From Heterotrichella gracilis (taxonomy: Eukaryota > Sar > Xanthophyceae > Tribonematales > Xanthonemataceae), in NCBI GenBank assembly GCA_032358255.1, contig JAULBX010011323.1, forward strand, positions 1 to 64,000: DNA of 64,000 nt, given 5' to 3'. This document shows, piece after piece, positions 1 through 64,000 of this stretch. Position 1 is the first letter of the stretch. Every line of letters begins with the position of its first letter. The notes beneath the pieces were generated by a model, which had not been told where the DNA came from, ran no database searches, and saw only the letters and a program-made list of their open reading frames with translations. Position numbers and translations under genes: made by a program.

Positions 1-260
1 GCGCAATCCCTCTCCGAGCAGTAGGCGCCACACGGCCTCTTCGGCGATGGCTCCTTCCCACATGGTGGTGAAGACGGCCGCCAGCCGATCGGTGGGTGTC
101 GCCGCCGGATCCAACGGAGGGATTTCCGCGAGCCGAGCGCCGTACTGGCGCTCCTCGACCACGGCTGCGAGCAGCGCGTCCTTCGATTCGAAGTAGTGGT
201 AGAGCGCGGCGACGTTGAGATTGCATGCCGTTGCCAATTGCCGCATCGACGTCGCCGACG
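1..260 (-). pseudogene. TetR-family regulator fragment (bacterial)
   Basis: Read on the minus strand from about 260 to 1, the sequence encodes the end of a TetR helix-turn-helix (SMRQLATACNLN, then VAALYHYFESKDALL) followed by part of a ligand-binding domain. The YHYFESKDAL signature is diagnostic of TetR repressors. There are no introns, the GC content is high, and the codon use is bacterial, unlike the algal genes to the right. The frame is open to the left window edge. The first part of the HTH is missing because the sequence switches near 260-272 to an unrelated gene. I read it as a bacterial fragment from contamination or chimeric assembly, not an algal gene; very recent transfer is the less likely alternative. 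Confidence 0.75.
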
Positions 261-267
261 AGCCGAC

Positions 268-475
268 CTTTCGCGGCGCCCTCGGCGGGCGGCACTGATG
301 ACAATATGTGCGTCGCGCTGCGCAGCGCGCCGAGCACCGCGGCCTCGTCGGCAAAGGCAATACTGCCCTCGCGCCCGTCCTGCGTCGTCCCGGTCACCTC
401 CCAGCCGCGCGCGCGGAGGCGGCCCCCGAGGTGGCTCGCCGCATAACCCATCCCGAAAATCAGCATCTGTCCCAT
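268..475 (-). pseudogene. Rossmann-fold dehydratase/epimerase N-terminus (bacterial fragment)
   Basis: The minus strand starts with ATG at 475-473 and encodes MGQMLIFGMGYAASHLGG followed by RLRARGWEVTGTT and, near its end, ATHILSSVPPAEG. The GMGYAASHL stretch is a Gly-rich NAD(P)-binding loop of extended short-chain dehydrogenases of the kind found in alphaproteobacteria. Only about 68 residues are present before the reading passes into the TetR fragment, so two unrelated bacterial genes are fused here. The start lies about 50 bases from the point where algal polyproline coding begins. Confidence 0.65.
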
Positions 476-525
476 CGCGCGCCTTATTGCGCGTCGGCGG
501 CGCTGTGCCTAGATCGATCACATGA

Positions 526-3500
526 CCGACGCCTCCTCAACCCCCACCATCCCCGTCACCACCGCCGCCGCCCTCCCCATCGCCACCACCCTCTCCCTTG
601 ACCCCATCATCGCCTCGTGCCATCACCGGTACCGACACCGGATATGACACCCTTCCCCGAGGCTGGTATGATGCCAGGTACGCCAACGGTAGGGACATGT
701 GGATGAATGAAATGCCCTTGTCACAAATTGTGGCTCTCCTTCACTCTGCTTTTTCCTTCACCAACGCCCTCTGGCTTTACATGAGGAGAGTAGTTAAAAA
801 TAATGATAAAAAATATATATAAAACAGAATCACATAATCACCTGATTTTCTACTTTGCTTCATTAGTTTGTTTGTTTTCAACAGGTGCGCTGGAGAAGGC
901 AACGTTGACTACTGCCGCTACGTGGGGGATTATGAGAGATCCACGTGGTTCTCTTGCGCACTGCAATTCACCAGTGCAGCCGGCCACAATTACACTACGC
1001 CGCTAATGGGCTTTGATGAGACAACAGTTGGCACAGCAGGGTTCTGCCTGGTGGTGTTAGGGACAACAGAGGACGGGTCTGACTTGGTGTCATTTGCCCT
1101 CCCCCCACCGTCTCCACAGCCACCACCATCCCCTTCACCACCGCCGCCCCCTTCACCATCGCCCCCACCTCCACCATCCCCTTCACCACCACCGCCCCCT
1201 TCACCACCGCCCCCCCCCCCACCATCCCCTTCACCACCGCCGCCCCCTTCACCATCGCCCCCACCACCACTATCCCCTTCACCACCGCCGCCCCCTTCAC
1301 CATCGCCCCCACCACCACTATCACCTTCACCACCGCCTACACCGCCGTCGCCCTCCCCGTCGCCACCACCCCCTCCCGCACCACCAGGTGTGACAGCCCT
1401 TCCTCCCCTCCTCAGTTTGTCATTATCATTGTCACACCTGCACCCACCTACCCTTCCGCTACCCTGACTGGAGGTTGACCAATGAACTTGACAAGTACAA
1501 TGTAACCGTGAAATCCATGCTGCAAATTTGATGAACCCTAAACCACTGCTATATACAAGCGTGCACGCTATGTCCGCTATGCATATGAGGTGGAGACAAT
1601 TGCGCAGAGTCTGTACTTGTGTTACAAAATCCTGTATGCTACATCCTAAACCCGCATACCAATGTACAGCCTTATGCATGCCCTTGTGTCACATGCATAG
1701 CAGCGCAAATAGCTGGAAAGGATCATCTACATTCGCTGGCAAACATTATTTGCGCTTTGTTGAAATTCATGTAATACACCCTTGCCCCGGGGTTAAGAAA
1801 ATATGTCTAGTTCTGAGGTTTAAACAAGAGGTATATAGAAGAAGGGGAAGATCTCTTTCGATATACTCTCTTTCTATATACCCCTTGGTTTAAAGGTTAA
1901 AAAGCAGTGTAGATGACAGTTAGGGTTCACGGAACGATCCCCTAAGGATTGGATGGCAAGTTGGCAAGTTGTTTACAATCCTGATACATTACATAGTTTT
2001 TACCATAAAGACCATGATGAATATTTGCAGCCGGTCCACAGAAGTGGTTTTAGCGGCAATCCTGTACAATATCAACGTGTGTGACGCCATAATTCAGCAT
2101 TAGAAACATGCAGCACTCTTAAACAGGTGATCGCGTTGGTTGCGCCTGTGCAGGGCTGGATGTGGCCGTCTCCTGCGCAAACCCAACTGGGAACTATGCC
2201 ATCAACAACGCCATTGGCCAGACCTTCACCCCTCTCAGCACCCTGGAAAATCTGTATGTGGACAAGATTGATGTGTGGATCAAGCCTAACCTGTACTACA
2301 TCACCTCCTACACGCTGGAGGTGCATCTTGGCAGCCCTGGAGGGACCCCGGTGGCCACCTCGGAGGTGGTGAATGTGAACCCCAACGAGAGCCCATCCTC
2401 AGCAGCATGGTGGGTGGGACTGGGGTGCAGTCATGTGCCAACATATGGGAGATCCACTGAGGTTGGATGTTGTTGGTGGTGCATGAGGCATTGGTGCATT
2501 TGATGGTCCCAAGCGATTGAGATACGATGCAGGTATTGTTCATGTTTAGCATCTAGGGAAAAGAAGGCCTTGTTTTCCCTAAATGTGTAGTGACAAGAGC
2601 CAGCTCTTGTCAATACACACGCAGCTGCCAGCATGGTGACAAATAAAAAGCACCTGGGGCAAAGTAGAATGAGTACAGAATCCACATTATAGTACAGCGC
2701 ATACAGATTCAATCCTCAACAGCTTCATCCTTATGCTTGCAGGATGTCTTTCACCATGGACGGCACCTCCGCCCCCATCCAGGCTGGCCAGGTGTATGCA
2801 TGGAAGCTGGTGAGGACATCCGCCTACAACGGTGCCTTCTCCTTCTGCCCCAATGTCATCCCCGGGAATGGCTACTGGCTAGGAACCTACTCAGAGCCGG
2901 GCAAGGATTACCTGTTCAAGCTGTGGACCAAAGTGCTGCTACCACCCCCATCACCGCCCACACCTCCGCCCTCCCCTTCACCACCGCCGCCCCCTTCCCC
3001 ATCGCCCCCGCCTCCACCCTCCCCTTCACCACCGCCTCCACCCTCCCCTTCACCACCACCGCCCCCTTCCCCATCGCCCCAACCTCCGCCCTCCCCTTCA
3101 CCACCACCGCCCCCTTCCCCGTCGCCCCCACCTCCGCCCTCCCCTTCACCACCGCCGCCGACCTCCTCATCGTCACCTTTTGCACCACCAGGTGTGACAG
3201 CCCTGCCTCCCCTCTTCAATTTCCCCTATTATCATCGCCACACCTGCTGTGGCAAGAGATAGGGGTAGGATAGGTGGGTGCACCCACACCTGCTACGGCT
3301 GCACCCAACTACCTAAACTACCCTACCTCTACGCTAATTGGTGTTATTGGTGATAGACAACTTGACAAGAATGTTCATTAATGAACTTGTAACCGTGTAA
3401 GACATGGTACAAAATTAATAAACCATGAACCACTGCTACATACGAGCGTGCACGCTATGTACGCTATGCATTTGAGCCATATGACTCAGCGCATATGTCC

Positions 3501-5457
3501 TTGTGTTATAAGAACTTGTATGATAAATCCTGAACACTCATGCCAACTCACAGCCATGATATAGTAATTAAACCCACTTAAAAACACCAGTCAAGATATC
3601 CGGATGACATCGTGTAGAGCCAAGGGATAAGGAAGCCAAGGGCCACATGGGCTGACCTACTCCAGCAGGACCTCAAGTCGCGTAATTTCAACAGATGGTT
3701 CGAACAGTGCCAGCATAGAGTTGCGTGGCACCGCATGTGCAAGACTGACTGCTAATTTGGCTGTATTTACTGTATTGCTGGATTGCATGTGACTAACCAA
3801 CTAACTAATTGTCGTGTAAAGCCCCTGCTCACCTCGCTGAAACGCATGAATGCATGTACCTAAACCATTCGTAACAAGCCAGGCGGCGCCATAGGCACGG
3901 ATATACGCGACCACCCAGGCCACTACATCAGTCAAATGTAGCGTGTTTCCCCAGAGGGGGTTATATACCCTGTGCAGTTCTGACCACGATATGTGCAGAC
4001 CAGCAGTGCAACCAGCGCGAAGGTCACGGCCGCACCGGCATATGCAAATAGAATTAAATTGTGAAATTTAATTGTAAAATTTAATTGTAAAATTTAATTA
4101 TAACATTTAATTATAAAATATAAATAAATAAATATCTACGCAACAGGCGCGTTGGTTAAGGAAGGCAAATGCATTTTGCAGCACCACATGACAAGCATTG
4201 ACTGTGTGTGTGACTGCTTGTGCAGGACTGGATGTGGCTGCCCCAACACACATGTATTTACACAGCATATGCACATCGGCATCAAAAATGTGTTACTATT
4301 CATTCTTTACAAATGAAATTGTAATGTTTTATGTTGCACATGAGCCACCCGGACTAGCACCCCATCCTCCGTGGCACTTATTAGAAATTAATGAATAGTT
4401 GTGTGTGCATGCGGCTGTGCAGGGCTGGATGTGGCTGTCTCCTGCGCCAACCCAACTAGCTCCAACATCGATGGTGCAATCGGCCAGACCTTCACCCTGC
4501 TCAGCACCCTGGACAACCTGTATGTGGACAAGATCGATGTGTGGATCCAGCCTCAGCTGAAATCTACCACCTCCTACCAGCTGGAGCTGCATCTTGACAG
4601 CCCTTTTGGGGACCTGGTGGCCACCTCTGGAGTGGTGGATGTGGGCCCCGACCAGAGCTCCTCATCGGAGGTGGTGGATGCTGGCCCTAATCAGAGCTCC
4701 TCCTCGGCAGCATGGTGCGTGGGGCATAGGAGCATGGGCTGCACATACTGCACAACAAAAAATAAAACAAAAGTAACATTCTAAAAATGGGAGCCTGCGC
4801 TGCAATCGTGTACAGTGGCACCAACAAATGCCAAAAATAAAAAAATTAATATTACAAATTAAAAAGAAGTGGAGCATGCGCTGCAATCATGTACAGTGGC
4901 ACCAACAAATGCCAAGTATGTGGTTGATGTGGTTGGCCCATGGTTGCACGGCCATTAGCGTTGGATATAGTAGGTGTGGAAATATGTGTGGAAATTAATA
5001 CATTTTTTAAAAAAAAGTGCCGTGTGTTTCATTAAGTGAACACAGTTGCAAGTTGGGTTTGGGAATAGGCTGCCCTCACCACCCCTTCCTGGGACTCAGT
5101 CATTGTTGAATTTGGTAGCGGTGACTTCAGTCACGGATGGTGATGCATAGACTCCACCGCCCAAAGGCACGTAGGGCGGTGTGTGCATGCATTGCATGGT
5201 TAAACCCTTTACAGTGCCATCCATATGCTTGCAGGGTGTCTTTCACCATGGTCGGTACCTCCGCCCCCATCCACGCTGACCAGATGTATGCCTGGAAGCT
5301 TCTGTCGACATCCGCCGACAGCGGTAAATCCTCCTTCTGCGCAAAGGATGTCCTTGGCGGAGACATCAGTGGCTACTGGCTGGGCATATACATAGAGCCA
5401 GTAACCCTTCCCGGCGACTGGTTGTTCAACCTCTGGACCAAAGTGCTGCTACCCTGA
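526..5457 (+). CDS. Modular secreted/wall protein with polyproline spacers (5' partial)
   Basis: Exons by splice-phase matching: <526-677, 885-1387, 2154-2409, 2743-3191, 4423-4714, 5235-5457 (TGA). The product begins in a Ser-Pro-Pro tract and then has a small Cys-containing module (motifs GWYDARCAGEG and DYCRYVGDYE, exons 1-2). It continues with polyproline spacer 1 (about 1096-1387), module B copy 1 (2154-2940), polyproline spacer 2 (2941-3191) and module B copy 2 (4423-5457). Both B modules start LDVAVSCANPT, share IGQTFT, NLYVDKIDVWI and YAWKL, and end LWTKVLLP; they look like beta-sandwich lectin-like modules, but I do not recognise the family. Both are cut by a phase-2 intron at the same Trp and preceded by a phase-1 intron, so the module spread by exon duplication. 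The SPPPPPSP spacers are typical of algal hydroxyproline-rich wall glycoproteins. Copy 2 carries a small internal duplication (SSSSEVVD region, about 4632-4700). The true start is lost at the chimeric left edge. Confidence 0.72.
3612..3810 (+). mobile_element. 3' end of a non-LTR retrotransposon (truncated)
   Basis: The plus strand encodes KPRATWADLLQQDLKSR, then WFEQCQ, AWHRMCKTDC and a stop (TAA 3753-3755). A short 3' tail follows that ends in ACTAA-type repeats. This is the C-terminus of a LINE-type reverse transcriptase protein. It matches the longer minus-strand copy at 32775-33235 in protein and in the tail. It lies in the intron between polyproline spacer 2 and module B copy 2 and is 5'-truncated, as is usual for LINE insertions. 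Confidence 0.75.
4050..4118 (+). repeat. AT-rich minisatellite
   Basis: Tandem copies of a 13-14 bp unit resembling ATTGTAAAATTTA, decaying into TAAATAAATA, within the intron of the modular wall-protein gene. Confidence 0.8.
4216..4240 (+). repeat. Exon-edge echo of module B start
   Basis: GCTTGTGCAGGACTGGATGT and the following bases nearly repeat the acceptor plus first codons of the real exon at 4423 (and of 2154). The copy runs into unrelated sequence with no matching module, so it is a relic duplicate inside the intron. Confidence 0.7.
4793..4915 (+). repeat. Direct duplication in intron
   Basis: A unit of about 45 bp (TGCGCTGCAATC, then TACAGTGGCACCAACAAATG) occurs at about 4793-4837 and again at 4873-4915, separated by an AT-rich spacer. 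Confidence 0.8.
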
Positions 5458-5671
5458 TGCATTGCTCAGCATGAGACCACGCTAGGGGGCAGTCTCACCC
5501 ATTCGTATGCGTCAGGGTGCAGTACTGTATGACACCACCAGGTTTGTTTTAAGCAGGCTATTAGTCAGCAAAAGGGTGGCACCTCAATGTACCCGTTCCT
5601 CAACACACGCGTGCCTCAGTGAACGCGTGCCCTGGTACATGCATGTAGCCTCTGTAGCCTAGTGCAATGAT

Positions 5672-5676
5672 TGTAA
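5672..5676 (+). terminator. Candidate TGTAA polyadenylation signal
   Basis: TGTAA, the chlorophyte polyadenylation signal, lies 215 bases after the stop of the modular wall-protein gene. Confidence 0.5.
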
Positions 5677-7248
5677 CAGTATGAGACTATATAAGGTGTA
5701 TTGAACGTTTCTGGTATCGAAAAGATACTGCGTGTGCCTTCTTTTGTTGGACTTGAACTATGTGCAAGCTCTGCTGTGCAAAGGTAAGATCAGCACTGCG
5801 TACCCTGACTGCAAGCTGCACGCCAGCTGATGATAGCCAGCGATGCCACTTGGCCACAGGTGGGCTCTGTCAGGGTTGCTCTAGTGCTTGCCCTTTCACC
5901 CTCATGAAATTTCCTGGAATTTCTGAAATACAGGTAGTGACAGCTGATCAGGCTGTTACACTATTTCCCTTTTTTCCCCCAAAATGTCCCCAGTTTTCAC
6001 ACACAAGGCCCCAAAATCAAATACCACGTAGGTAGCAATATGGCAGCATGCTTCAAATATTCAAATTCATCCAGGTACCCCTGGTTGGACCCCTCTACTC
6101 AGTATTTGCTTTGCTTTGAAGTTCAAAGCAAAGCATATACGCATGAATGCCCTGGGAGCTCAGCACGTACTGTTCAAACATATGAGTATGGATATATGTG
6201 CACTGCAGCTGTCAGCATGGCTGTGGTCAGACTGTGCAAGGGATGGTCAGGATTTGTGCCCCAGCGCTGGACTGCAATCGCCAGCGCCCACAGTAAATGT
6301 ACTATTGCAGTACAAAGTGCAGTGTAATAACCTGCAAGTAGACAATGCTGCAATGGTAGTCAGCCAAAACAAGAGCAGCATGTAGTGCGAGAAACTTTGC
6401 AGGACTGCTGCATGCCGCGCATATTGCATAGCTTAGATCTTGTCAGATTCTGCACTCTGCGACCGGTCTCTTATCAATGTTTTGTGCAATATACCCCTGA
6501 AAAGCAGGTGCCACACCGTCCCCAGCGCCGCCATGCATTACATGCAGTCTAACACACTCTTTAGGGTTTAGGATCTGCGTAGCCCTCAGCACCGCCACAC
6601 CCACACCCACACCCACACCCACACCCACACCCACACCCACACCCCGTACACCCATCCATACAGATAGTGGTTCTTGGCAGCTCCGGACTGGGATCCTACT
6701 TAGTGATTCTAGATATGTACGGTATATCAATTAGATTTACATCGACTTTGTAAACCTAACTTTACAGGGGTGTGGTCAATAATAAAAATTAAAAAACCAA
6801 ATAGGAAGGAAGGTTCCTGGTTAATAGTAGGATTCAATTGTAAACGCCTGTAATTGTCATCGCTTGTGCATCGATTCTGTACTAAAAATCTCCAGGTTTG
6901 CAGGCAAGTACATATATATCCTTCACACAGTTGGCCCTTTCTTGTCGTAGCTAGATTTCGAAGCCCTGTTGCAACTCCTTTTACATTTGTGCTTGGCGAT
7001 GCGAATCAATAGGGAGGTGTAGGACCTTAGTTTCACAGTAGGCCGGTGAGCTAGGTGGGCCTTCCCAGCAGTGAGGAACGTGACCCCAAACCCCACCATC
7101 GCCTCCTTACGGCCTCACAGACCTTACCAGGACTTGGTTGCTTGCTGTCATTCCAACCTCTCTCTCAGATATCTAGCTTTCCCGGCTGTTTCACCCATTC
7201 CAGTCCATCCCATCCCTGGAGCACACCCACGGCATTCCGAAGTCCACA
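5677..7248. other. Intergenic region
   Basis: I see no supportable gene. It contains a (CCCACA)n run at 6597-6644. The region just before 7249 should hold the promoter of the Cys-rich gene; I see no clear core element. Confidence 0.5.
6597..6644 (+). repeat. (CCCACA)n microsatellite
   Basis: About eight uninterrupted copies of the hexamer CCCACA in intergenic DNA. Confidence 0.9.
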
Positions 7249-10200
7249 ATGCAGTCCACGTCAGTGTCAGTGGTGGTGACCATCTGGCTGGTGATCGCTG
7301 CGCCCTTCCTTGCAGCAGCTCAAGGTTAGTACTCACCGGTAAAAGCCCGCGAGGAAACAGGTAGTTGCTAGGCTGTTTTCCCAATGTGGTCTGTAGACCT
7401 GGCGCGAGCGACGGGGATGCCTATAGGACTAGTACTGCTGCTGCTACGTGGCAGTAGAGGCAGTGGCTGGCCCTGCGAAGGGGCAGGTTACCTAGACATA
7501 AGGACGCCTACTTATTCGCGTACAATAGTGGTTTGTGAGCACTGGTTAAAGTCTATGGGTCTAGATGTCGCGCCCGGTTGGTCCCTGTGAGATCCCTGGG
7601 TGACCCTTATCTAGGGTCTCAAAACCGCTGCGGGCCATATCTACTGATAAGTTATCAGTTATCAGTAGATATCTTTTGGACACCTTATCTTGCCATATGG
7701 TAAAGGGAATCCTATTGAAATCCATCTTAGAAAGTAAGCAAATTGAGGCGGTACTCCCAAACTTTCACACGCATAGGCATAGGTTCCATACCATCCGCAG
7801 TGTAGGGTCTCTAGGGTCTCTCTAATCTCTCAGAGGTGCATGTCACGCGCCTGGTCTTCTAACCAGGTACATAAGATGGTTTCATAGGGTATTTCAATGA
7901 TGCCTTATTCAGGTACAGATAGTTTGAGAAACAATGTCATGCAAGCCTAGCATGATGTGGGTGTATGTGCATGCCATGATAAGGGGTCAGATGCAGCATT
8001 CCACAATGTGAATGGCACAAGTTGCACAAGTCACACAGCCACAACACACCCGCAGTCCTGACTCTGTAAACTTGCTTCCCCGGCCTGACACTGTGACTTA
8101 CCAAGGACAAATAAGATTAATAAGAGGACCTACTATCATTGTTTTCCCCCCTCTTAATGATGTGCAGGTGACCAGTTCTCACGGCGGTCCCTGGTGGATG
8201 AATCCGGTCCATTCTTTGGAACAGCTGGTGGTGAGGGTTTAGGGTTTAGGGTTCTCCATGGTGCCTTATACTGTGGTTTTTGTACCACAGACTGTGCCGA
8301 TCATATGTTGCCATGCTGTGGAGGATGCAGGGTTGCATGGGGTTGGATGGTGGTCGGTGTCTGCAGGCCCGCTTGTATTGCTGATCGCTACCCTGATGCC
8401 CAACAATCTGATTTGCCCCAACAGGCATGCACGCATATGCGCATGTCAAGTGAAATCCCCACACCCATAATGAAACGTAATCGATGTATCACATGCCCAT
8501 ATGAAATCGTTTTGCTTGGAGATCCATCCCATTAACTATACCTTTGAACCCGCACCTGCAGACTGTGACAAAACGGCGAAGAAGAAGGTCTGCCCCGTGA
8601 TCGGCGGGAAAACCCTAGGAACTGCTGAGCAGGGCGATCCGCCATACCCCATCACAGCAAACTCGTGCTTTAACTTTGACACCACCCGCGCCTGCCAGAA
8701 GGTGAAAATCCCAAATTTCGGCAAAGAAGGGACCGGATTTGTGTATCAGGGACTGTGTATATTGTTCACTTGGAAGCAAGGGGTATAAAATGATGATAGA
8801 TCCTTAAGACTATAAGGCATTGGCTAAGGCCTGGGCTTGACCAGCCGTTCTCGATGGTCAGAGCCCTGGAGCGAGACAGCGAGACAGCGGCCCCTGTTTT
8901 GTGCGTCCCCTTTCTTTCTTCCTTCTTCTTTTTAATACCTTTGTTTCCTAACACACCACCCGCGCCTGCCAACAGGTGGGCACAGGCGCGTCAGCAAGCA
9001 TCAAGGCCCCACAAATCACCATCACCACCGCCATCCAGTGCTATGCCGACCCGCGAGTGCTGGACTGGCGCCTGGACAATGGGAAAGGCACCTGCGGCAA
9101 GTCCCTCTACAGGTCCGAAAGCCCCTTCCCCGCGCATGTTCAAAACAGGCTGTGTCTTTTTTCGTTCATTATCTGGTTGGTTTTATTATATATTCATTTA
9201 ATTATGTATGTATATATATGATTTAATTTGCAGGTCTGAAAGCCTCTTCCTCGCGCGTTACCCGCGTGCTCAAGGATAGGCTGTGAATTTAGTCCAATAA
9301 TTAATTGGTGTTTTTCCTCTATTATTATACTTGTGACCTATGTATCCATTGACAGGTCTGAAGTGCCGCGTTATGGCGGGGGTCCTTCTAGTCCTCCATA
9401 TGTGTGTTCTTGATCAACTAACTCCGACTGGCTGTGTACCTGTTTATTTACTTATTATATGTCTATTTCACTTACAGGTCCGAAGTGCCGCGTTATGGCG
9501 GGGGTCCTCCGTATGTGTTTACTGACTCCGGCTTTTCGACTGCGGCCTATGACCTGAACAAGGTAATCAATTACATGTTCTTGTCCATTTCCTGATTTAT
9601 CTACTTGTCAACTTGTCTGTTTATTTCACGTAATTGCTCATGGCCTGAACAAGGTGGTGACTTGATTACTCATTCATTCCTTTATTTCTTCAATATATGT
9701 TCGATTGTTTGTTTATTCATTCATTTTATCATTTGTGGCCTGAACAAGGTGGTGACCTGTGTGAGGAGCAAGGCCAACCCCACCATTTGGGTGGCACCCG
9801 TCACGGTCTACCTGGCCTCTACAATATTCAACAACCAAGGGGATGTGCCCAAAGGCTGCTCGGGGCCCAACGGCTTCAGCAACAGGTTCACCACATGCAC
9901 CCAGTGCCAGCTCAAATGGGAGCTGCCTTGCACCTGTGAGTACACCGGCGGCGGGCAAACTTTCCAAAAACCCTATGCTGCATTAGACCCTGCGCCTGCA
10001 GCCCAGACGCCATTGCCCATGTAAGTAAGTGCATGCATTCCAGCTGAGAGGCCAGGTAGCATGTATGCAGGCGCATTTGGTATTAACCACATGCATGAGC
10101 TGCCGTGTCCCTGCTTCCCACATGTGCGCACACAGGGGCCAAATTCCTTGTTGGCCTCACTATTGCACATGCTATTTCCCCCCTGATTCACTTCTTACGT

Positions 10201-11640
10201 TATTTGAAGCCTCAGACATTCACATGCTAGTGTGTGCAGGTGGTGTTGAACTCTAGACCTAAACTCTAACAAACGCCCACTCTGTTGCTGTTGCAGTTGC
10301 CTATCCCTATACAGTAATGCACAATCTAATTCCTACTTGCCTGACCCTACACAGGCGACATCAGGGTCTGCACTGATTTCGACTAATCCCCCTTTTCCCA
10401 ACTCTTCACAGGCGCCATCAGGCTCTGCACCGATTTTGACCCCAAGTGCAAAACCTGCGACGCAAAGGGCTGCAAGACCTGCGCCACTGGCTACTACCCC
10501 TTCCCTGTAAACGGCAAGACCAAGTGCCTCAAGAATGTGTCGTGCCCCAAGGGATCCTTCCACATCCCTGGCCAGCCCAACTGCCGCACATGCAAGGCAG
10601 CACACTGCAACGCGTGCGGGGCCAAGGGGTGTAAGTCATGCCCAGAGGGGCGCGTGCTGTACAGCGACCACAGCAAGAGCGGCAACTCCTATGGGACGTC
10701 TAGATGCATCGAGCGCGCAGGGTAAAATCCTCAAACCCTAAACCCTGAATCCTAAAGTCTTAAAATCCTAAACATCAGAATGTGCATGGCTGTGCGTTTT
10801 TGTACTGTGGACCAGAATGGTTTGAATTAATCCTAAACCCTAAACTCTACATCCCACATATCAGAATTTGCAAGGCTGTGCGTATTTGGCCCTGGATACC
10901 CTGGACTGGCTGCGCCACGACCTTCACCGCAGCGAGCTGGGCATTATAGCCATTATCATAATCTAGCACTAAGTAAGTAAGTAAGTAAGTATTTGCTTTC
11001 CAGCTTTGAAGCCAGGTTAGCATGTCTGGGTATGCCAAACCCCAGTCCTAGAGCCAAAGCTTAACGGACACTGTTTCCAGTGTGGCAGATGGTGGCCAAC
11101 CAGTCGTGCCGCTTACCGCACTTTCGTGCTACCCATTTTATCTCGTCGCAGAGTTCAATGAATTTTGAAAAATATCATAATCTAGCACTATTCGTATCAT
11201 GATCCAACACAACTCAATGCGCTAATTGGTGTACTACGAGAATGCCGGCAACCAGCAGTATTTTACATCTTTTAGGAGTAATTAGTGTCCCACTTCTCCT
11301 ACTTTTCAGGAGCCCCTGGACCGGCTGCGCCACCGCATTCACCGCAATCAGTGGCGCCAAGGTGTGCACCACCTGCCTCAAAAACCGCGCCAACAACGGG
11401 GACGGCACCTGCGCCTCGTGCTCTCACTGCGCGGGCACCTGTAAGGGATCCACGCCCTGCACCAAGTGCACCAGGGGCTACTTCGGGGACCCTAAGGGTT
11501 TCAATAACTGCAGCAAGTGCAGCGCCAAGCTGGGATGCAGCGCGTGCAACCCCTGGAAGGGGTGCACTGTCTGTGGGTCTGGGGAGGAGCTGGTGAGGTA
11601 TGCACCGGGGATTAGCAAGTGCAGCCCCGTTAAGGGTTGA
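7249..11640 (+). CDS. Secreted Cys-rich protein, unknown family
   Basis: Eight exons: 7249-7324, 8168-8230, 8562-8701, 8976-9112, 9478-9562, 9749-9935, 10412-10721, 11310-11640. All phases match and the total is 1329 nt, or 442 residues. The N-terminus (MQSTSVSVVVTIWLVIAAPF then LAAAQ) is a clear signal peptide. The middle part (FDTTRACQK, SIKAPQITITTAIQCYAD, TCVRSKANPTIWVAPVTVYL) is not a family I recognise. From exon 7 on it is a dense Cys-rich region with CxxC knots such as CKTCDAKGCKTC, CGAKGCKSC, CSACNPWKGC and CTVCGSG, reminiscent of furin-like/EGF-like growth-factor-receptor repeats. It is therefore likely extracellular, wall or periplasmic. Introns 3, 4 and 5 are bounded by direct repeats that include the splice junction, and introns 4-7 hold degenerate exon-edge copies. 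Confidence 0.78.
7637..7672. repeat. Perfect 14-bp inverted repeat
   Basis: ATATCTACTGATAA and its reverse complement are separated by 8 bases, within intron 1 of the Cys-rich gene. It could be a small foldback or the remnant of a terminal inverted repeat element. Confidence 0.85.
8951..8975 (+). repeat. Echo of exon 3 end at the intron 3 acceptor
   Basis: The last ~24 bases of the intron (ACACCACCCGCGCCTGCCAA then CAG) repeat the last bases of exon 3 (8680-8701, same core then GAAG). Donor and acceptor therefore sit on two copies of one AGGT-containing segment. Confidence 0.8.
9233..9395 (+). repeat. Two echoes of the exon 4/exon 5 junction
   Basis: Segments beginning AGGTCTGAAAGCC (9233) and AGGTCTGAAGTGCCGC (about 9355) repeat the intron start at 9111 and the real exon 5 start at 9478 (GTCCGAAGTGCCGC). 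Each copy holds an AG|GT that could serve as either donor or acceptor. The second copy continues with the same TTATGGCGGGGGTCC as the real exon. Confidence 0.85.
9643..9672 (+). repeat. Echo of the exon 5/exon 6 junction
   Basis: GGCCTGAACAAGGTGGTGAC repeats both the end of exon 5 (GACCTGAACAAG) and the exon 6 start at 9749. The copy then runs into a stop. Confidence 0.8.
10352..10385 (+). repeat. Echo of exon 7 start
   Basis: ACACAGGCGACATCAGGGTC then TGCACTGATTTCGAC is a diverged copy of the acceptor and first codons of exon 7 at 10409-10440, placed about 60 bases upstream in the intron. Confidence 0.85.
10893..10945 (+). repeat. Echo of exon 8 start
   Basis: CCTGGACTGGCTGCGCCACG then ACCTTCACCGCA is a diverged copy of exon 8 codons at 11315-11345, about 400 bases upstream inside the intron. 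Confidence 0.8.
10960..11165 (-). mobile_element. Possible retroelement 3' tail with (CTTA)n
   Basis: The (TAAG)n run at about 10971-10990 adjoins ~170 bases of non-coding sequence. On the minus strand the order is body, GCTAACCTGGCTTCAAAGC, then (CTTA)n, like a SINE or LINE 3' end. A related start (GTAAGTAAGTGCATGCATTC, then CCAGCT and GCCAGGTAGCATG) occurs at about 10021-10062. I cannot assign a family. Confidence 0.35.
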
Positions 11641-14184
11641 TAGGGTTGATGTTTGCAGCGAGGACACGTGATACTGTGGGTTTTGTGCGCCGGTGGAGAA
11701 CCTAGCGGTGAAACCCTAGCAGAACCTAGCGTATTGCAGCTATTGTGTTGGTGACACTTGAGGGTGATTGTGTATTGTGCATATTGCGCAATGTACGCCG
11801 CAAGTCCAAGATTACGGACAATGGAGATGAGTGACCGATGGCTATCCCTGGGACATCTGAACAGGTGCCACCCCTTGCGCTACAGCTACTAGAGTTCCAA
11901 ACTGTTTGTCGCCTTAAGCACAACAAGCAGCCTGTGTTGATGTTGAGCTTGGGTATGGCCATGACTAGTCTGTGCACAGCTGGCCCCTTTTGAATCGCAT
12001 GCTCTGTGAGCTGTGGTAAATTAGTAGGAAATTAGTCAATCCCTGATGCCTGTGAATTGCAAATTGCAATGGCAGTACTGTTCGTTCTATACTGCAGAAA
12101 TATATGAATAGGTAGCTTAGTGCTGAAGAGTTTAATATTTTAAAATAGAGTTCAACCCACAGCAGTCTGGTATCTGGGCTGCTGTGCAGGCTGTTGCCCC
12201 TTTTAGCAAGGTGTCGCAATCGTTTTCGTTACAGCATTTTAAGGGTTTTGCTCTACGCATTTATACGCACCTGGGTTGCCATGGGTTCCTCACCTTGGTT
12301 TTACCAGTATGCTTTTTTGATTGCATGCCGCGGTGTTTAGCTAAATGCGCAGCTCCCTTAGTTTTAGGTGCCATGACTTGGACTGTCGGTGACATCAAGC
12401 CTAAAAAACGTTCTAATTTACTATACTATAGGGTTCAAGATTACGAGGGACCTGCCGTCCTGCTGATTTTGCTTCTACTATCGGTGGTCCCTGGGACGAT
12501 TTGGTCCCTTGGGGACAATTCCACATTTCAAGTTTTCATAGCATGTGCAAAGTCTGCGATAATGATGATGACATTGTCGATGTGATATAATCCGGAAGAA
12601 ATGTTGGCTTAGCCTGAAGGCCCATGGGCAGCGATGTCGTGCTCCATGAGCGGTGTTGTCTCTCCATCTCCTTTCTCCCGGGAGTCACTCTGTGGCTGAT
12701 TTAGCTGATTGGCTGATGGCGCGCGCTCAGCCACTTAGGCTGATGGCACACGCATCATAATGAGCGCGTGAAATATTCACCAGCTTGAAGAACTGTTACA
12801 GTCCCGCCCACCGCCAGCATGCTCTTAAATAAGCCAGCCTCAGTGCTTGAACCACTGTTTCCTCCCCACTGGGAGCCTGCAGGGGCGTGCACGGCTGTCC
12901 AGATCAGCCTCCTGGAGAGCTTGCTTTGCACCCCATCAAGGTGCCTGCAGACTGAATTGGAACTGCAGGCAGCACCCAGAGTCCAAATTGGAGAAGCGCA
13001 GGTAGGGTAGCTTCTGCCTAAAGTGGCAATGCATCCAAGGCCCTTGGATGCACGGTTTGTCTGGACCCAGTCACCGGTATGGCTTGTCTGGACCCTATGG
13101 TAGGGTTCGGCTGACAACTGTCTATTGTGCACCCCTTGAGGAGACCACCGCATCGTCATGATATGAGGGTCTTTTGTAGCCTGCCATTTTCTTATTGCAA
13201 GACAGCATTAGCCGAGTTGACACCTGGCCTGCCTGCTGGTTGAGCAAAGTCTCCGCACGTTTCAAATTGCATAACAATTCGCAAAAGGGCAACACAGGTG
13301 GCGCGTCTGTACGTACAGCGTCCAGTTCTACAGTTCCAGCGTGGGTATACCGTATCCTGCCGGCGAACGCTGTAAAGGTACGGTGCGTTACGTGCCACGC
13401 AAGGTGCTAACAGCCATCTTGGGTAGGTGAAACATGTTTACCGGTAGGTGAAACCACCACCTATACAGGTGGCATTCCTTGGCCTGCACCTCCCGAGCGG
13501 TTGCTGCTGCCAACCTTGCCCCGGTTTGGCACAGGCACATACGGCTGTCGAGCTGCATTGTAATTCTTTTGTGTAAAGGTTTAGAGAGCCTTGCAGGGTC
13601 TGCACACAGCTAGTTTCGTTGTACCAGGGCCTGCACCAAGTTACCCCAGCTTTGGTTACCATACCTAGGCCAAGTTGCGTCCACACGGTGGTGCCCGTGC
13701 ACGTCTCTTTAGCGGTTTGACTCCAAAACTGAGCATTCGGGAACGTTTGTGGGGCTTGCTACTGGTTAACCGACCTGGATTCAGTTATTAACTTGCAGAG
13801 CATAGCTTGAAGACCTCGTGGCTAAGGTGATGTCTTGGTTCAAGTGGTCTGTGGTTTTCCCCCACCAATTGTGTCCTAACAAGGTGGTTTGTGTTCAGCG
13901 GGGGCGTATTCAACCTTGTCTTTTTTTGGGGGGGTGATTAGGGTTGAGGAACGAGCGTCTAGGGTTTAAGGTTTTCCTTCGCGTTCATGCTTGCACTGCC
14001 TCTGGGTTGGAGCATGGCATCAAGAGTATCCTTAATGCAGGAGCTTAGTGGGGACAACGGCACAAGTACCACACCACAAGGCACTCCAGTACCGTAGACT
14101 TCAGCTGTGGAGCACTTGGGCCAACTTGCAACGCAGTGGGCCACAAGGGGGTAACTGCAATCAAGGGCCAGCACAAGCACAGCC
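11641..14184. other. Intergenic region
   Basis: No reading frame here looks like a real gene. An open frame at 12184-12585 lacks family resemblance and has no supporting exon context. Short TTTAGGG-like runs occur near 13955. Confidence 0.5.
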
Positions 14185-15633
14185 ATGGATCAGGTGAGTT
14201 TCATAGCTGTCGTAACAGCCTGCTGCTTTCTGCGCCATGCGTGGCACTGGCGTCTCAGGGTTGAGGGTTCAGGGTTTTGGGCGCCATGCCCGGCACTCTG
14301 TCTCAGAAGTCAGGGTTTTGTGCAGCATTCATGGCACTGTTAGGGTTTAGGGTTTAGAGGTTTGTGTGTGATGCGAGGCACTGTGTGACGAGGGTTGAAG
14401 CATGGAAAATATATGAATGGGCTTGAATCTGTCTATTCTGGGTAAGTAGGCTCGTATAACCTGCAGGTTTCAAAACGGCATCTGGCATCAAATGGACCAA
14501 CTTAACCACCTGCCTATTCCATGAGGTGTACACCTGTAGGCGAATGATGCAATTAGTACAAATCACAAACCATGTGTGCGCATTCCTTGATGTAGGCACC
14601 AGCATTGCCACACCAAGATGACCCTCCCCCACCCGACATGTACAAGTGCCCCATCACCTCCTGTGTCATGTGGGAGCCAGTGGTGGTCCAATCAGGGAGG
14701 ACATACGAGCGAGCGGCCATCCAGAAGCATTTTGCACTGAATGGGCCCACCTGCCCAGTCACGCGCCAGAAACTTGACCCAACAGTGCTCACCCCAGTGT
14801 ACCAGCTGCGCGCCGCATGTCGGGAGTGGATAGAGGCGCACCCACACCACCCCGACGCCCCACCCGAGGCGCTGCGGATGGCGGCGAAGGACCCAGCCCC
14901 GCCTGCACACAAGCCCGCGCCAGCCTCCAATCCCCAGTCCCAAATACCAAATCCCCAGTTTCCAGGCCCCTGGCCCAGCTCCTTCATTGTGGGGGTGACC
15001 ATCATCTGCGCAACCTGTACCGCAGTGGCGATGGTGGCCATGGCTGGCATGCTGCTGATGGCTTTGGGGAGGAAGGCTGCTGCCTGGTGGAGCCCTGGGG
15101 CAGCCACTGCACCAGCCAGTGCAGAGCGCCTGGAGGCTACGCAACCTGCTGCGGTGGATGAAAGGTGCGTGCAATTGGCCACTATTTTTTGCATTCACCA
15201 TGTACCAATTAGGCCATGCACTACATTCGATTTTACATTCAACAATTTGCGACTGTCAATAAAAAAATATGCTGTCTAAATTTGCTGTCAAACTTTGTTG
15301 TCAAGAGCGGTATTGTGGAGCCCATCAAGAATGCAATTGTGGCTCGCAGAGTCGAATTATTGTGCGCATAACCTAGCAGGAGCAACAGGTCGACCACTGT
15401 AAAAAGCCATCTCAATAGCAGATACTTAGAAACAAGTGGTTAAAATAAGATCTAATAAATTGAAACTGATTATCACCATAAAAGCTGATGAAGATGGTCA
15501 ACGTTGTTCCTGGTGAGTTCCCAGCCTGACCCCAAACCCTAGACCCTAGACCCTAAGCGCTCTGTGTGCTTGCAGGCGTGTGTTGTTGCAGACGGCGAGG
15601 GTGGTGGGCCCAGATGATCCCAGACTTAGTTAG
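14185..15633 (+). CDS. U-box E3 ubiquitin ligase-like protein with membrane segment
   Basis: Exons 14185-14193, 14596-15164, 15576-15633 give 211 residues with matching phases. Exon 1 codes only Met-Asp-Gln (ATGGATCAG before a GTGAGT donor). Residues ~18-85 form a U-box: DMYKCPITSCVMWEPVV, GRTYER, a CPVTRQKL loop, and LRAACREWIE at the end. U-box domains bind E2 enzymes and act as ubiquitin ligases without zinc. A Pro-rich linker follows, then a hydrophobic segment at ~131-160 (FIVGVTIICATCTAVAMVAM), which suggests anchoring of the ligase to a membrane with a short C-terminal tail. No substrate-binding repeats (ARM or other) are visible. The U-box is certain; the 9-nt first exon and the last short exon are inferred from splice signals and phase. 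Confidence 0.82.
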
Positions 15634-17342
15634 GGTTTGGGACTCAGGGTTCAGGATTTTGGCCTTGGTTTTGCAAGGCTGGTGGGGCGGACGGCTCCCG
15701 ACTGGGTTGGCGGGACAACTACAGGGTCCAAACCCTAAACCCTGAACCGTTCCCCGGAGACTGGCCCTGGAGCAGTGGATGGCGTGGGTTTGGAGGATGG
15801 CTCCGCGGTGGGAATTCAGTACGGTAAGTTGGCAAACGTGTTGAATGGCTGAGTTGGTGACAAATGTGCTGTTGCCAATATATTTGGGCTCGGCTGGGGC
15901 TGGTGCAGCACTTCATTGAGCGCAGTTGAACGTGAAGGGCCCTTTCTCCAACGCGAAATGCGCTTCTTTTAGGGTTTCCAAGGTTTGCACTTTACAGGCT
16001 GGGTTTGGGCTGGTGCAGCCGAGCAGGGGGCCAAATTCACTGAGCGCAGTTCAACGTGAATGGCCCTATTCCAACGTGAATGACTTTTTTGGGGGGGGAT
16101 CGTAGGTTTGCACGATCCCAAGCGCTGAGCGCTGCCCAACTTGAAGGAAACGTTGTGCTGTCCTGTTTATTACAGTACCCACAGACTGCTTTTGCCCCCT
16201 TCTGCTTGTCCCCAGTCTGAAACCTTCTGGGCCGTTTTGATTCACAGTTTCCGCCGGGTACCTCCTACTTAAATACAAATACGTGCCGGATATTTAAGAT
16301 CTGCCTCAGACTGGGCCCAGTCAGCCTTCTTTGGGACCAATTGGGTTGAGAGCAAGCATACGTCGTCGGCGGGCGCTCAAACATGATCCACAAACAGTTA
16401 TTGACATAGTTTAGTTTCCAGCCTGCACCTCCACATATGCCCCTGCCAAGGGCATGAAATCACACTCATTTCATCGGGAAGTGACTTGTCCCATCAAATT
16501 TTGCAACCCACATCCCAACTGCTCGTGACTATTGATGCAACAGAAGGTCTGACATCCCGCCTATTGAGGACTGTAGCCAGTGATACTTTTGATCCCCATC
16601 CCGTCCCCATCTGCCGAGCTGTTTTAGTAGGACTTCCCTAGGGTTACGTGATCATGCCCCACACTATGGGTGTGCACCTGCACGATTCAGGATGGCCTCC
16701 CCCGCGTAACCCCAACCGACCAGGCACGAAAGTCCAACTGTCACTGGAGAGTCAACAACCTTGCAAATCCACTACAAATCGACAACACCCCATCTGTTGG
16801 CGCCGAGATCCGTGGCGCAAAAGCACGCATCAGAGGATGTCCAGCCTGCTCTAGGGTTTAGGGTAAAAACAACCCACCCAGCGCCAGAAAGGGCCATGGC
16901 GAAAATCTCAGCTGGCACCCCAGTCCCTAAATTGGCCATGGTCAATCTATTTGGTGTATGATCAACTCTGCTTTGATGTCTGCACCCTGGATATCCCGAC
17001 ATCTGAAGCCAGCACACACTGTTTCACAGCCTGTAAACTCAACATCCAGCATGACCAAATGACTAGGCGACCGCTGCGTGGCAAGGCGGCCTACTGCACT
17101 GGCGGCCCAAACCCTTGGAGAAACCCTACTGCTCTGCTGGAGGCCCAAACCCTTTGGAAAACCCTACTGCTGCGCCGGCGGCTGGCCTGGCATGCCGGGT
17201 TAGACACCCCAAAGACCAGTGGCGTACGAGGCAACCCCTGCTGAAGCCCCCAGGTGACCAAACCTGGTAAATACCCTTGGCAAACTGTGGCAAAACCCCA
17301 AAGCTCCTACCCCCCAAGGCCACAAAACCCTCCGCCAAAACC
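15634..17342. other. Intergenic region
   Basis: No supportable gene. It holds TTTAGGG-like runs near 15620 and 16853. Near 17119-17205 are echo copies of the TIC40 3' end. Confidence 0.5.
17119..17205 (-). repeat. Echoes of the TIC40 last-exon 3' end
   Basis: AAAACCCTACTGCTGCGCCG then GCGGCTGG at about 17158-17190 repeats 17338-17372, which spans the TIC40 stop codon. A shorter, more diverged copy lies at about 17119. Both lie downstream of the stop codon. Confidence 0.8.
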
Positions 17343-20300
17343 CTACTGCTGCGCCGGCGGCTGGCCCGGCATGCCCGGGAACCCCGCCGGCATGGACGGG
17401 TAGCCCTCCGGCATGCCAGGTGGCATGCCCCCGTTGGGCATGCCGGGGTAGCCCTCGAGCGGCATGCCCCCGGCTGGTTGGAAGAGGTCGGTGATTTTGG
17501 TGAAGACCTTCATGACCTCTGGGTCTGACTGGTAGTTGACGATGGCCATGGGGTTGGAGGTCACCTCCATGATGGCCTTTTGCACCGCGGGCTTGCTGAA
17601 GGCGGCGGCCAGCTCGGGGTCCGCCATGATCTTGCTCAGGACCTGGAGGGAGAGTGGAAAAATTATTGAGTACTTAACAACTCATATTTTACTCCTTTTA
17701 CTCAACTTTATGAGTTTAATCAGTGCATTTTCTTTTCGAAGGTACCGTTCAGAAAAGCCTTTTGCACCGTGGGCTTGCTGAAGGCGGCAGCCAGCTCAGG
17801 ATCCGCCATGATCTTGCTCAGGACCTGGGAAATTGGGGACTTCATCTATTTAAGGAAAAATGGGGAAGTTTCTGAGGCGTTATTCTGTAGACGACACCAT
17901 CACCACCACCCCATCTAAGGAGCCCCACCCACCCCCGCCTCATCCCACAGGCGCACCTGGCTGCACTGCCGCAACCCACCCACCAACGCACCTCATCCAG
18001 CGCCTAATATTTGTAAATTGTAAATATTAATATACAAATGTTAATTGTAACTGTTTGCACAATGTGATGTAATCCACGCACCTCATCCGGCAACATGCCG
18101 ATGGCATCAAACTGCTTCTTGACCTCATCCCAATCCACAATGACATTAATGACATCAAATCCACAATCTCGACGCTCGAGGCTAAAAGTACGCACCAAAG
18201 ACACCCCTCCAGGCTAATTTAACTGCACTGCCTCAACCCACCCCACCAACGCACCTCATCCGGCGACATGCCAATGGCGTCAAACTGCTTCTTGACCTCG
18301 TCCGAGTCCATGTTGACCTTGGACATCATGTCTGCCATCTCGGGGCTGAAGTTGGCTGCCTGGGCAGACAGCATGGTCTCCAGCTGCGTCCTGTAATCGC
18401 GGATTAGGGTTTAGAATTTGGTGTTGAGGATTGTGATTTTACGGTTATTTGGAAAGGTGAGTGTGCCTGGGCGGACAGAATGGTCTCCAGCTGCATTGTG
18501 AAATCGCACGGTAGGGTTAAGGGTCTTTAAGAGTGCGGGTTTTGTAGGGTTTCACAGCTTCTGGGGTGCTGGCGGCGTGGTGTCCAGGGATGGATACACA
18601 TTATGGCGCACAGCTTACCCAATAAGGCCGGTGCAGATCTACCCTGCCTGTTTAGGGTTTAGGGTTTAGGGTTTAGGGTTTCTGGGTTGGACAGCATCCA
18701 GATGTTCAGGGTGGGTTTCGAAAGGGTATATACCTAGGGTTTTAGGGTTTTAGGGTTTTAGGTTTTCAGCTGACCTGTATTCTGGGTTGGACAGCATCCA
18801 GTCGAAGGTCTCTGGGTTGCGCATTGGCTCTGGCAGGTACGGGTACAGCAGCCGCTGCATTTCGGGCGACTTCATCATCTTCTCAAGAAGCTCAACAGAC
18901 ATCTTGGGCTTGGCAGCGCCTGCAGGGTGTTGCATTAGGGTGTCGGGCTTAAGGTGTGTGAGTTCTGGCCTCCAAAAGGGGTGTAGAATCTATAGTTTTA
19001 AATGCAGGGCTAAAGGGGTATCTCGAGCACATTCTCAGCCCACAGACATATGGGGCTTGGACTTGGGCAGGGTGGTAGAGAACGCAAAGTCAGAATCACG
19101 TTAATTTTTCTGTGACAAGGTGCTAGTGTACGCATTAGGGTTCTTGCTGCGCACCATTGTCCTCTGCATCCTGGAAAAACGAACTAGAGGTTAAAGGTGC
19201 CTCCTCAGCTTGGGATGAGGTTTAGGGCTTAGGGTTCGCATTAGTGTTTAGGGTATGCACTTAGGGATTAGGGTTTTTGCTGCGTACCGTTGTCCTCTGC
19301 ATCCTGGAAGAACGAACTAGAGGTTAAAGGTGCCTCCTCAGCTTGGGATGGGGTTTAGGGCTTAGGATTCGCATTAGGGTTTAGGGTATGCACTTAGGGA
19401 TTAGGGTTTTTGCTGCGTACCGTTGTCCTCTGCATCCTGGAAGAATGAGCTGGAGGTGGAGGGTGCCTCCTCATCTTGGAATGGGGATGGTGGTGGGGGC
19501 GGGGGTGGAGGGGGAGGAGGTGAGGAAGAGGGGGTGAACTGCGCCTCTTGCTTGGGCGGTGGGGGGGAGGGGGCTGCGGCGGTGGGTGCGGCGGCGGGTG
19601 CGGCGGCGGCCTTGGGGGGGGTGGGGGGTGCGGCTGCCTGGGGCCGGGCTGTGGGGGTGGGGGGACCATGGTTTAGGCAATTTTTTGGGTGACAGGCTTC
19701 CAGTGTTGCAAATACTATCAACAGGTGACATGCTCAGCGTAGTGTTACGCATGCCACCCCGGAAACCCTATATTTGAGGTAGGGGGACTAGGGGTAGTTC
19801 AGGCTTCAGTGTGTTGCAGAGCAGATACTTGGCGACAGGACAGCAACCGTCCCCTAGACTGTAGGCGGGCGGCATGTGCGCAAACCGTCCCAGGGAAACC
19901 AAAAAACCCTAGACGCTATTCCCTGACCCTAGCAATCCCCACCAGCGGTTGCCGTGGTGTCAAAGGCGGGCGGCATGGACGGGAATCCCCCCATGCCAGG
20001 TGGGGGGAATCCCCCGGCCCCCGGGAACCCTCCTGGGAAGCCTCCCGGGAACCCCGGTGGCGCACCCCCCCCTGCCTTGCCAGCCTGGTTCATCATGGCT
20101 TTCATCATCTGCTCCATCGCCACCTGCTGCACCTTCTGGGGGCCACCCTTGATGAAATCGAAGGCCTGGGGGGATGGGGTTGAAAAGGGGTTGAAAATGC
20201 ATTCAGTTACAATTGATTGGTACTTTATGCAGACCATCTGCTGCTTCGCCACCTGCTGCACCTTCTCGAGGCCCCCTTGACAACAGCAAAGGTCCAGAAC

Positions 20301-20938
20301 ATGGGGGGTTGGTTGTACAATTATTTTGCAAGGTAATTTGATTATATTTGTGCAGACCACATTCAAGGGGCCACCCTTAAAAACATCCTGGAGCTGAAAA
20401 AAAGGGGTTGGACTCCCGGTTGGATCAATATTTAACTACAGGTTGACATTTTCATACAAATCATCTGCTGCATGGCCACCCTGAGCTAAAAAATATGGTG
20501 GGGATGACACATTCAAATCCGGCTGGAAAAGTGGCTTGAACTGGCTCGAAACGTGTTTCATAATTTCGTTGATTGTCTGATTAAAGCTGCATCTCCGCGG
20601 CGTATGCGTGCATGGGCGGTATGTTGTTCATGATTGTGTGTTAGCCTCAGCACGATGGCAGGCACACAGCCCATCCAAATCCACACCACGAATGAAAACC
20701 CTATTGGGAGTGTGAGCCCACCCGTTGTTTTGTATTTAGGGTTTAGGGTTTTGATATTTCCACTCACCACCCTCAGCACGTTGGCCAGCACAAAGCCTGC
20801 TCCGATCCACACCAGAGGCGACAGCCCTGGCGAGGGTTTTGCGGCCTCAGGGGGTGCGGGCATGATGGGGTACTGAGGCACTCCCTGGTAGCCCTGGTAC
20901 TGGTAGGGGTACCCCCCTGAAGGCCCGGCGCCGTAGTC
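17343..20938 (-). CDS. TIC40: TIC40, plastid inner-envelope import co-chaperone (5' incomplete)
   Basis: Minus-strand exons in order: 20938-20768, 20165-19943, 19648-19421, 18919-18775, 18390-18255, 17642-17343 (TAG). They give 400 residues with every phase matching. TIC40 sits in the chloroplast inner envelope and organises Hsp93 and Tic110 during preprotein import. The first exon found carries a Tyr/Pro-rich stretch and the membrane helix (SPLVWIGAGFVLANVLRV). It is followed by KGGPQKVQQVAMEQMMKAMM, a Pro/Ala-rich linker, and PYLPEPMRNPETFDWMLSNP. The C-terminal STI1/Hop-like domain contains KKQFDAIGMSPDEV and DPEVMKVFTKITDLF. The last exon ends in a Met-Pro-Gly-rich tail. The transit-peptide exon should lie above 20938; I could not join one in phase. 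Introns contain many exon-edge echoes. Confidence 0.92.
17756..17828 (-). repeat. Echo of TIC40 last-exon start
   Basis: CGCCATGATCTTGCTCAGGA and flanks repeat 17570-17645 (start of the last exon with its acceptor) inside the preceding intron, with a few substitutions. Confidence 0.9.
18068..18150 (-). repeat. Echo of TIC40 exon 5 3' end
   Basis: GCACCTCATCCGGCAACATG then CCGATGGCATCAAACTGC repeats the donor end of the exon at 18252-18330. The copy then degenerates. Confidence 0.9.
18465..18702 (-). repeat. Two TIC40 echoes (exon 5 start, exon 4 end)
   Basis: TGCCTGGGCGGACAGAATGG (about 18467) repeats the start of the exon at 18255-18390. TCTGGGTTGGACAGCATCCA (about 18678) repeats the end of the exon at 18775-18919. 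Between them lies a block of TTTAGGG repeats (about 18651-18680). Confidence 0.9.
19139..19408 (-). repeat. Two tandem echoes of TIC40 exon 3 donor end
   Basis: Two copies of ~135 bp precede the real exon end (19409 onward), so three in all. Each contains TTGTCCTCTGCATCCTGGAA with the donor context GCTGCGYACC and ends with TTAGGG-rich filler. Confidence 0.92.
20227..20485 (-). repeat. Three echoes of TIC40 exon 2 start
   Basis: Copies of the CATCTGCTGC, GCCACCTGCTGCACCTTCT and GGGGCCACCCTT blocks at about 20227-20290, 20345-20385 and 20457-20485 repeat the exon at 20100-20165 with increasing decay. Confidence 0.8.
20642..20715 (-). repeat. Echo of TIC40 membrane-helix exon 3' end
   Basis: CCTCAGCACGATGGCAGGCA and ATCCACACCA are diverged copies of 20771-20815, including the donor side. 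Confidence 0.8.
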
Positions 20939-21056
20939 CTGTGAAAGTGGGGGAAGGTTGTGGGTGGGTGGGTGGATGGGAATCAGTGATACTTGGTTGG
21001 TGGAGGCGGTTTATGCAGGGTTTAGGGAGGAGGAAAGGACGGGTACGGTGGTAGGT

Positions 21057-21125
21057 TTACCCTGGTAGCTATGGTACTGGAAGGCATAACCCCCAGTGGG
21101 GGCCTGGCGCTGTAATCCTAGGATA
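21057..21125 (-). repeat. Echo of TIC40 membrane-helix exon 5' end
   Basis: CCTGGTAGCTATGGTACTGG then GGGGCCTGGCGCTGTAATCC repeats 20885-20942, upstream of the exon on the minus strand. Confidence 0.85.
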
Positions 21126-22674
21126 TGTGGGATGTGAGATGTGGGGATGGGTGTGGGGAAGAAAACTAGTGCCTCTTCCTCTTGTCATATGTGTGCTCCT
21201 GGACAATATGCGCCATAGCATGCCTGGTGGTTGCTGCACCCAGCGGTCTGACGCCCTGACATGTGTGCTCCAGTACGTGGCCCTTATACGAGGCTGTATA
21301 TATGCCCTATCTACCCTACACGCCTTATCTGGTATGACATGGTATGTGTGCCCCTGGATGGCTTTCAACAGACGGTCCTATGGGTGTGGCTGCGCCTTAG
21401 TGCGCATGTGTATGCGCCCTAGAATGGTAAGACAACAAAGCCCTACACTTCGTGCTTGAAGAGTGCCCTGTATGCGCCCCCACCAATATATGCCACATGC
21501 ATCACCCGTGATGATACAGCTGGCCGCTCTGTGCGCTGGCGTTTACTAGTTTTAGCCCTATGTGTGTATGCATGCACGAGCAAGGTTTGATAAGTCATGC
21601 GCTTGCCTACTGTATATGCGGCCCTCAGTAACGTTCAGCAGGTCAGATAGTTTCGCTGTTTTTGCCTCTGGTACATGACCTACATATGTACATTCCCCCC
21701 ATAGGTGATACGACTGGTGCATGCAGGATGGGGTGGCTGGGCAATGCATGCGTGCATATGCTTCCCCCCAACTCCTCCCTTTGCACACGCACCACTCCAT
21801 TTGGCTGTTGGAGGTAGCTAGGGACGGGCTCAGGGGCGGGTGTGGGGGCGGAGTGGCCTACGGAGGGGGGAGGGGTGGCGGTGACAAACCATCACCAGTC
21901 CGACGAAGCAAACAGGCATGACGCATAGGCATATGCATGAAACATTAGCAGCATAAGCAAGCGTTAGGATTGCACTTTTATCCTGTTTCGGTGGTTTTCG
22001 CGAGTAATGTGCGAGAGCAGTCGTGGGGAAAGGCAAGTAGTAGCATGGCGGGGGGGATGCCTCCCACATGGTGGAGTACGGAAGATATCGCCGCCCGGTT
22101 GGTGGGATAAAAACTAGCCTAGCTTACTTTTCCTGGCGAACACGCGCACGCTCCTGCGCAGGGGCCGGGGCGCAAAGGGGGCGTTTGTGGCACCCGCCCG
22201 CTGGGTGGGGGTGGCTAGCGCCTGCCTGGATGCAAGCACCACCATGGTTGGACCGCCGCCACTCTTGGTATGACCTGGCAGCTGGATGGGGGAGGTGCGC
22301 TTGGCAAGTGTGTGAGGGAGGGGCTAAAGCTGGTCTCATACGAGCTGGTTTAGAGGCAAAAACTTGGGGAGGTTGTTTCTGCCGGCTGCTGTCAAGTAGG
22401 TTGCCACTAGGATTCACCTGCGAACGACACGTGGCAGATAAACCTTCTTAAAAAATGGTGCCACTATTTCCAGTTGCCCATACATACCTGCCTTGCTTGC
22501 TTATAGGGCTCGTGAATCAAGCGTAATATTAGTTCAAAAACCCTGCCATTGCCAGCAGTTGAAACCTGGTACCATCGCTCCGCACCCATTGCACCATCAC
22601 CGCATGCATGCAAACTCCCGTTTTATCCTAGCGCTTAATACAGCTACATTGGTCACCCCGTAGACGAACAAACC
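21126..22674. other. Region expected to hold the TIC40 5' exon and promoters
   Basis: TIC40 (minus) and the PsbP-like gene (plus) diverge from here. The most transit-peptide-like minus-strand frame is 22417-22124 (basic, Pro/Ala/Ser-rich), but its splice phase does not obviously join the exon at 20938, so I leave it unassigned. No other gene is visible. Confidence 0.4.
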
Positions 22675-25661
22675 ATGTATCTAACAGCAGCCAACCGGCT
22701 ACAATGCGTGGCAAGCGCTTCTGGGCCCAACAGGAGCGAGCACGTGCACACACGAGGTAACACCACCACCCACAGCCTATCGACACCCATTGACAACCAA
22801 CCCACCGTGGCTCATACGTTTAAACACCACATTTTATCAGTCGAATCAGTCCGTGTGCGTCTCAAGTGGAAAGCTGCGGTCAGGCAGCCAGAGGGGAGCT
22901 GGCGATGGTGGTGCTATTTGTCTTATCTGTGCCATCTAGTACTGCCAGTACTTCCTTCTAGCTGTTGGCACGTTGCCCTGCTCCTGAGCCTCAACCCTAG
23001 GGGTTTCTACCGTACAACATATGCAGCCCAAACCACTATATCCCCTGATTAAGCACACCATATATGCAGAGATCTGCTGTCACCCTTCAAGCACCCACTC
23101 AAACCGTTCGCACACACCCCACACAAACCCCGGCCTCCAAACACACCACCCTCCACACCACCCCCCGCACTGAACACCCCTGCTGCAAGTATTCACACGT
23201 ACCTTTTCGCAACCCTCCTTGACCTTCCTCCCCGGCACTGCAACACCCCTGTCGCACACTCCACCCTCTGGTACTCACCTGCACACTCACCCACCAACCC
23301 ACTAGTCCCGCACACCCACTCAACCACCTGTCCCCTTATGACAACCCACCCACCCATGCGCACACACTCTCATTGGTCCCCACCCACCCACCCACCCACT
23401 AGCCCTCACCTTCAACAGGCAGCCGCACACCTCAAATACACGCCACGCCTGGGGATGCGCAGCCAATCTCCGCGGGTCCCTCAAGGAGGCAGTGGCTCAA
23501 GGGTGCGGCGGGGGCACCACTGGCAATATGGCTGTAAGTCCTGCCGCGATCCCCAACACACTGGCACGAACATGTGGCACCACCTGCCATCGCCTGTGTT
23601 GCCAGCAATCCCCCACCACCCACGGGGAAGGGACTGGGGTGCCCCCTTGGGGCCCAATGCAGAGCTGCACACCAGCCCCTGCAAACCTTCAAACACTGGA
23701 ATACTCCGCTGCGGGCGACAACCTACAAACCCCGGACAATGAGCAGGTTTTTGTACTAATTTGCACTGTATGCTGGTCGCAGGTGTGGGCTTGGCTCTGC
23801 TCCCCCCGCACAGGCGCGCGAGGGGCTGGTGGTTACCCCCTTGGGCCCTAAGGCTGAGCTGCGCACCACGCCCCAGGGCACGGTTTTCAACTCTTTGGAA
23901 TTTACGTTTTCGGTCCCCGAGGGATTCGAGTATGCGCCCCCCCCTGCACCCAAAAGCACCGGCGTGCGGCTCACGATAGGTGCGCGCTGGTGTAGGGTTT
24001 AGGGTTTAGGGTTTGGAGTGAGGGGCCCAAGGCGTGGCTGCGCAGCACGGACGATCACGCGGGTTGATACACCTTTGTGTTCACATTTAGGTTTTAGGGT
24101 TGTAGAATTACAGGTACGGGAACTTTGGGATGCAGATTTTCGGGGGACGGAACCTTATTTCTTAACATTCATGTTCCCTGTCCCAGATTTGTGTTGGAGT
24201 AATCTCCCCCCTGTCACAAGGTGGGTGCATGGGGCACAATGGGCTTGGGGTTGTCTAACACCATTGGAACGTGGGTATAGGGTGTCGTTATGTTACATGC
24301 ATTCAAGCAAAGTAGGGTATAGGGTGTAGGATGATCACCTCTTCCCAGCTGTATCCGGGTGCAGGGTTTACGCTTTGCCGCTAACACTGTCGTGGCCACC
24401 ATGTGTGCCTTGCAGACCAGGGCCCTTCAGAATCCCCGATCAAGGCGCGCTTCACCACGCCCGATGGCAAAAACATCGTGGTCATTGTGCGGTATGCAAG
24501 CGAGGTGCAGCAGACGTTCTTCCAGGTGAGTTGATGGGCAAATGTGGGGTGCATGGTGGTGGGGCGGGTCGCATGGAGGTGCAGAAGTGAGGGATGAGCA
24601 GAGGGGTGGGTGTGTGGGTCACTGGACGGTGGGTGGTGGGGGGTGGTGGGGAGCGGGGCCACAGGGGGGGAAACATGCTGGTCATCGTGCGGTACGCAAG
24701 CGAGGTGCAGCAGACGTTCTTCCAGGTGAGTTGATGACATGAATAGATCAATGTGCATGGGAAAGTGGCGAGGTGGGGTGTGTGCAGAGGGTTGGGTGCG
24801 TGGGCAACTGGCACTGGGTGGTGGGTGGAGTGGGAGGGGAGAGGGGGGTCACAGTGCTCCTGGGGGCGCGCAAAACGCAGGGGATCATTGTGCGGTACGC
24901 AAGCAAGGCACAGGAGACGTTCTCCCAGGTGAGGTGATGGGGTGGGGCTGCATGTGGTAGATGCGCGTGAGGGGGGGAGGAGGGGGTCAGACAGGACGGT
25001 GTTGTGTGGCCTGCTGCATGGTGGGAGGGTTGACAAATTTGTGGTCCCCAAGGTGGTAGAATGCATGGAAATGTCCCGTTTTTTAAATTATTTCCTGTGC
25101 CTTGCAGCTGACTGACATCAGCCAATACGGCGACGTGGCCACCGCCGCAAAATTTGTGGTCCCCAAGGGGGGTAAAATACTGTCCCAGGGAGTGACCACC
25201 ATCCCCCTGCCTCCCAAGGACACAGGCACGGTGCGGGGGGTGGTGGAGCGAGATCCCGTCAACACATACAGGTGCGCATCCCTGCAGCAAGAACCCCATT
25301 ACAAATCAAAGCATTGGCGATGCCGCAGGGCTCCAAGAGGCAAGCTCCCGCACATATATAGATGTAGGGTTTAGGGCTTTGAGCGACTGCTGGCTGACGG
25401 GGGGCTGCATCTGGCAATAGCAGCGGTGCATGCACAAAACAATTATGTGTATCATTTACAATCAGAATGACAATCACATGCGACCACGCCTTGTATTACA
25501 GGTATGAGTTCCTGAGCGACGGGGGGCTGCACCTGGCGATAGCAGCGGTGGCACAAAAGGGCAAGCTGTACATCCTGGCTGCATCATGCAACGACAGCCA
25601 ATGGCAGGAGGCGCAGCCAACACTGGATAAAGTAGCAGACTCATTCAGCCTGTTCTATTAG
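22675..25661 (+). CDS. PsbP-family thylakoid-lumen protein
   Basis: Exons 22675-22756, 23419-23533, 23783-23979, 24416-24525, 25108-25271, 25502-25661 give 275 residues with all phases matching. PsbP relatives act in the thylakoid lumen in photosystem assembly or oxygen evolution. Targeting is bipartite: a basic/Ser-rich plastid transit region, then twin arginine and a hydrophobic core (PSRRQWLKGAAGAPLAIWL, about 48-66), then an APPAQA cleavage site near residue 77. This predicts Tat-pathway import. The mature part has LEFTFSVPEGFEYAPPP, GKNIVVIVRYAS, LTDISQYGDVATAAKFVVP, YEFLSDGG, LYILAASC and LDKVADSFSLFY at the C-terminus, matching the PsbP fold's ending (usually ..ADSF..). It could be one of the PPD/PPL paralogues rather than PsbP itself. 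The first exon is chosen because only its phase leads into the RR motif. Exon echoes are numerous, including two copies of the last codons after the stop. Confidence 0.87.
23633..23712 (+). repeat. Echo of PsbP-like exon 3
   Basis: CCCCCTTGGGGCCCAATGCA then GAGCTGCACACCA and CTTCAAACACTGGAA repeat 23835-23905 of the real exon, diverged and out of frame, about 200 bases upstream. Confidence 0.8.
24665..24935 (+). repeat. Two echoes of PsbP-like exon 4 donor end
   Basis: GTGCGGTACGCAAGCGAGGT, then GCAGCAGACGTTCTTCCAGG and TGAGTTGATG, occurs at about 24665-24735, and a more diverged copy at about 24880-24940. Both repeat the true exon end at 24485-24535 together with its donor. Copies are spaced ~195-210 bp. 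Confidence 0.93.
25035..25060 (+). repeat. Echo of PsbP-like exon 5 interior
   Basis: AAATTTGTGGTCCCCAAGG repeats 25149-25170, in the intron just upstream. Confidence 0.8.
25376..25430 (+). repeat. Echo of PsbP-like exon 6 start
   Basis: GGCTGACGGGGGGCTGCATC then TGGCAATAGCAGCGGTG repeats 25515-25550. A TTTAGGG-like run (TAGGGTTTAGGGC) lies immediately before it. Confidence 0.9.
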
Positions 25662-25784
25662 GGAGGCTGGGCAGAGAGGGGTTTGCGGGAAAAGGATGTT
25701 AGGAATGGAGTGGGTGTTTGGAGGCCAGGGGTTCGATCTGGGGCGCGCTTTGAGCTTGTAATAGGTGCTGAGATTTTTCATGGG

Positions 25785-26020
25785 GCTGCATCATGCAACG
25801 ACAGCCAATGGCAGGAGGCGCAGCCGACACTGGATAAAGTAGCAGACTCATTCAGCCTGTTTTACTAGGGGGGCAGGGGCTTAATCTCAGCCGGGCCGGG
25901 GTTGGATTGCAGTTGGTTTCCAAGCTGTTCATCCTAGCTGCATCATGCAGCAACAGCCAATGGCAGGAGACGCAGCCGACACTAAATTAGTAGCAGACTC
26001 ATGAAGTCTGCTCTATTAGG
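25785..26020 (+). repeat. Two C-terminus echoes beyond the PsbP-like stop
   Basis: GCTGCATCATGCAACGACAG and the following ~65 bases, through the stop codon, are repeated at 25785-25868 (near identical) and 25938-26020 (decayed) after the real end at 25661. They lie in the 3' untranslated region and cannot be alternative internal exons. Confidence 0.95.
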
Positions 26021-26679
26021 GGGCAGGGGCCATCTGAGACGCAAATCAGATCCATGGATGTAGGGTGCGCGGTTTGACTGTTGTCCACAGGGTGACTGGC
26101 AGTGCATTACTAATCAGCCAAGGGTATTGATTATGGCCATTGCTGTTGCTGGAATTGCTTGTGGGTGACGCCATGCCATCCGGCAGGAAACAGGGGCCGC
26201 TTCTGTGGTTGGCATTGCAAACTGCCTCCATTGTAACATTTGCCACCAAAGAAAGAAATCCATTGTGCCATTGAATCATTCCGGGACGGTTATTTGGATG
26301 GCCAGTGACCAATGGCTGGTGAGGTTCGACAATGTAACATTGTTTGCAACAGTTTGTTCACCCGGCCCTGGGGCCTGTGCTTCTCAGCGGCTATGTGCCT
26401 GTTAATCTGAACGTAAAGCAGCTTGCACAATGGGGACCGTATACATCACCACTATCACAGAGTGTCAATTGACGAGCGTTGCTAATGATGCAAAATCCAC
26501 CAGTCACTATTGCAGCGACTGCAACAAATAACTATTGGTACCGGACAAAATCCCTGACAAAATCATCCACGATGCCCATGCTGCACTGGGCAAACAGCAT
26601 GAGATAGAACCTCTGGCATGCCATTTGAAAGCTTTTCCCCTTCAGGAAGATTCAAGACATGAGCATTGCCTCCTTCCCC
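26021..26679. other. Convergent intergenic region
   Basis: Lies between the PsbP-like and SOUL A 3' ends. A TGTAA at 26232-26236 could end the PsbP-like transcript. No gene seen. Confidence 0.45.
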
Positions 26680-29600
26680 TCATCCACCACTGTCCTTCTT
26701 GCCCTTCCTCTCGACCCAAATCTCGTTGTAGCGGTTCAGCAGCACAATTGGCAGGTCATACACAGCCACCCACACTGTCTCCTCGCTGAACCTCTCCCCC
26801 TCCTTGTCCAGGATTGCACCAAACGCCTTGGCCTGGCAGCGTATGGCGAGCTCTGTGGCAAAGCCTGGGAAGCTGCGGGAGTAGGTGACCCACGAGGCGG
26901 AACCAATGTGCACATCGTCGGCATTGGGCTCTGGGATCTTCTTGCCGCGCTTCCCCTGCAACCATGGATGCATGCAGTTCAGAATGCTAGAGGAGGTACA
27001 GGATCATATCTACTCCCTGCCAGCCTGAGGACTTACAATAGGGGTGCTGTGGCATGTCATGCATTGCAGAGGCATGTGCAAGGAAAGGCGTGTGGTAGGT
27101 GCGCCAAAGGTGATGGCGCAAAGTAATACCATGATCATGCTTGCAAAGTTGGCCCTTGTTCCTTGTTTAAGCAGCAAGAGTTGTCGCACACCACACAACA
27201 AGCAAACTTCTGAGTTCTATTGTTGAAATATGGCACAAAGTGTGCTTGTTGCTTAGCATGAGAGAACTCTGCCGCTTGCCAAGGGAATGAAGTGCAAGTG
27301 TCAAAAAGCAAGCCTGATGGTATCACAGGATGGCATTGATTGGCAGCGCTGCCCAACAACATTGTATCAGCCTTATTAAGTGTCTTTGCTCTAGCACAGG
27401 TACCAAACTCTGTCGCTAATGCTTCAGCGTAATAGCATGGCTTCATCACCAAAATGGAGAGCTTAATGACACAGTGTGACGCCATGACATACACACCTAC
27501 GTGTTGGTGCACTGGCAGCAGGTGCACAAAAACAGATACATAACTCATTTTGCTATATAGATTGCGCATACACCATGCGTAAACTAGCTCACTGACAAAT
27601 TTATATTGAGTTAGGTATCTGGGCCAGTAGTTCTCTGGCGGGTCAGGCCCGGTTCAACAGTTGCTCAACCTCAAACCACCCATTCTGCACAATTTCCAGT
27701 TGCCTACCTGATACTCATACGGCAGGTAGAACCCGACTATGTAGGTTGCCATGCAATCATCCGAGTCGGTGCACAGGGTTGGTCCTGAGGAGTTGCTGCT
27801 GCGTGCGGCGATAGGCAAGCTGGTCATGACGGGTGTGGTCATGTCGATTATTGCCCTTTCCTTGTTGTTGCCATTGAAGTAGCGGGACAGGGCCTGCAAC
27901 AGAGACAAAGATTCAGTGGAATTACAATTAATTTAAACATATTCATTGAGTAAGATAGGAGCCTATTGTCCTGATTCAGGAGCACTAATTGAATTGGGGA
28001 CGTTCTTTGCCAAAGATGGCTGAGAATAATATTGCTTCTGTGAAGCCAAAATGTTTCTGTACGCTAAACATGGCATGGATTCCAAGCTTATTCAGTTTGG
28101 TTTACTGCCATGCAGGGGTGGATGGCGCTACTCACCGCAAATCCCTGCAGCACCGCCAGCTCATACTTGATGCTCTCCACCTTGATGTAGGCATAGTTGG
28201 CTGCGGGTTGACATCAATGGACGAGGCCATAAGTTGTATCAGTAAGTGAGTCAATTGGAACATGCACTCGCATGTTTTGGGAATCACTTAACAGGCATAA
28301 ACAAATCTCCTCTTTGGTCAAGGGTCTAACAACATGGCGTGCAAAGCTTTTGAAGTATGAAATACCGGTGCTGAGAATGTCGAGTATTGGGTGATGGCAC
28401 CTGGCTGTGCCAAGGAGTAGCATGCAATTGCTCATGGACTGTGCATTAAGTGTATGCAGCCAGGTCACAAGCGCTGGGAGATACAGCATTGCCCGCAGCG
28501 CAATGACACTCCTGCCCAGCGGAGTGCCATTGTGGATGCATAGTTCCAACAGCATCCGGTAAACTAGGACCCCTTAACGTTTTCCTTCCTTGACATATAG
28601 GGATCCAAGTTTACTGGGTGCGCTTGGAAATATGCATCAACAATAGCCCTTTGGCAGGCAGGAGTGGCATTGTGCGCATTGCTGTTTTCTACATCACCCA
28701 ATACTCAGTACTCAGTATTCAGAGTCGTGGGGATGGCTTGGGGTTACATAAAATGGCAGCACTTTGCAGATGATCCATTGCCGTCAAATTTGCGTTGACG
28801 CTGACGGCCATTGCTGTATATTCTGCACAGGTCACAGATTTCTGCCATGGATTTATGACTCACTAGGAATCTGCCTCATCGGCATGAAGTATAATGCAAT
28901 GTAATGTAGTGCGCATAGTGCATAATTCCTCGTGTGTTGCAAAGCTTGTAAAAAACTGGTTCAGAAGTACCACAAAAGCATCATGCCTCTGCCGTCTGCT
29001 TCTGAGAGTAGTAATGCCCCAGTACTGACATCAATACTACTAGACACATTACTATCAGATGGAGACAGCATAGGCATGATGCTTCTGCAACATTTGTGAA
29101 CTGTAATGCTTGGGAACCATCCGGCATTGTGGAGGCCTAGTAGTAGGTTGGTGGTAGCACTGTCAGCCCCATGCGCAGGCTCGTATGTGACCTTGCGCAT
29201 GTGGCTAACAACAATAATGTCACCATCAGCCTAACATACAGTTGGGCCTTGGCAATGATTGCCCAATAGCAGATTGTCGCAAGCAAAACTTGGCCAGGGC
29301 GGTGTGTTACTATGATAGATAATCCCCATCATTGCATGGACTTGCGTCCCTCCCCCTCGGCTAATGCAATGCGTATATGGGCAATAATGTGCTTTGAGAC
29401 AAAGTACTACTTGTTCAAAAAAGACACAGATAGCATGGGCGCCTTACGATAAAACTCACAAATATTTTCAAATTCTGCAGTCTGTTTGTGCATCCTCTAC
29501 CGTTCTGCATCCTCTACCGTTCTGCTAGGAGACGGGGTCCCTCTACCCTCTACCCCATAAGGTTATCATCACATGACGGTAGTGCTGCTTTGTAATACCA

Positions 29601-30100
29601 ACCCTTGAACAGCTACAGCACCATGCAACAAACATAACTGCCACGCACTGCACTGACCTGAGAGGCATATATGCGTCTCAAAGGTTATTGGTTGTATCCA
29701 AGTCAAGAAGCAAGCAGGCAGGCATGGCCCACTTGCAATTGCAACTGCAGATGCTAGTCCACCTACCTTTCTCATAGTCCCTCACTTCATACTCGTCATA
29801 CTCCTTCACCACCTCAAACTTGGGGCAGTCCAGGTCCCTACAAAACTTGGGTGGCGTCCACTTATCATGGTGCTTGTGATGCTTGTGGTGCGTATGATGC
29901 CCATGGTCCAGTCCAAGCTTGTCCGCCACAGTAGAGAAGACTTTGGCGCTGGTGGAGCTGATCTTGTCCTCGACAGACCCCACTTTCTCCTGAAATTTGT
30001 TCAGAACTCTTGCCAGCAAGCTGTTGTTGTCCAGGTTGAGGGCAGAACTGGCACAAACAAGAGAGCCCAATAGGGCCACAACGAGCAACTTGCGGTTCAT
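26680..30100 (-). CDS. SOUL haem-binding protein A (secreted, His-rich)
   Basis: Minus-strand exons 30100-29767, 28200-28136, 27893-27708, 26955-26680 (286 residues, phases 1-0-0). SOUL/HBP proteins bind haem or tetrapyrroles. The start MNRKLLVVALLGSLVCASS is a signal peptide, so the product enters the secretory route rather than the plastid. A helical Lys/Ser-rich region follows, then a histidine cluster at ~66-78 (HGHHTHHKHHKHH) and a CRDLDC knot. The SOUL core starts at EVVKEYDEYEVRDYE, continues SIKYELAVLQGFA, RYFNGNN, IDMTTPVMT and IVGFYLPYEYQ, and ends with a VAVYDLPIVLLNRYNE block. It is the downstream paralogue of SOUL B, with the same intron positions. The His cluster is much longer than in B and may bind metal. 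Confidence 0.88.
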
Positions 30101-31104
30101 CGTGATATCAATAGGTGACACCCAGTGCACATTACCTCTGTGGACAGAGTTTAACCTGCGAGTTGGCTAAAACTATCAAGGCAGGCGAGCGGAAGGTAGC
30201 GCCTGTAGTCCAACTCAGTTTAACGTACGATAGTAGCTAATAAAGAGGTGAGCATGGTGTGTGCAACATATGTAGCATGGGACAGTGTCTGCGTGTGCAG
30301 GCGTGTATGCAAGGTACGTACTTTGCTAGCCTTAAACCTTGTAAGTGCCATGTCACAGCTTTCGGACTAATTTCTTGTGCTGCAGCTGGCAAGAATGTGT
30401 GTCATTTTAAATTCAGTACATTATAAATTTTAACAATTTATTAAAAAGCGGATACAGCCAAGTTCGTGGATCAACAACACCTCAGAGTCCAACTATGGCC
30501 TGGTTGTCTGCCGGCCAAAGCCAATGCCAGTGACTCTCACTTGAACGCTTTTGGTGGCAACTTGCTCGTGGCCTAGTTTGATTGCTGCATTCGGTATAGC
30601 ATGGATTACAGAAGCATGGCAGTTCCCATCCCCGCGCAATGCACGCAAACATGTCATGCTAGGCTAACCCGGATCAGAATCAAGCTTTCAGCCTCACATC
30701 CCCCCCAGCAGTCGCAGATCCAGTGTGTGAAACTGCTCAAAATTATTGCCAAAACTCCTATGCGCATGCGCTAGCGCTTCCAAAGTCAAGAAACCCAACG
30801 CCATAGCTAGCATGCTGGCTATATTGTAAAACCGGTACATTGCTGCAATGGGCTATGCTGGGGCAGCATACTATTCTTGCAATGTGCATAAAAAACCCAA
30901 CCTTTAGCAGCACCTACTGATTACCAGATCGCATGCTATTCACTAAAGCAATGTAACACATTACTCTCCGCACAGGCTGATAACTGGCTGATACTTGCTA
31001 TATCGAGTACCAAGTGTTCAACAATGCAACACGTCAACAAGTACCCATTACCACATCCATTCCTCCATGATTTGAGGGTGATTCAAACCACTCACGAATT
31101 GATT
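30101..31104. other. Spacer between the SOUL paralogues
   Basis: Holds the SOUL B 3' flank and the SOUL A promoter. On the minus strand a TGTAA (TTACA near 30606 on plus) is a possible SOUL B poly(A) signal. No gene seen. Confidence 0.45.
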
Positions 31105-34100
31105 CTAAGACATGGGCATGGCCTCCCTGATGGCATCCACCACGCTCTCCTTCTTGCCCTTCCTCACAAACCCAACCTCGTTGTAGCGGTTGAGCAGCGT
31201 GGTTGGTGGGTCATACACAGCCACCCACACAAACTCGTCCTCATAGTCCTCACCCTCCTTGTCCAGGATGTCACTGAGCTGCTTGGCCTGCTCCTGGATT
31301 GAGCCCTCGGTGGCAAAGCCAGAAAAGTCACGGATGTAGACCTCGTTGGAGTCGATGGACCTCACGTGCACCTCGTCGCTCTGGGGCTCAGGGATCTCCT
31401 TGCCATGCCTCCCCTATGGAAGTACAGGATTACGAATGAGGGCTTACAGTTTGTGGTTAAGGTGGCAGTGGTTAATAGTGGACTACAGCAAAAGACCCCT
31501 AAGGGTCCCTCCACCCCAGAACATGACATTGATGGTGCAGGTGAGTGGAGAGCAAGAGGGTACTCTCCATTTAAGTTCAGACTTCAGATAAAGTTTTGAC
31601 ACCTGCATCCATCACAGGGCTGCCCGACTGTACTCGTAAAAAATTTGGCAGCTGACTTTGCAATATGTGTCAAGGTATAGGGTTTTGCCTGGGAGAGGTA
31701 ACGCTGGCAAAAAACTGACTAGATAGTCGACGTGCAGGTTTAGGGATTTAGGGTGTAGGGTTTCACCTGGTAGTCGTAGGGCAGGTAGAAGCTGACTGTG
31801 TAGTTTGCAGACTCCAGGCCTAGCTTGCTGGTCCTCAGGCTCGGGGTGGTGCCGTTGGTGTTGGGGATGGGCAGGCGGGTCATGACGGGGTTGGTCATCT
31901 CGATCTTGGCCTGCTCCTTGTTGTAGCCGTTGAAGTAGCGCAGCAGGGCCTGCAGGAATACAGTGCTTAGTTATTCATCAGCATTCAGCAATACAGCCAG
32001 CCAAGAGAGGCAGCGTGGTGGTAATGTAACAGACAGGTCCACATCCCTTCCCATCACAGCTACAGTGTCTAACCTAGTCAAAATTCAGATTGGTCAACTC
32101 CTTACGAATTCTTAAGCATGCTGGCCCAGGGCTGAAATAGACTCAAAGTTCAGCACATCATGGTATGGTTAATCCCGCGTGACCCATCTCCCTCCCAATA
32201 TTATGGCATATGGCCATGCTTGCATGCATGGCTGGCTATAATACGAAAACTCAACAACAAGGCAGCATGGTCTGGCAGCATGACTCAGTCTTGAGTCACC
32301 CACACGCGCCCCGAGGGCCCGGGGAAATAACACACTAATTACTTAAACCCGATGACATTATTTCCTAACCCCCCACAATTAATTTTTTGTTTATTACTTA
32401 CCGCAAAGCCCTGTGCCACCGCCAGCTCATACTTGATGCTCTCCACCTTGATGTAGGCGAAGATGGCTGCAAAGCGAAAGCAAACCAAAATCAGTCACTA
32501 GTCGAAGCACTGTGAAAGCAGGACAACTGCAGTGCTTGAATCACCAAGCTGTTTCTATTTCAGCTACGCTATCTCTGATTCAGCTCTGCTCAAGCAACTG
32601 CAGGCCCAGGTACAGTATGCAGCTCCGCGCACACAAGATTCAACATCTAGGTAGGTACATGGCATGCAATGCACATCGCCAAATCCTAATGTTCGCGACC
32701 TTACAGCATTTTTGCAATGTAGTACCCACATTTTAAGTGTTATTCGAGCACAAGCACAACATTCCTGCTACAGTTAGTTAGTTAGTTACATGCATTCCAG
32801 CAATACAGCCAGATTAGCACTCGGTCTTGCATATGCGGCGCCACGCAGCTCTTTCCTGGCACTGTTTGAACCACTTATTGATCCCACGCGACTTGAGATC
32901 CTGCTGGAGTAAGTCAGCCCATGTGGCCCTTGGCTTACCTACCCCCTTTGCCCCCTCTACCCTACCAAACACCATACATTTAGGAACCCTATCGTCTGAT
33001 AAACGTCCTAAATGTCCCAACCAGCGTAGCCTAATGTCCCTGAGTTTGTCACTTATGCTTTGTAACCCACATTTGCTAAGGAGAACGAAAGTAGGGGTGT
33101 GCACCAACCTAGAAACCCCACACAGAGCCCTTGAACAATTATTAAGGGCTGTCAGCACCACTGCACTAAAAATCCGGCATTTTGTGCGCAGACTAAATTC
33201 GCCTGTTATGCCACAAAACCCCTCTTGAGCGACGCAAAGGCGCCACCTGCACGGCTACAGTCAGCCTTGAAGAAAAAGCCTTACATGCAGTGGTATATGC
33301 CTCTGCACACATGACCATGGCTTGCCTATAGGCCTATCTGCTGATGGCCATGGCTTGCATATCAAATGGGCTAGCCATGGCTGTGACCCAATGCACTGCT
33401 GTCAACCACAGAAGAAGTGACCCAAACCTATGCGCTTGGCACAACTTTATCGCTTTTCTTCCCTAATGAGTCGATTTTACTACTGCAAACCCTCCCAGGG
33501 TCAAAACATCTGCGTGCAGCAATCAACTGGGTTGCCGTAACACTCGAGTGCAATCCCAACGCCTTGCGCCGTGCAGCCATTTTGACTCTTTGAGGCTTAG
33601 CAGTGAAATTTGATTCACCCCCCTCTTTTTTGGATAACTCTCTGGATAACTCTACACTCTCCAGCCACATGTGCCTCGGTACAGGATGTCTTTCTGTGAC
33701 AACCCCTCTGGAGGCACATCCAAAAGACAACATGCAACCCCAGCTGGAGGCTTGAAATCCCTAAGGCCAAAATTTGCTGCAAAACCCATTCCACCCACCT
33801 GTCTCATACTCCCGCACTTCATACTCCTTGTACTCCTTCACCACCTCGAACCTGGGACAGTCCAGGTCCCGGCAAAACTTGGGTGGCGTCCACTTGTCGT
33901 GGTGCCTGTGCCTGCGCTCCAGCCCAAGCTTGTCCTCCACAGTGGCGCTGACCTGGGCGCTGGCAGAGCTGATCTTGTCCCCGACAACGCTCAGCTTGTC
34001 CTCCACGTTGTTCAAAACGCTCGCCACCACGCTGTCGTCATCGACAGTGAGGGCGAAGCTGGCACACGCCAGCGAGGCCAGCAGGGCCACGACCAGCAGG

Positions 34101-34111
34101 TTGCGGTTCAT
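31105..34111 (-). CDS. SOUL haem-binding protein B (secreted)
   Basis: Minus-strand exons 34111-33799, 32466-32402, 31949-31767, 31413-31105 (289 residues, phases 1-0-0). It is a close paralogue of SOUL A: signal peptide MNRNLLVVALLASLACASF, then DKWTPPKFCRDLDC, VVKEYKEYEVREYE, IKVESIKYELAVAQGFA, RYFNGYNKEQAKIEMTNPVM and SFYLPYDYQ. The end is DILDKEGEDYEDEFVWVAVY and RYNEVGFVRKGKKES. Exon 2 is the same length (65 nt) in both. The His cluster is shortened to RRHRHH and the C-terminus is 12 residues longer. Intron 1 has received a LINE fragment. The shared signal peptide and tandem order point to local gene duplication. Confidence 0.88.
32775..33235 (-). mobile_element. 3' end of a non-LTR retrotransposon in SOUL B intron 1
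   Basis: Minus-strand reading 33161-32814 has DIRLRWLGHLGRLSDDRVPK, then KPRATWADLLQQDLKSRG, AWRRICKTEC and a stop, with a TTAGTTAG-type tail on plus at ~32775-32790. The LRWLGHL motif is typical of the region after the reverse transcriptase in LINEs. The copy is truncated 5' and its upstream frame is broken. It shares protein and tail with the fragment at 3612-3810. Confidence 0.82.
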
Positions 34112-35304
34112 CGTGGTAAAAGTACTGTACTGTGTTTTAGTTAACCCCGCACACTCTGTTTTGTGCTTGGAGAAACTATTGATAGCAACTTCGAGTTGCA
34201 GGCAAAGCCAGGTGGTGGGCAAACGTTGGAGCAGACTACTGCTTCGTCACGATGCAACTGAAAGGTGCTTCGACTCCTTTGTTACTTTTCACAGTGGCAA
34301 CTCAACAAGTAGGGTTGAGCAGGGTTTGCACAACAAGTAGGCAGGCTTGCGAATATGTAGCGCGTTTCGTTGAAGCGCTTGCGGCTTGGAAGGCGATGGC
34401 TTATGCAATCATAGTATCGCTCGCCTTCAGGCATGCATGCATTTGGTTAACTGCGCGCCGGGTGGTGTGCAGCTGCATGCATATGCACGTGCGGATTGGA
34501 ACAGGGGGCGAACTTCACGATCAACGAAAACGGAGGTATGGGGACTGGGGATGAATGCCGGCAATGCGGAATTTTGCTGCTTGCACAAGGTCGCGCTGAT
34601 CGAGCACCGTTTGCTTCAGCAGCTAAATATCAGTGCCGTGTTGCCGCCAGTATTTGCTCAAAACGGTGCAGGCTATCCTACTAGGTGGTGCACACTACCA
34701 CTACCATACTGTATGCCACTGGAGGGATTTTTTAAGTGCTCTAGTCGTGGCTACACTACGTGAAGGTGACCTTGTACGCTGTGCCAGTGCAACCAGTGAA
34801 GCTAGCTATTGGCACACGTGCATTTCTGTCAGCACATACTATACCAGAGCGCACCCCCCCATTCTTCATGAACCAGCCTGGTGTTGTGCACTGGAAGTGT
34901 GTCACACACGTTTACTATGATGGGACCTGGTCTACCCATGAGCTGCCTGGGCTAGCCCTGTCACTGGTCTGGCTAGTCTGGCAGAAGGACTTGCAACACT
35001 TGACCAGCGCTCATGCCACCCTGGCTGAACCTTTTAAAATATTAGCATTAATGCTGTGCAGGTAGACCCCTGCAGGCAGACGCTGGTCAAGTAGCGGTCA
35101 ACCTAGACCCATTTGGTGGCTGTACCCGGGGCTGTATCTACTGGTACCAAATTCCACTGCCTACACAACCAGGTAGCCTTGGCCATCAGCAGTCACTCCC
35201 AGTGGTCATTCACATCGTTCACAAGAGCCTGGATTTCCCAAACCCATCCACATACTGACAAGCAGCTCAATTTTGCAGCACTGCTACGCTGGTGTGGGAC
35301 CTCC
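34112..35304. other. Divergent intergenic region
   Basis: Lies between the SOUL B start and the BTB gene start, so it should hold both promoters. No clear core motif and no convincing gene. Confidence 0.45.
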
Positions 35305-36944
35305 ATGATGGCTTCCTCAGCCCCACCTGCCTCAACCTCTGAGCCTCTCTGCCACTTGGATTCCGAGGATGAGGGACCCTCCAAGCAGACAGCAACCCAG
35401 ATCCAAGTGGAGATCCTGACCGCCATTCGAGACAGCCTTCGCACAGCCCCCTACAATGACGCGTGCTTCACATGCAAGGACGGTGTCAAGGTGCCCGCCA
35501 ACAGGTATGGTAGAGGCCCTTTAGTAGAGGGTGCAGTGGAAAGGAGAGGATTGCCTTCATCTCTGCTTTCCAACACGCTTGCTCAAGGACAGGCTGCGAA
35601 GCTATAGCTATTTACTAATATAATATAGCTATTTACTTGTTTACTTATTTGTCTTGCCTGCCACCAGGGCGTTCCTGGCAGCACGGTGCCCCTACTTTGA
35701 GCGCATGCTGTTTGGAGGCATGCGGGAGTCGCGCATGAGCGAGATACCGCTGCCGGAGGCATCCAGCGCCGCTTTCCAGCTGGTCATGGACCTTCTTTAC
35801 ACAGGGGAGGTGGACAGCATCCAGGCCAATGCCACTGCTGTGGAGGCACATTGCCTGGCGTCTCAGTATGGCATGGACGCCCTGTGTAGGGCGATCAGCA
35901 GGACCATCTTTCAGCTAGTGACGCCAACTACAGTCGGGGAGGTCCTGACGGCTGCATTGGAGCGCAAGGCCGAGACGCTGCAGACTGTGGCGCTGAGAGC
36001 CATCAGGGTTATGTGCGCCAATGACTTCACATTTGCTGGATTCTCCCTGGCAGCTGTTCAGTGGTTGCTGCAAGAGGAGCATGCAGTGCTGTTGGCCATG
36101 AGCCAACGGCAGCTCGTGGAGAAGGTTGTTCAGTGGAGCAAGGACCAGGCGTGTGGTCTCATCTCTGAGGGTTCATCTGCTGGCGGGTCTCAACCCAATG
36201 GCACGGCTGCTCTCACCCCTTTGGGATCAGATTGACTTCACGCAAGTGCAGCCACAGGTGGTGGCAGAGCAGCTGGAAGCAAATGACCTCATAGGTCAGG
36301 ACCAGCTAGGGCGCATATACAAACAGCAGGCAATGGTGCATGGTGGGGAGGGGTTTCTGGGGAGTGAAGCGGTGTTTGGCAGCGGAGTGAGTCAGTTGAA
36401 TGTGGTTGCAATACAGCAGGCGCCCACTGCAAAGCACTGCTCTGCCAGAGGAGGGCGCAGCATCAGCTCTGGAGTGCATGCATGGGAGTGCACCTTCCTC
36501 TTTTGCTTAAGTCAGGGGGACATTGCTGCTTTATCTGGAGACAACTTGCTGAGCGTTGGTTTTGTTCGCCATTATTTTGTCCACATGGAGGGATTTCTTC
36601 CGGATATGTTTGGAGCTGTCATGATCTGCAGCAACGGTGCAGTACAGGGCAAGGGTCAAGGCTTTGGAGAATATCGGGTGGGGACATGGGCACCCCCCTG
36701 CAAGGTGGTGATGGTGGTGGACATGGACAAGAGGGAGCTCCTGGTGCGAATTGGTGACAGCGGTGCCTTTGCTCTGGCATACTGCGGCATGGGAAGCCCC
36801 GTATTCCCCGCAATCAGCCTGAGGTACCCTGGGGTTGTGGCGTCCATGCGGCGCATAGCCGTGGATGAAGACATGAGGAAGCAGATGGCGGAGAGGAGCC
36901 AGACACTTGGCAGGATAGTTAGGAGGGCGGGGCCAGGGCGCTAA
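35305..36944 (+). CDS. BTB/POZ-BACK-SPRY protein with apparent frameshift
   Basis: Exon 1 is 35305-35504 and exon 2 starts at 35668 (phase 2). The BTB domain runs from PYNDACFTCKDGVKVPANR across the junction into AFLAARCPYFERMLFGGMRE, IPLPEASSAAF and DLLYTGEVDS. A BACK-type helical region follows (QRQLVEKVVQWSKDQ). The frame then closes at 36235, but the next frame continues the fold from about 36195 (LLSPLWDQIDFTQ, VVAEQLEANDLI). It runs on into a SPRY/B30.2-like domain (SISSGVHAWECTF, VVMVVDMDKRELLV, PVFPAISL) and ends at 36944. BTB-BACK-SPRY proteins are typically CUL3 adaptors. The break between about 36150 and 36235 lacks a good intron, so it is a 1-base assembly error or a real disabling mutation. 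ATG 35305 or 35308 is the likely start. Confidence 0.75.
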
Positions 36945-37036
36945 TAGCAGTGTTTGTTGAGCTAAACAAGCACCGTGGCCAATGCCCGCTATGTGGATGC
37001 ACTCTGGTGATCAGGTGTGTAGTGGCCAAGTTGCTG

Positions 37037-37076
37037 GTCAGTCTAGTCAGTCTAGTCAGTCTAATCAGTCTAATCA
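37037..37076 (+). repeat. 9-bp tandem repeat
   Basis: Four to five copies of AGTCTAGTC/AGTCTAATC just downstream of the BTB stop. Confidence 0.8.
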
Positions 37077-37410
37077 GCTGGGCGTGACCAGTGACCAGAC
37101 AACAGTGAGGTTCTTTGCAGTTTTGTCCAGTTATTTAAAAGTTGATCACCTGGCAAATGGATGGGTTTTGGTCAGCATGCAAGTCACCCAATGATCATTT
37201 ACCCACCCGCTGCCCCACTCTGGACCAACCCTGACATGACGTCAATGCATTGTCAAATGCATGCCTAGGCTGGGCAATTGATAATTATCATCATGCAGAC
37301 GTTGGAAAGTGACATATGTATGTACTGTGTGCCAGATTCCAATTTCACATGGTTGCTACTGCGATGGATTTGTCTCTTGTGACATGTGCCCTTTCACGAC
37401 TCACATTTAT

Positions 37411-37415
37411 TGTAA
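37411..37415 (+). terminator. Candidate TGTAA polyadenylation signal (BTB gene)
   Basis: TGTAA 467 bases after the BTB-BACK-SPRY stop, on the same strand. Confidence 0.4.
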
Positions 37416-38840
37416 TGCTATTGAATGAAGTATCATGAATTCCCAGCTGCGGCAGTTGCGGCTGCTAGTGCTGCAACTGAACGGTCACTGACCTGTATTC
37501 AGTGAATTAGGTGAACTTGCAGTCATGTGCAGCAGCGTTTTGATTTCACCAGTGCCAGGTGCTAACTCAACACGCTGTCAGCCAGAAAATAGACAGTGCT
37601 TCGTTTCTTCTGTAAGTCGTCACTGATGGCATGGCATAATTGGTGTCGGCCGCTGCAGCCGCTGGCAGCCCCATGGCTGTGGCCCGGCCTTGGCTATCAT
37701 GTGTGCCCCTGGCAGATCCACTCAGCGGAGGCCTTAGGGGTTTACCACAGATCATGAGGACTCAGTCTTGGGGGTTTACCACAGCTCACGAGTCGACTCA
37801 GGACTAGTGACGAGCAAGGATCCTAATGAGATTTAGTAGAACATGTAATAATTATTACAAATTTACTGAATGTATCTATTCAATAGTGGATAGTATCCTG
37901 TACTGTACATGTAACATGCATCCACATGACATATTGGGGAAGCCTCCTGGCAGCCTTTATACAATCGTGGATGATGCGACCGATTATTCGCGCCAATTGT
38001 ACCTGGAAATAACTAGCTAAGTACTGCCTTTCATAACCCGTATTATTTTACACCATGTTTATCACATGTTTACATACACAGCTGAAACAGGCACTAGCAT
38101 TTCCATTATCCTGCCAGTAGGTACGAATCGACTGCATGCTGCAACATAAACCCTAACTCTATAGCAGGTACACCCTGCGCACAGTACCTGCATCAACACA
38201 CCACGATCCGCAAACCCTGGAAAAAGGTACTGTACACATGGCTTGACCCTGGCAGGAAAGAGTCTGGAAAAGAATAAAAGGGGACGAAGAAAAGCACAGC
38301 TGGATCCCTTTCATATGCACACGCTGCTCAACGCATGCAGCTCAAAATTGACAACGCTGTGACCGAGTTCCCAGACGCAGCCACATGGCTGGCCCTTCAA
38401 AACAAGCAGAGCTGGCTGGCTCCCTTGTGTGATGCACAGCATGCTGCACCGTGCGTGCAGCTCAAAATTGACAAGTGATGACCACAAATGCCCTACACCA
38501 GGCACAGCCACATGGCTAGTATGCACATCAAGTGCTGCCAAAGGTTATGGGCCTGAAACATTTTGGTAAAAATACATGGTATATGGTACACCATCCAGTG
38601 CCGGCAGCGGCGCTGGGTACTGCTGCATTCCACCTGTGCCCCAACCATAAACCTATTGAAAATGTCAGACGGTGCTCAATTTGTGGACTGCTGCTGCTGC
38701 ATAGACCACCATTGCTTTTTTATTTTTATGCCCCCCCGCGTCATCGAGTATCATATTGATATGCCCTGAACTGTAAACCCGAGGGAGGCAACCCACACTG
38801 ACAGCCGCATGTGCTTCAATATGACAAAGTATAACCAAAT

Positions 38841-41800
38841 CTAACAGGAGAACCTGTGAAGAAACCAGCATACCGTTACCGCTGCGGGGTTACAAAATCA
38901 CCACTGCCCCTTACTGCTGCGATGGGCGCTTACAGCCCCCCCCCCTCCTGCCACCCACTGACCCCTCACCCCCCTGCCCCACCCAACCCCTGTTGTCCCC
39001 ATTCGGACCACCCAGCGACTCCCCCTCCCCTGCATCTGCATCCGTGCGCTCACCTCCCTGCATAACGCACGCCACCATTTCCCTCCCCGTGAGCGGCACC
39101 ACCCCATGGTCGTTAAGCCCCCTTGCCACCTTCATGAGGTGGGCGTGGGCGAGGGCAAGCGAGTCGGGGTCCATCTTGAACACCTGGGGATTGCGGATTT
39201 GCGGTTAGGGTTTAGGGTTTGGGGCTCAGGGTTCAGGGCCAGCGCAGGTGTGAGTGGGTGAGAGCATGGGTGTCGGGGTCCATCTTGAACAGTGAAGGTT
39301 TAGAGGTTGGTGTTTATGGGTAGCATAGGGTAAAGGGTTGGCGCAAGGGAATCAAGTGCCACAGAAGGGCAACCCTCAGATGCCTAACCTCTAAAACTAC
39401 AATCCACCCACCTCTCGATCGTAAGTAATGATCCCATTGATTTCATCCTCCACATCACTCAATTCAGTGTACACCGCAGCGCTCAGGCCAGGGTCTTGCG
39501 CCAGCACCTCCAGCGCCCCCACCAGGTTGACATAGCGCGCCTGGAGGAAGGTGCGGTTGTGGTGCATCTCGTAGGCAAAGGCGCCTGCAGTGGGGTAACT
39601 TTAGTTTTTTGAGCTTTCAAGCAACCTGCAGGGTTTTTAGGATTCCAGGGTTTGAATTTAGTATCCTGGCTAACGAATCCCCCAAAACTCCCCCAGCACA
39701 GCGAAAAAATAGAGAGGTTTTCATTCATTTAGGGCTTTAGAGTCCAGCTTTGCACGCACCCCTCGGGTCCTCAGTATGCCCCTCCACCCGCATGCCCAGC
39801 CCCCCAAACTCGCCCAGCACAGCAGCCCTGCACGCCTCGGGTTCAGGTGTCCCTGGTCCCACATACTTGTGGTAGTCCAGCATGTGTCCCACCCCCACAT
39901 CAGTCCACCCACTGGCGTCGTTGAAGAGGCGGGTGGGGTCAAGGGCCATGGCGGCTTGGGTCACGCGCGCCTGCGGTGGGTTGGGAGGAGTGGGTGGGTG
40001 GAGGGTGGCATGCAGGGCTGTGCGTGGGAGAGATTTAGGGTCCATGGGCTGAATAAACCCTAACTTACGCGATACTGATGTAGCGGGGTGCGTTCACGGC
40101 TATGGCGGCATGAGGAGGGGAGGTGGGAGGGTGGCAGCTGGGGTGCTCAACACCACCCACATCACAATGCTAAAAAAGTGGCGCTGCAGGGTGATCATGC
40201 GCTAAAAGCTCCAGCTTAAAATATAGAATATTTCCCCTTCCTGGCGATGACAGCATATGACGCCCACTTGTGATAGAGCACAAGCTAGGCAAACCCTACT
40301 ACAGGGTAAGGATCCACCTCTCCTCACCGTGTCGTACTGTGCCCACCCTTCGTTGCACACCACACAGGTGACGATGCTGGGGAAATGGCGGTGCAGGGTG
40401 ATCATGGCAAACCCAAACCCCTAGTTTAGGGTAAAACAAACCGGGCAAACCCTACTAAGTGAGTACCAGTAACACTCACCGTGTCATATTGTGCCCAGCC
40501 CTCATTGAACACCACCCAGGTGACAACATGCCGGGACAGTGGCAGTGCAAGGCCATCATGGCAAGCCAAACGCCCTACTTTAGGGTAAAAGGTATAGGGC
40601 AAACCCCCCTTAACAACCGCCAGTAGCACTCACCGTGTCGTACTGTGCCCACCCTTCGTTGAACACAACCCATGTGACGATGCTGGGGAAGTGGCGGTGC
40701 AGGGTGATGAGGCGCTCAAGCTCAAGCTCAAATTGTGTGGCTTCGGCGGGGCGGGGGGTGCGGCCCCAGGGCATGGAGGGCATGTCCTGCGGGTAGACGT
40801 TTGGTTAGGGTCACGCAGATTGGGAGGGGTTTGATTAGGGTAATGGTGGCTGTGCGTTGCCTGGCCTTGGTGGGGCGCGGGGTGCGGCCCCAGGGCATGG
40901 AGGGCATGTCCTGCGGGTAGGGGTTTGGTTAGGGTAAATAGGCTTTTGGGGTACTGTGTGGCTGCATGATGCATGTGCAGTGGGGTGTGGTAAAGTAACA
41001 TACGGCTGCATCTTGGGTGTCATGCGGGTATGGTTTGGTAAGGGTAAAAGGGTTTGAGACAGGGCATTGTGCGGCTGCACCATGGGTGTCATGCGGGGTG
41101 CAGTAGGTTTGCATTCAGGGTCCTCACACCCCACCTGCCACACCATCACGCCCATCCTGTCGCAGTGGTAGCACCACCTATCAGGCTCAACCTGCACGTG
41201 CTTGCGCAGCATGTTGAACCCTACACCGTCACACCCCACCCATCAAATCCCCCATCCATCACCCTGCCAACCAACCACACCCCTCCAGTCATGCCCCCCT
41301 CCCCCACCCACCCATCCACACCACCCACCTGCCACACCATCACTCCCATCCTGTCGCAGTGGTAGTACCACCTATCAACCTTCACAATCTTGGACAGCAA
41401 ACGCAACCTTACATCCTCGTACCCCACCCTCCATTACCCCCACCCTTCATTACCCATCCAACACCCTACCAATCTACCACACTCATCCAGTCATAGCCCC
41501 CTCCCTCAAACGCCGATTACCTGCCACACCATCACCCCCATCCTGTCGCAGTGGTAGTACCACCTGTCAGGCTCCACCTTCACGTGCTTGCGCAGCATGT
41601 TGAAACCCATCTGCTTGGCGGCCTGAATGTCAAACTGCAGGGCCTCGTCTGAGGGTGCGGTGTATACTCCGTCGGGCCAGAAACCCTGCACGGGAGGCGG
41701 GGAGGGTTGAGGAACGAATAGGGTTTTACAGGGCAACAGGCAACAATACCCCAGTGTACATTGCAAGGGTTTGGGGAGAGGGCGCGTGTGTCCACCTGCA

Positions 41801-44800
41801 GGGCCTCGTCCGAGGGTGCTGTGTACATCCCGTCCGGCCAGAAACTCTGCGGGTTTAGGGTTTAGGGCCCGATGGCACCGCCCCCTAAACCCTGAGTGGT
41901 GTCCTGACACCCCATCGGGCAGAAACCCTGAGTGGGGGATGGAAGGTGGAGGGGGAGTGAGGGATAGATGAAGTGGGGAGGGGAGGATTGGGGAACATAT
42001 TATAAGGGGCTTGTTAAAGGTGACGTGCAGGAACACCCACTGGGTTTGGTAGAGAAGGGGGTTTAAGTCAACTTGCAGGGCCTCGCCCACGCGTGAGGGA
42101 AAGTACACAGTAAGTTGCCACCTACTAAATAACTACTGCATTTTCAATGTTTAGGTAAGTACACCATGCCAAGTTCCTCATCCGAAACGTGGCATGAAAA
42201 GCCTTGGTAGTGCAACTTGCAGCCTGTTTTTTTCCGTGTATGCTGTCCTGATATGCCAGAAAGTGTGCTGCAGCCCCTGGTGTGTCAAGAGAATGCATCT
42301 GCTGTGGAGATAGCCACACCATACCTGTATGCAATGTCCTATTATGCCCAGAAACTGTGTTTAGGGTTTAGGGTTTAGGGTGCCCCCCCTGGTGTGCCAA
42401 GAGAATGCATCTGCTGTGGAAATGGCCACACCATATGCAACCTGGTGGGGTGCATCACCGCACCACCGCTCGCCTCATGTGGCATGACTACCTCCCAGCA
42501 AATGCATTCCTTCACATACCCAGGGGTCACACGGTACAGGCATACTTGGAATATGGCATAAAAGGCACCACCATGCCGCAAGTTGCACCACTTGACGGTG
42601 GTAGCAAACTTAGGATGCGGCATAAAATACCCTAAACCCTAAGCAAGGTGCAAGTTGCACCACTTGACGGTGGTAGCATACATTAAAGTACGACATAAAA
42701 TACCCTATATCCTTAATCCTAAACCAAGCTGCAATTTGCACCACTTTGGGCTTTAACGCGTCACATCACAACACCACTGACAAGGAGTAAGACTGGATTA
42801 GTGTAGTCTCCTCCCCAACGTAGTAATCATACCCGACCCAGCAATCCAAGCCCTGTATGCATGTATCACTTGCGTTTCTGCTCAGAAAAGCGTGTTTGCC
42901 CAGCCAAGGGTCCAGCTACTGCTCACTCATAGGGTTAGGTGAGAAAAACCCTTGCCTAGTTCCTTGTCACTACTATGGTCGTAGTGGTGCAATGTGCAGC
43001 CTGATTTTGGCCTGTTCTGCAAAATCCTAGGGTGCCAGGGAGCTACATGCACCAAGTGCGCCTGCCCATTGTAGACTCGTGACTGCGTCAGTAGTGTCAG
43101 TCAATCCCAATAGCCCCCTGGGAGATTACATACATGTGGTATGGTGATCACAGATTGTTCACCACTACATCACTGCCAACAAAATACCCACTGATTGTGG
43201 CTCCCATACAATCTCCTCGCGTGCCAGCGGGCCGCTGGTCTCACGTGCGCCTGCCCTTTGTGGACTCGTGACCGCATCAGTAGCGTCAATCATGGCACAG
43301 ATGACATAATGGCTGTATGCCATGTGGTACTCAATGTCAGGGCGACGGTATCCCAGAGACAGGCCTCTCCTTGTGTCTGGATGCAGTCGCACCAACGATG
43401 TGTGTCACGTGGCATACCAGCCATCTTGCAAGCTGCCCCTGGGGTGATTGACGCTACTGACGCACTCACAGGTCCACACTGAGCAGGCGCACTTGGTACC
43501 AGTGGCCCTCTGGGTGAATGCATACGGGGTATATTGATCACAACTCCATCGCTAACCGCTCACTTGGGATGGCCTAAACCCTACATCCCAAACCCCAAAC
43601 CCTAAGCCCTAAACCGCTCACTTGGGATGCATCTACTACATCAGCACGCGTTCTGCTGATTACTCAGGGGACTGCACACAATTCCTGGCACACTAAACAA
43701 AAAAAACATAGAAGGCAAAACCAAGCCACGAGCAGCACTACCCTAAAACCTGAACCTCAAAACCCTAAACCCTAAACCACCAGTGTGTGCTGGCCCTGGT
43801 TAACAACAAGAATGCACCTGATCTGGAGATAACCCTGGGATGGTGATCACAGTACGATGGCTTACCACGTTTATAATGACCACTACCACATTAGATGCAT
43901 TTTTCGCCTAACCAGGGGCTGCACACAATTAATGGCACAATGAACAAAAAAGGCACTCAAATCTTAAGACAAAACCAAGCCGCAAACAGCACTACCCTAC
44001 AACCTAAACCTTCTAACCCTAAACCCTAAACCACCAGTGTGTGCAGGCCCTGGTTACCCACAAAAATGCATCTGATGTGGACATAACCATCCCACACGTG
44101 GTACAATGAACACAGTACCACTGGTTACCACATTTGGGATAGTTATTACCCACGTCAGATGCATTCTGCTGAGTAATCCAGGGGCTTCACACAATTTCCG
44201 GTACACTAAATGAAAAAGGATAATAGGGAAAAGTGTTGCCGCAAAACCAAGCAGCAAGCAGCACTATCCTAGATACTAAACATTATGACCCTCCACTGGG
44301 GGTTCCTGCCCATTTATTGACTCCCTACCCTAGGGTTCCAGTCCTCACCTGATCCAGCATCCTTATCTGGAACACCACCTCATCGTTGAGCGTGATGTAG
44401 GTCAGGCCCCTCTCACCCACATAAGCCAGCCCTTCAAACCCTACCCTAGGGTTCCTACCATTCTTCAAACCCTACCCTTTGGTTCCTGACCGCGCCCAGT
44501 CATGACGGCAATCCCGCCACTTGAATGTTAAACCCTACCCTAGGGTTCCTGGCCTCACCTGATCCAGCATCCCCATCTGGAACACCACCTCGTCGTTGAG
44601 CGTGATGTAGGTCAGACCCGTCTCACCCACGTGCGCCAGACCAACCTGCAACATGGCAACAGACAGTTGTCAGCCAGTGCATTTGCTGGGAACTACCCAA
44701 CAAACGAGCGCAATTTTCACATTCAGAGGATAATTTTTCAGTCAACAGAATGGCTGGTTACTGGGTCCACGCCTTCAAGCACATGAGCAGAGGATGCCAG

Positions 44801-46482
44801 TGAGTAGTTGTGATTAGCTGTATAGAAGCATGAGCAGTGATCAACAGTGATCAACAGTGATTAGCAGTATAGCAGCATGAACAGTTATCAACAGTGATCA
44901 GCAATACAGCCACGGGAGCAGTGAGTAGCAAAACAGTCAATGAGCAGTTGCATTTGCACGCCATGCCCCAGCAAGTCTGACTTGGCAGGCCTCATACATT
45001 GTAACAAAAGGCTTTCTTCTCAGTAAAGCCACAGGACCCTCTGCACCACCACAGACCATTACCCTCCCCGAACCCTAGCAGGGGCCCTCTTTACTCCCAG
45101 CAGCTCCCATCATCCTACCTTGCGCATGCCAAAGTACGATGTCACCCTATCCACATCCCGCCGCCTGCGACCCGGCGAACCAGCAATCATCGAGGGCGCC
45201 ATCCCCTCCATCTCAACCTCCAAATCATACAGGAAGGGATCACTGGGGCTCCACAGCTTGGCATTTGGCAGGGACAGGCTGATTTCCTCCCCTGCTGCTC
45301 CGCTTGCATTTGCCACCTGCTCGGTCCCCTCCAAAACCCTGACGAAAACCCTCAGGCCGCGGTCCCTGCTGGTGGCGTCCCCTCCTGCCGTCACTGTCAC
45401 GAGCACCTGGGACAAAGGGTGCATCACTTTCAGGAGTTTTAGGATTCTTGAAGGTTTTTAGGCACGAGGGTCGTTGGTAGTATTGTGTGTCCAGTGGAAG
45501 AAACGACTTACGGTTGCAAATGACTCAATTGTCCTTACACACTGCAAATCACGGGTCCAACTGTCTTCAATTTCCGACATTTCAAAGCCAAAAAATGCCC
45601 ACCCACCTGGGAGCCATCCACATCCGGAACCACCTCCAGGTGCGCGATATGCTGACGCGGCACCGGCTCCATCCACACGCTCTGCCAGATTCCCGAGGTG
45701 GGGGTGTACAAAATCACGCTATCCAGCTTCACTCGCTGCTTGCCAAGGGGGAAAAACCCCGCCTCGGTGGGATCCCACACCGCCACGATGAGCTCGTGGG
45801 TGGACCCCGAGGCAGCAAAACCCTCCCCTAGGGCTTCCGTCACGTCGAAGCTAAACCTGTCGTAACCCCCCTGGTGGGTACCCAGGAGCTGTTGGTTGAT
45901 CCACACCCTGGCTTGCCAGTCCACTGCACCAAAGTGGAGCACAACCCGCTGCCCCGACCAGGGTTTGGGGATGGTGATGTTTCGGCGGTACCACATGCGG
46001 TCCACATGCCTGTGGATGCCGGACAATGGCGACTCGATGGGGAAGGGCACCAGGACTTGGGTGGCCAGAGGGAGGTTGAAGGGGGGCAGCTCGGTGCACT
46101 TGGGGCTTCCAAATGCGCACTGGGACTCGGACCACTCCCAGGGACCGTTGAGGTTGAGCCAATCCCCACGCACAAGCTGGGGACGGGGGTACTCCGGCCA
46201 GGGGATGGCGTCGGGGGTGATGGCGGCTGCCCAGCGGGTGTGGTTTCGGGTGGGGAGGCGCATGGGTGGTGGGGTGGCGGGGGGTGAACGGAGGGACCAA
46301 GGGGTGGAGGGGGATGGGAGGAAGAAGAGGAGGATGAGGGAGCCGCACAGGGTGATGGTGGCGAGGATGGCGATCATGGCGGGGAAGCGGGTGGGGTGGT
46401 GGGTGGTGGGTGGGCCCCGGGTGGGTGAGAGGAGGGGCTGGTCCAGCGGGTGGGGGGAAGGGGGGATGCTGACGCTGGCCAT
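38841..46482 (-). CDS. Glycoside hydrolase family 2 enzyme, signal-anchored
   Basis: Minus-strand exons 46482-45607, 45406-45119, 44645-44559, 41685-41521, 40786-40634, 39970-39760, 39584-39412, 39183-39054, 38881-38841 give 707 residues with all phases matching. GH2 enzymes (beta-galactosidase, mannosidase or glucuronidase type) cleave terminal sugars. A Pro-rich N-terminus precedes a hydrophobic helix at ~36-56 (IAILATITLCGSLILLFFL), which predicts a type II Golgi/secretory membrane protein. The sugar-binding domain has LNGPWEW, MWYRRNITIP, GAVDWQARVWIN and GGYDRFSFDVTEAL. The immunoglobulin-like domain ends SYFGMRKV. The barrel has MGFNMLRKHVKVEPDRWYY, the acid/base Glu in VVFNEGW (~516) and the probable nucleophile in GEFGG (~577). 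The substrate cannot be read from the sequence. The last 14-residue exon is the weakest; reading through exon 8 to a stop at 38911 is the alternative. Introns are full of exon echoes. Confidence 0.87.
39262..39295 (-). repeat. Echo of GH2 exon 8 start
   Basis: GTCGGGGTCCATCTTGAACA repeats 39163-39184, upstream in minus orientation, next to TTTAGGG-like runs. Confidence 0.85.
40147..40560 (-). repeat. Three echoes of GH2 exon 5 (acid/base exon)
   Basis: Copies at about 40147-40200, 40325-40410 and 40468-40560 repeat the exon 5 donor end (CACCGTGTCGTACTGTGCCC, CCTTCGTTGAACACMACCCA, TGGCGGTGCAGGGTGAT) seen at 40631-40715. Spacing is about 150 bp with TTTAGGG-like filler. The NEGW-coding bases are altered in some copies. 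Confidence 0.93.
40855..40922 (-). repeat. Echo of GH2 exon 5 start
   Basis: GTGCGGCCCCAGGGCATGGA then GGGCATGTCCTGCGGGTAG is an exact copy of 40758-40795, including the acceptor. Confidence 0.95.
41098..41400 (-). repeat. Two echoes of GH2 exon 4 donor half
   Basis: CACCTGCCACACCATCACGC, CCATCCTGTCGCAGTGGTAG and following bases at about 41133-41220 and 41333-41400 repeat 41519-41605. Confidence 0.93.
41800..41935 (-). repeat. Echoes of GH2 exon 4 acceptor half
   Basis: GCAGGGCCTCGTCCGAGGGT then GTGTACATCCCGTCCGGCCA (41800-41850) and the shorter CATCGGGCAGAAACCCTG (about 41910-41928) repeat 41637-41690. Confidence 0.92.
42245..42760. repeat. Duplicated blocks in GH2 intron 3
   Basis: CCTGGTGTGTCAAGAGAATG then CATCTGCTGTGGA recurs at about 42278 and 42390. 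GCAAGTTGCACCACTTGACG and GTGGTAGCA recur at about 42579 and 42650, with a third decayed start near 42730. TTTAGGG runs lie at 42360-42380. Confidence 0.8.
43040..44275. repeat. Long tandem-type repeats in GH2 intron 3
   Basis: One unit (GCGCCTGCCC, TGTGGACTCGTGAC) recurs at about 43060 and 43250. Another unit of ~250 bp (CACCAGTGTGTGC, GATGCATTY, GGGGCTKCACACAATT, AAACCAAGCMGCRAGCAGCA) recurs from about 43620 to 44275 in three decayed copies separated by CCCTAAACCCTAAACC. Confidence 0.75.
44346..44432 (-). repeat. Complete echo of GH2 exon 3
   Basis: CACCTGATCCAGCATCCTTA, TCTGGAACACCACCTCATCG and TTGAGCGTGATGTAGGTCAG repeat essentially the whole exon at 44557-44645, 212 bp away, with several substitutions. 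Confidence 0.95.
44829..44905. repeat. (GATCAACAGT)n-like minisatellite
   Basis: Imperfect tandem copies of a ~10-bp unit in GH2 intron 2. Confidence 0.75.
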
Positions 46483-47820
46483 AGTTGGGGACCTGAAGTG
46501 GGGGAGTGGTTGGTTTTGGTCGGTCCAGAAGGAGGTTGATAGGTGAATAGCCGTTGGTTAAGGATATGGCAGTTTCCAACTGCCAACTGGTTGAAGTGAT
46601 GTGTTCAAAACCTTGGCAATGGGCACACCGGTCTTCCCGCCAATGGCACACATCAAGTTTACCGCTGTAGCTGGTTGTCATGCACAACAGCACCTGTGAT
46701 GACAGGTTCTACACGTCATATGGTTTAATTACTGGTTAGTGGGCGCGATGCAAGCATCATCGTTGGGCCGTTTCCGACACGGCATGCAAGATGGGATGTT
46801 TCGTAGCTCCCCTTTCTTTAAACCCAAGTGGGAGAACAGGCAGTCATGTACCAGCTGACGGAGATGCACTAGTATAAAAACTCGATCTTCGTTTGCTGCG
46901 TTGCATCGTGAAAATGGGTGTGTCGGAAAACAAGGTGAACAGATGACCCACCATGTGGACATGGCCCCAGCCTTCAATCTACACCAGATTTCTAAACTAG
47001 CTCACCCAGATACGCGTGCTGCAGCGCTCCTACCTTCACAGAGACGCCCAGAGCTTTGCCCTCACAAACTTCGTTCCGGCAGTTGAAGTCGTCTTATGCA
47101 TGCATGTCCATCTCCGCCAGAAACACCCGAGGACAGTCAAATGCACGAAGGCAGTAATCCAGTAGTCTCTAGACTGGTTTAAGACCCACTTTCAGGAGGT
47201 GGGTATGTTGCAGTGGGCGCATCGCGAGGACACATCACCCTGTCGAATTCGGAGCATTTTGCGTTGAAAAATAAAGGAGAAAACTCGGAAAATAAATCCT
47301 GGGTAGTTTTTCCTTGGCCCAATGATGGCAATATTCACCTTGTTGCTCTACAAAAGGCAGAAGCGTTCACCGGTCAGACAGCCCAACACGTATCTATCAC
47401 CAACAGGGCCTTGTTTGAGAGTTCATTGTTCCTGGCCCGAGCATTGAGCCCTAATTCCCACGCACCACCCACCGCAGCCACACTCTTTAGTACTGGGGCC
47501 ATTGCACTCCATTCCAAACCCCACTTGTCTTTTGTTCCCCTGAGGGCACAGCTCTCTTACGACTAACTGAAGCAACATCCCTTATTCCCTTTCCCACGAA
47601 GCTTTGGGCACACTCCATTTGTGTAGAGGGAGACCCCCCTTGCACACACAGCACCCACGCCTAGCTCCTCCTACCCTTGAAGGGGTCTCCGAGTTAAAAA
47701 CTGTGTCGTAACCCCATAAGAGGGAAGTATTTTTGGAGAAGCAGCTGCCTGTGTGCCGTACTTGGCCGTTGCTCGCGAGGCTGGTCCAGTTTCATCAGAG
47801 GGCCATCAGTCGGATACAGG
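46483..47820. other. Divergent intergenic region
   Basis: Should hold the promoters of the GH2 gene (minus) and the TyrRS gene (plus). An open frame at 47213-47566 has no recognisable domain and no splice support; I do not call it. Confidence 0.45.
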
Positions 47821-51914
<4,094 letters not shown>

Positions 51915-52019
51915 GGGGTGGTGTGTGGTGGTGGTGGCGGTGGTGCTATGGGGGCATGGCAGCCACCCTGTCGCAATTTTCCTGATGTCACAGTGTGGTG
52001 GTGGTGGCGTGGGGATTAT

Positions 52020-52290
52020 GGTTGGAGGTGATCGCATTGGTGGGCGTCTGGGGCTGCTGGCCATTGGCAAAAAGAATAACCTGCTGCTGCGGGTGGAGTG
52101 AGGGGTGGTGTGTGGTGATGATGTGCGGAGACTGCGTTTTTACTTGTGCTGGTGGCACCTGGTGGGGTGGGGTGGGGTGTGGAGGGGGGGGAGGGAGGAT
52201 TTTATCGATGGCCGCCTGGTGCTGTTGGCCACTGGCAAGAAGACTCTGCTGTAGGCCACTTGGCAAGCTGCTGGTGCGGGTGGGGCGATC
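52020..52290 (+). repeat. Two echoes of the TyrRS C-terminus beyond the stop
   Basis: GAAGAACAAGCTGCTGCTGC-like sequence recurs as AAAGAATAACCTGCTGCTGC then GGGTGGAGTGAGGGG at 52070-52106. ATCGATGGCCGCCTGGTGCT then GCCACTGGCAAGAAG recurs at 52204-52240. Both are 3' of the stop at 51912-51914. Confidence 0.93.
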
Positions 52291-53160
52291 AGTTGGGTTG
52301 TGGTGGTGGCGACGGTGGGATCACCATTATGCTATTCTTTTCCTGATGACCACCAGTGGTGCTGGTTGCGGCGTGCGTGTGTTGGTGGCGGTGTGGAGGT
52401 TTGTCCAGCCTGCCGCGTTGGCGCTGGCGGAAGTGGTGAGAGGGCATGGCAAGGGTACTAGGGTAATTATAGGGTACTAGGGTAATTATACTATTATCTT
52501 TATTCCCTTGGCGTGGGTGGGGTGAATCAACCCCTGGGGTGAATGGGGGTTGGGGTGAATGGGGGTTGGGGTGGTCGGGGTGGGGAGGGTCCCCCTCTGA
52601 GGAGTTGTAGGATTTGGACCGCAGAGGCCTCTGATTGTGGCTCGGGCAAGGACTACACCGGTGTGTGCTTCACATGGAGGGTCGAAGCCATTTTGTGTAG
52701 GGAGTAGGTTTTAGGGTTTAAAGTGCGTAGTCCGCTGTCAGCATTTCTGGATGCCTCACCCAATTCAAGTGTGGCGATGCTGTGAAATCATCCCTTTTGA
52801 CTGCGGTTTTGTGTGCCGCGGCTGTAAATAACCCCCCTTTGCATATATGCATGCCTTGTACAAACCCTTCAACGAAACCCTATTTGTATGACAGAAAGCT
52901 TCCGAAGGACCTTCACAATTTATTTCTTGAAGGCTATGCCCACCTGCCATATCAGCCATTATGTAAAGAGCCACTTGATCCAGCTGGAAGGTTTGCTTGT
53001 CAAGTGACCTCTGCTTGTATCTGGTGTGTCAGCGTTTAATGCGGTGAAAAACGCTGCAACTCCGTAAGCAAAGTTGCACAGCCCCACTTCAAGTGGACCA
53101 CTTGCCAGTGTGCAGAATACTGTTCTGGTGTCTTCTGTCAGCAGTTTACCGTCAAACACA
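52291..53160. other. Intergenic region
   Basis: No gene seen. TGTAA occurs near 52823, far from the TyrRS stop. Confidence 0.45.
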
Positions 53161-54398
53161 ATGCAGTGCAGCGCAAGCTTGCGCCCTGGGCGCTGCATGG
53201 GCCCAAACCCCAACCCCAACCCAACAAACAGCCAGCGCAGAAAGGCAATACGCCGACAGCGCCCACGACCCCTAGCCGCAACGGTGGGTGGTTTCTCTTG
53301 CCTCCTTTGTTTCTGCTACGCTGACGAGGTTGTTGTTCTGCTGGTACTTAGTTTTCATATTGTGTGCAGGCTGTCCAGGGCAAACCTGACCCCTACGACA
53401 CCCTTTCTGAGCTGACTGTCCCACGACACAACCAGGCACTGACGGTTTTTGCTGCCTTTCGGGCCCATCCCGTTCATGCTTGACTCGCCCCTCTTGGAAG
53501 CGGTACGCTCTACCCAGCCTCCTAGGGTTACCAAGTCACCATATGCATGCATGCATGCACAGTTACCAGGTTACAAGTTACCACACTCAGTTACTTGGTG
53601 ACCTTGTTGCCAGACCTTTTGGCAAGGTGGTGACTCGGTTGGGAGCCGGTGTTTTGATTACTGGTACCCAATTACTGTCCGTTCATGGCTCTGCCCTGCC
53701 TCCAGCCTTGTCAGTCCACCATGCAACATAGTTTCCACTTCTTCTGGTAAACGCCTGTCTTTGCTTGCGCAGCTGGCAGTTTCTTTCGTAGGATCAGCTT
53801 CTTTGTCGCTCCTATCCCTCGTGCCAACCGTGATAAGCTGCAGGAGAGTGATGGATCAGCTATCCACTGCAGTGGCTGAAAGCAAGCAACGAAAGGTCAT
53901 CGTGGTGAGTGGTGCACCCTTTATCTTGTGTTCTATGTATACAAGTGCCACGGCCTCCCACCACGCCTGGCTAATACTCTTCGCAGGGCTTCCTGTTGGG
54001 CAATGCTGTTCAGTGTAGTTGGCACACTGAATGGTTGTCTGTCAACCTGGGTGCACAGTGCACATTGTTTGGGTTCTGATTGGTGGCAACATCGTAACTG
54101 TGAGACGTGCGGGTGCTAGCTGCAGATTCAATTCTGTGTGGAGGGGGTGGTGACCACCCGCACCGTCACAGGGTTTGCTGACCTGGCGGCTGCTGCTGCC
54201 GCCGGCGACAACCTGGCACTGGAGGAGCGCATCAGGGAGTGCGTGCCAGAGTCTCTCGAGGGCCTGCGGGTCACTGGGGTTGACTTTGAGATCCCGGGTG
54301 ACCGCCGCGTGAACGTGCAGGAGGTGCCGCAGCGGATCCTGAGGGGTGTCCTGGAGATGGCCGATGCGTTCTGTGTCAACCTCACATACTATAAATAA
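53161..54398 (+). CDS. Putative plastid-targeted protein of unknown function
   Basis: Exons 53161-53283, 53370-53502, 53773-53904, 54126-54398. The start MQCSASLRPGRC followed by Arg/Gln-rich sequence (SQRRKAIRRQRPRPLAAT) looks like a plastid transit peptide. Exon 2 has DPYDTLSELTVPRHNQALT, then the frame breaks at the TTTTT run (53446-53450). With one T fewer it would continue into LPFGPIPFMLDSPLLEA and, in phase, into a hydrophobic exon (LAVSFVGSASLSLLSLVPTV) and KQRKVIV. The last exon has VEGVVTTRTVTGFADLA, ECVPESLEGLRVTGVDFEIP and ILRGVLEMADAFCVNLTYYK. I do not recognise the family. A homopolymer indel in the assembly is the simplest reason for the break; a decayed gene is possible. Confidence 0.5.
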
Positions 54399-55875
54399 AT
54401 TGATGCATAGGGCACCTTGTAGGATACCCTGTATTCCATGGTTCAGGGCAGCTCAAGGGGGTGGGGCTGGTGCAGGTGGGCGTATTTGTGAACGAAAAGC
54501 GAGTCAAAACCACAGTCATTGTTTGTCTTGTTTGTGACCTCGGCCAGAGGTCCCGGGACAAACGTTGATGGTGGTCCTGGCTCTCTTTTCGTTGACGAAC
54601 ATGTCCACTTGCACCAGCACATAGAGGCTTAGGGTGCTGCCAAGCTGGGCTGGAGTTTAGGGTTTAGGGTTTGAAACCTTCAGGGTCTAAAACCCTAACC
54701 TTTAGGATATGAAAACTCTAGAGCAGACCCTTCCTGCTCTGGTGCCCGAGAACGCGGCAGGCCTGGAGGTGATATGCGTGGTTTTTTAGCTGCAACGCGG
54801 ACAAAAGACGAGGATGGATCAGATCCCACAGACATACTTGAGGCCTGTGCTCGAGCTTCGAAGCTCGAGCACAGCCCTGAAGTACCTCTGTGGGATCTGA
54901 TCCACCCTCGTCCGTTGTCCACATTCCAAAATTCTACGTGATATGATGTTGCAGAATTTGAAGACAACAAAAAGGCTCAACCATACCTTCAGTTTTGGTT
55001 GGTTGTGGTCAGGTTACAAGTGCCACGGCCATCCGACAGCGCCTGGCAAACATAACAACATAGCAAATTGGCTTGTACGTGGGTCCATTACAGCCCAGGC
55101 GTGGAGATCTTGCAACCAGACTGGATGTTATTTAGGTGCAGTTGAACAAGAGCAGTTGAACAAGAGCGCAGTGCATAGTTTGCCTACTGACTTGTTGGGC
55201 AAGCACTTGATTTGTAACCTTGCTGAAAGCACTTTGTACCAGTGGTCGCTCAAGTTCATGGGCTGAAGCTTTCTAGGGCTTTCATGTAGGCCACACGATG
55301 AGCGCACCTGTAACAACTCGTGCCGTCAATGCCTGCAAAGCGTAGTACGTGGAATGTTAATCAGTGAGTTCAAGCTGGCGATAGTTACGAGTGCGAAGCA
55401 CGCCGCAGCAATACCTTCAAGGGACCCTCAAGGGACAATTCAATTGACAGTCTTTTAAGCCGATGGGCAAAAAAAGAGGTTTAGGGTTCTGTTTAGGGTC
55501 TTTATGAATTTATGGAGCCAATGCTGAGTGCACCAGCACCACACGTGATACGAAACCGTAGACCCAGCCTTAACGTAGTAACACAACAACCAGTCAACAA
55601 GTTATCGCAACGTGTTGCTGCCGCAACTGCCTGTGTCGAACCGCCAAGGGTCGCTCCCGCATGCCGCCTGTAACTATATGCATGCATGCATCAGTCCAAC
55701 GCACATTCCTGGCAACACTGTGGGATGTAGCTGATATAGCTGTGTCCTATGCTTAAAAATTACGAAGTGGATAAATTCTTATTCCGAACTGGCACATACA
55801 GGTGGACCCATCCTCTTATACCCACACCGTGTATGGGTCCACCCACTCTGACCCACGAGTAGACCCATCGTACCC
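54399..55875. other. Intergenic region with a foldback
   Basis: Apart from the hairpin at 54799-54920, it contains a tandem duplication of GTTGAACAAGAGCA near 55140-55170 and TTTAGGG-like runs near 54658-54672. No protein gene seen. Confidence 0.5.
54799..54920. ncRNA. Long near-perfect hairpin, candidate small-RNA precursor
   Basis: Two 61-base arms face each other with no spacer (centre between 54859 and 54860). The inner part is a perfect palindrome (CTCGAGCTTCGAAGCTCGAG). The arms match at roughly 54 of 61 positions, including an unbroken TGGATCAGATCCCACAGA. If transcribed it would fold into a long stem capped by a UUCG-type turn. This could be a miRNA/siRNA precursor or a foldback transposon remnant; transcription is not shown. 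Confidence 0.5.
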
Positions 55876-58800
55876 ATGGTCCTCCGCACCGTCCTCAGGA
55901 GCGTTACCCGCCACCACAATAAGTTGCAGCAGGGCTTCAGATGTGTGGATGGAGCGCCTGGGTGGGTTTTTCTCCGCCAGGTCTCTTCAACTCCAGGGTG
56001 CTTCCAACGAGTGGCCAAGGAGGAGGCAGCACTGCCCACGGCAACCCAGCCACCAGGTAAGGCCATGGCAGCGTATTTGCGGTTTAAATTGTATCTTTAA
56101 AGATTGCAGTAGCTTCCCACATAGCTGCTCGCTCAGCCAAGTGGTCAACAGCTGGCAAAAACCCCCATTCCTGATTCAAGATGTGAAGAGTGCAAGCCAC
56201 GGGAAAACCCAAGACGCTAGAAATCAGCAGCAAAGACTCGTGTATACACTTCCAGCAGACATTGTTGTCGTTGCAACTCAGCGAGAAGCAGCCACAAGCA
56301 TTTCTGACCGTATCGGGTCAAAAGCTGCCCCCTGAACCCCCCATCCCCTCCCCCATCCACAGGCCAATTACTGCTGCGGTACCACGATCTAGTGGCGAGA
56401 GGCTTGTTGAAGCCTGATGAGCAGCAATTACATGTGGCAAGCCATCTAAGTGACCTGTGTGACACTTTGGTGGGGTACCAGGCGCAAGTGGACCTCTACT
56501 ATGCGCAGCTGGACCGCTACAAAGTGAGTGCGGCCTAGACCCTGAAACATAAACCCTAGACCAAAGCCATAAAACCTAATGCAGTGAACTATGTGACACC
56601 CTGGTGGAGTGCCAGGCGCAGTGGACCTTTACTATGCGCAGCTGGACCGCTACAAAGTGAGTCTTCCTTAGATCCAAAACCCTATTACAAACCCTACACC
56701 CTAGGCCCTAGACTTTAAACCTGAGACCAGTACTATGCGCGGCTGGACCGCTACAAAGTGAGTCTTCCCTACATCCAAAACCCTAACCCAAACCCTACAC
56801 CCTACACCCTAGACTCTAAACCCTAAGTGGCGTGATCTGTGTGACACCCTGTTGGGGTACCAGGCGCAAGTGGACCTGTACTATGCGCAAGTGGACCGCT
56901 ACAAAGTGAGCGTGACTTGGACCCTAGACCCTAGACCCTAGACCTGTACCCTAACTTCAGTGCACTGAGTGACATTTCTGGTGGAGTAACAGGCGCAAGT
57001 GGACCTTTACTATGCGCAGCTCGACCGCTACATGTGAGTGTGGCCTGGACTGTAGACCCTAAAACCCCCAAATGCAACAAACCCGCTGCAAATTCAAAAA
57101 ACAGCCCCAATATGCACAGGCTGAGCGCCAGGTGCTTCGAGAGAACCTCGTCCAGCAAGCCGAGGCCCAAAAGCAAAACCAAAACAGCGTCTCCAACCAG
57201 TCCAAGGGCATCCTGTCCTGGGTGTCGGCCAAGCTGGGGACAGGATCCATCCCGGGGGCTCCCTCGCAGGAATCCCGGGAGCATGGCATAGTGCTGACGG
57301 TGGCCAAGAGGGAGCAGAAATTGGATGAGGTGATGGGGCTCGGTCCCCAGCCGCCGCAGGCGCCCAAAGGTGGGGATTTTACGGGAATTGGTGGGGATTT
57401 GTGTGCAATGCATGCCAATGACAGCATGACTAAAGCACTGTTTGTATATTGGCTATTCCCATATCGCGTAAGGGTTTAGGGTTTTGGGCATGTAAGTGAG
57501 GGAATCCTGGGAGCATGGCATAGTGCTGACTGTGGCCAAGAGGGAGCAGAAATTGGATGAGGTGATGGGGCCCGGTCCCCAGCCGCCGCAGGCGCCCAAA
57601 GGTGGGGATTTTCGGAAAAGGGCAGGGATTTGCTCACTCCTCTTGCAGGGCATGCCATGATGGCAAGGGTTCCTCTATTTATAGCAGGCCTGTACCTCCA
57701 AAACTATGATGAACAATACCGAGTACTTAAAAAAAAAACAAAAAAACTGAGAACATTTAATAGTTTTTTGTTAATAAAAGAGTATTTGAAGAAATAAAAG
57801 AGTATTTAAATAAAATCCTTGATTTTTGCCACATGCAGGCCTGTACCTCCATGGCAGCGTAGGCACAGGCAAGTCCTTGCTCATGGACCTGTTCTTCGGA
57901 CTGGTGGATGAGCAGGGGCGCACTGCCAACAGGCGCAGGATGCACTTCAACGCAGCCATGCTCGAGGTGGGTGCGGGACTTAGGGTTTTCGGCTTAGGGT
58001 TTAGGGTTGCGATGCATTTGAGGAGGGTTTAGTGATGAGGGTGTCACCACACAGTGCAGGCACCAAGCACGTTTACAAGTAAAACGGTAAGAAAAGGGTA
58101 AACCCTAGGGCTCTCATACACACCTCGCTCCATGCCCCCTTTCCAGGTCAACAGCCGGCTTCACCACCTGGAGATGAGTCGGCAGACCAGCCAGGCCAGA
58201 CGCATGGACCTGCACCTGCACCAAATCAAGCAACAGATGGCAGGGGAGGAGGGGGTGCAATCAACAAAGACGGTGGGTGGTGGTGGTGCTGCTGCTGATG
58301 CTGGTGTGGCGGTGGTGTGAGGGGGGTATGCACCGCACCGATCAAGCTGCAACTTGTCGGAAGCATTGGAAAGGGTGCCTCACCATCTCCAAACCCTTGA
58401 CCCTCGCCTATGCCTACAACACCCCTGCTGGCAATGGGCTAGCAAATCAATGTTGGAAGAGGCATAATATCACCTTCAAACCCTCAGTGTTCCTCCCCTG
58501 AGTCAGATCTCGTAATACTCTACCCAACCCTTCATTCTGTGCAGGATCCAATGCAGAAAGGACAAAGGCAGAAGGAGGCCACCATCGCCCGCATCGCCAT
58601 TCGGCGAACGATCAGGGACCGATTATCCCGATCGCCCTTCGAAAACTCCCTGGCCCTGGCCCGATCCAAACACATAAAACCTTGCCAACCATGGTCCAAA
58701 CCCTGTTAAACCCTAATGCAAACCCTACATTTGCTGCAGGATCCAATGCGGCAAAGGCAGAAGGAGGCCACCATCGCCCGCATCGCCATCCGACGAACGA

Positions 58801-61434
58801 TCAGGGACCGATTATCCCGATCGCCCTCCGAAAACTCCCTGGCCCTGGCCCGATCCAATGCTATCATAGTGCAGCGGGCGGCCCAAAGCCTGATCAGGGG
58901 CAAGGAGGATGACATCGAATCTGGGTGGGAGGGGAGGGGACGGGTGGCAGCGCTGCTGTGCTTCGATGAGATGCAGGTCACTGACCCCTTCACTGCCGTG
59001 GCGCTCAAAGGTGGGTAGTTAGGGTTTTAGAGTTTTGGGGTTTAGGGTTTGGGTTCTAGGGTTTTGGGTTAGCTTATGGTTACGCATGGGTAGGTGGTGA
59101 GTCTCACGAGATTCAGTAGGTGTTGACACCCCTACATAACCCCCGTCCATAACCCCCTACAGGCATCTTCTGGTGGAGGGGTGCGGGGTGGTTGCCACCT
59201 CCAACCTAGCGCCCCAAGGCTTGAACAGCAATGGGGTCCACAGTATCCTGTTCACATTATATTGTGCAGCTGCCATACCTCCTTGCCCCACTCATTCCCC
59301 CCCCCCTCACCATCTCCACCCCCCCACAGGCATCTTTGAGGGTCTCATGGCGGATGGGTGCGTGGTGGTTGCCACCTCCAACCGAGCGCCCCAGGACTTG
59401 AACAGTTTCGGGCTGCATGAAGACCTGTTCACACATTTTGTGGATCAGTTGACCACCCACTGTGAGGTGGTGGAGCTGGGGGGCGCCAGGGACTACCGCA
59501 GGAGCCAGGGCTGGGAGCCGGTGAGTGGTGGGGGTAGAGATGTGATTCTTACAAAGAAAAAAGGCTGTAATGAATGGCTGAAAGTCATCACAAGCCTGCT
59601 GCACAACATGAGGCGTTTCAAGATGCTCCAATGGGCTACCTAATCATGAGCTGGGTGTTTGATCACTGCTTTTACCAGCAGATGGTCCTCCCCTTTTTTT
59701 TGCACATTGGTTTTCGACCATGCAACTAATTTCACGTCTGCCACATTTGTTTTACATCTGCGATGCGATTTGCTGCAGGTCGCCACCACCAGCACCTCCC
59801 TCCCCTCAGCCTCCACCTACTTTTACCCCCTGGGCCCCCACTCCCAAGCAGCACTGGACGCCGCCTGGCGCAGCCTCACCACCCACCACCCACCCAGCCC
59901 CACCCCCCTCCAGCTGCCGGTCATGTTTGGGCGCACACTGGAGGTGGGGGTGCATGCAGAGGGTTGCAAAACATGGATCAACAAGTCATTGAATAACAGA
60001 AAACGATGAAAAGTTGCCCCACCCCATTTGATGAGTGGCACGGTCTGTAAATTTTCCTGGCTTTTCCTGTCCCTTTCCTGTCTCTCCCCCCGGCCCCCTC
60101 CTCTATTCTGATGCGTAATTGTCAGTTTGTTCCATGCCTGATTGAGGCATCTTGCCTGTGTTCCTTCAGGTACGACAGCATGCAGGGGGGTGCGCAAAAT
60201 TCGAGTTCGATGAGCTGTGCGGCCTGCCCCTGGGATCCGCCGACTACATTGCTGTGGCGCAAGCTTTCCACACGGTGGCCATCACCGACGTCCCCTCCTT
60301 TTCGATGAAGGTGCGGTAAATTTATTTCTAGTTTCCTGTAATTTATGGTGCCCAGTAATTCCACACTAACCCCAAACCCTTAAACCCTTCACATGAAACA
60401 GGATGTGGGTCTTGCCAACATGGCATCTTACCCCTCCTCAGCATGGTTAATTTACCCCTTCCATTTCACCCATGCAATCAGAATCGGGGACGAGCCCGGT
60501 GATTCATCACTCTGATTGACGAGCTCTACAACATGCAAACCCTCCTGTTGTGCACCGCTGGAGTCTACTTCTGGCCCCACACTAATCAACTTTGCCACCC
60601 ACTCCACCCGTCGACACCCCTGAAAATCGCCTGTGTTACCAGCCCCCATCCAATCTGACCCCTCGATTGCCCATGTGACCAGAATCGGGATCGGGCCCGG
60701 CGCTTCATCACACTGGTTGATGAGCTGTACAACGCGCGCACCCGCTTGATGTGCACCGCTGCCTGGGCCCCCGATCAGCTGTTTGCGGGGATGGAGGGCG
60801 GGGAGCCCATTTTGGACTGGGAGGGGCTGCAGTTTGAGACGGCTGTGGAAGGTGGGTTTAGGGTTTAGGGCTTAAAACTTAGGGCGGGGAACCCATTATG
60901 GTTTAAGAGGGGCTGCAGTCTGAGGTGCCGGTGGGATGTCACCTGTTGGAAGGGTGTATGTGTGTGTTGGGGGCAGGGATTGCCCTTGGTTTGGTGGTGT
61001 GTGTATGTGTGTGTGGAGGGGGTGAGCAACCGTCTGACCCTGGTGAATGCAGCCCCTACAGATGGAGGATTGAGAAATTTAATCGATTTATGATCATGTG
61101 CGCTCTGTCCATGCTGTGGTGCAAGGAGATATCGCCACCTGGCGTTGCCCTCACACTCAAACCCTAGTCCCCCTACCTCTTGAACTCCACGAGCATACTA
61201 TGTAACCTAAACAAATGAGAACCAACCCCCCTCCCGCGGAGTCCAGGTGGCATGCTGCGGCGCGAGGTGATGTCGCCAGGTGGCGTGGCCCCAGTGGCCG
61301 CAAGCCCGCAGGCGCGGCTGGCGGCGGCGGCTGCACTGGGGGGTATGGAGGAGCAGTTTGCGTTCAAGCGGGCGGTGTCGCGGCTGCATGAGATGCAGTC
61401 CGAGCTGTATGCGCGGTCACGAGCCAGGGGGTGA
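55876..61434 (+). CDS. AFG1: AFG1-like mitochondrial AAA ATPase
   Basis: Eleven exons: 55876-56056, 56363-56523, 57120-57369, 57839-57966, 58147-58272, 58740-59010, 59330-59520, 59779-59943, 60170-60310, 60683-60851, 61247-61434. They give 656 residues with all phases consistent. AFG1/LACE1 (bacterial ZapE) ATPases act in mitochondrial protein quality control. The N-terminus [20 protein letters not shown] is a basic mitochondrial presequence. Walker A is GSVGTGKS at ~203-210 in [20 protein letters not shown], followed by [12 protein letters not shown]. Walker B is [13 protein letters not shown] (~353-365), and [15 protein letters not shown] carries the sensor Asn/Arg. Later blocks are [26 protein letters not shown] and the terminal [15 protein letters not shown]. 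An insertion between Walker A and B (charged, Arg-rich) is longer than usual. Nearly every intron contains exon echoes. Confidence 0.95.
56583..57040 (+). repeat. Four tandem echoes of AFG1 exon 2 donor end
   Basis: TACTATGCGCAGCTGGACCG then CTACAAAGTGAG, the end of exon 2 with its donor (56501-56530), recurs at about 56625-56665, 56730-56770, 56870-56912 and 57008-57040. Most copies also carry the preceding CAGGCGCAAGTGGACCTTTA. Filler between copies is CCCTAGACCCTAAACC-like. One copy has ATGTGAG in place of AAGTGAG. Confidence 0.97.
57498..57615 (+). repeat. Echo of AFG1 exon 3 3' end
   Basis: GCATGGCATAGTGCTGACTG then GAGCAGAAATTGGATGAGGT, CCGCCGCAGGCGCCCAAAGG is almost identical to 57281-57375, donor included. 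Confidence 0.97.
57680..57704 (+). repeat. Echo of AFG1 exon 4 start
   Basis: GCAGGCCTGTACCTCCAAAA repeats the acceptor and first codons at 57836-57852 (GCAGGCCTGTACCTCCATGG). The copy stops before the Walker A codons. Confidence 0.85.
58544..58675 (+). repeat. Large echo of AFG1 exon 6 start
   Basis: GGATCCAATGCAGAAAGGAC, GAAGGAGGCCACCATCGCCC and GCATCGCCAT repeat 58739-58860 nearly exactly for ~125 bases. The copy keeps the acceptor but has a small insertion near its start. Confidence 0.97.
59163..59250 (+). repeat. Echo of AFG1 exon 7 start
   Basis: CATCTTCTGGTGGAGGGGTG, GTGGTTGCCACCTCCAACC and GCGCCCCAAGGCTTGAACAG repeat 59331-59410 with changes that break the frame. Confidence 0.95.
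60480..60925 (+). repeat. Echoes flanking AFG1 exon 10
   Basis: AGAATCGGGGACGAGCCCGG then TTCATCAC and GACGAGCTCTACAAC at 60479-60570 repeat 60681-60770. GGGGAACCCATTATGG then AGGGGCTGCAGT at about 60887-60925 repeats the exon's 3' part. Confidence 0.93.
61105..61150 (+). repeat. Echo of AFG1 last-exon start
   Basis: CATGCTGTGGTGCAAGGAGA then TATCGCCACCTGGCGTTGCC is a diverged copy of 61251-61292. Confidence 0.8.
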
Positions 61435-62721
61435 GGAACTATGCTGCCTCATCGGGATTCCCTTGCAACGCCTCTGGCCATGATGCTGATCAACCCCGTG
61501 CCCTTGACCAACAGCATGGGGGGGCTCAGGAGTTGCAGGGATGAGGCAGCAAGGCAATGTCTCAGGGATGGTATACAGGGATTTGTGTATAGCTTCTCCA
61601 GTGTGGGCGTTTTCTTCTTCTATTTACCATGGGCAAGGCGCACAGCCTGGTGTGCTGTGCGGTCCACGGCATGACAATGCAATATCTATATGCACGGTAT
61701 ATAAAACCGTCCGGATTGCTTATAATAAATATAAAGCTCCACAGGTTATTGCTCCTACGTATAAATTCAAGTATTGCACTGTCACTAGCTTTTATGACAA
61801 TATTCACGCATACTGATTTTTGCGCAGATCTGTGTTTTATGTGCGCTGTTTTAACATCGCTGTTTCAAGGTCTCAGTATTCAAGAAACTATTGTGAACCC
61901 TGTCAACCCTTTGGAATGGGACATTGTCAAGTAATTACAGCCAATCATTGATTCATGACAATTGACTTGACTTGGGCATGTGGCAGTTCGATTGCAAATG
62001 ACAACAGTCTGGGCATCATAACACTTTACTTGGCATACATTGTTTCAGTATCCATGGCTTTCTATCAATGCTTCATCAGGTGGCATATTCAATAATCAAA
62101 TGATTAATGTTGTAAGCAAAAGTGCATTGTGTGCAGCTAAAGTGCTGCTGCACGCTGTTGGCACCCATCAAGCTAGCGACGACCTTTAAAAGTACGACAT
62201 GTACGTATGGACATCAGCCTGGGTATTCATGACAGGATGCAATTCCCCTTCTACCACAAACGCAACAGAAACGCGATTGCCCCTTGCAAACTCCAGTAGA
62301 GAGCTACATGGTCGTTGCAAACATGACTGGTATACAACCACTGTTGTCCTGGTGGCAGAGCTCCCACTTCATGCATGCAACACCCCCCTCCCCCTCCCCT
62401 CCCCTTCCACCCTCCCTCCTCCCAGCCAGCCATAACAGGCGCCCTTAGGCTAAACAAGTGAGCTTGTCCGGTTTCCACCAGGTAGCGGGAACCTCCATGG
62501 GTCTCCTCTTCCGCTTCACTAGCCTCCCGCCACTGTGCGCCACTGCATTATTTCGCCACATGATGGTCCTTGTGAAAATTGGTACCATCTTCAACTTGCT
62601 GCACCACCCAGGGTCCCGCCAACAGGCCTCCCCAGGCGATTCAAACACAGCTGGCAGTGTACTATTCAGTTCTGCGATTGCCTGCTCGCTCCGCATGACA
62701 TGCCAGGCCATGCTGGAAAGC
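61435..62721. other. Convergent 3' flanks of AFG1 and RPA1
   Basis: No gene seen. A TGTAA at about 62112 is a possible but distant AFG1 poly(A) signal. Confidence 0.45.
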
Positions 62722-63986
62722 CTAGAACCCACCTCCCCCATACCCACCCCTGTTGTAGCCGCCGCCGCCCCCATACTTGTTGCCACCCCCACCCCCATAA
62801 CCCCCTCCACCACCACCGCCGCCGCCATACCCGCCACCCCCATTGTAGCCGCCACCACCGCCACCACCTGCATTGTAGCCACCACCGCCGCCACCAGCAT
62901 TGTACCCGCCGCCACCACCCCCTGCGTTGTAACCGCCGCCGCCACCTGCATTGTAGCCCCCGCCAGCATTGTACCCACCGCCGCCCCCTCCACCAGCGTA
63001 GCCCCCAGCTGGCGCCCCATTGTAGCCTCCAGTACTGCTTGGCGCGCCCCCGCCCCCGCCACCATACTTGTTGTAGCCCCCACCTCCTGCACGGGCATAC
63101 ACACACTCTTTTTAAAACATGGGATTGTCTACAGAGAACCCCCCATGCCAGCGCCAACGACGTCATGCCCTTCTTCCCGCGCCTCATGTACCACTTCAGA
63201 CCTTCCCATATTACCTACATGGAAAAAAACATTCCAAAGCAACACTTCAATGCACATACTTCAATAAAGCAGATCCTCAGCTAAGGCACTGCTGCGTGTT
63301 CCCCTCACCTGCCCCGCCCGTCTGCACCAGCGGCCCCATGACCTCCTCCCCCCGCTGCAGCTTGCCAATGTGGTCCAGCAGCAGCTTGCTCTCGCGCCCA
63401 TAGTCCACCTGGTCCACGCGCATGATGGACACCTTGATCTTGGTCTCGTCGTTGTACACCTCCTCGTGCACCTTCAGCTTGAAGTTGAGGTGCTGGAAGT
63501 TGGCGGCCTGCACAACATTGAATAGAATAAACATCATTGGACTATATTTGGGTATGTAATCCGTGACTTTACAAAAACAAGTCGAGACAGTCATGAGGGT
63601 GCCAACCCAGGCCCATCAGACTGTTGTAAATTTACAGTGACATCAAACACCGGATCCACGCCCCTGCTGCATGGTAAACCCCAAACCCCTAACCCAAAAC
63701 CCTACAACCTTACCGCAAACGCCGGATCCACGCCCCCAGGCGTATCCTCCAGCTGCTAAAGATGATAATCCTTAAACCTGAACTCCAAATCCTTACCGCA
63801 AACACCGGGTCCACGCCCCCCGGCGTATCCTCCAGCTGCTTCAAATCGTTGGCCGACATCTGCATGATTGCGTCGCCCATGTCTCCAAATGCAGTGAGCC
63901 ACTGCTGCGCGGTGTGGTCGTAGGCCTGCAGGCTCAGGATGTAGCGGTACTCAGGGGTGCAGGAGGCCTGGCACCGCTCGCACCAC
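62722..63986 (-). CDS. RPA1: Replication protein A large subunit C-terminus with Gly-rich tail (5' beyond window)
   Basis: Minus-strand exons 63986-63797, 63507-63309, 63086-62722, with phases matching. RPA1 binds single-stranded DNA in replication and repair. The visible part begins in the zinc-ribbon/DBD-C OB fold: WCERCQASCTPEYRYILSLQ, then DHTAQQWLTAFGDMGDAIM and QLEDTPGGVDPVFA. The end of the DBD-C fold and its trimerisation helix follow (FKLKVHEEVYNDETKIKVS, DYGRESKLLLDHIGKL). Instead of stopping here, as RPA1 normally does, the frame continues through a well-spliced exon into ~120 residues of Gly/Tyr/Asn repeats (GGGGYNAGG type, ending NRGGYGGGGF). The splice phase (G|GA) and the long open repeat support this being real. 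The tail resembles an intrinsically disordered, RNA-binding-protein-like domain. The N-terminal OB folds lie outside the window. Confidence 0.9.
63640..63762 (-). repeat. Two echoes of an RPA1 exon 3' end
   Basis: CAAACACCGGATCCACGCCC (about 63644) and TTACCGCAAACGCCGGATCC, then GGCGTATCCTCCAGCTGCT (63710-63757), repeat 63793-63840 with the donor. Confidence 0.93.
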
Positions 63987-64000
63987 CTGCGGGGGGGTTG

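Follow-up and report, generated by a model that had tools for sequence, protein, structure and literature searches.

Decayed same-strand copies of coding edges in introns of Heterotrichella gracilis point to recurrent short local duplication

The origin and lengthening of introns is an old open question. In some algae, introner elements add introns in large numbers. The intron-gain cases ATP2A1 and potato RdRp share with some of the introns described here in-register direct repeats at both junctions, with splicing restoring the frame. In potato RdRp, the duplicated piece also crosses the intron-exon boundary (PMC4974935). A table in a 2012 review, which describes the mechanisms of intron gain as elusive and controversial, lists 188 gains of this type across seven named organisms (PMC3443670). 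Small tandem duplications arise from the fill-in of staggered breaks (CST-Pol alpha), as described in a paper that also cites patch-mediated repair in rice (PMC8355091). Mammalian repair-mediated duplications are described as being 147 bp long in the median and 1.2 kb apart on average, with one inverted example (PMC2671141).

The echo system of H. gracilis is a variant of this known kind of duplication and intron gain. In contrast to the ATP2A1/potato-type gains, many events pile up per intron and gene, and they mostly enlarge existing introns. Unlike introner elements, no shared element was seen among the sequences compared: a single echo region and three spacers hit no locus other than their own, and spacers from different loci share merely telomere-like or simple repeats. 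The echoes resemble staggered-break duplications as characterized in PMC8355091 in being direct, local and under about 100 bp, but their copies are usually split by unique sequence, show a strong coding-edge bias and favour two lags. Like mammalian repair-mediated duplications and 'doublets' as reported in PMC2671141, they are short, close, often separated and include exons and splice sites, but none of the 64 edges has an inverted copy, and the distance is about 100 or 190 bp.

The window, i.e. the whole analysed stretch of 64,000 nucleotides, contains seven genes in which 32 introns were modelled by hand. At a score of at least 34, 29 of the 64 exon edges are copied on the same strand within their own intron, compared with 0/64 edges on the opposite strand and 1/1,984 other-intron pairs. 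Lowering the score to at least 30 yields 39 echo segments across 23/32 modelled introns, which thus still reveal the source of part of their own sequence; the corresponding controls were 0/64 and 7/1,984. Self-comparison of the window by blastn gave 96 direct and 7 inverted matches, and the window together with the fetched loci L004-L035 contained 123 direct and 7 inverted close self-matches (at most 800 bp apart). Two stretches fetched later, both on contigs already known as rich, added 7 direct and 1 inverted, and 13 direct and 0 inverted matches. In twenty 10-kb stretches, local matches numbered 37 direct and 3 inverted, and block-wise dinucleotide shuffling of these stretches left none. 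The echo observation is real, and the original prediction that it lies far above chance is borne out by the own-edge and other-intron counts and by the empty shuffles.

Copies are local, on the same strand and anchored at coding edges, namely splice edges and two stop-codon ends. An earlier description as splice-junction segments was right in that splice edges are copied and too narrow in that the 3' coding ends of PsbP and TyrRS are also echoed. Duplicated cores are mostly 30-150 bp long. All four arrays named beforehand (19139-19420, 24485-24940, 40325-40715 and 56501-57040) are present, and their supposed privacy to one exon was confirmed for one of them, as a probe across it (24400-24540) matched nothing in the genome beyond the three copies of the array itself. 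In RPA1, a gene outside the modelled set, window self-blastn identified a repeat pair at 63,644-63,840. The features are listed in Table 1.

Table 1. Echoes of coding edges and introns with matching junctions in the window.
Feature	Position	Strand	Score or identity
Cys-rich intron 1: in-register direct repeats at the ends of exon and intron (putative intron-birth signature)	8702..8975	+	score 21.6
Cys-rich intron 2: matching repeat at both junctions	9113..9477	+	score 12.0
Cys-rich intron 3: CCTGAACAAG|GT at both junctions	9563..9748	+	score 12.8
TIC40-like acceptor-side echo, of exon ending 17642 (+ strand)	17757..17828	-	94% / 72 bp
TIC40-like donor-side echo, of exon 18255-18390	18076..18171	-	81% / 96 bp
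TIC40-like intron: two donor-side echoes in tandem, lag 133	19134..19353	-	
PsbP-like intron 24526-25107: two donor-side echoes	24671..24941	+	scores 90 and 58
PsbP-like 3' coding end: two echoes downstream of stop	25784..26030	+	95% and 85%
GH2 intron 39971-40633: three donor-side echoes	40149..40552	-	
GH2 intron 40787-41520: acceptor-side echo	40862..40935	-	92% / 74 bp
GH2 intron 40787-41520: two donor-side echoes	41133..41385	-	
GH2 donor-side echo, of exon starting 44559 (+ strand)	44323..44432	-	90% / 110 bp
TyrRS acceptor-side echo, of exon starting 49371	49148..49220	+	89% / 73 bp
TyrRS intron: end matches previous exon's end in register	49700..50019	+	score 8.8, p 0.006
TyrRS intron 50221-50708: donor-side echo	50257..50327	+	
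TyrRS intron 50922-51367: donor-side echo	51062..51138	+	87% / 77 bp
TyrRS 3' coding end: two echoes downstream of stop	52024..52318	+	84% and 71%
AFG1 intron 56524-57119: four donor-side echoes	56583..57050	+	scores 51-113
AFG1 donor-side echo: 101 nt exon and 32 nt intron	57501..57632	+	93% / 133 bp
AFG1 acceptor-side echo, of exon starting 58740	58526..58669	+	4 mismatches / 137 aligned
AFG1 acceptor-side echo, of exon starting 59330	59153..59228	+	79% / 86 bp
AFG1 intron: 5' end matches next exon's start in register	59944..60169	+	score 10.6
AFG1 acceptor-side echo, of exon starting 60683	60469..60560	+	79% / 92 bp

Copies of coding edges greatly outnumber those of intron interiors, and by more than a neutral simulation predicts: 22 coding edges (score at least 50) stand against 7 intron-only pairs (score at least 44), the latter being what is left of 14 intron-intron pairs once 7 belonging to exon-edge arrays were set aside, with five of the retained seven lying in one 2.9-kb GH2 intron that was simulated at just 600 bp (simulated edge share 0.29, p = 3e-7). 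The simulations used rates of our choosing, with indels making up 12% of changes and exons changing at 0.25 of the neutral rate, and took Markov sequence as introns. At an identity of at least 88%, the comparison is 13 to 2, with three more such pairs falling outside the modelled genes.

Of the two copies, the exon is under constraint, and the echo decays almost as neutral sequence would. In six introns, echo-specific changes are distributed 13/13/23 over the codon positions and exon-specific changes 0/3/9, and mismatches amount to ~10% on the exon side (173/1,692) and ~18% on the intron side beyond 10 nt (45/253). The direction of change was read from constraint; a paralogue at 2.1-5.5 kb was tried as outgroup, but the divergence of its intron was too great for the pair 4790/4871 to be polarised. 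Codon position 3 accounts for 108/182 exon-echo mismatches (59%), a little above the expectation for a neutral echo with silent exon change. That echoes are conserved alternative exons was rejected on the near-even spread of their specific changes, although these are somewhat frequent at position 3, which may reflect weak past constraint on the echoes. An apparently conserved donor region in the echoes (5% mismatches in the last 10 exon nt) was dropped as well, since the alignments had been chosen to reach the junction. Polarity, locality, codon-position spread and intron-side divergence support the view that local segments were repeatedly duplicated and then decayed; the simple tandem form of this view misfits some cases.

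Lags of isolated pairs cluster at 102±18 and 192±19 bp (one 415-bp lag was excluded from the mixture fits), with similar means in the window (105 and 196 bp) and at other loci (100 and 187 bp). Taken by itself, the window gives poor support for two size classes (p = 0.11), and arrays occupy part of the interval between them (p = 0.007 with arrays included). The spacing of 130-210 bp given earlier needs revision: isolated pairs lie ~102 or 192 bp apart, and the smallest lags of arrays range from 63 to 248 bp. In a set of 101 pairs from which telomere-repeat-dominated or low-complexity pairs were left out, as they were from the lag analysis, 18 are contiguous and the remainder are mostly separated by 20-200 bp.

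The regularity of the lag, the contiguous pairs and the sequence around the cores favour plain tandem duplication, in which the lag itself is the unit (~100 or 190 bp), duplicated at random sites by slippage or unequal exchange, with the exon part recognisable through constraint on one copy and the unit's intron part decayed away. Homology beyond the core occurs in 13/53 spacers of isolated pairs at p≤0.01 and 23/53 at p≤0.05 (1.1 and 5.2 expected by chance), and flanks show a small excess of similarity (p about 0.001) confined to the 30 bp next to the cores (26/73 at p≤0.05 with arrays included). We nevertheless consider this account unlikely. Neutral decay with indels, simulated and searched in the same way, falls well below the edge share seen (22/29), and gives a median intron-side homology of 36 nt against the 12 nt seen in 26 hand-entered echoes (five were omitted, four ending short of the junction and one comprising 11 nt exon and 32 nt intron sequence). 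Since 30/53 spacers are without far-side homology at either threshold, a plain tandem unit fails in some cases. The pairs 58526/58721 and 57269/57501 differ by only 3-7%, yet their spacers are without significant far-side homology, and 3-7% pairs like the former fall outside the 24 lowest-p spacers (p≥0.059).

Separated copies could instead result from copy-and-insert repair, in which an intron break is mended by pasting in sequence copied from close by, in many cases an exon edge. The process would be synthesis-dependent strand annealing, which has been proposed for human repair-mediated duplications and 'doublets' (PMC2671141). Three spacers searched against the genome each matched their own locus only (3/3), which suits this account and led us to reject mobile elements or captured distant DNA as the source of the spacers. 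The human events likewise include exons and intron splice sites, but in a published case an exon was copied in the opposite orientation (PMC2671141), which was seen for 0/64 edges here. As the coding bias and the two lags would also be left unexplained, we find this mode of repair quite improbable.

TTTAGGG is the telomere repeat of the genome and is strongly enriched in introns of echo regions, so telomerase or captured telomere DNA might have filled breaks and bridged the copies. Telomere-like scores of at least 20 were obtained for 27/76 spacers compared with 11/76 and 10/76 flanks and 0 shuffled sequences, and echo density tracks telomere-heptamer density over 20 stretches (rho 0.80). However, heptamers are as dense in 9 echo-free introns (32/kb) as in 23 with echoes (24/kb), and the flank comparison is therefore confounded by exons; one early telomere comparison was biased in addition, with repeats masked before the search. 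A bridge also predicts TTTAGGG by copy 1 and CCCTAAA by copy 2, whereas their mean relative positions are 0.54 and 0.46. With this polarity absent and introns with and without echoes alike, the telomere bridge was dropped as highly improbable.

Short-read assembly has difficulty with short tandem copies, but we give almost no credence to an assembly or sequencing artefact because 0/101 pairs are at least 98% identical, the copies differ by ~3-31% and carry their own changes, and the same pattern recurs on independent contigs. The absence of such near-identical pairs means either that activity has waned or that young copies were collapsed in the assembly.

Our best reading, which we regard as fairly probable, is recurrent short local direct duplication, most often straddling a coding edge, followed by near-neutral decay. 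Short DNA, usually across such an edge, would be duplicated on the spot without change of orientation, leaving copies ~100 or 190 bp apart. The homology that 13/53 spacers retain beyond the core is in keeping with this reading too. Because a junction-straddling duplication leaves a complete exon and splice site, the coding sequence would be unharmed and the intron would grow; that echoes inflate introns, as originally predicted, follows from this anatomy, and they could plausibly create putative cryptic splice sites as well. From the strictly direct orientation and the short, often separated copies, we infer staggered-break repair as the trigger: two nearby nicks on opposite strands would produce a staggered double-strand break, both overhangs would be filled in and the ends would be joined, sometimes with filler. 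Unique fillers as long as ~100 bp seem, in our judgement, more than end joining would leave. We speculate from the coding bias and the two size classes that nick positions are set by chromatin or methylation, the idea of methylation-directed nicks coming from the depletion of CpG (O/E about 0.5). Tentatively, and with some doubt, a lineage-specific, regional duplication process targeting coding sequence in chromatin-sized steps (~100 and ~190 bp) might have built and given birth to most introns there. If this holds, the formation and growth of introns could be observed there in a natural setting.

Junction-duplicated introns, the preferential copying of coding edges, the two size classes and regional restriction go beyond the original prediction, which had assumed a genome-wide feature. 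Echoes are regional: their density is very uneven, with at least one pair in 8/17 window-like 10-kb stretches, five of which hold 4-12 pairs, and none in the other 9/17 (L004, L014 and L022 were excluded as foreign by GC and CpG). Within the window itself, 26-38 kb is nearly devoid of pairs. At the same threshold as for the stretches, one of ten kinesin genes is positive and 9/10 are without pairs; relaxing it brings in a single weak direct match in L028 and an inverted one in L029. The lack of echoes in many genes, such as these nine kinesins, counts against our best reading.

In 5/32 introns, both splice junctions lie in matching in-register direct repeats (p≤0.01 versus 992 cross pairs; permutation gave 0/5,000), and these introns show how they may have been born; such repeats are absent in the other 27/32. 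If a duplicated piece within an exon contained AG|GT, use of the first GT as donor and the second AG as acceptor would restore the frame and yield a new intron. The matching junctions of the five are the signature expected of introns born when an AG|GT-like site is duplicated. AG|GT is present at both junctions in four of the five, i.e. three Cys-rich introns and the AFG1 intron, and the TyrRS intron reads AG|GT and AG|AT; one gene supplies 3/5 signatures. The score of Cys-rich intron 1 (21.6) compares with a maximum of 9.8 among the cross pairs. Cys-rich intron 2 additionally contains an acceptor-side echo at 9352-9386. By eye, another decayed copy is discernible near 9230 in this intron, and a third, internal decayed copy in Cys-rich intron 3.

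When aligned to itself, the window yielded 96 direct and seven inverted matches. The 80 nt of exon adjoining each edge of 32 hand-modelled introns in seven genes were searched against their own intron (score of at least 34), which recovered same-strand copies (echoes) for 29 of 64 exon edges and in 23 of the 32 introns; at the same score, the opposite-strand control returned none for the 64 edges and the other-intron control 1 in 1,984. In all introns carrying both kinds of echo (6/6), the donor-side copy lies upstream of the acceptor-side copy. First described as a genome-wide style in which introns are filled with decayed copies of adjacent exon ends, the echoes are real, exceeding chance in every shuffle, strand and cross-intron control applied, and are biologically informative. 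They proved narrower in reach (regional) and also richer than that description: they extend to the ends of coding sequences, bear signatures of intron birth, fall into two size classes and show a coding bias.

The 3′ coding ends of the PsbP and TyrRS genes are echoed too, past the stop codon, where a splice site is absent. Furthermore, window pairs of at least 88% identity comprise 13 at exon edges, two confined to introns and three outside the modelled genes. Randomly placed duplications with neutral decay were simulated and searched identically; on the assumed rates, hand choices and introns of six genes on which these tests rest, the predicted edge share was 0.29 versus an observed 22 edge and seven intron-only pairs (p = 3e-7; p = 5e-6 for the 13 and two pairs of at least 88% identity), and the median intron-side extent of homology was 12 nt, shorter than the simulated 36 nt (p = 2e-5). 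The 2.9-kb GH2 intron additionally contains older repeats of its own at 42.2-44.3 kb.

The sequence flanking the donor junction by 25 nt either way was compared in register with the equivalent stretch around the acceptor junction, all 992 mismatched junction pairs serving as the null. Five introns of the modelled set scored at p ≤ 0.01, and the observed mean score was reached by random re-pairing in 0 of 5,000 trials. Such junction repeats are the pattern expected of a duplicated AG|GT-bearing exon piece whose interval is spliced out. These candidate birth events are unevenly spread, since three of the five introns belong to the Cys-rich gene.

Genes and features of the window, with gene identities from Pfam searches of hand-spliced models
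Feature	Position	Detail
AFG1 gene		AFG1 ATPase
TyrRS gene		tRNA-synt_1b + S4 + C-terminal domains
PsbP-like gene		PsbP
GH2 gene		GH2 TIM barrel
TIC40-like gene		STI1/HOP-DP domain; name TIC40 from the original prediction
In-register intron, Cys-rich gene (intron 1)	8702-8975	intron end copies previous exon end, mainly
In-register intron, Cys-rich gene (intron 2)	9113-9477	match on both sides
In-register intron, Cys-rich gene (intron 3)	9563-9748	intron end copies previous exon end, mainly
In-register intron, TyrRS	49700-50019	intron end copies previous exon end, mainly
In-register intron, AFG1	59944-60169	intron start copies next exon start
PsbP 3′ coding end	25577-26030	two downstream copies past stop codon
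TyrRS 3′ coding end	51826-52318	two downstream copies past stop codon
Direct repeats, GH2 intron 41686-44558	43638/44152, 43665/43913	
Inverted repeat, GH2 intron 41686-44558	43035/43445	
Telomere heptamers, example intron sites	18650-18680, 42359-42380, 58700-58720, 59010-59065	

Mismatches between exon and echo fall at codon positions 1/2/3 in the ratio 36/38/108 (30 echoes). Where an intron holds multiple echoes (six introns), changes unique to a single echo are distributed 13/13/23 and those unique to the exon 0/3/9. Mismatch is ~10% on the exon side (173/1,692) versus ~18% on the intron side (45/253, first 10 nt excluded), which roughly fits one constrained and one free copy versus two free copies. 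Among 101 pairs, none has an identity of at least 98% and 28 lie at 90-98%. Duplication and decay are the demonstrated steps.

The lags of 62 isolated pairs form two groups, 102±18 and 192±19 bp, and a two-component model is better than one by 23 (linear scale) and 17 (log scale) BIC units. Window pairs alone centre on 105 and 196 bp (gamma null, p = 0.11) and pairs from the other loci on 100 and 187 bp (matched by none of 300 null draws); adding arrays gives p = 0.007. Median copy and spacer are 57 and 42 bp at lags below 140 bp, and 82 and 101 bp at lags of 140-300 bp. The larger class is close to the nucleosome repeat length, a relationship offered as a suggestion only, and a role of chromatin or methylation in setting duplication sites is speculative. 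Among the 53 isolated pairs whose spacer measures 20-250 bp, homology continues past the core into the spacer in 13 at p ≤ 0.01 (1.1 expected) and in 23 at p ≤ 0.05 (5.2 expected). Some pairs are thus true tandem units with a decayed remainder; in the remaining pairs the spacer looks unrelated to the copies.

A sample of twenty 10-kb stretches, drawn from set coordinates on about every tenth contig, contained 37 direct and three inverted local matches, and their shuffled versions none. At a common threshold, at least one pair was present in eight and absent from nine of the 17 stretches resembling the window in GC and CpG, and among ten kinesin genes only L027 contained pairs; lowering the threshold brought in L028 (weak direct match) and L029 (inverted match). 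Two loci deliberately picked on contigs already known as echo-rich were rich again (L034, seven direct and one inverted; L035, 13 and 0). Echoes therefore belong to regions and are unevenly spread, and the genome-wide claim fails against the nine window-like stretches and nine kinesin genes without pairs.

A 2012 review (PMC3443670) names tandem genomic duplication as the sole route shown in vivo among seven proposed for intron gain, with 188 events tabulated, and gives five gains by double-strand-break repair. Other papers describe a duplication spanning an intron-exon boundary in potato (PMC4974935), small tandem duplications in mammalian cells through CST-guided Pol alpha-primase fill-in of breaks with 3′ overhangs (PMC8355091), and human repair-mediated duplications in which DNA from close by is copied, exons and splice sites among it, one exon in inverted orientation (PMC2671141). 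We infer break repair as the best explanation of the duplications. Pervasive exon-edge echoes in introns were not described among the matches listed from titles and abstract openings of the open-licence literature.

TTTAGGG is the telomere repeat of this genome, and arrays of it open contigs C70, C140 and others. Modelled introns (15.4 kb) contain 397 starts of TTTAGGG/CCCTAAA rotations and exons (5.2 kb) one; for a reversed control motif, the intron count is 39. At 26-38 kb of the window the motif shows no enrichment over the control (16 and 18). Sense G-type heptamers start within the 5′ 40% of introns in 130 of 164 cases, and the orientation predicted by telomerase healing was absent. Across 20 window-like stretches, motif density rises with echo density (rho 0.80; control motif, rho 0.42, p = 0.06). 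Even so, echo-free introns are no poorer in the motif (32/kb) than echo-bearing ones (24/kb). Heptamers and echoes are separable because the kinesin genes L026 and L029 are rich in heptamer rotations (61 and 74 in every 10 kb) and have no direct echo pairs. The motif is a companion feature of these introns, its causal role being only putative.

The window makes up the initial 64 kb of a contig of 105,773 bp (C115) in a 68.5-Mb genome of 903 contigs. Gene content points to an organism with plastids; the spliced Cys-rich model had no Pfam match. Tandem paralogous gene segments with proline-rich repeats occupy 1114-5453 (lags ~1.8-2.5 kb, ~74-81% identity in longer matches), and an inverted match between the distant segments 3624-3806 and 32772-32945 (82% over 183 bp) is perhaps a dispersed repeat. 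Three fetched loci (L004, L014, L022), whose GC is 0.35-0.38 and whose CpG is scarcely depleted or not at all, may represent organellar or foreign sequence within the assembly. Across the window and the majority of fetched loci, the observed/expected ratio is ~0.45-0.7 for CpG (introns 0.46 versus exons 0.61) and ~1.3-1.7 for TpG and CpA, the profile that methylation with deamination should produce.
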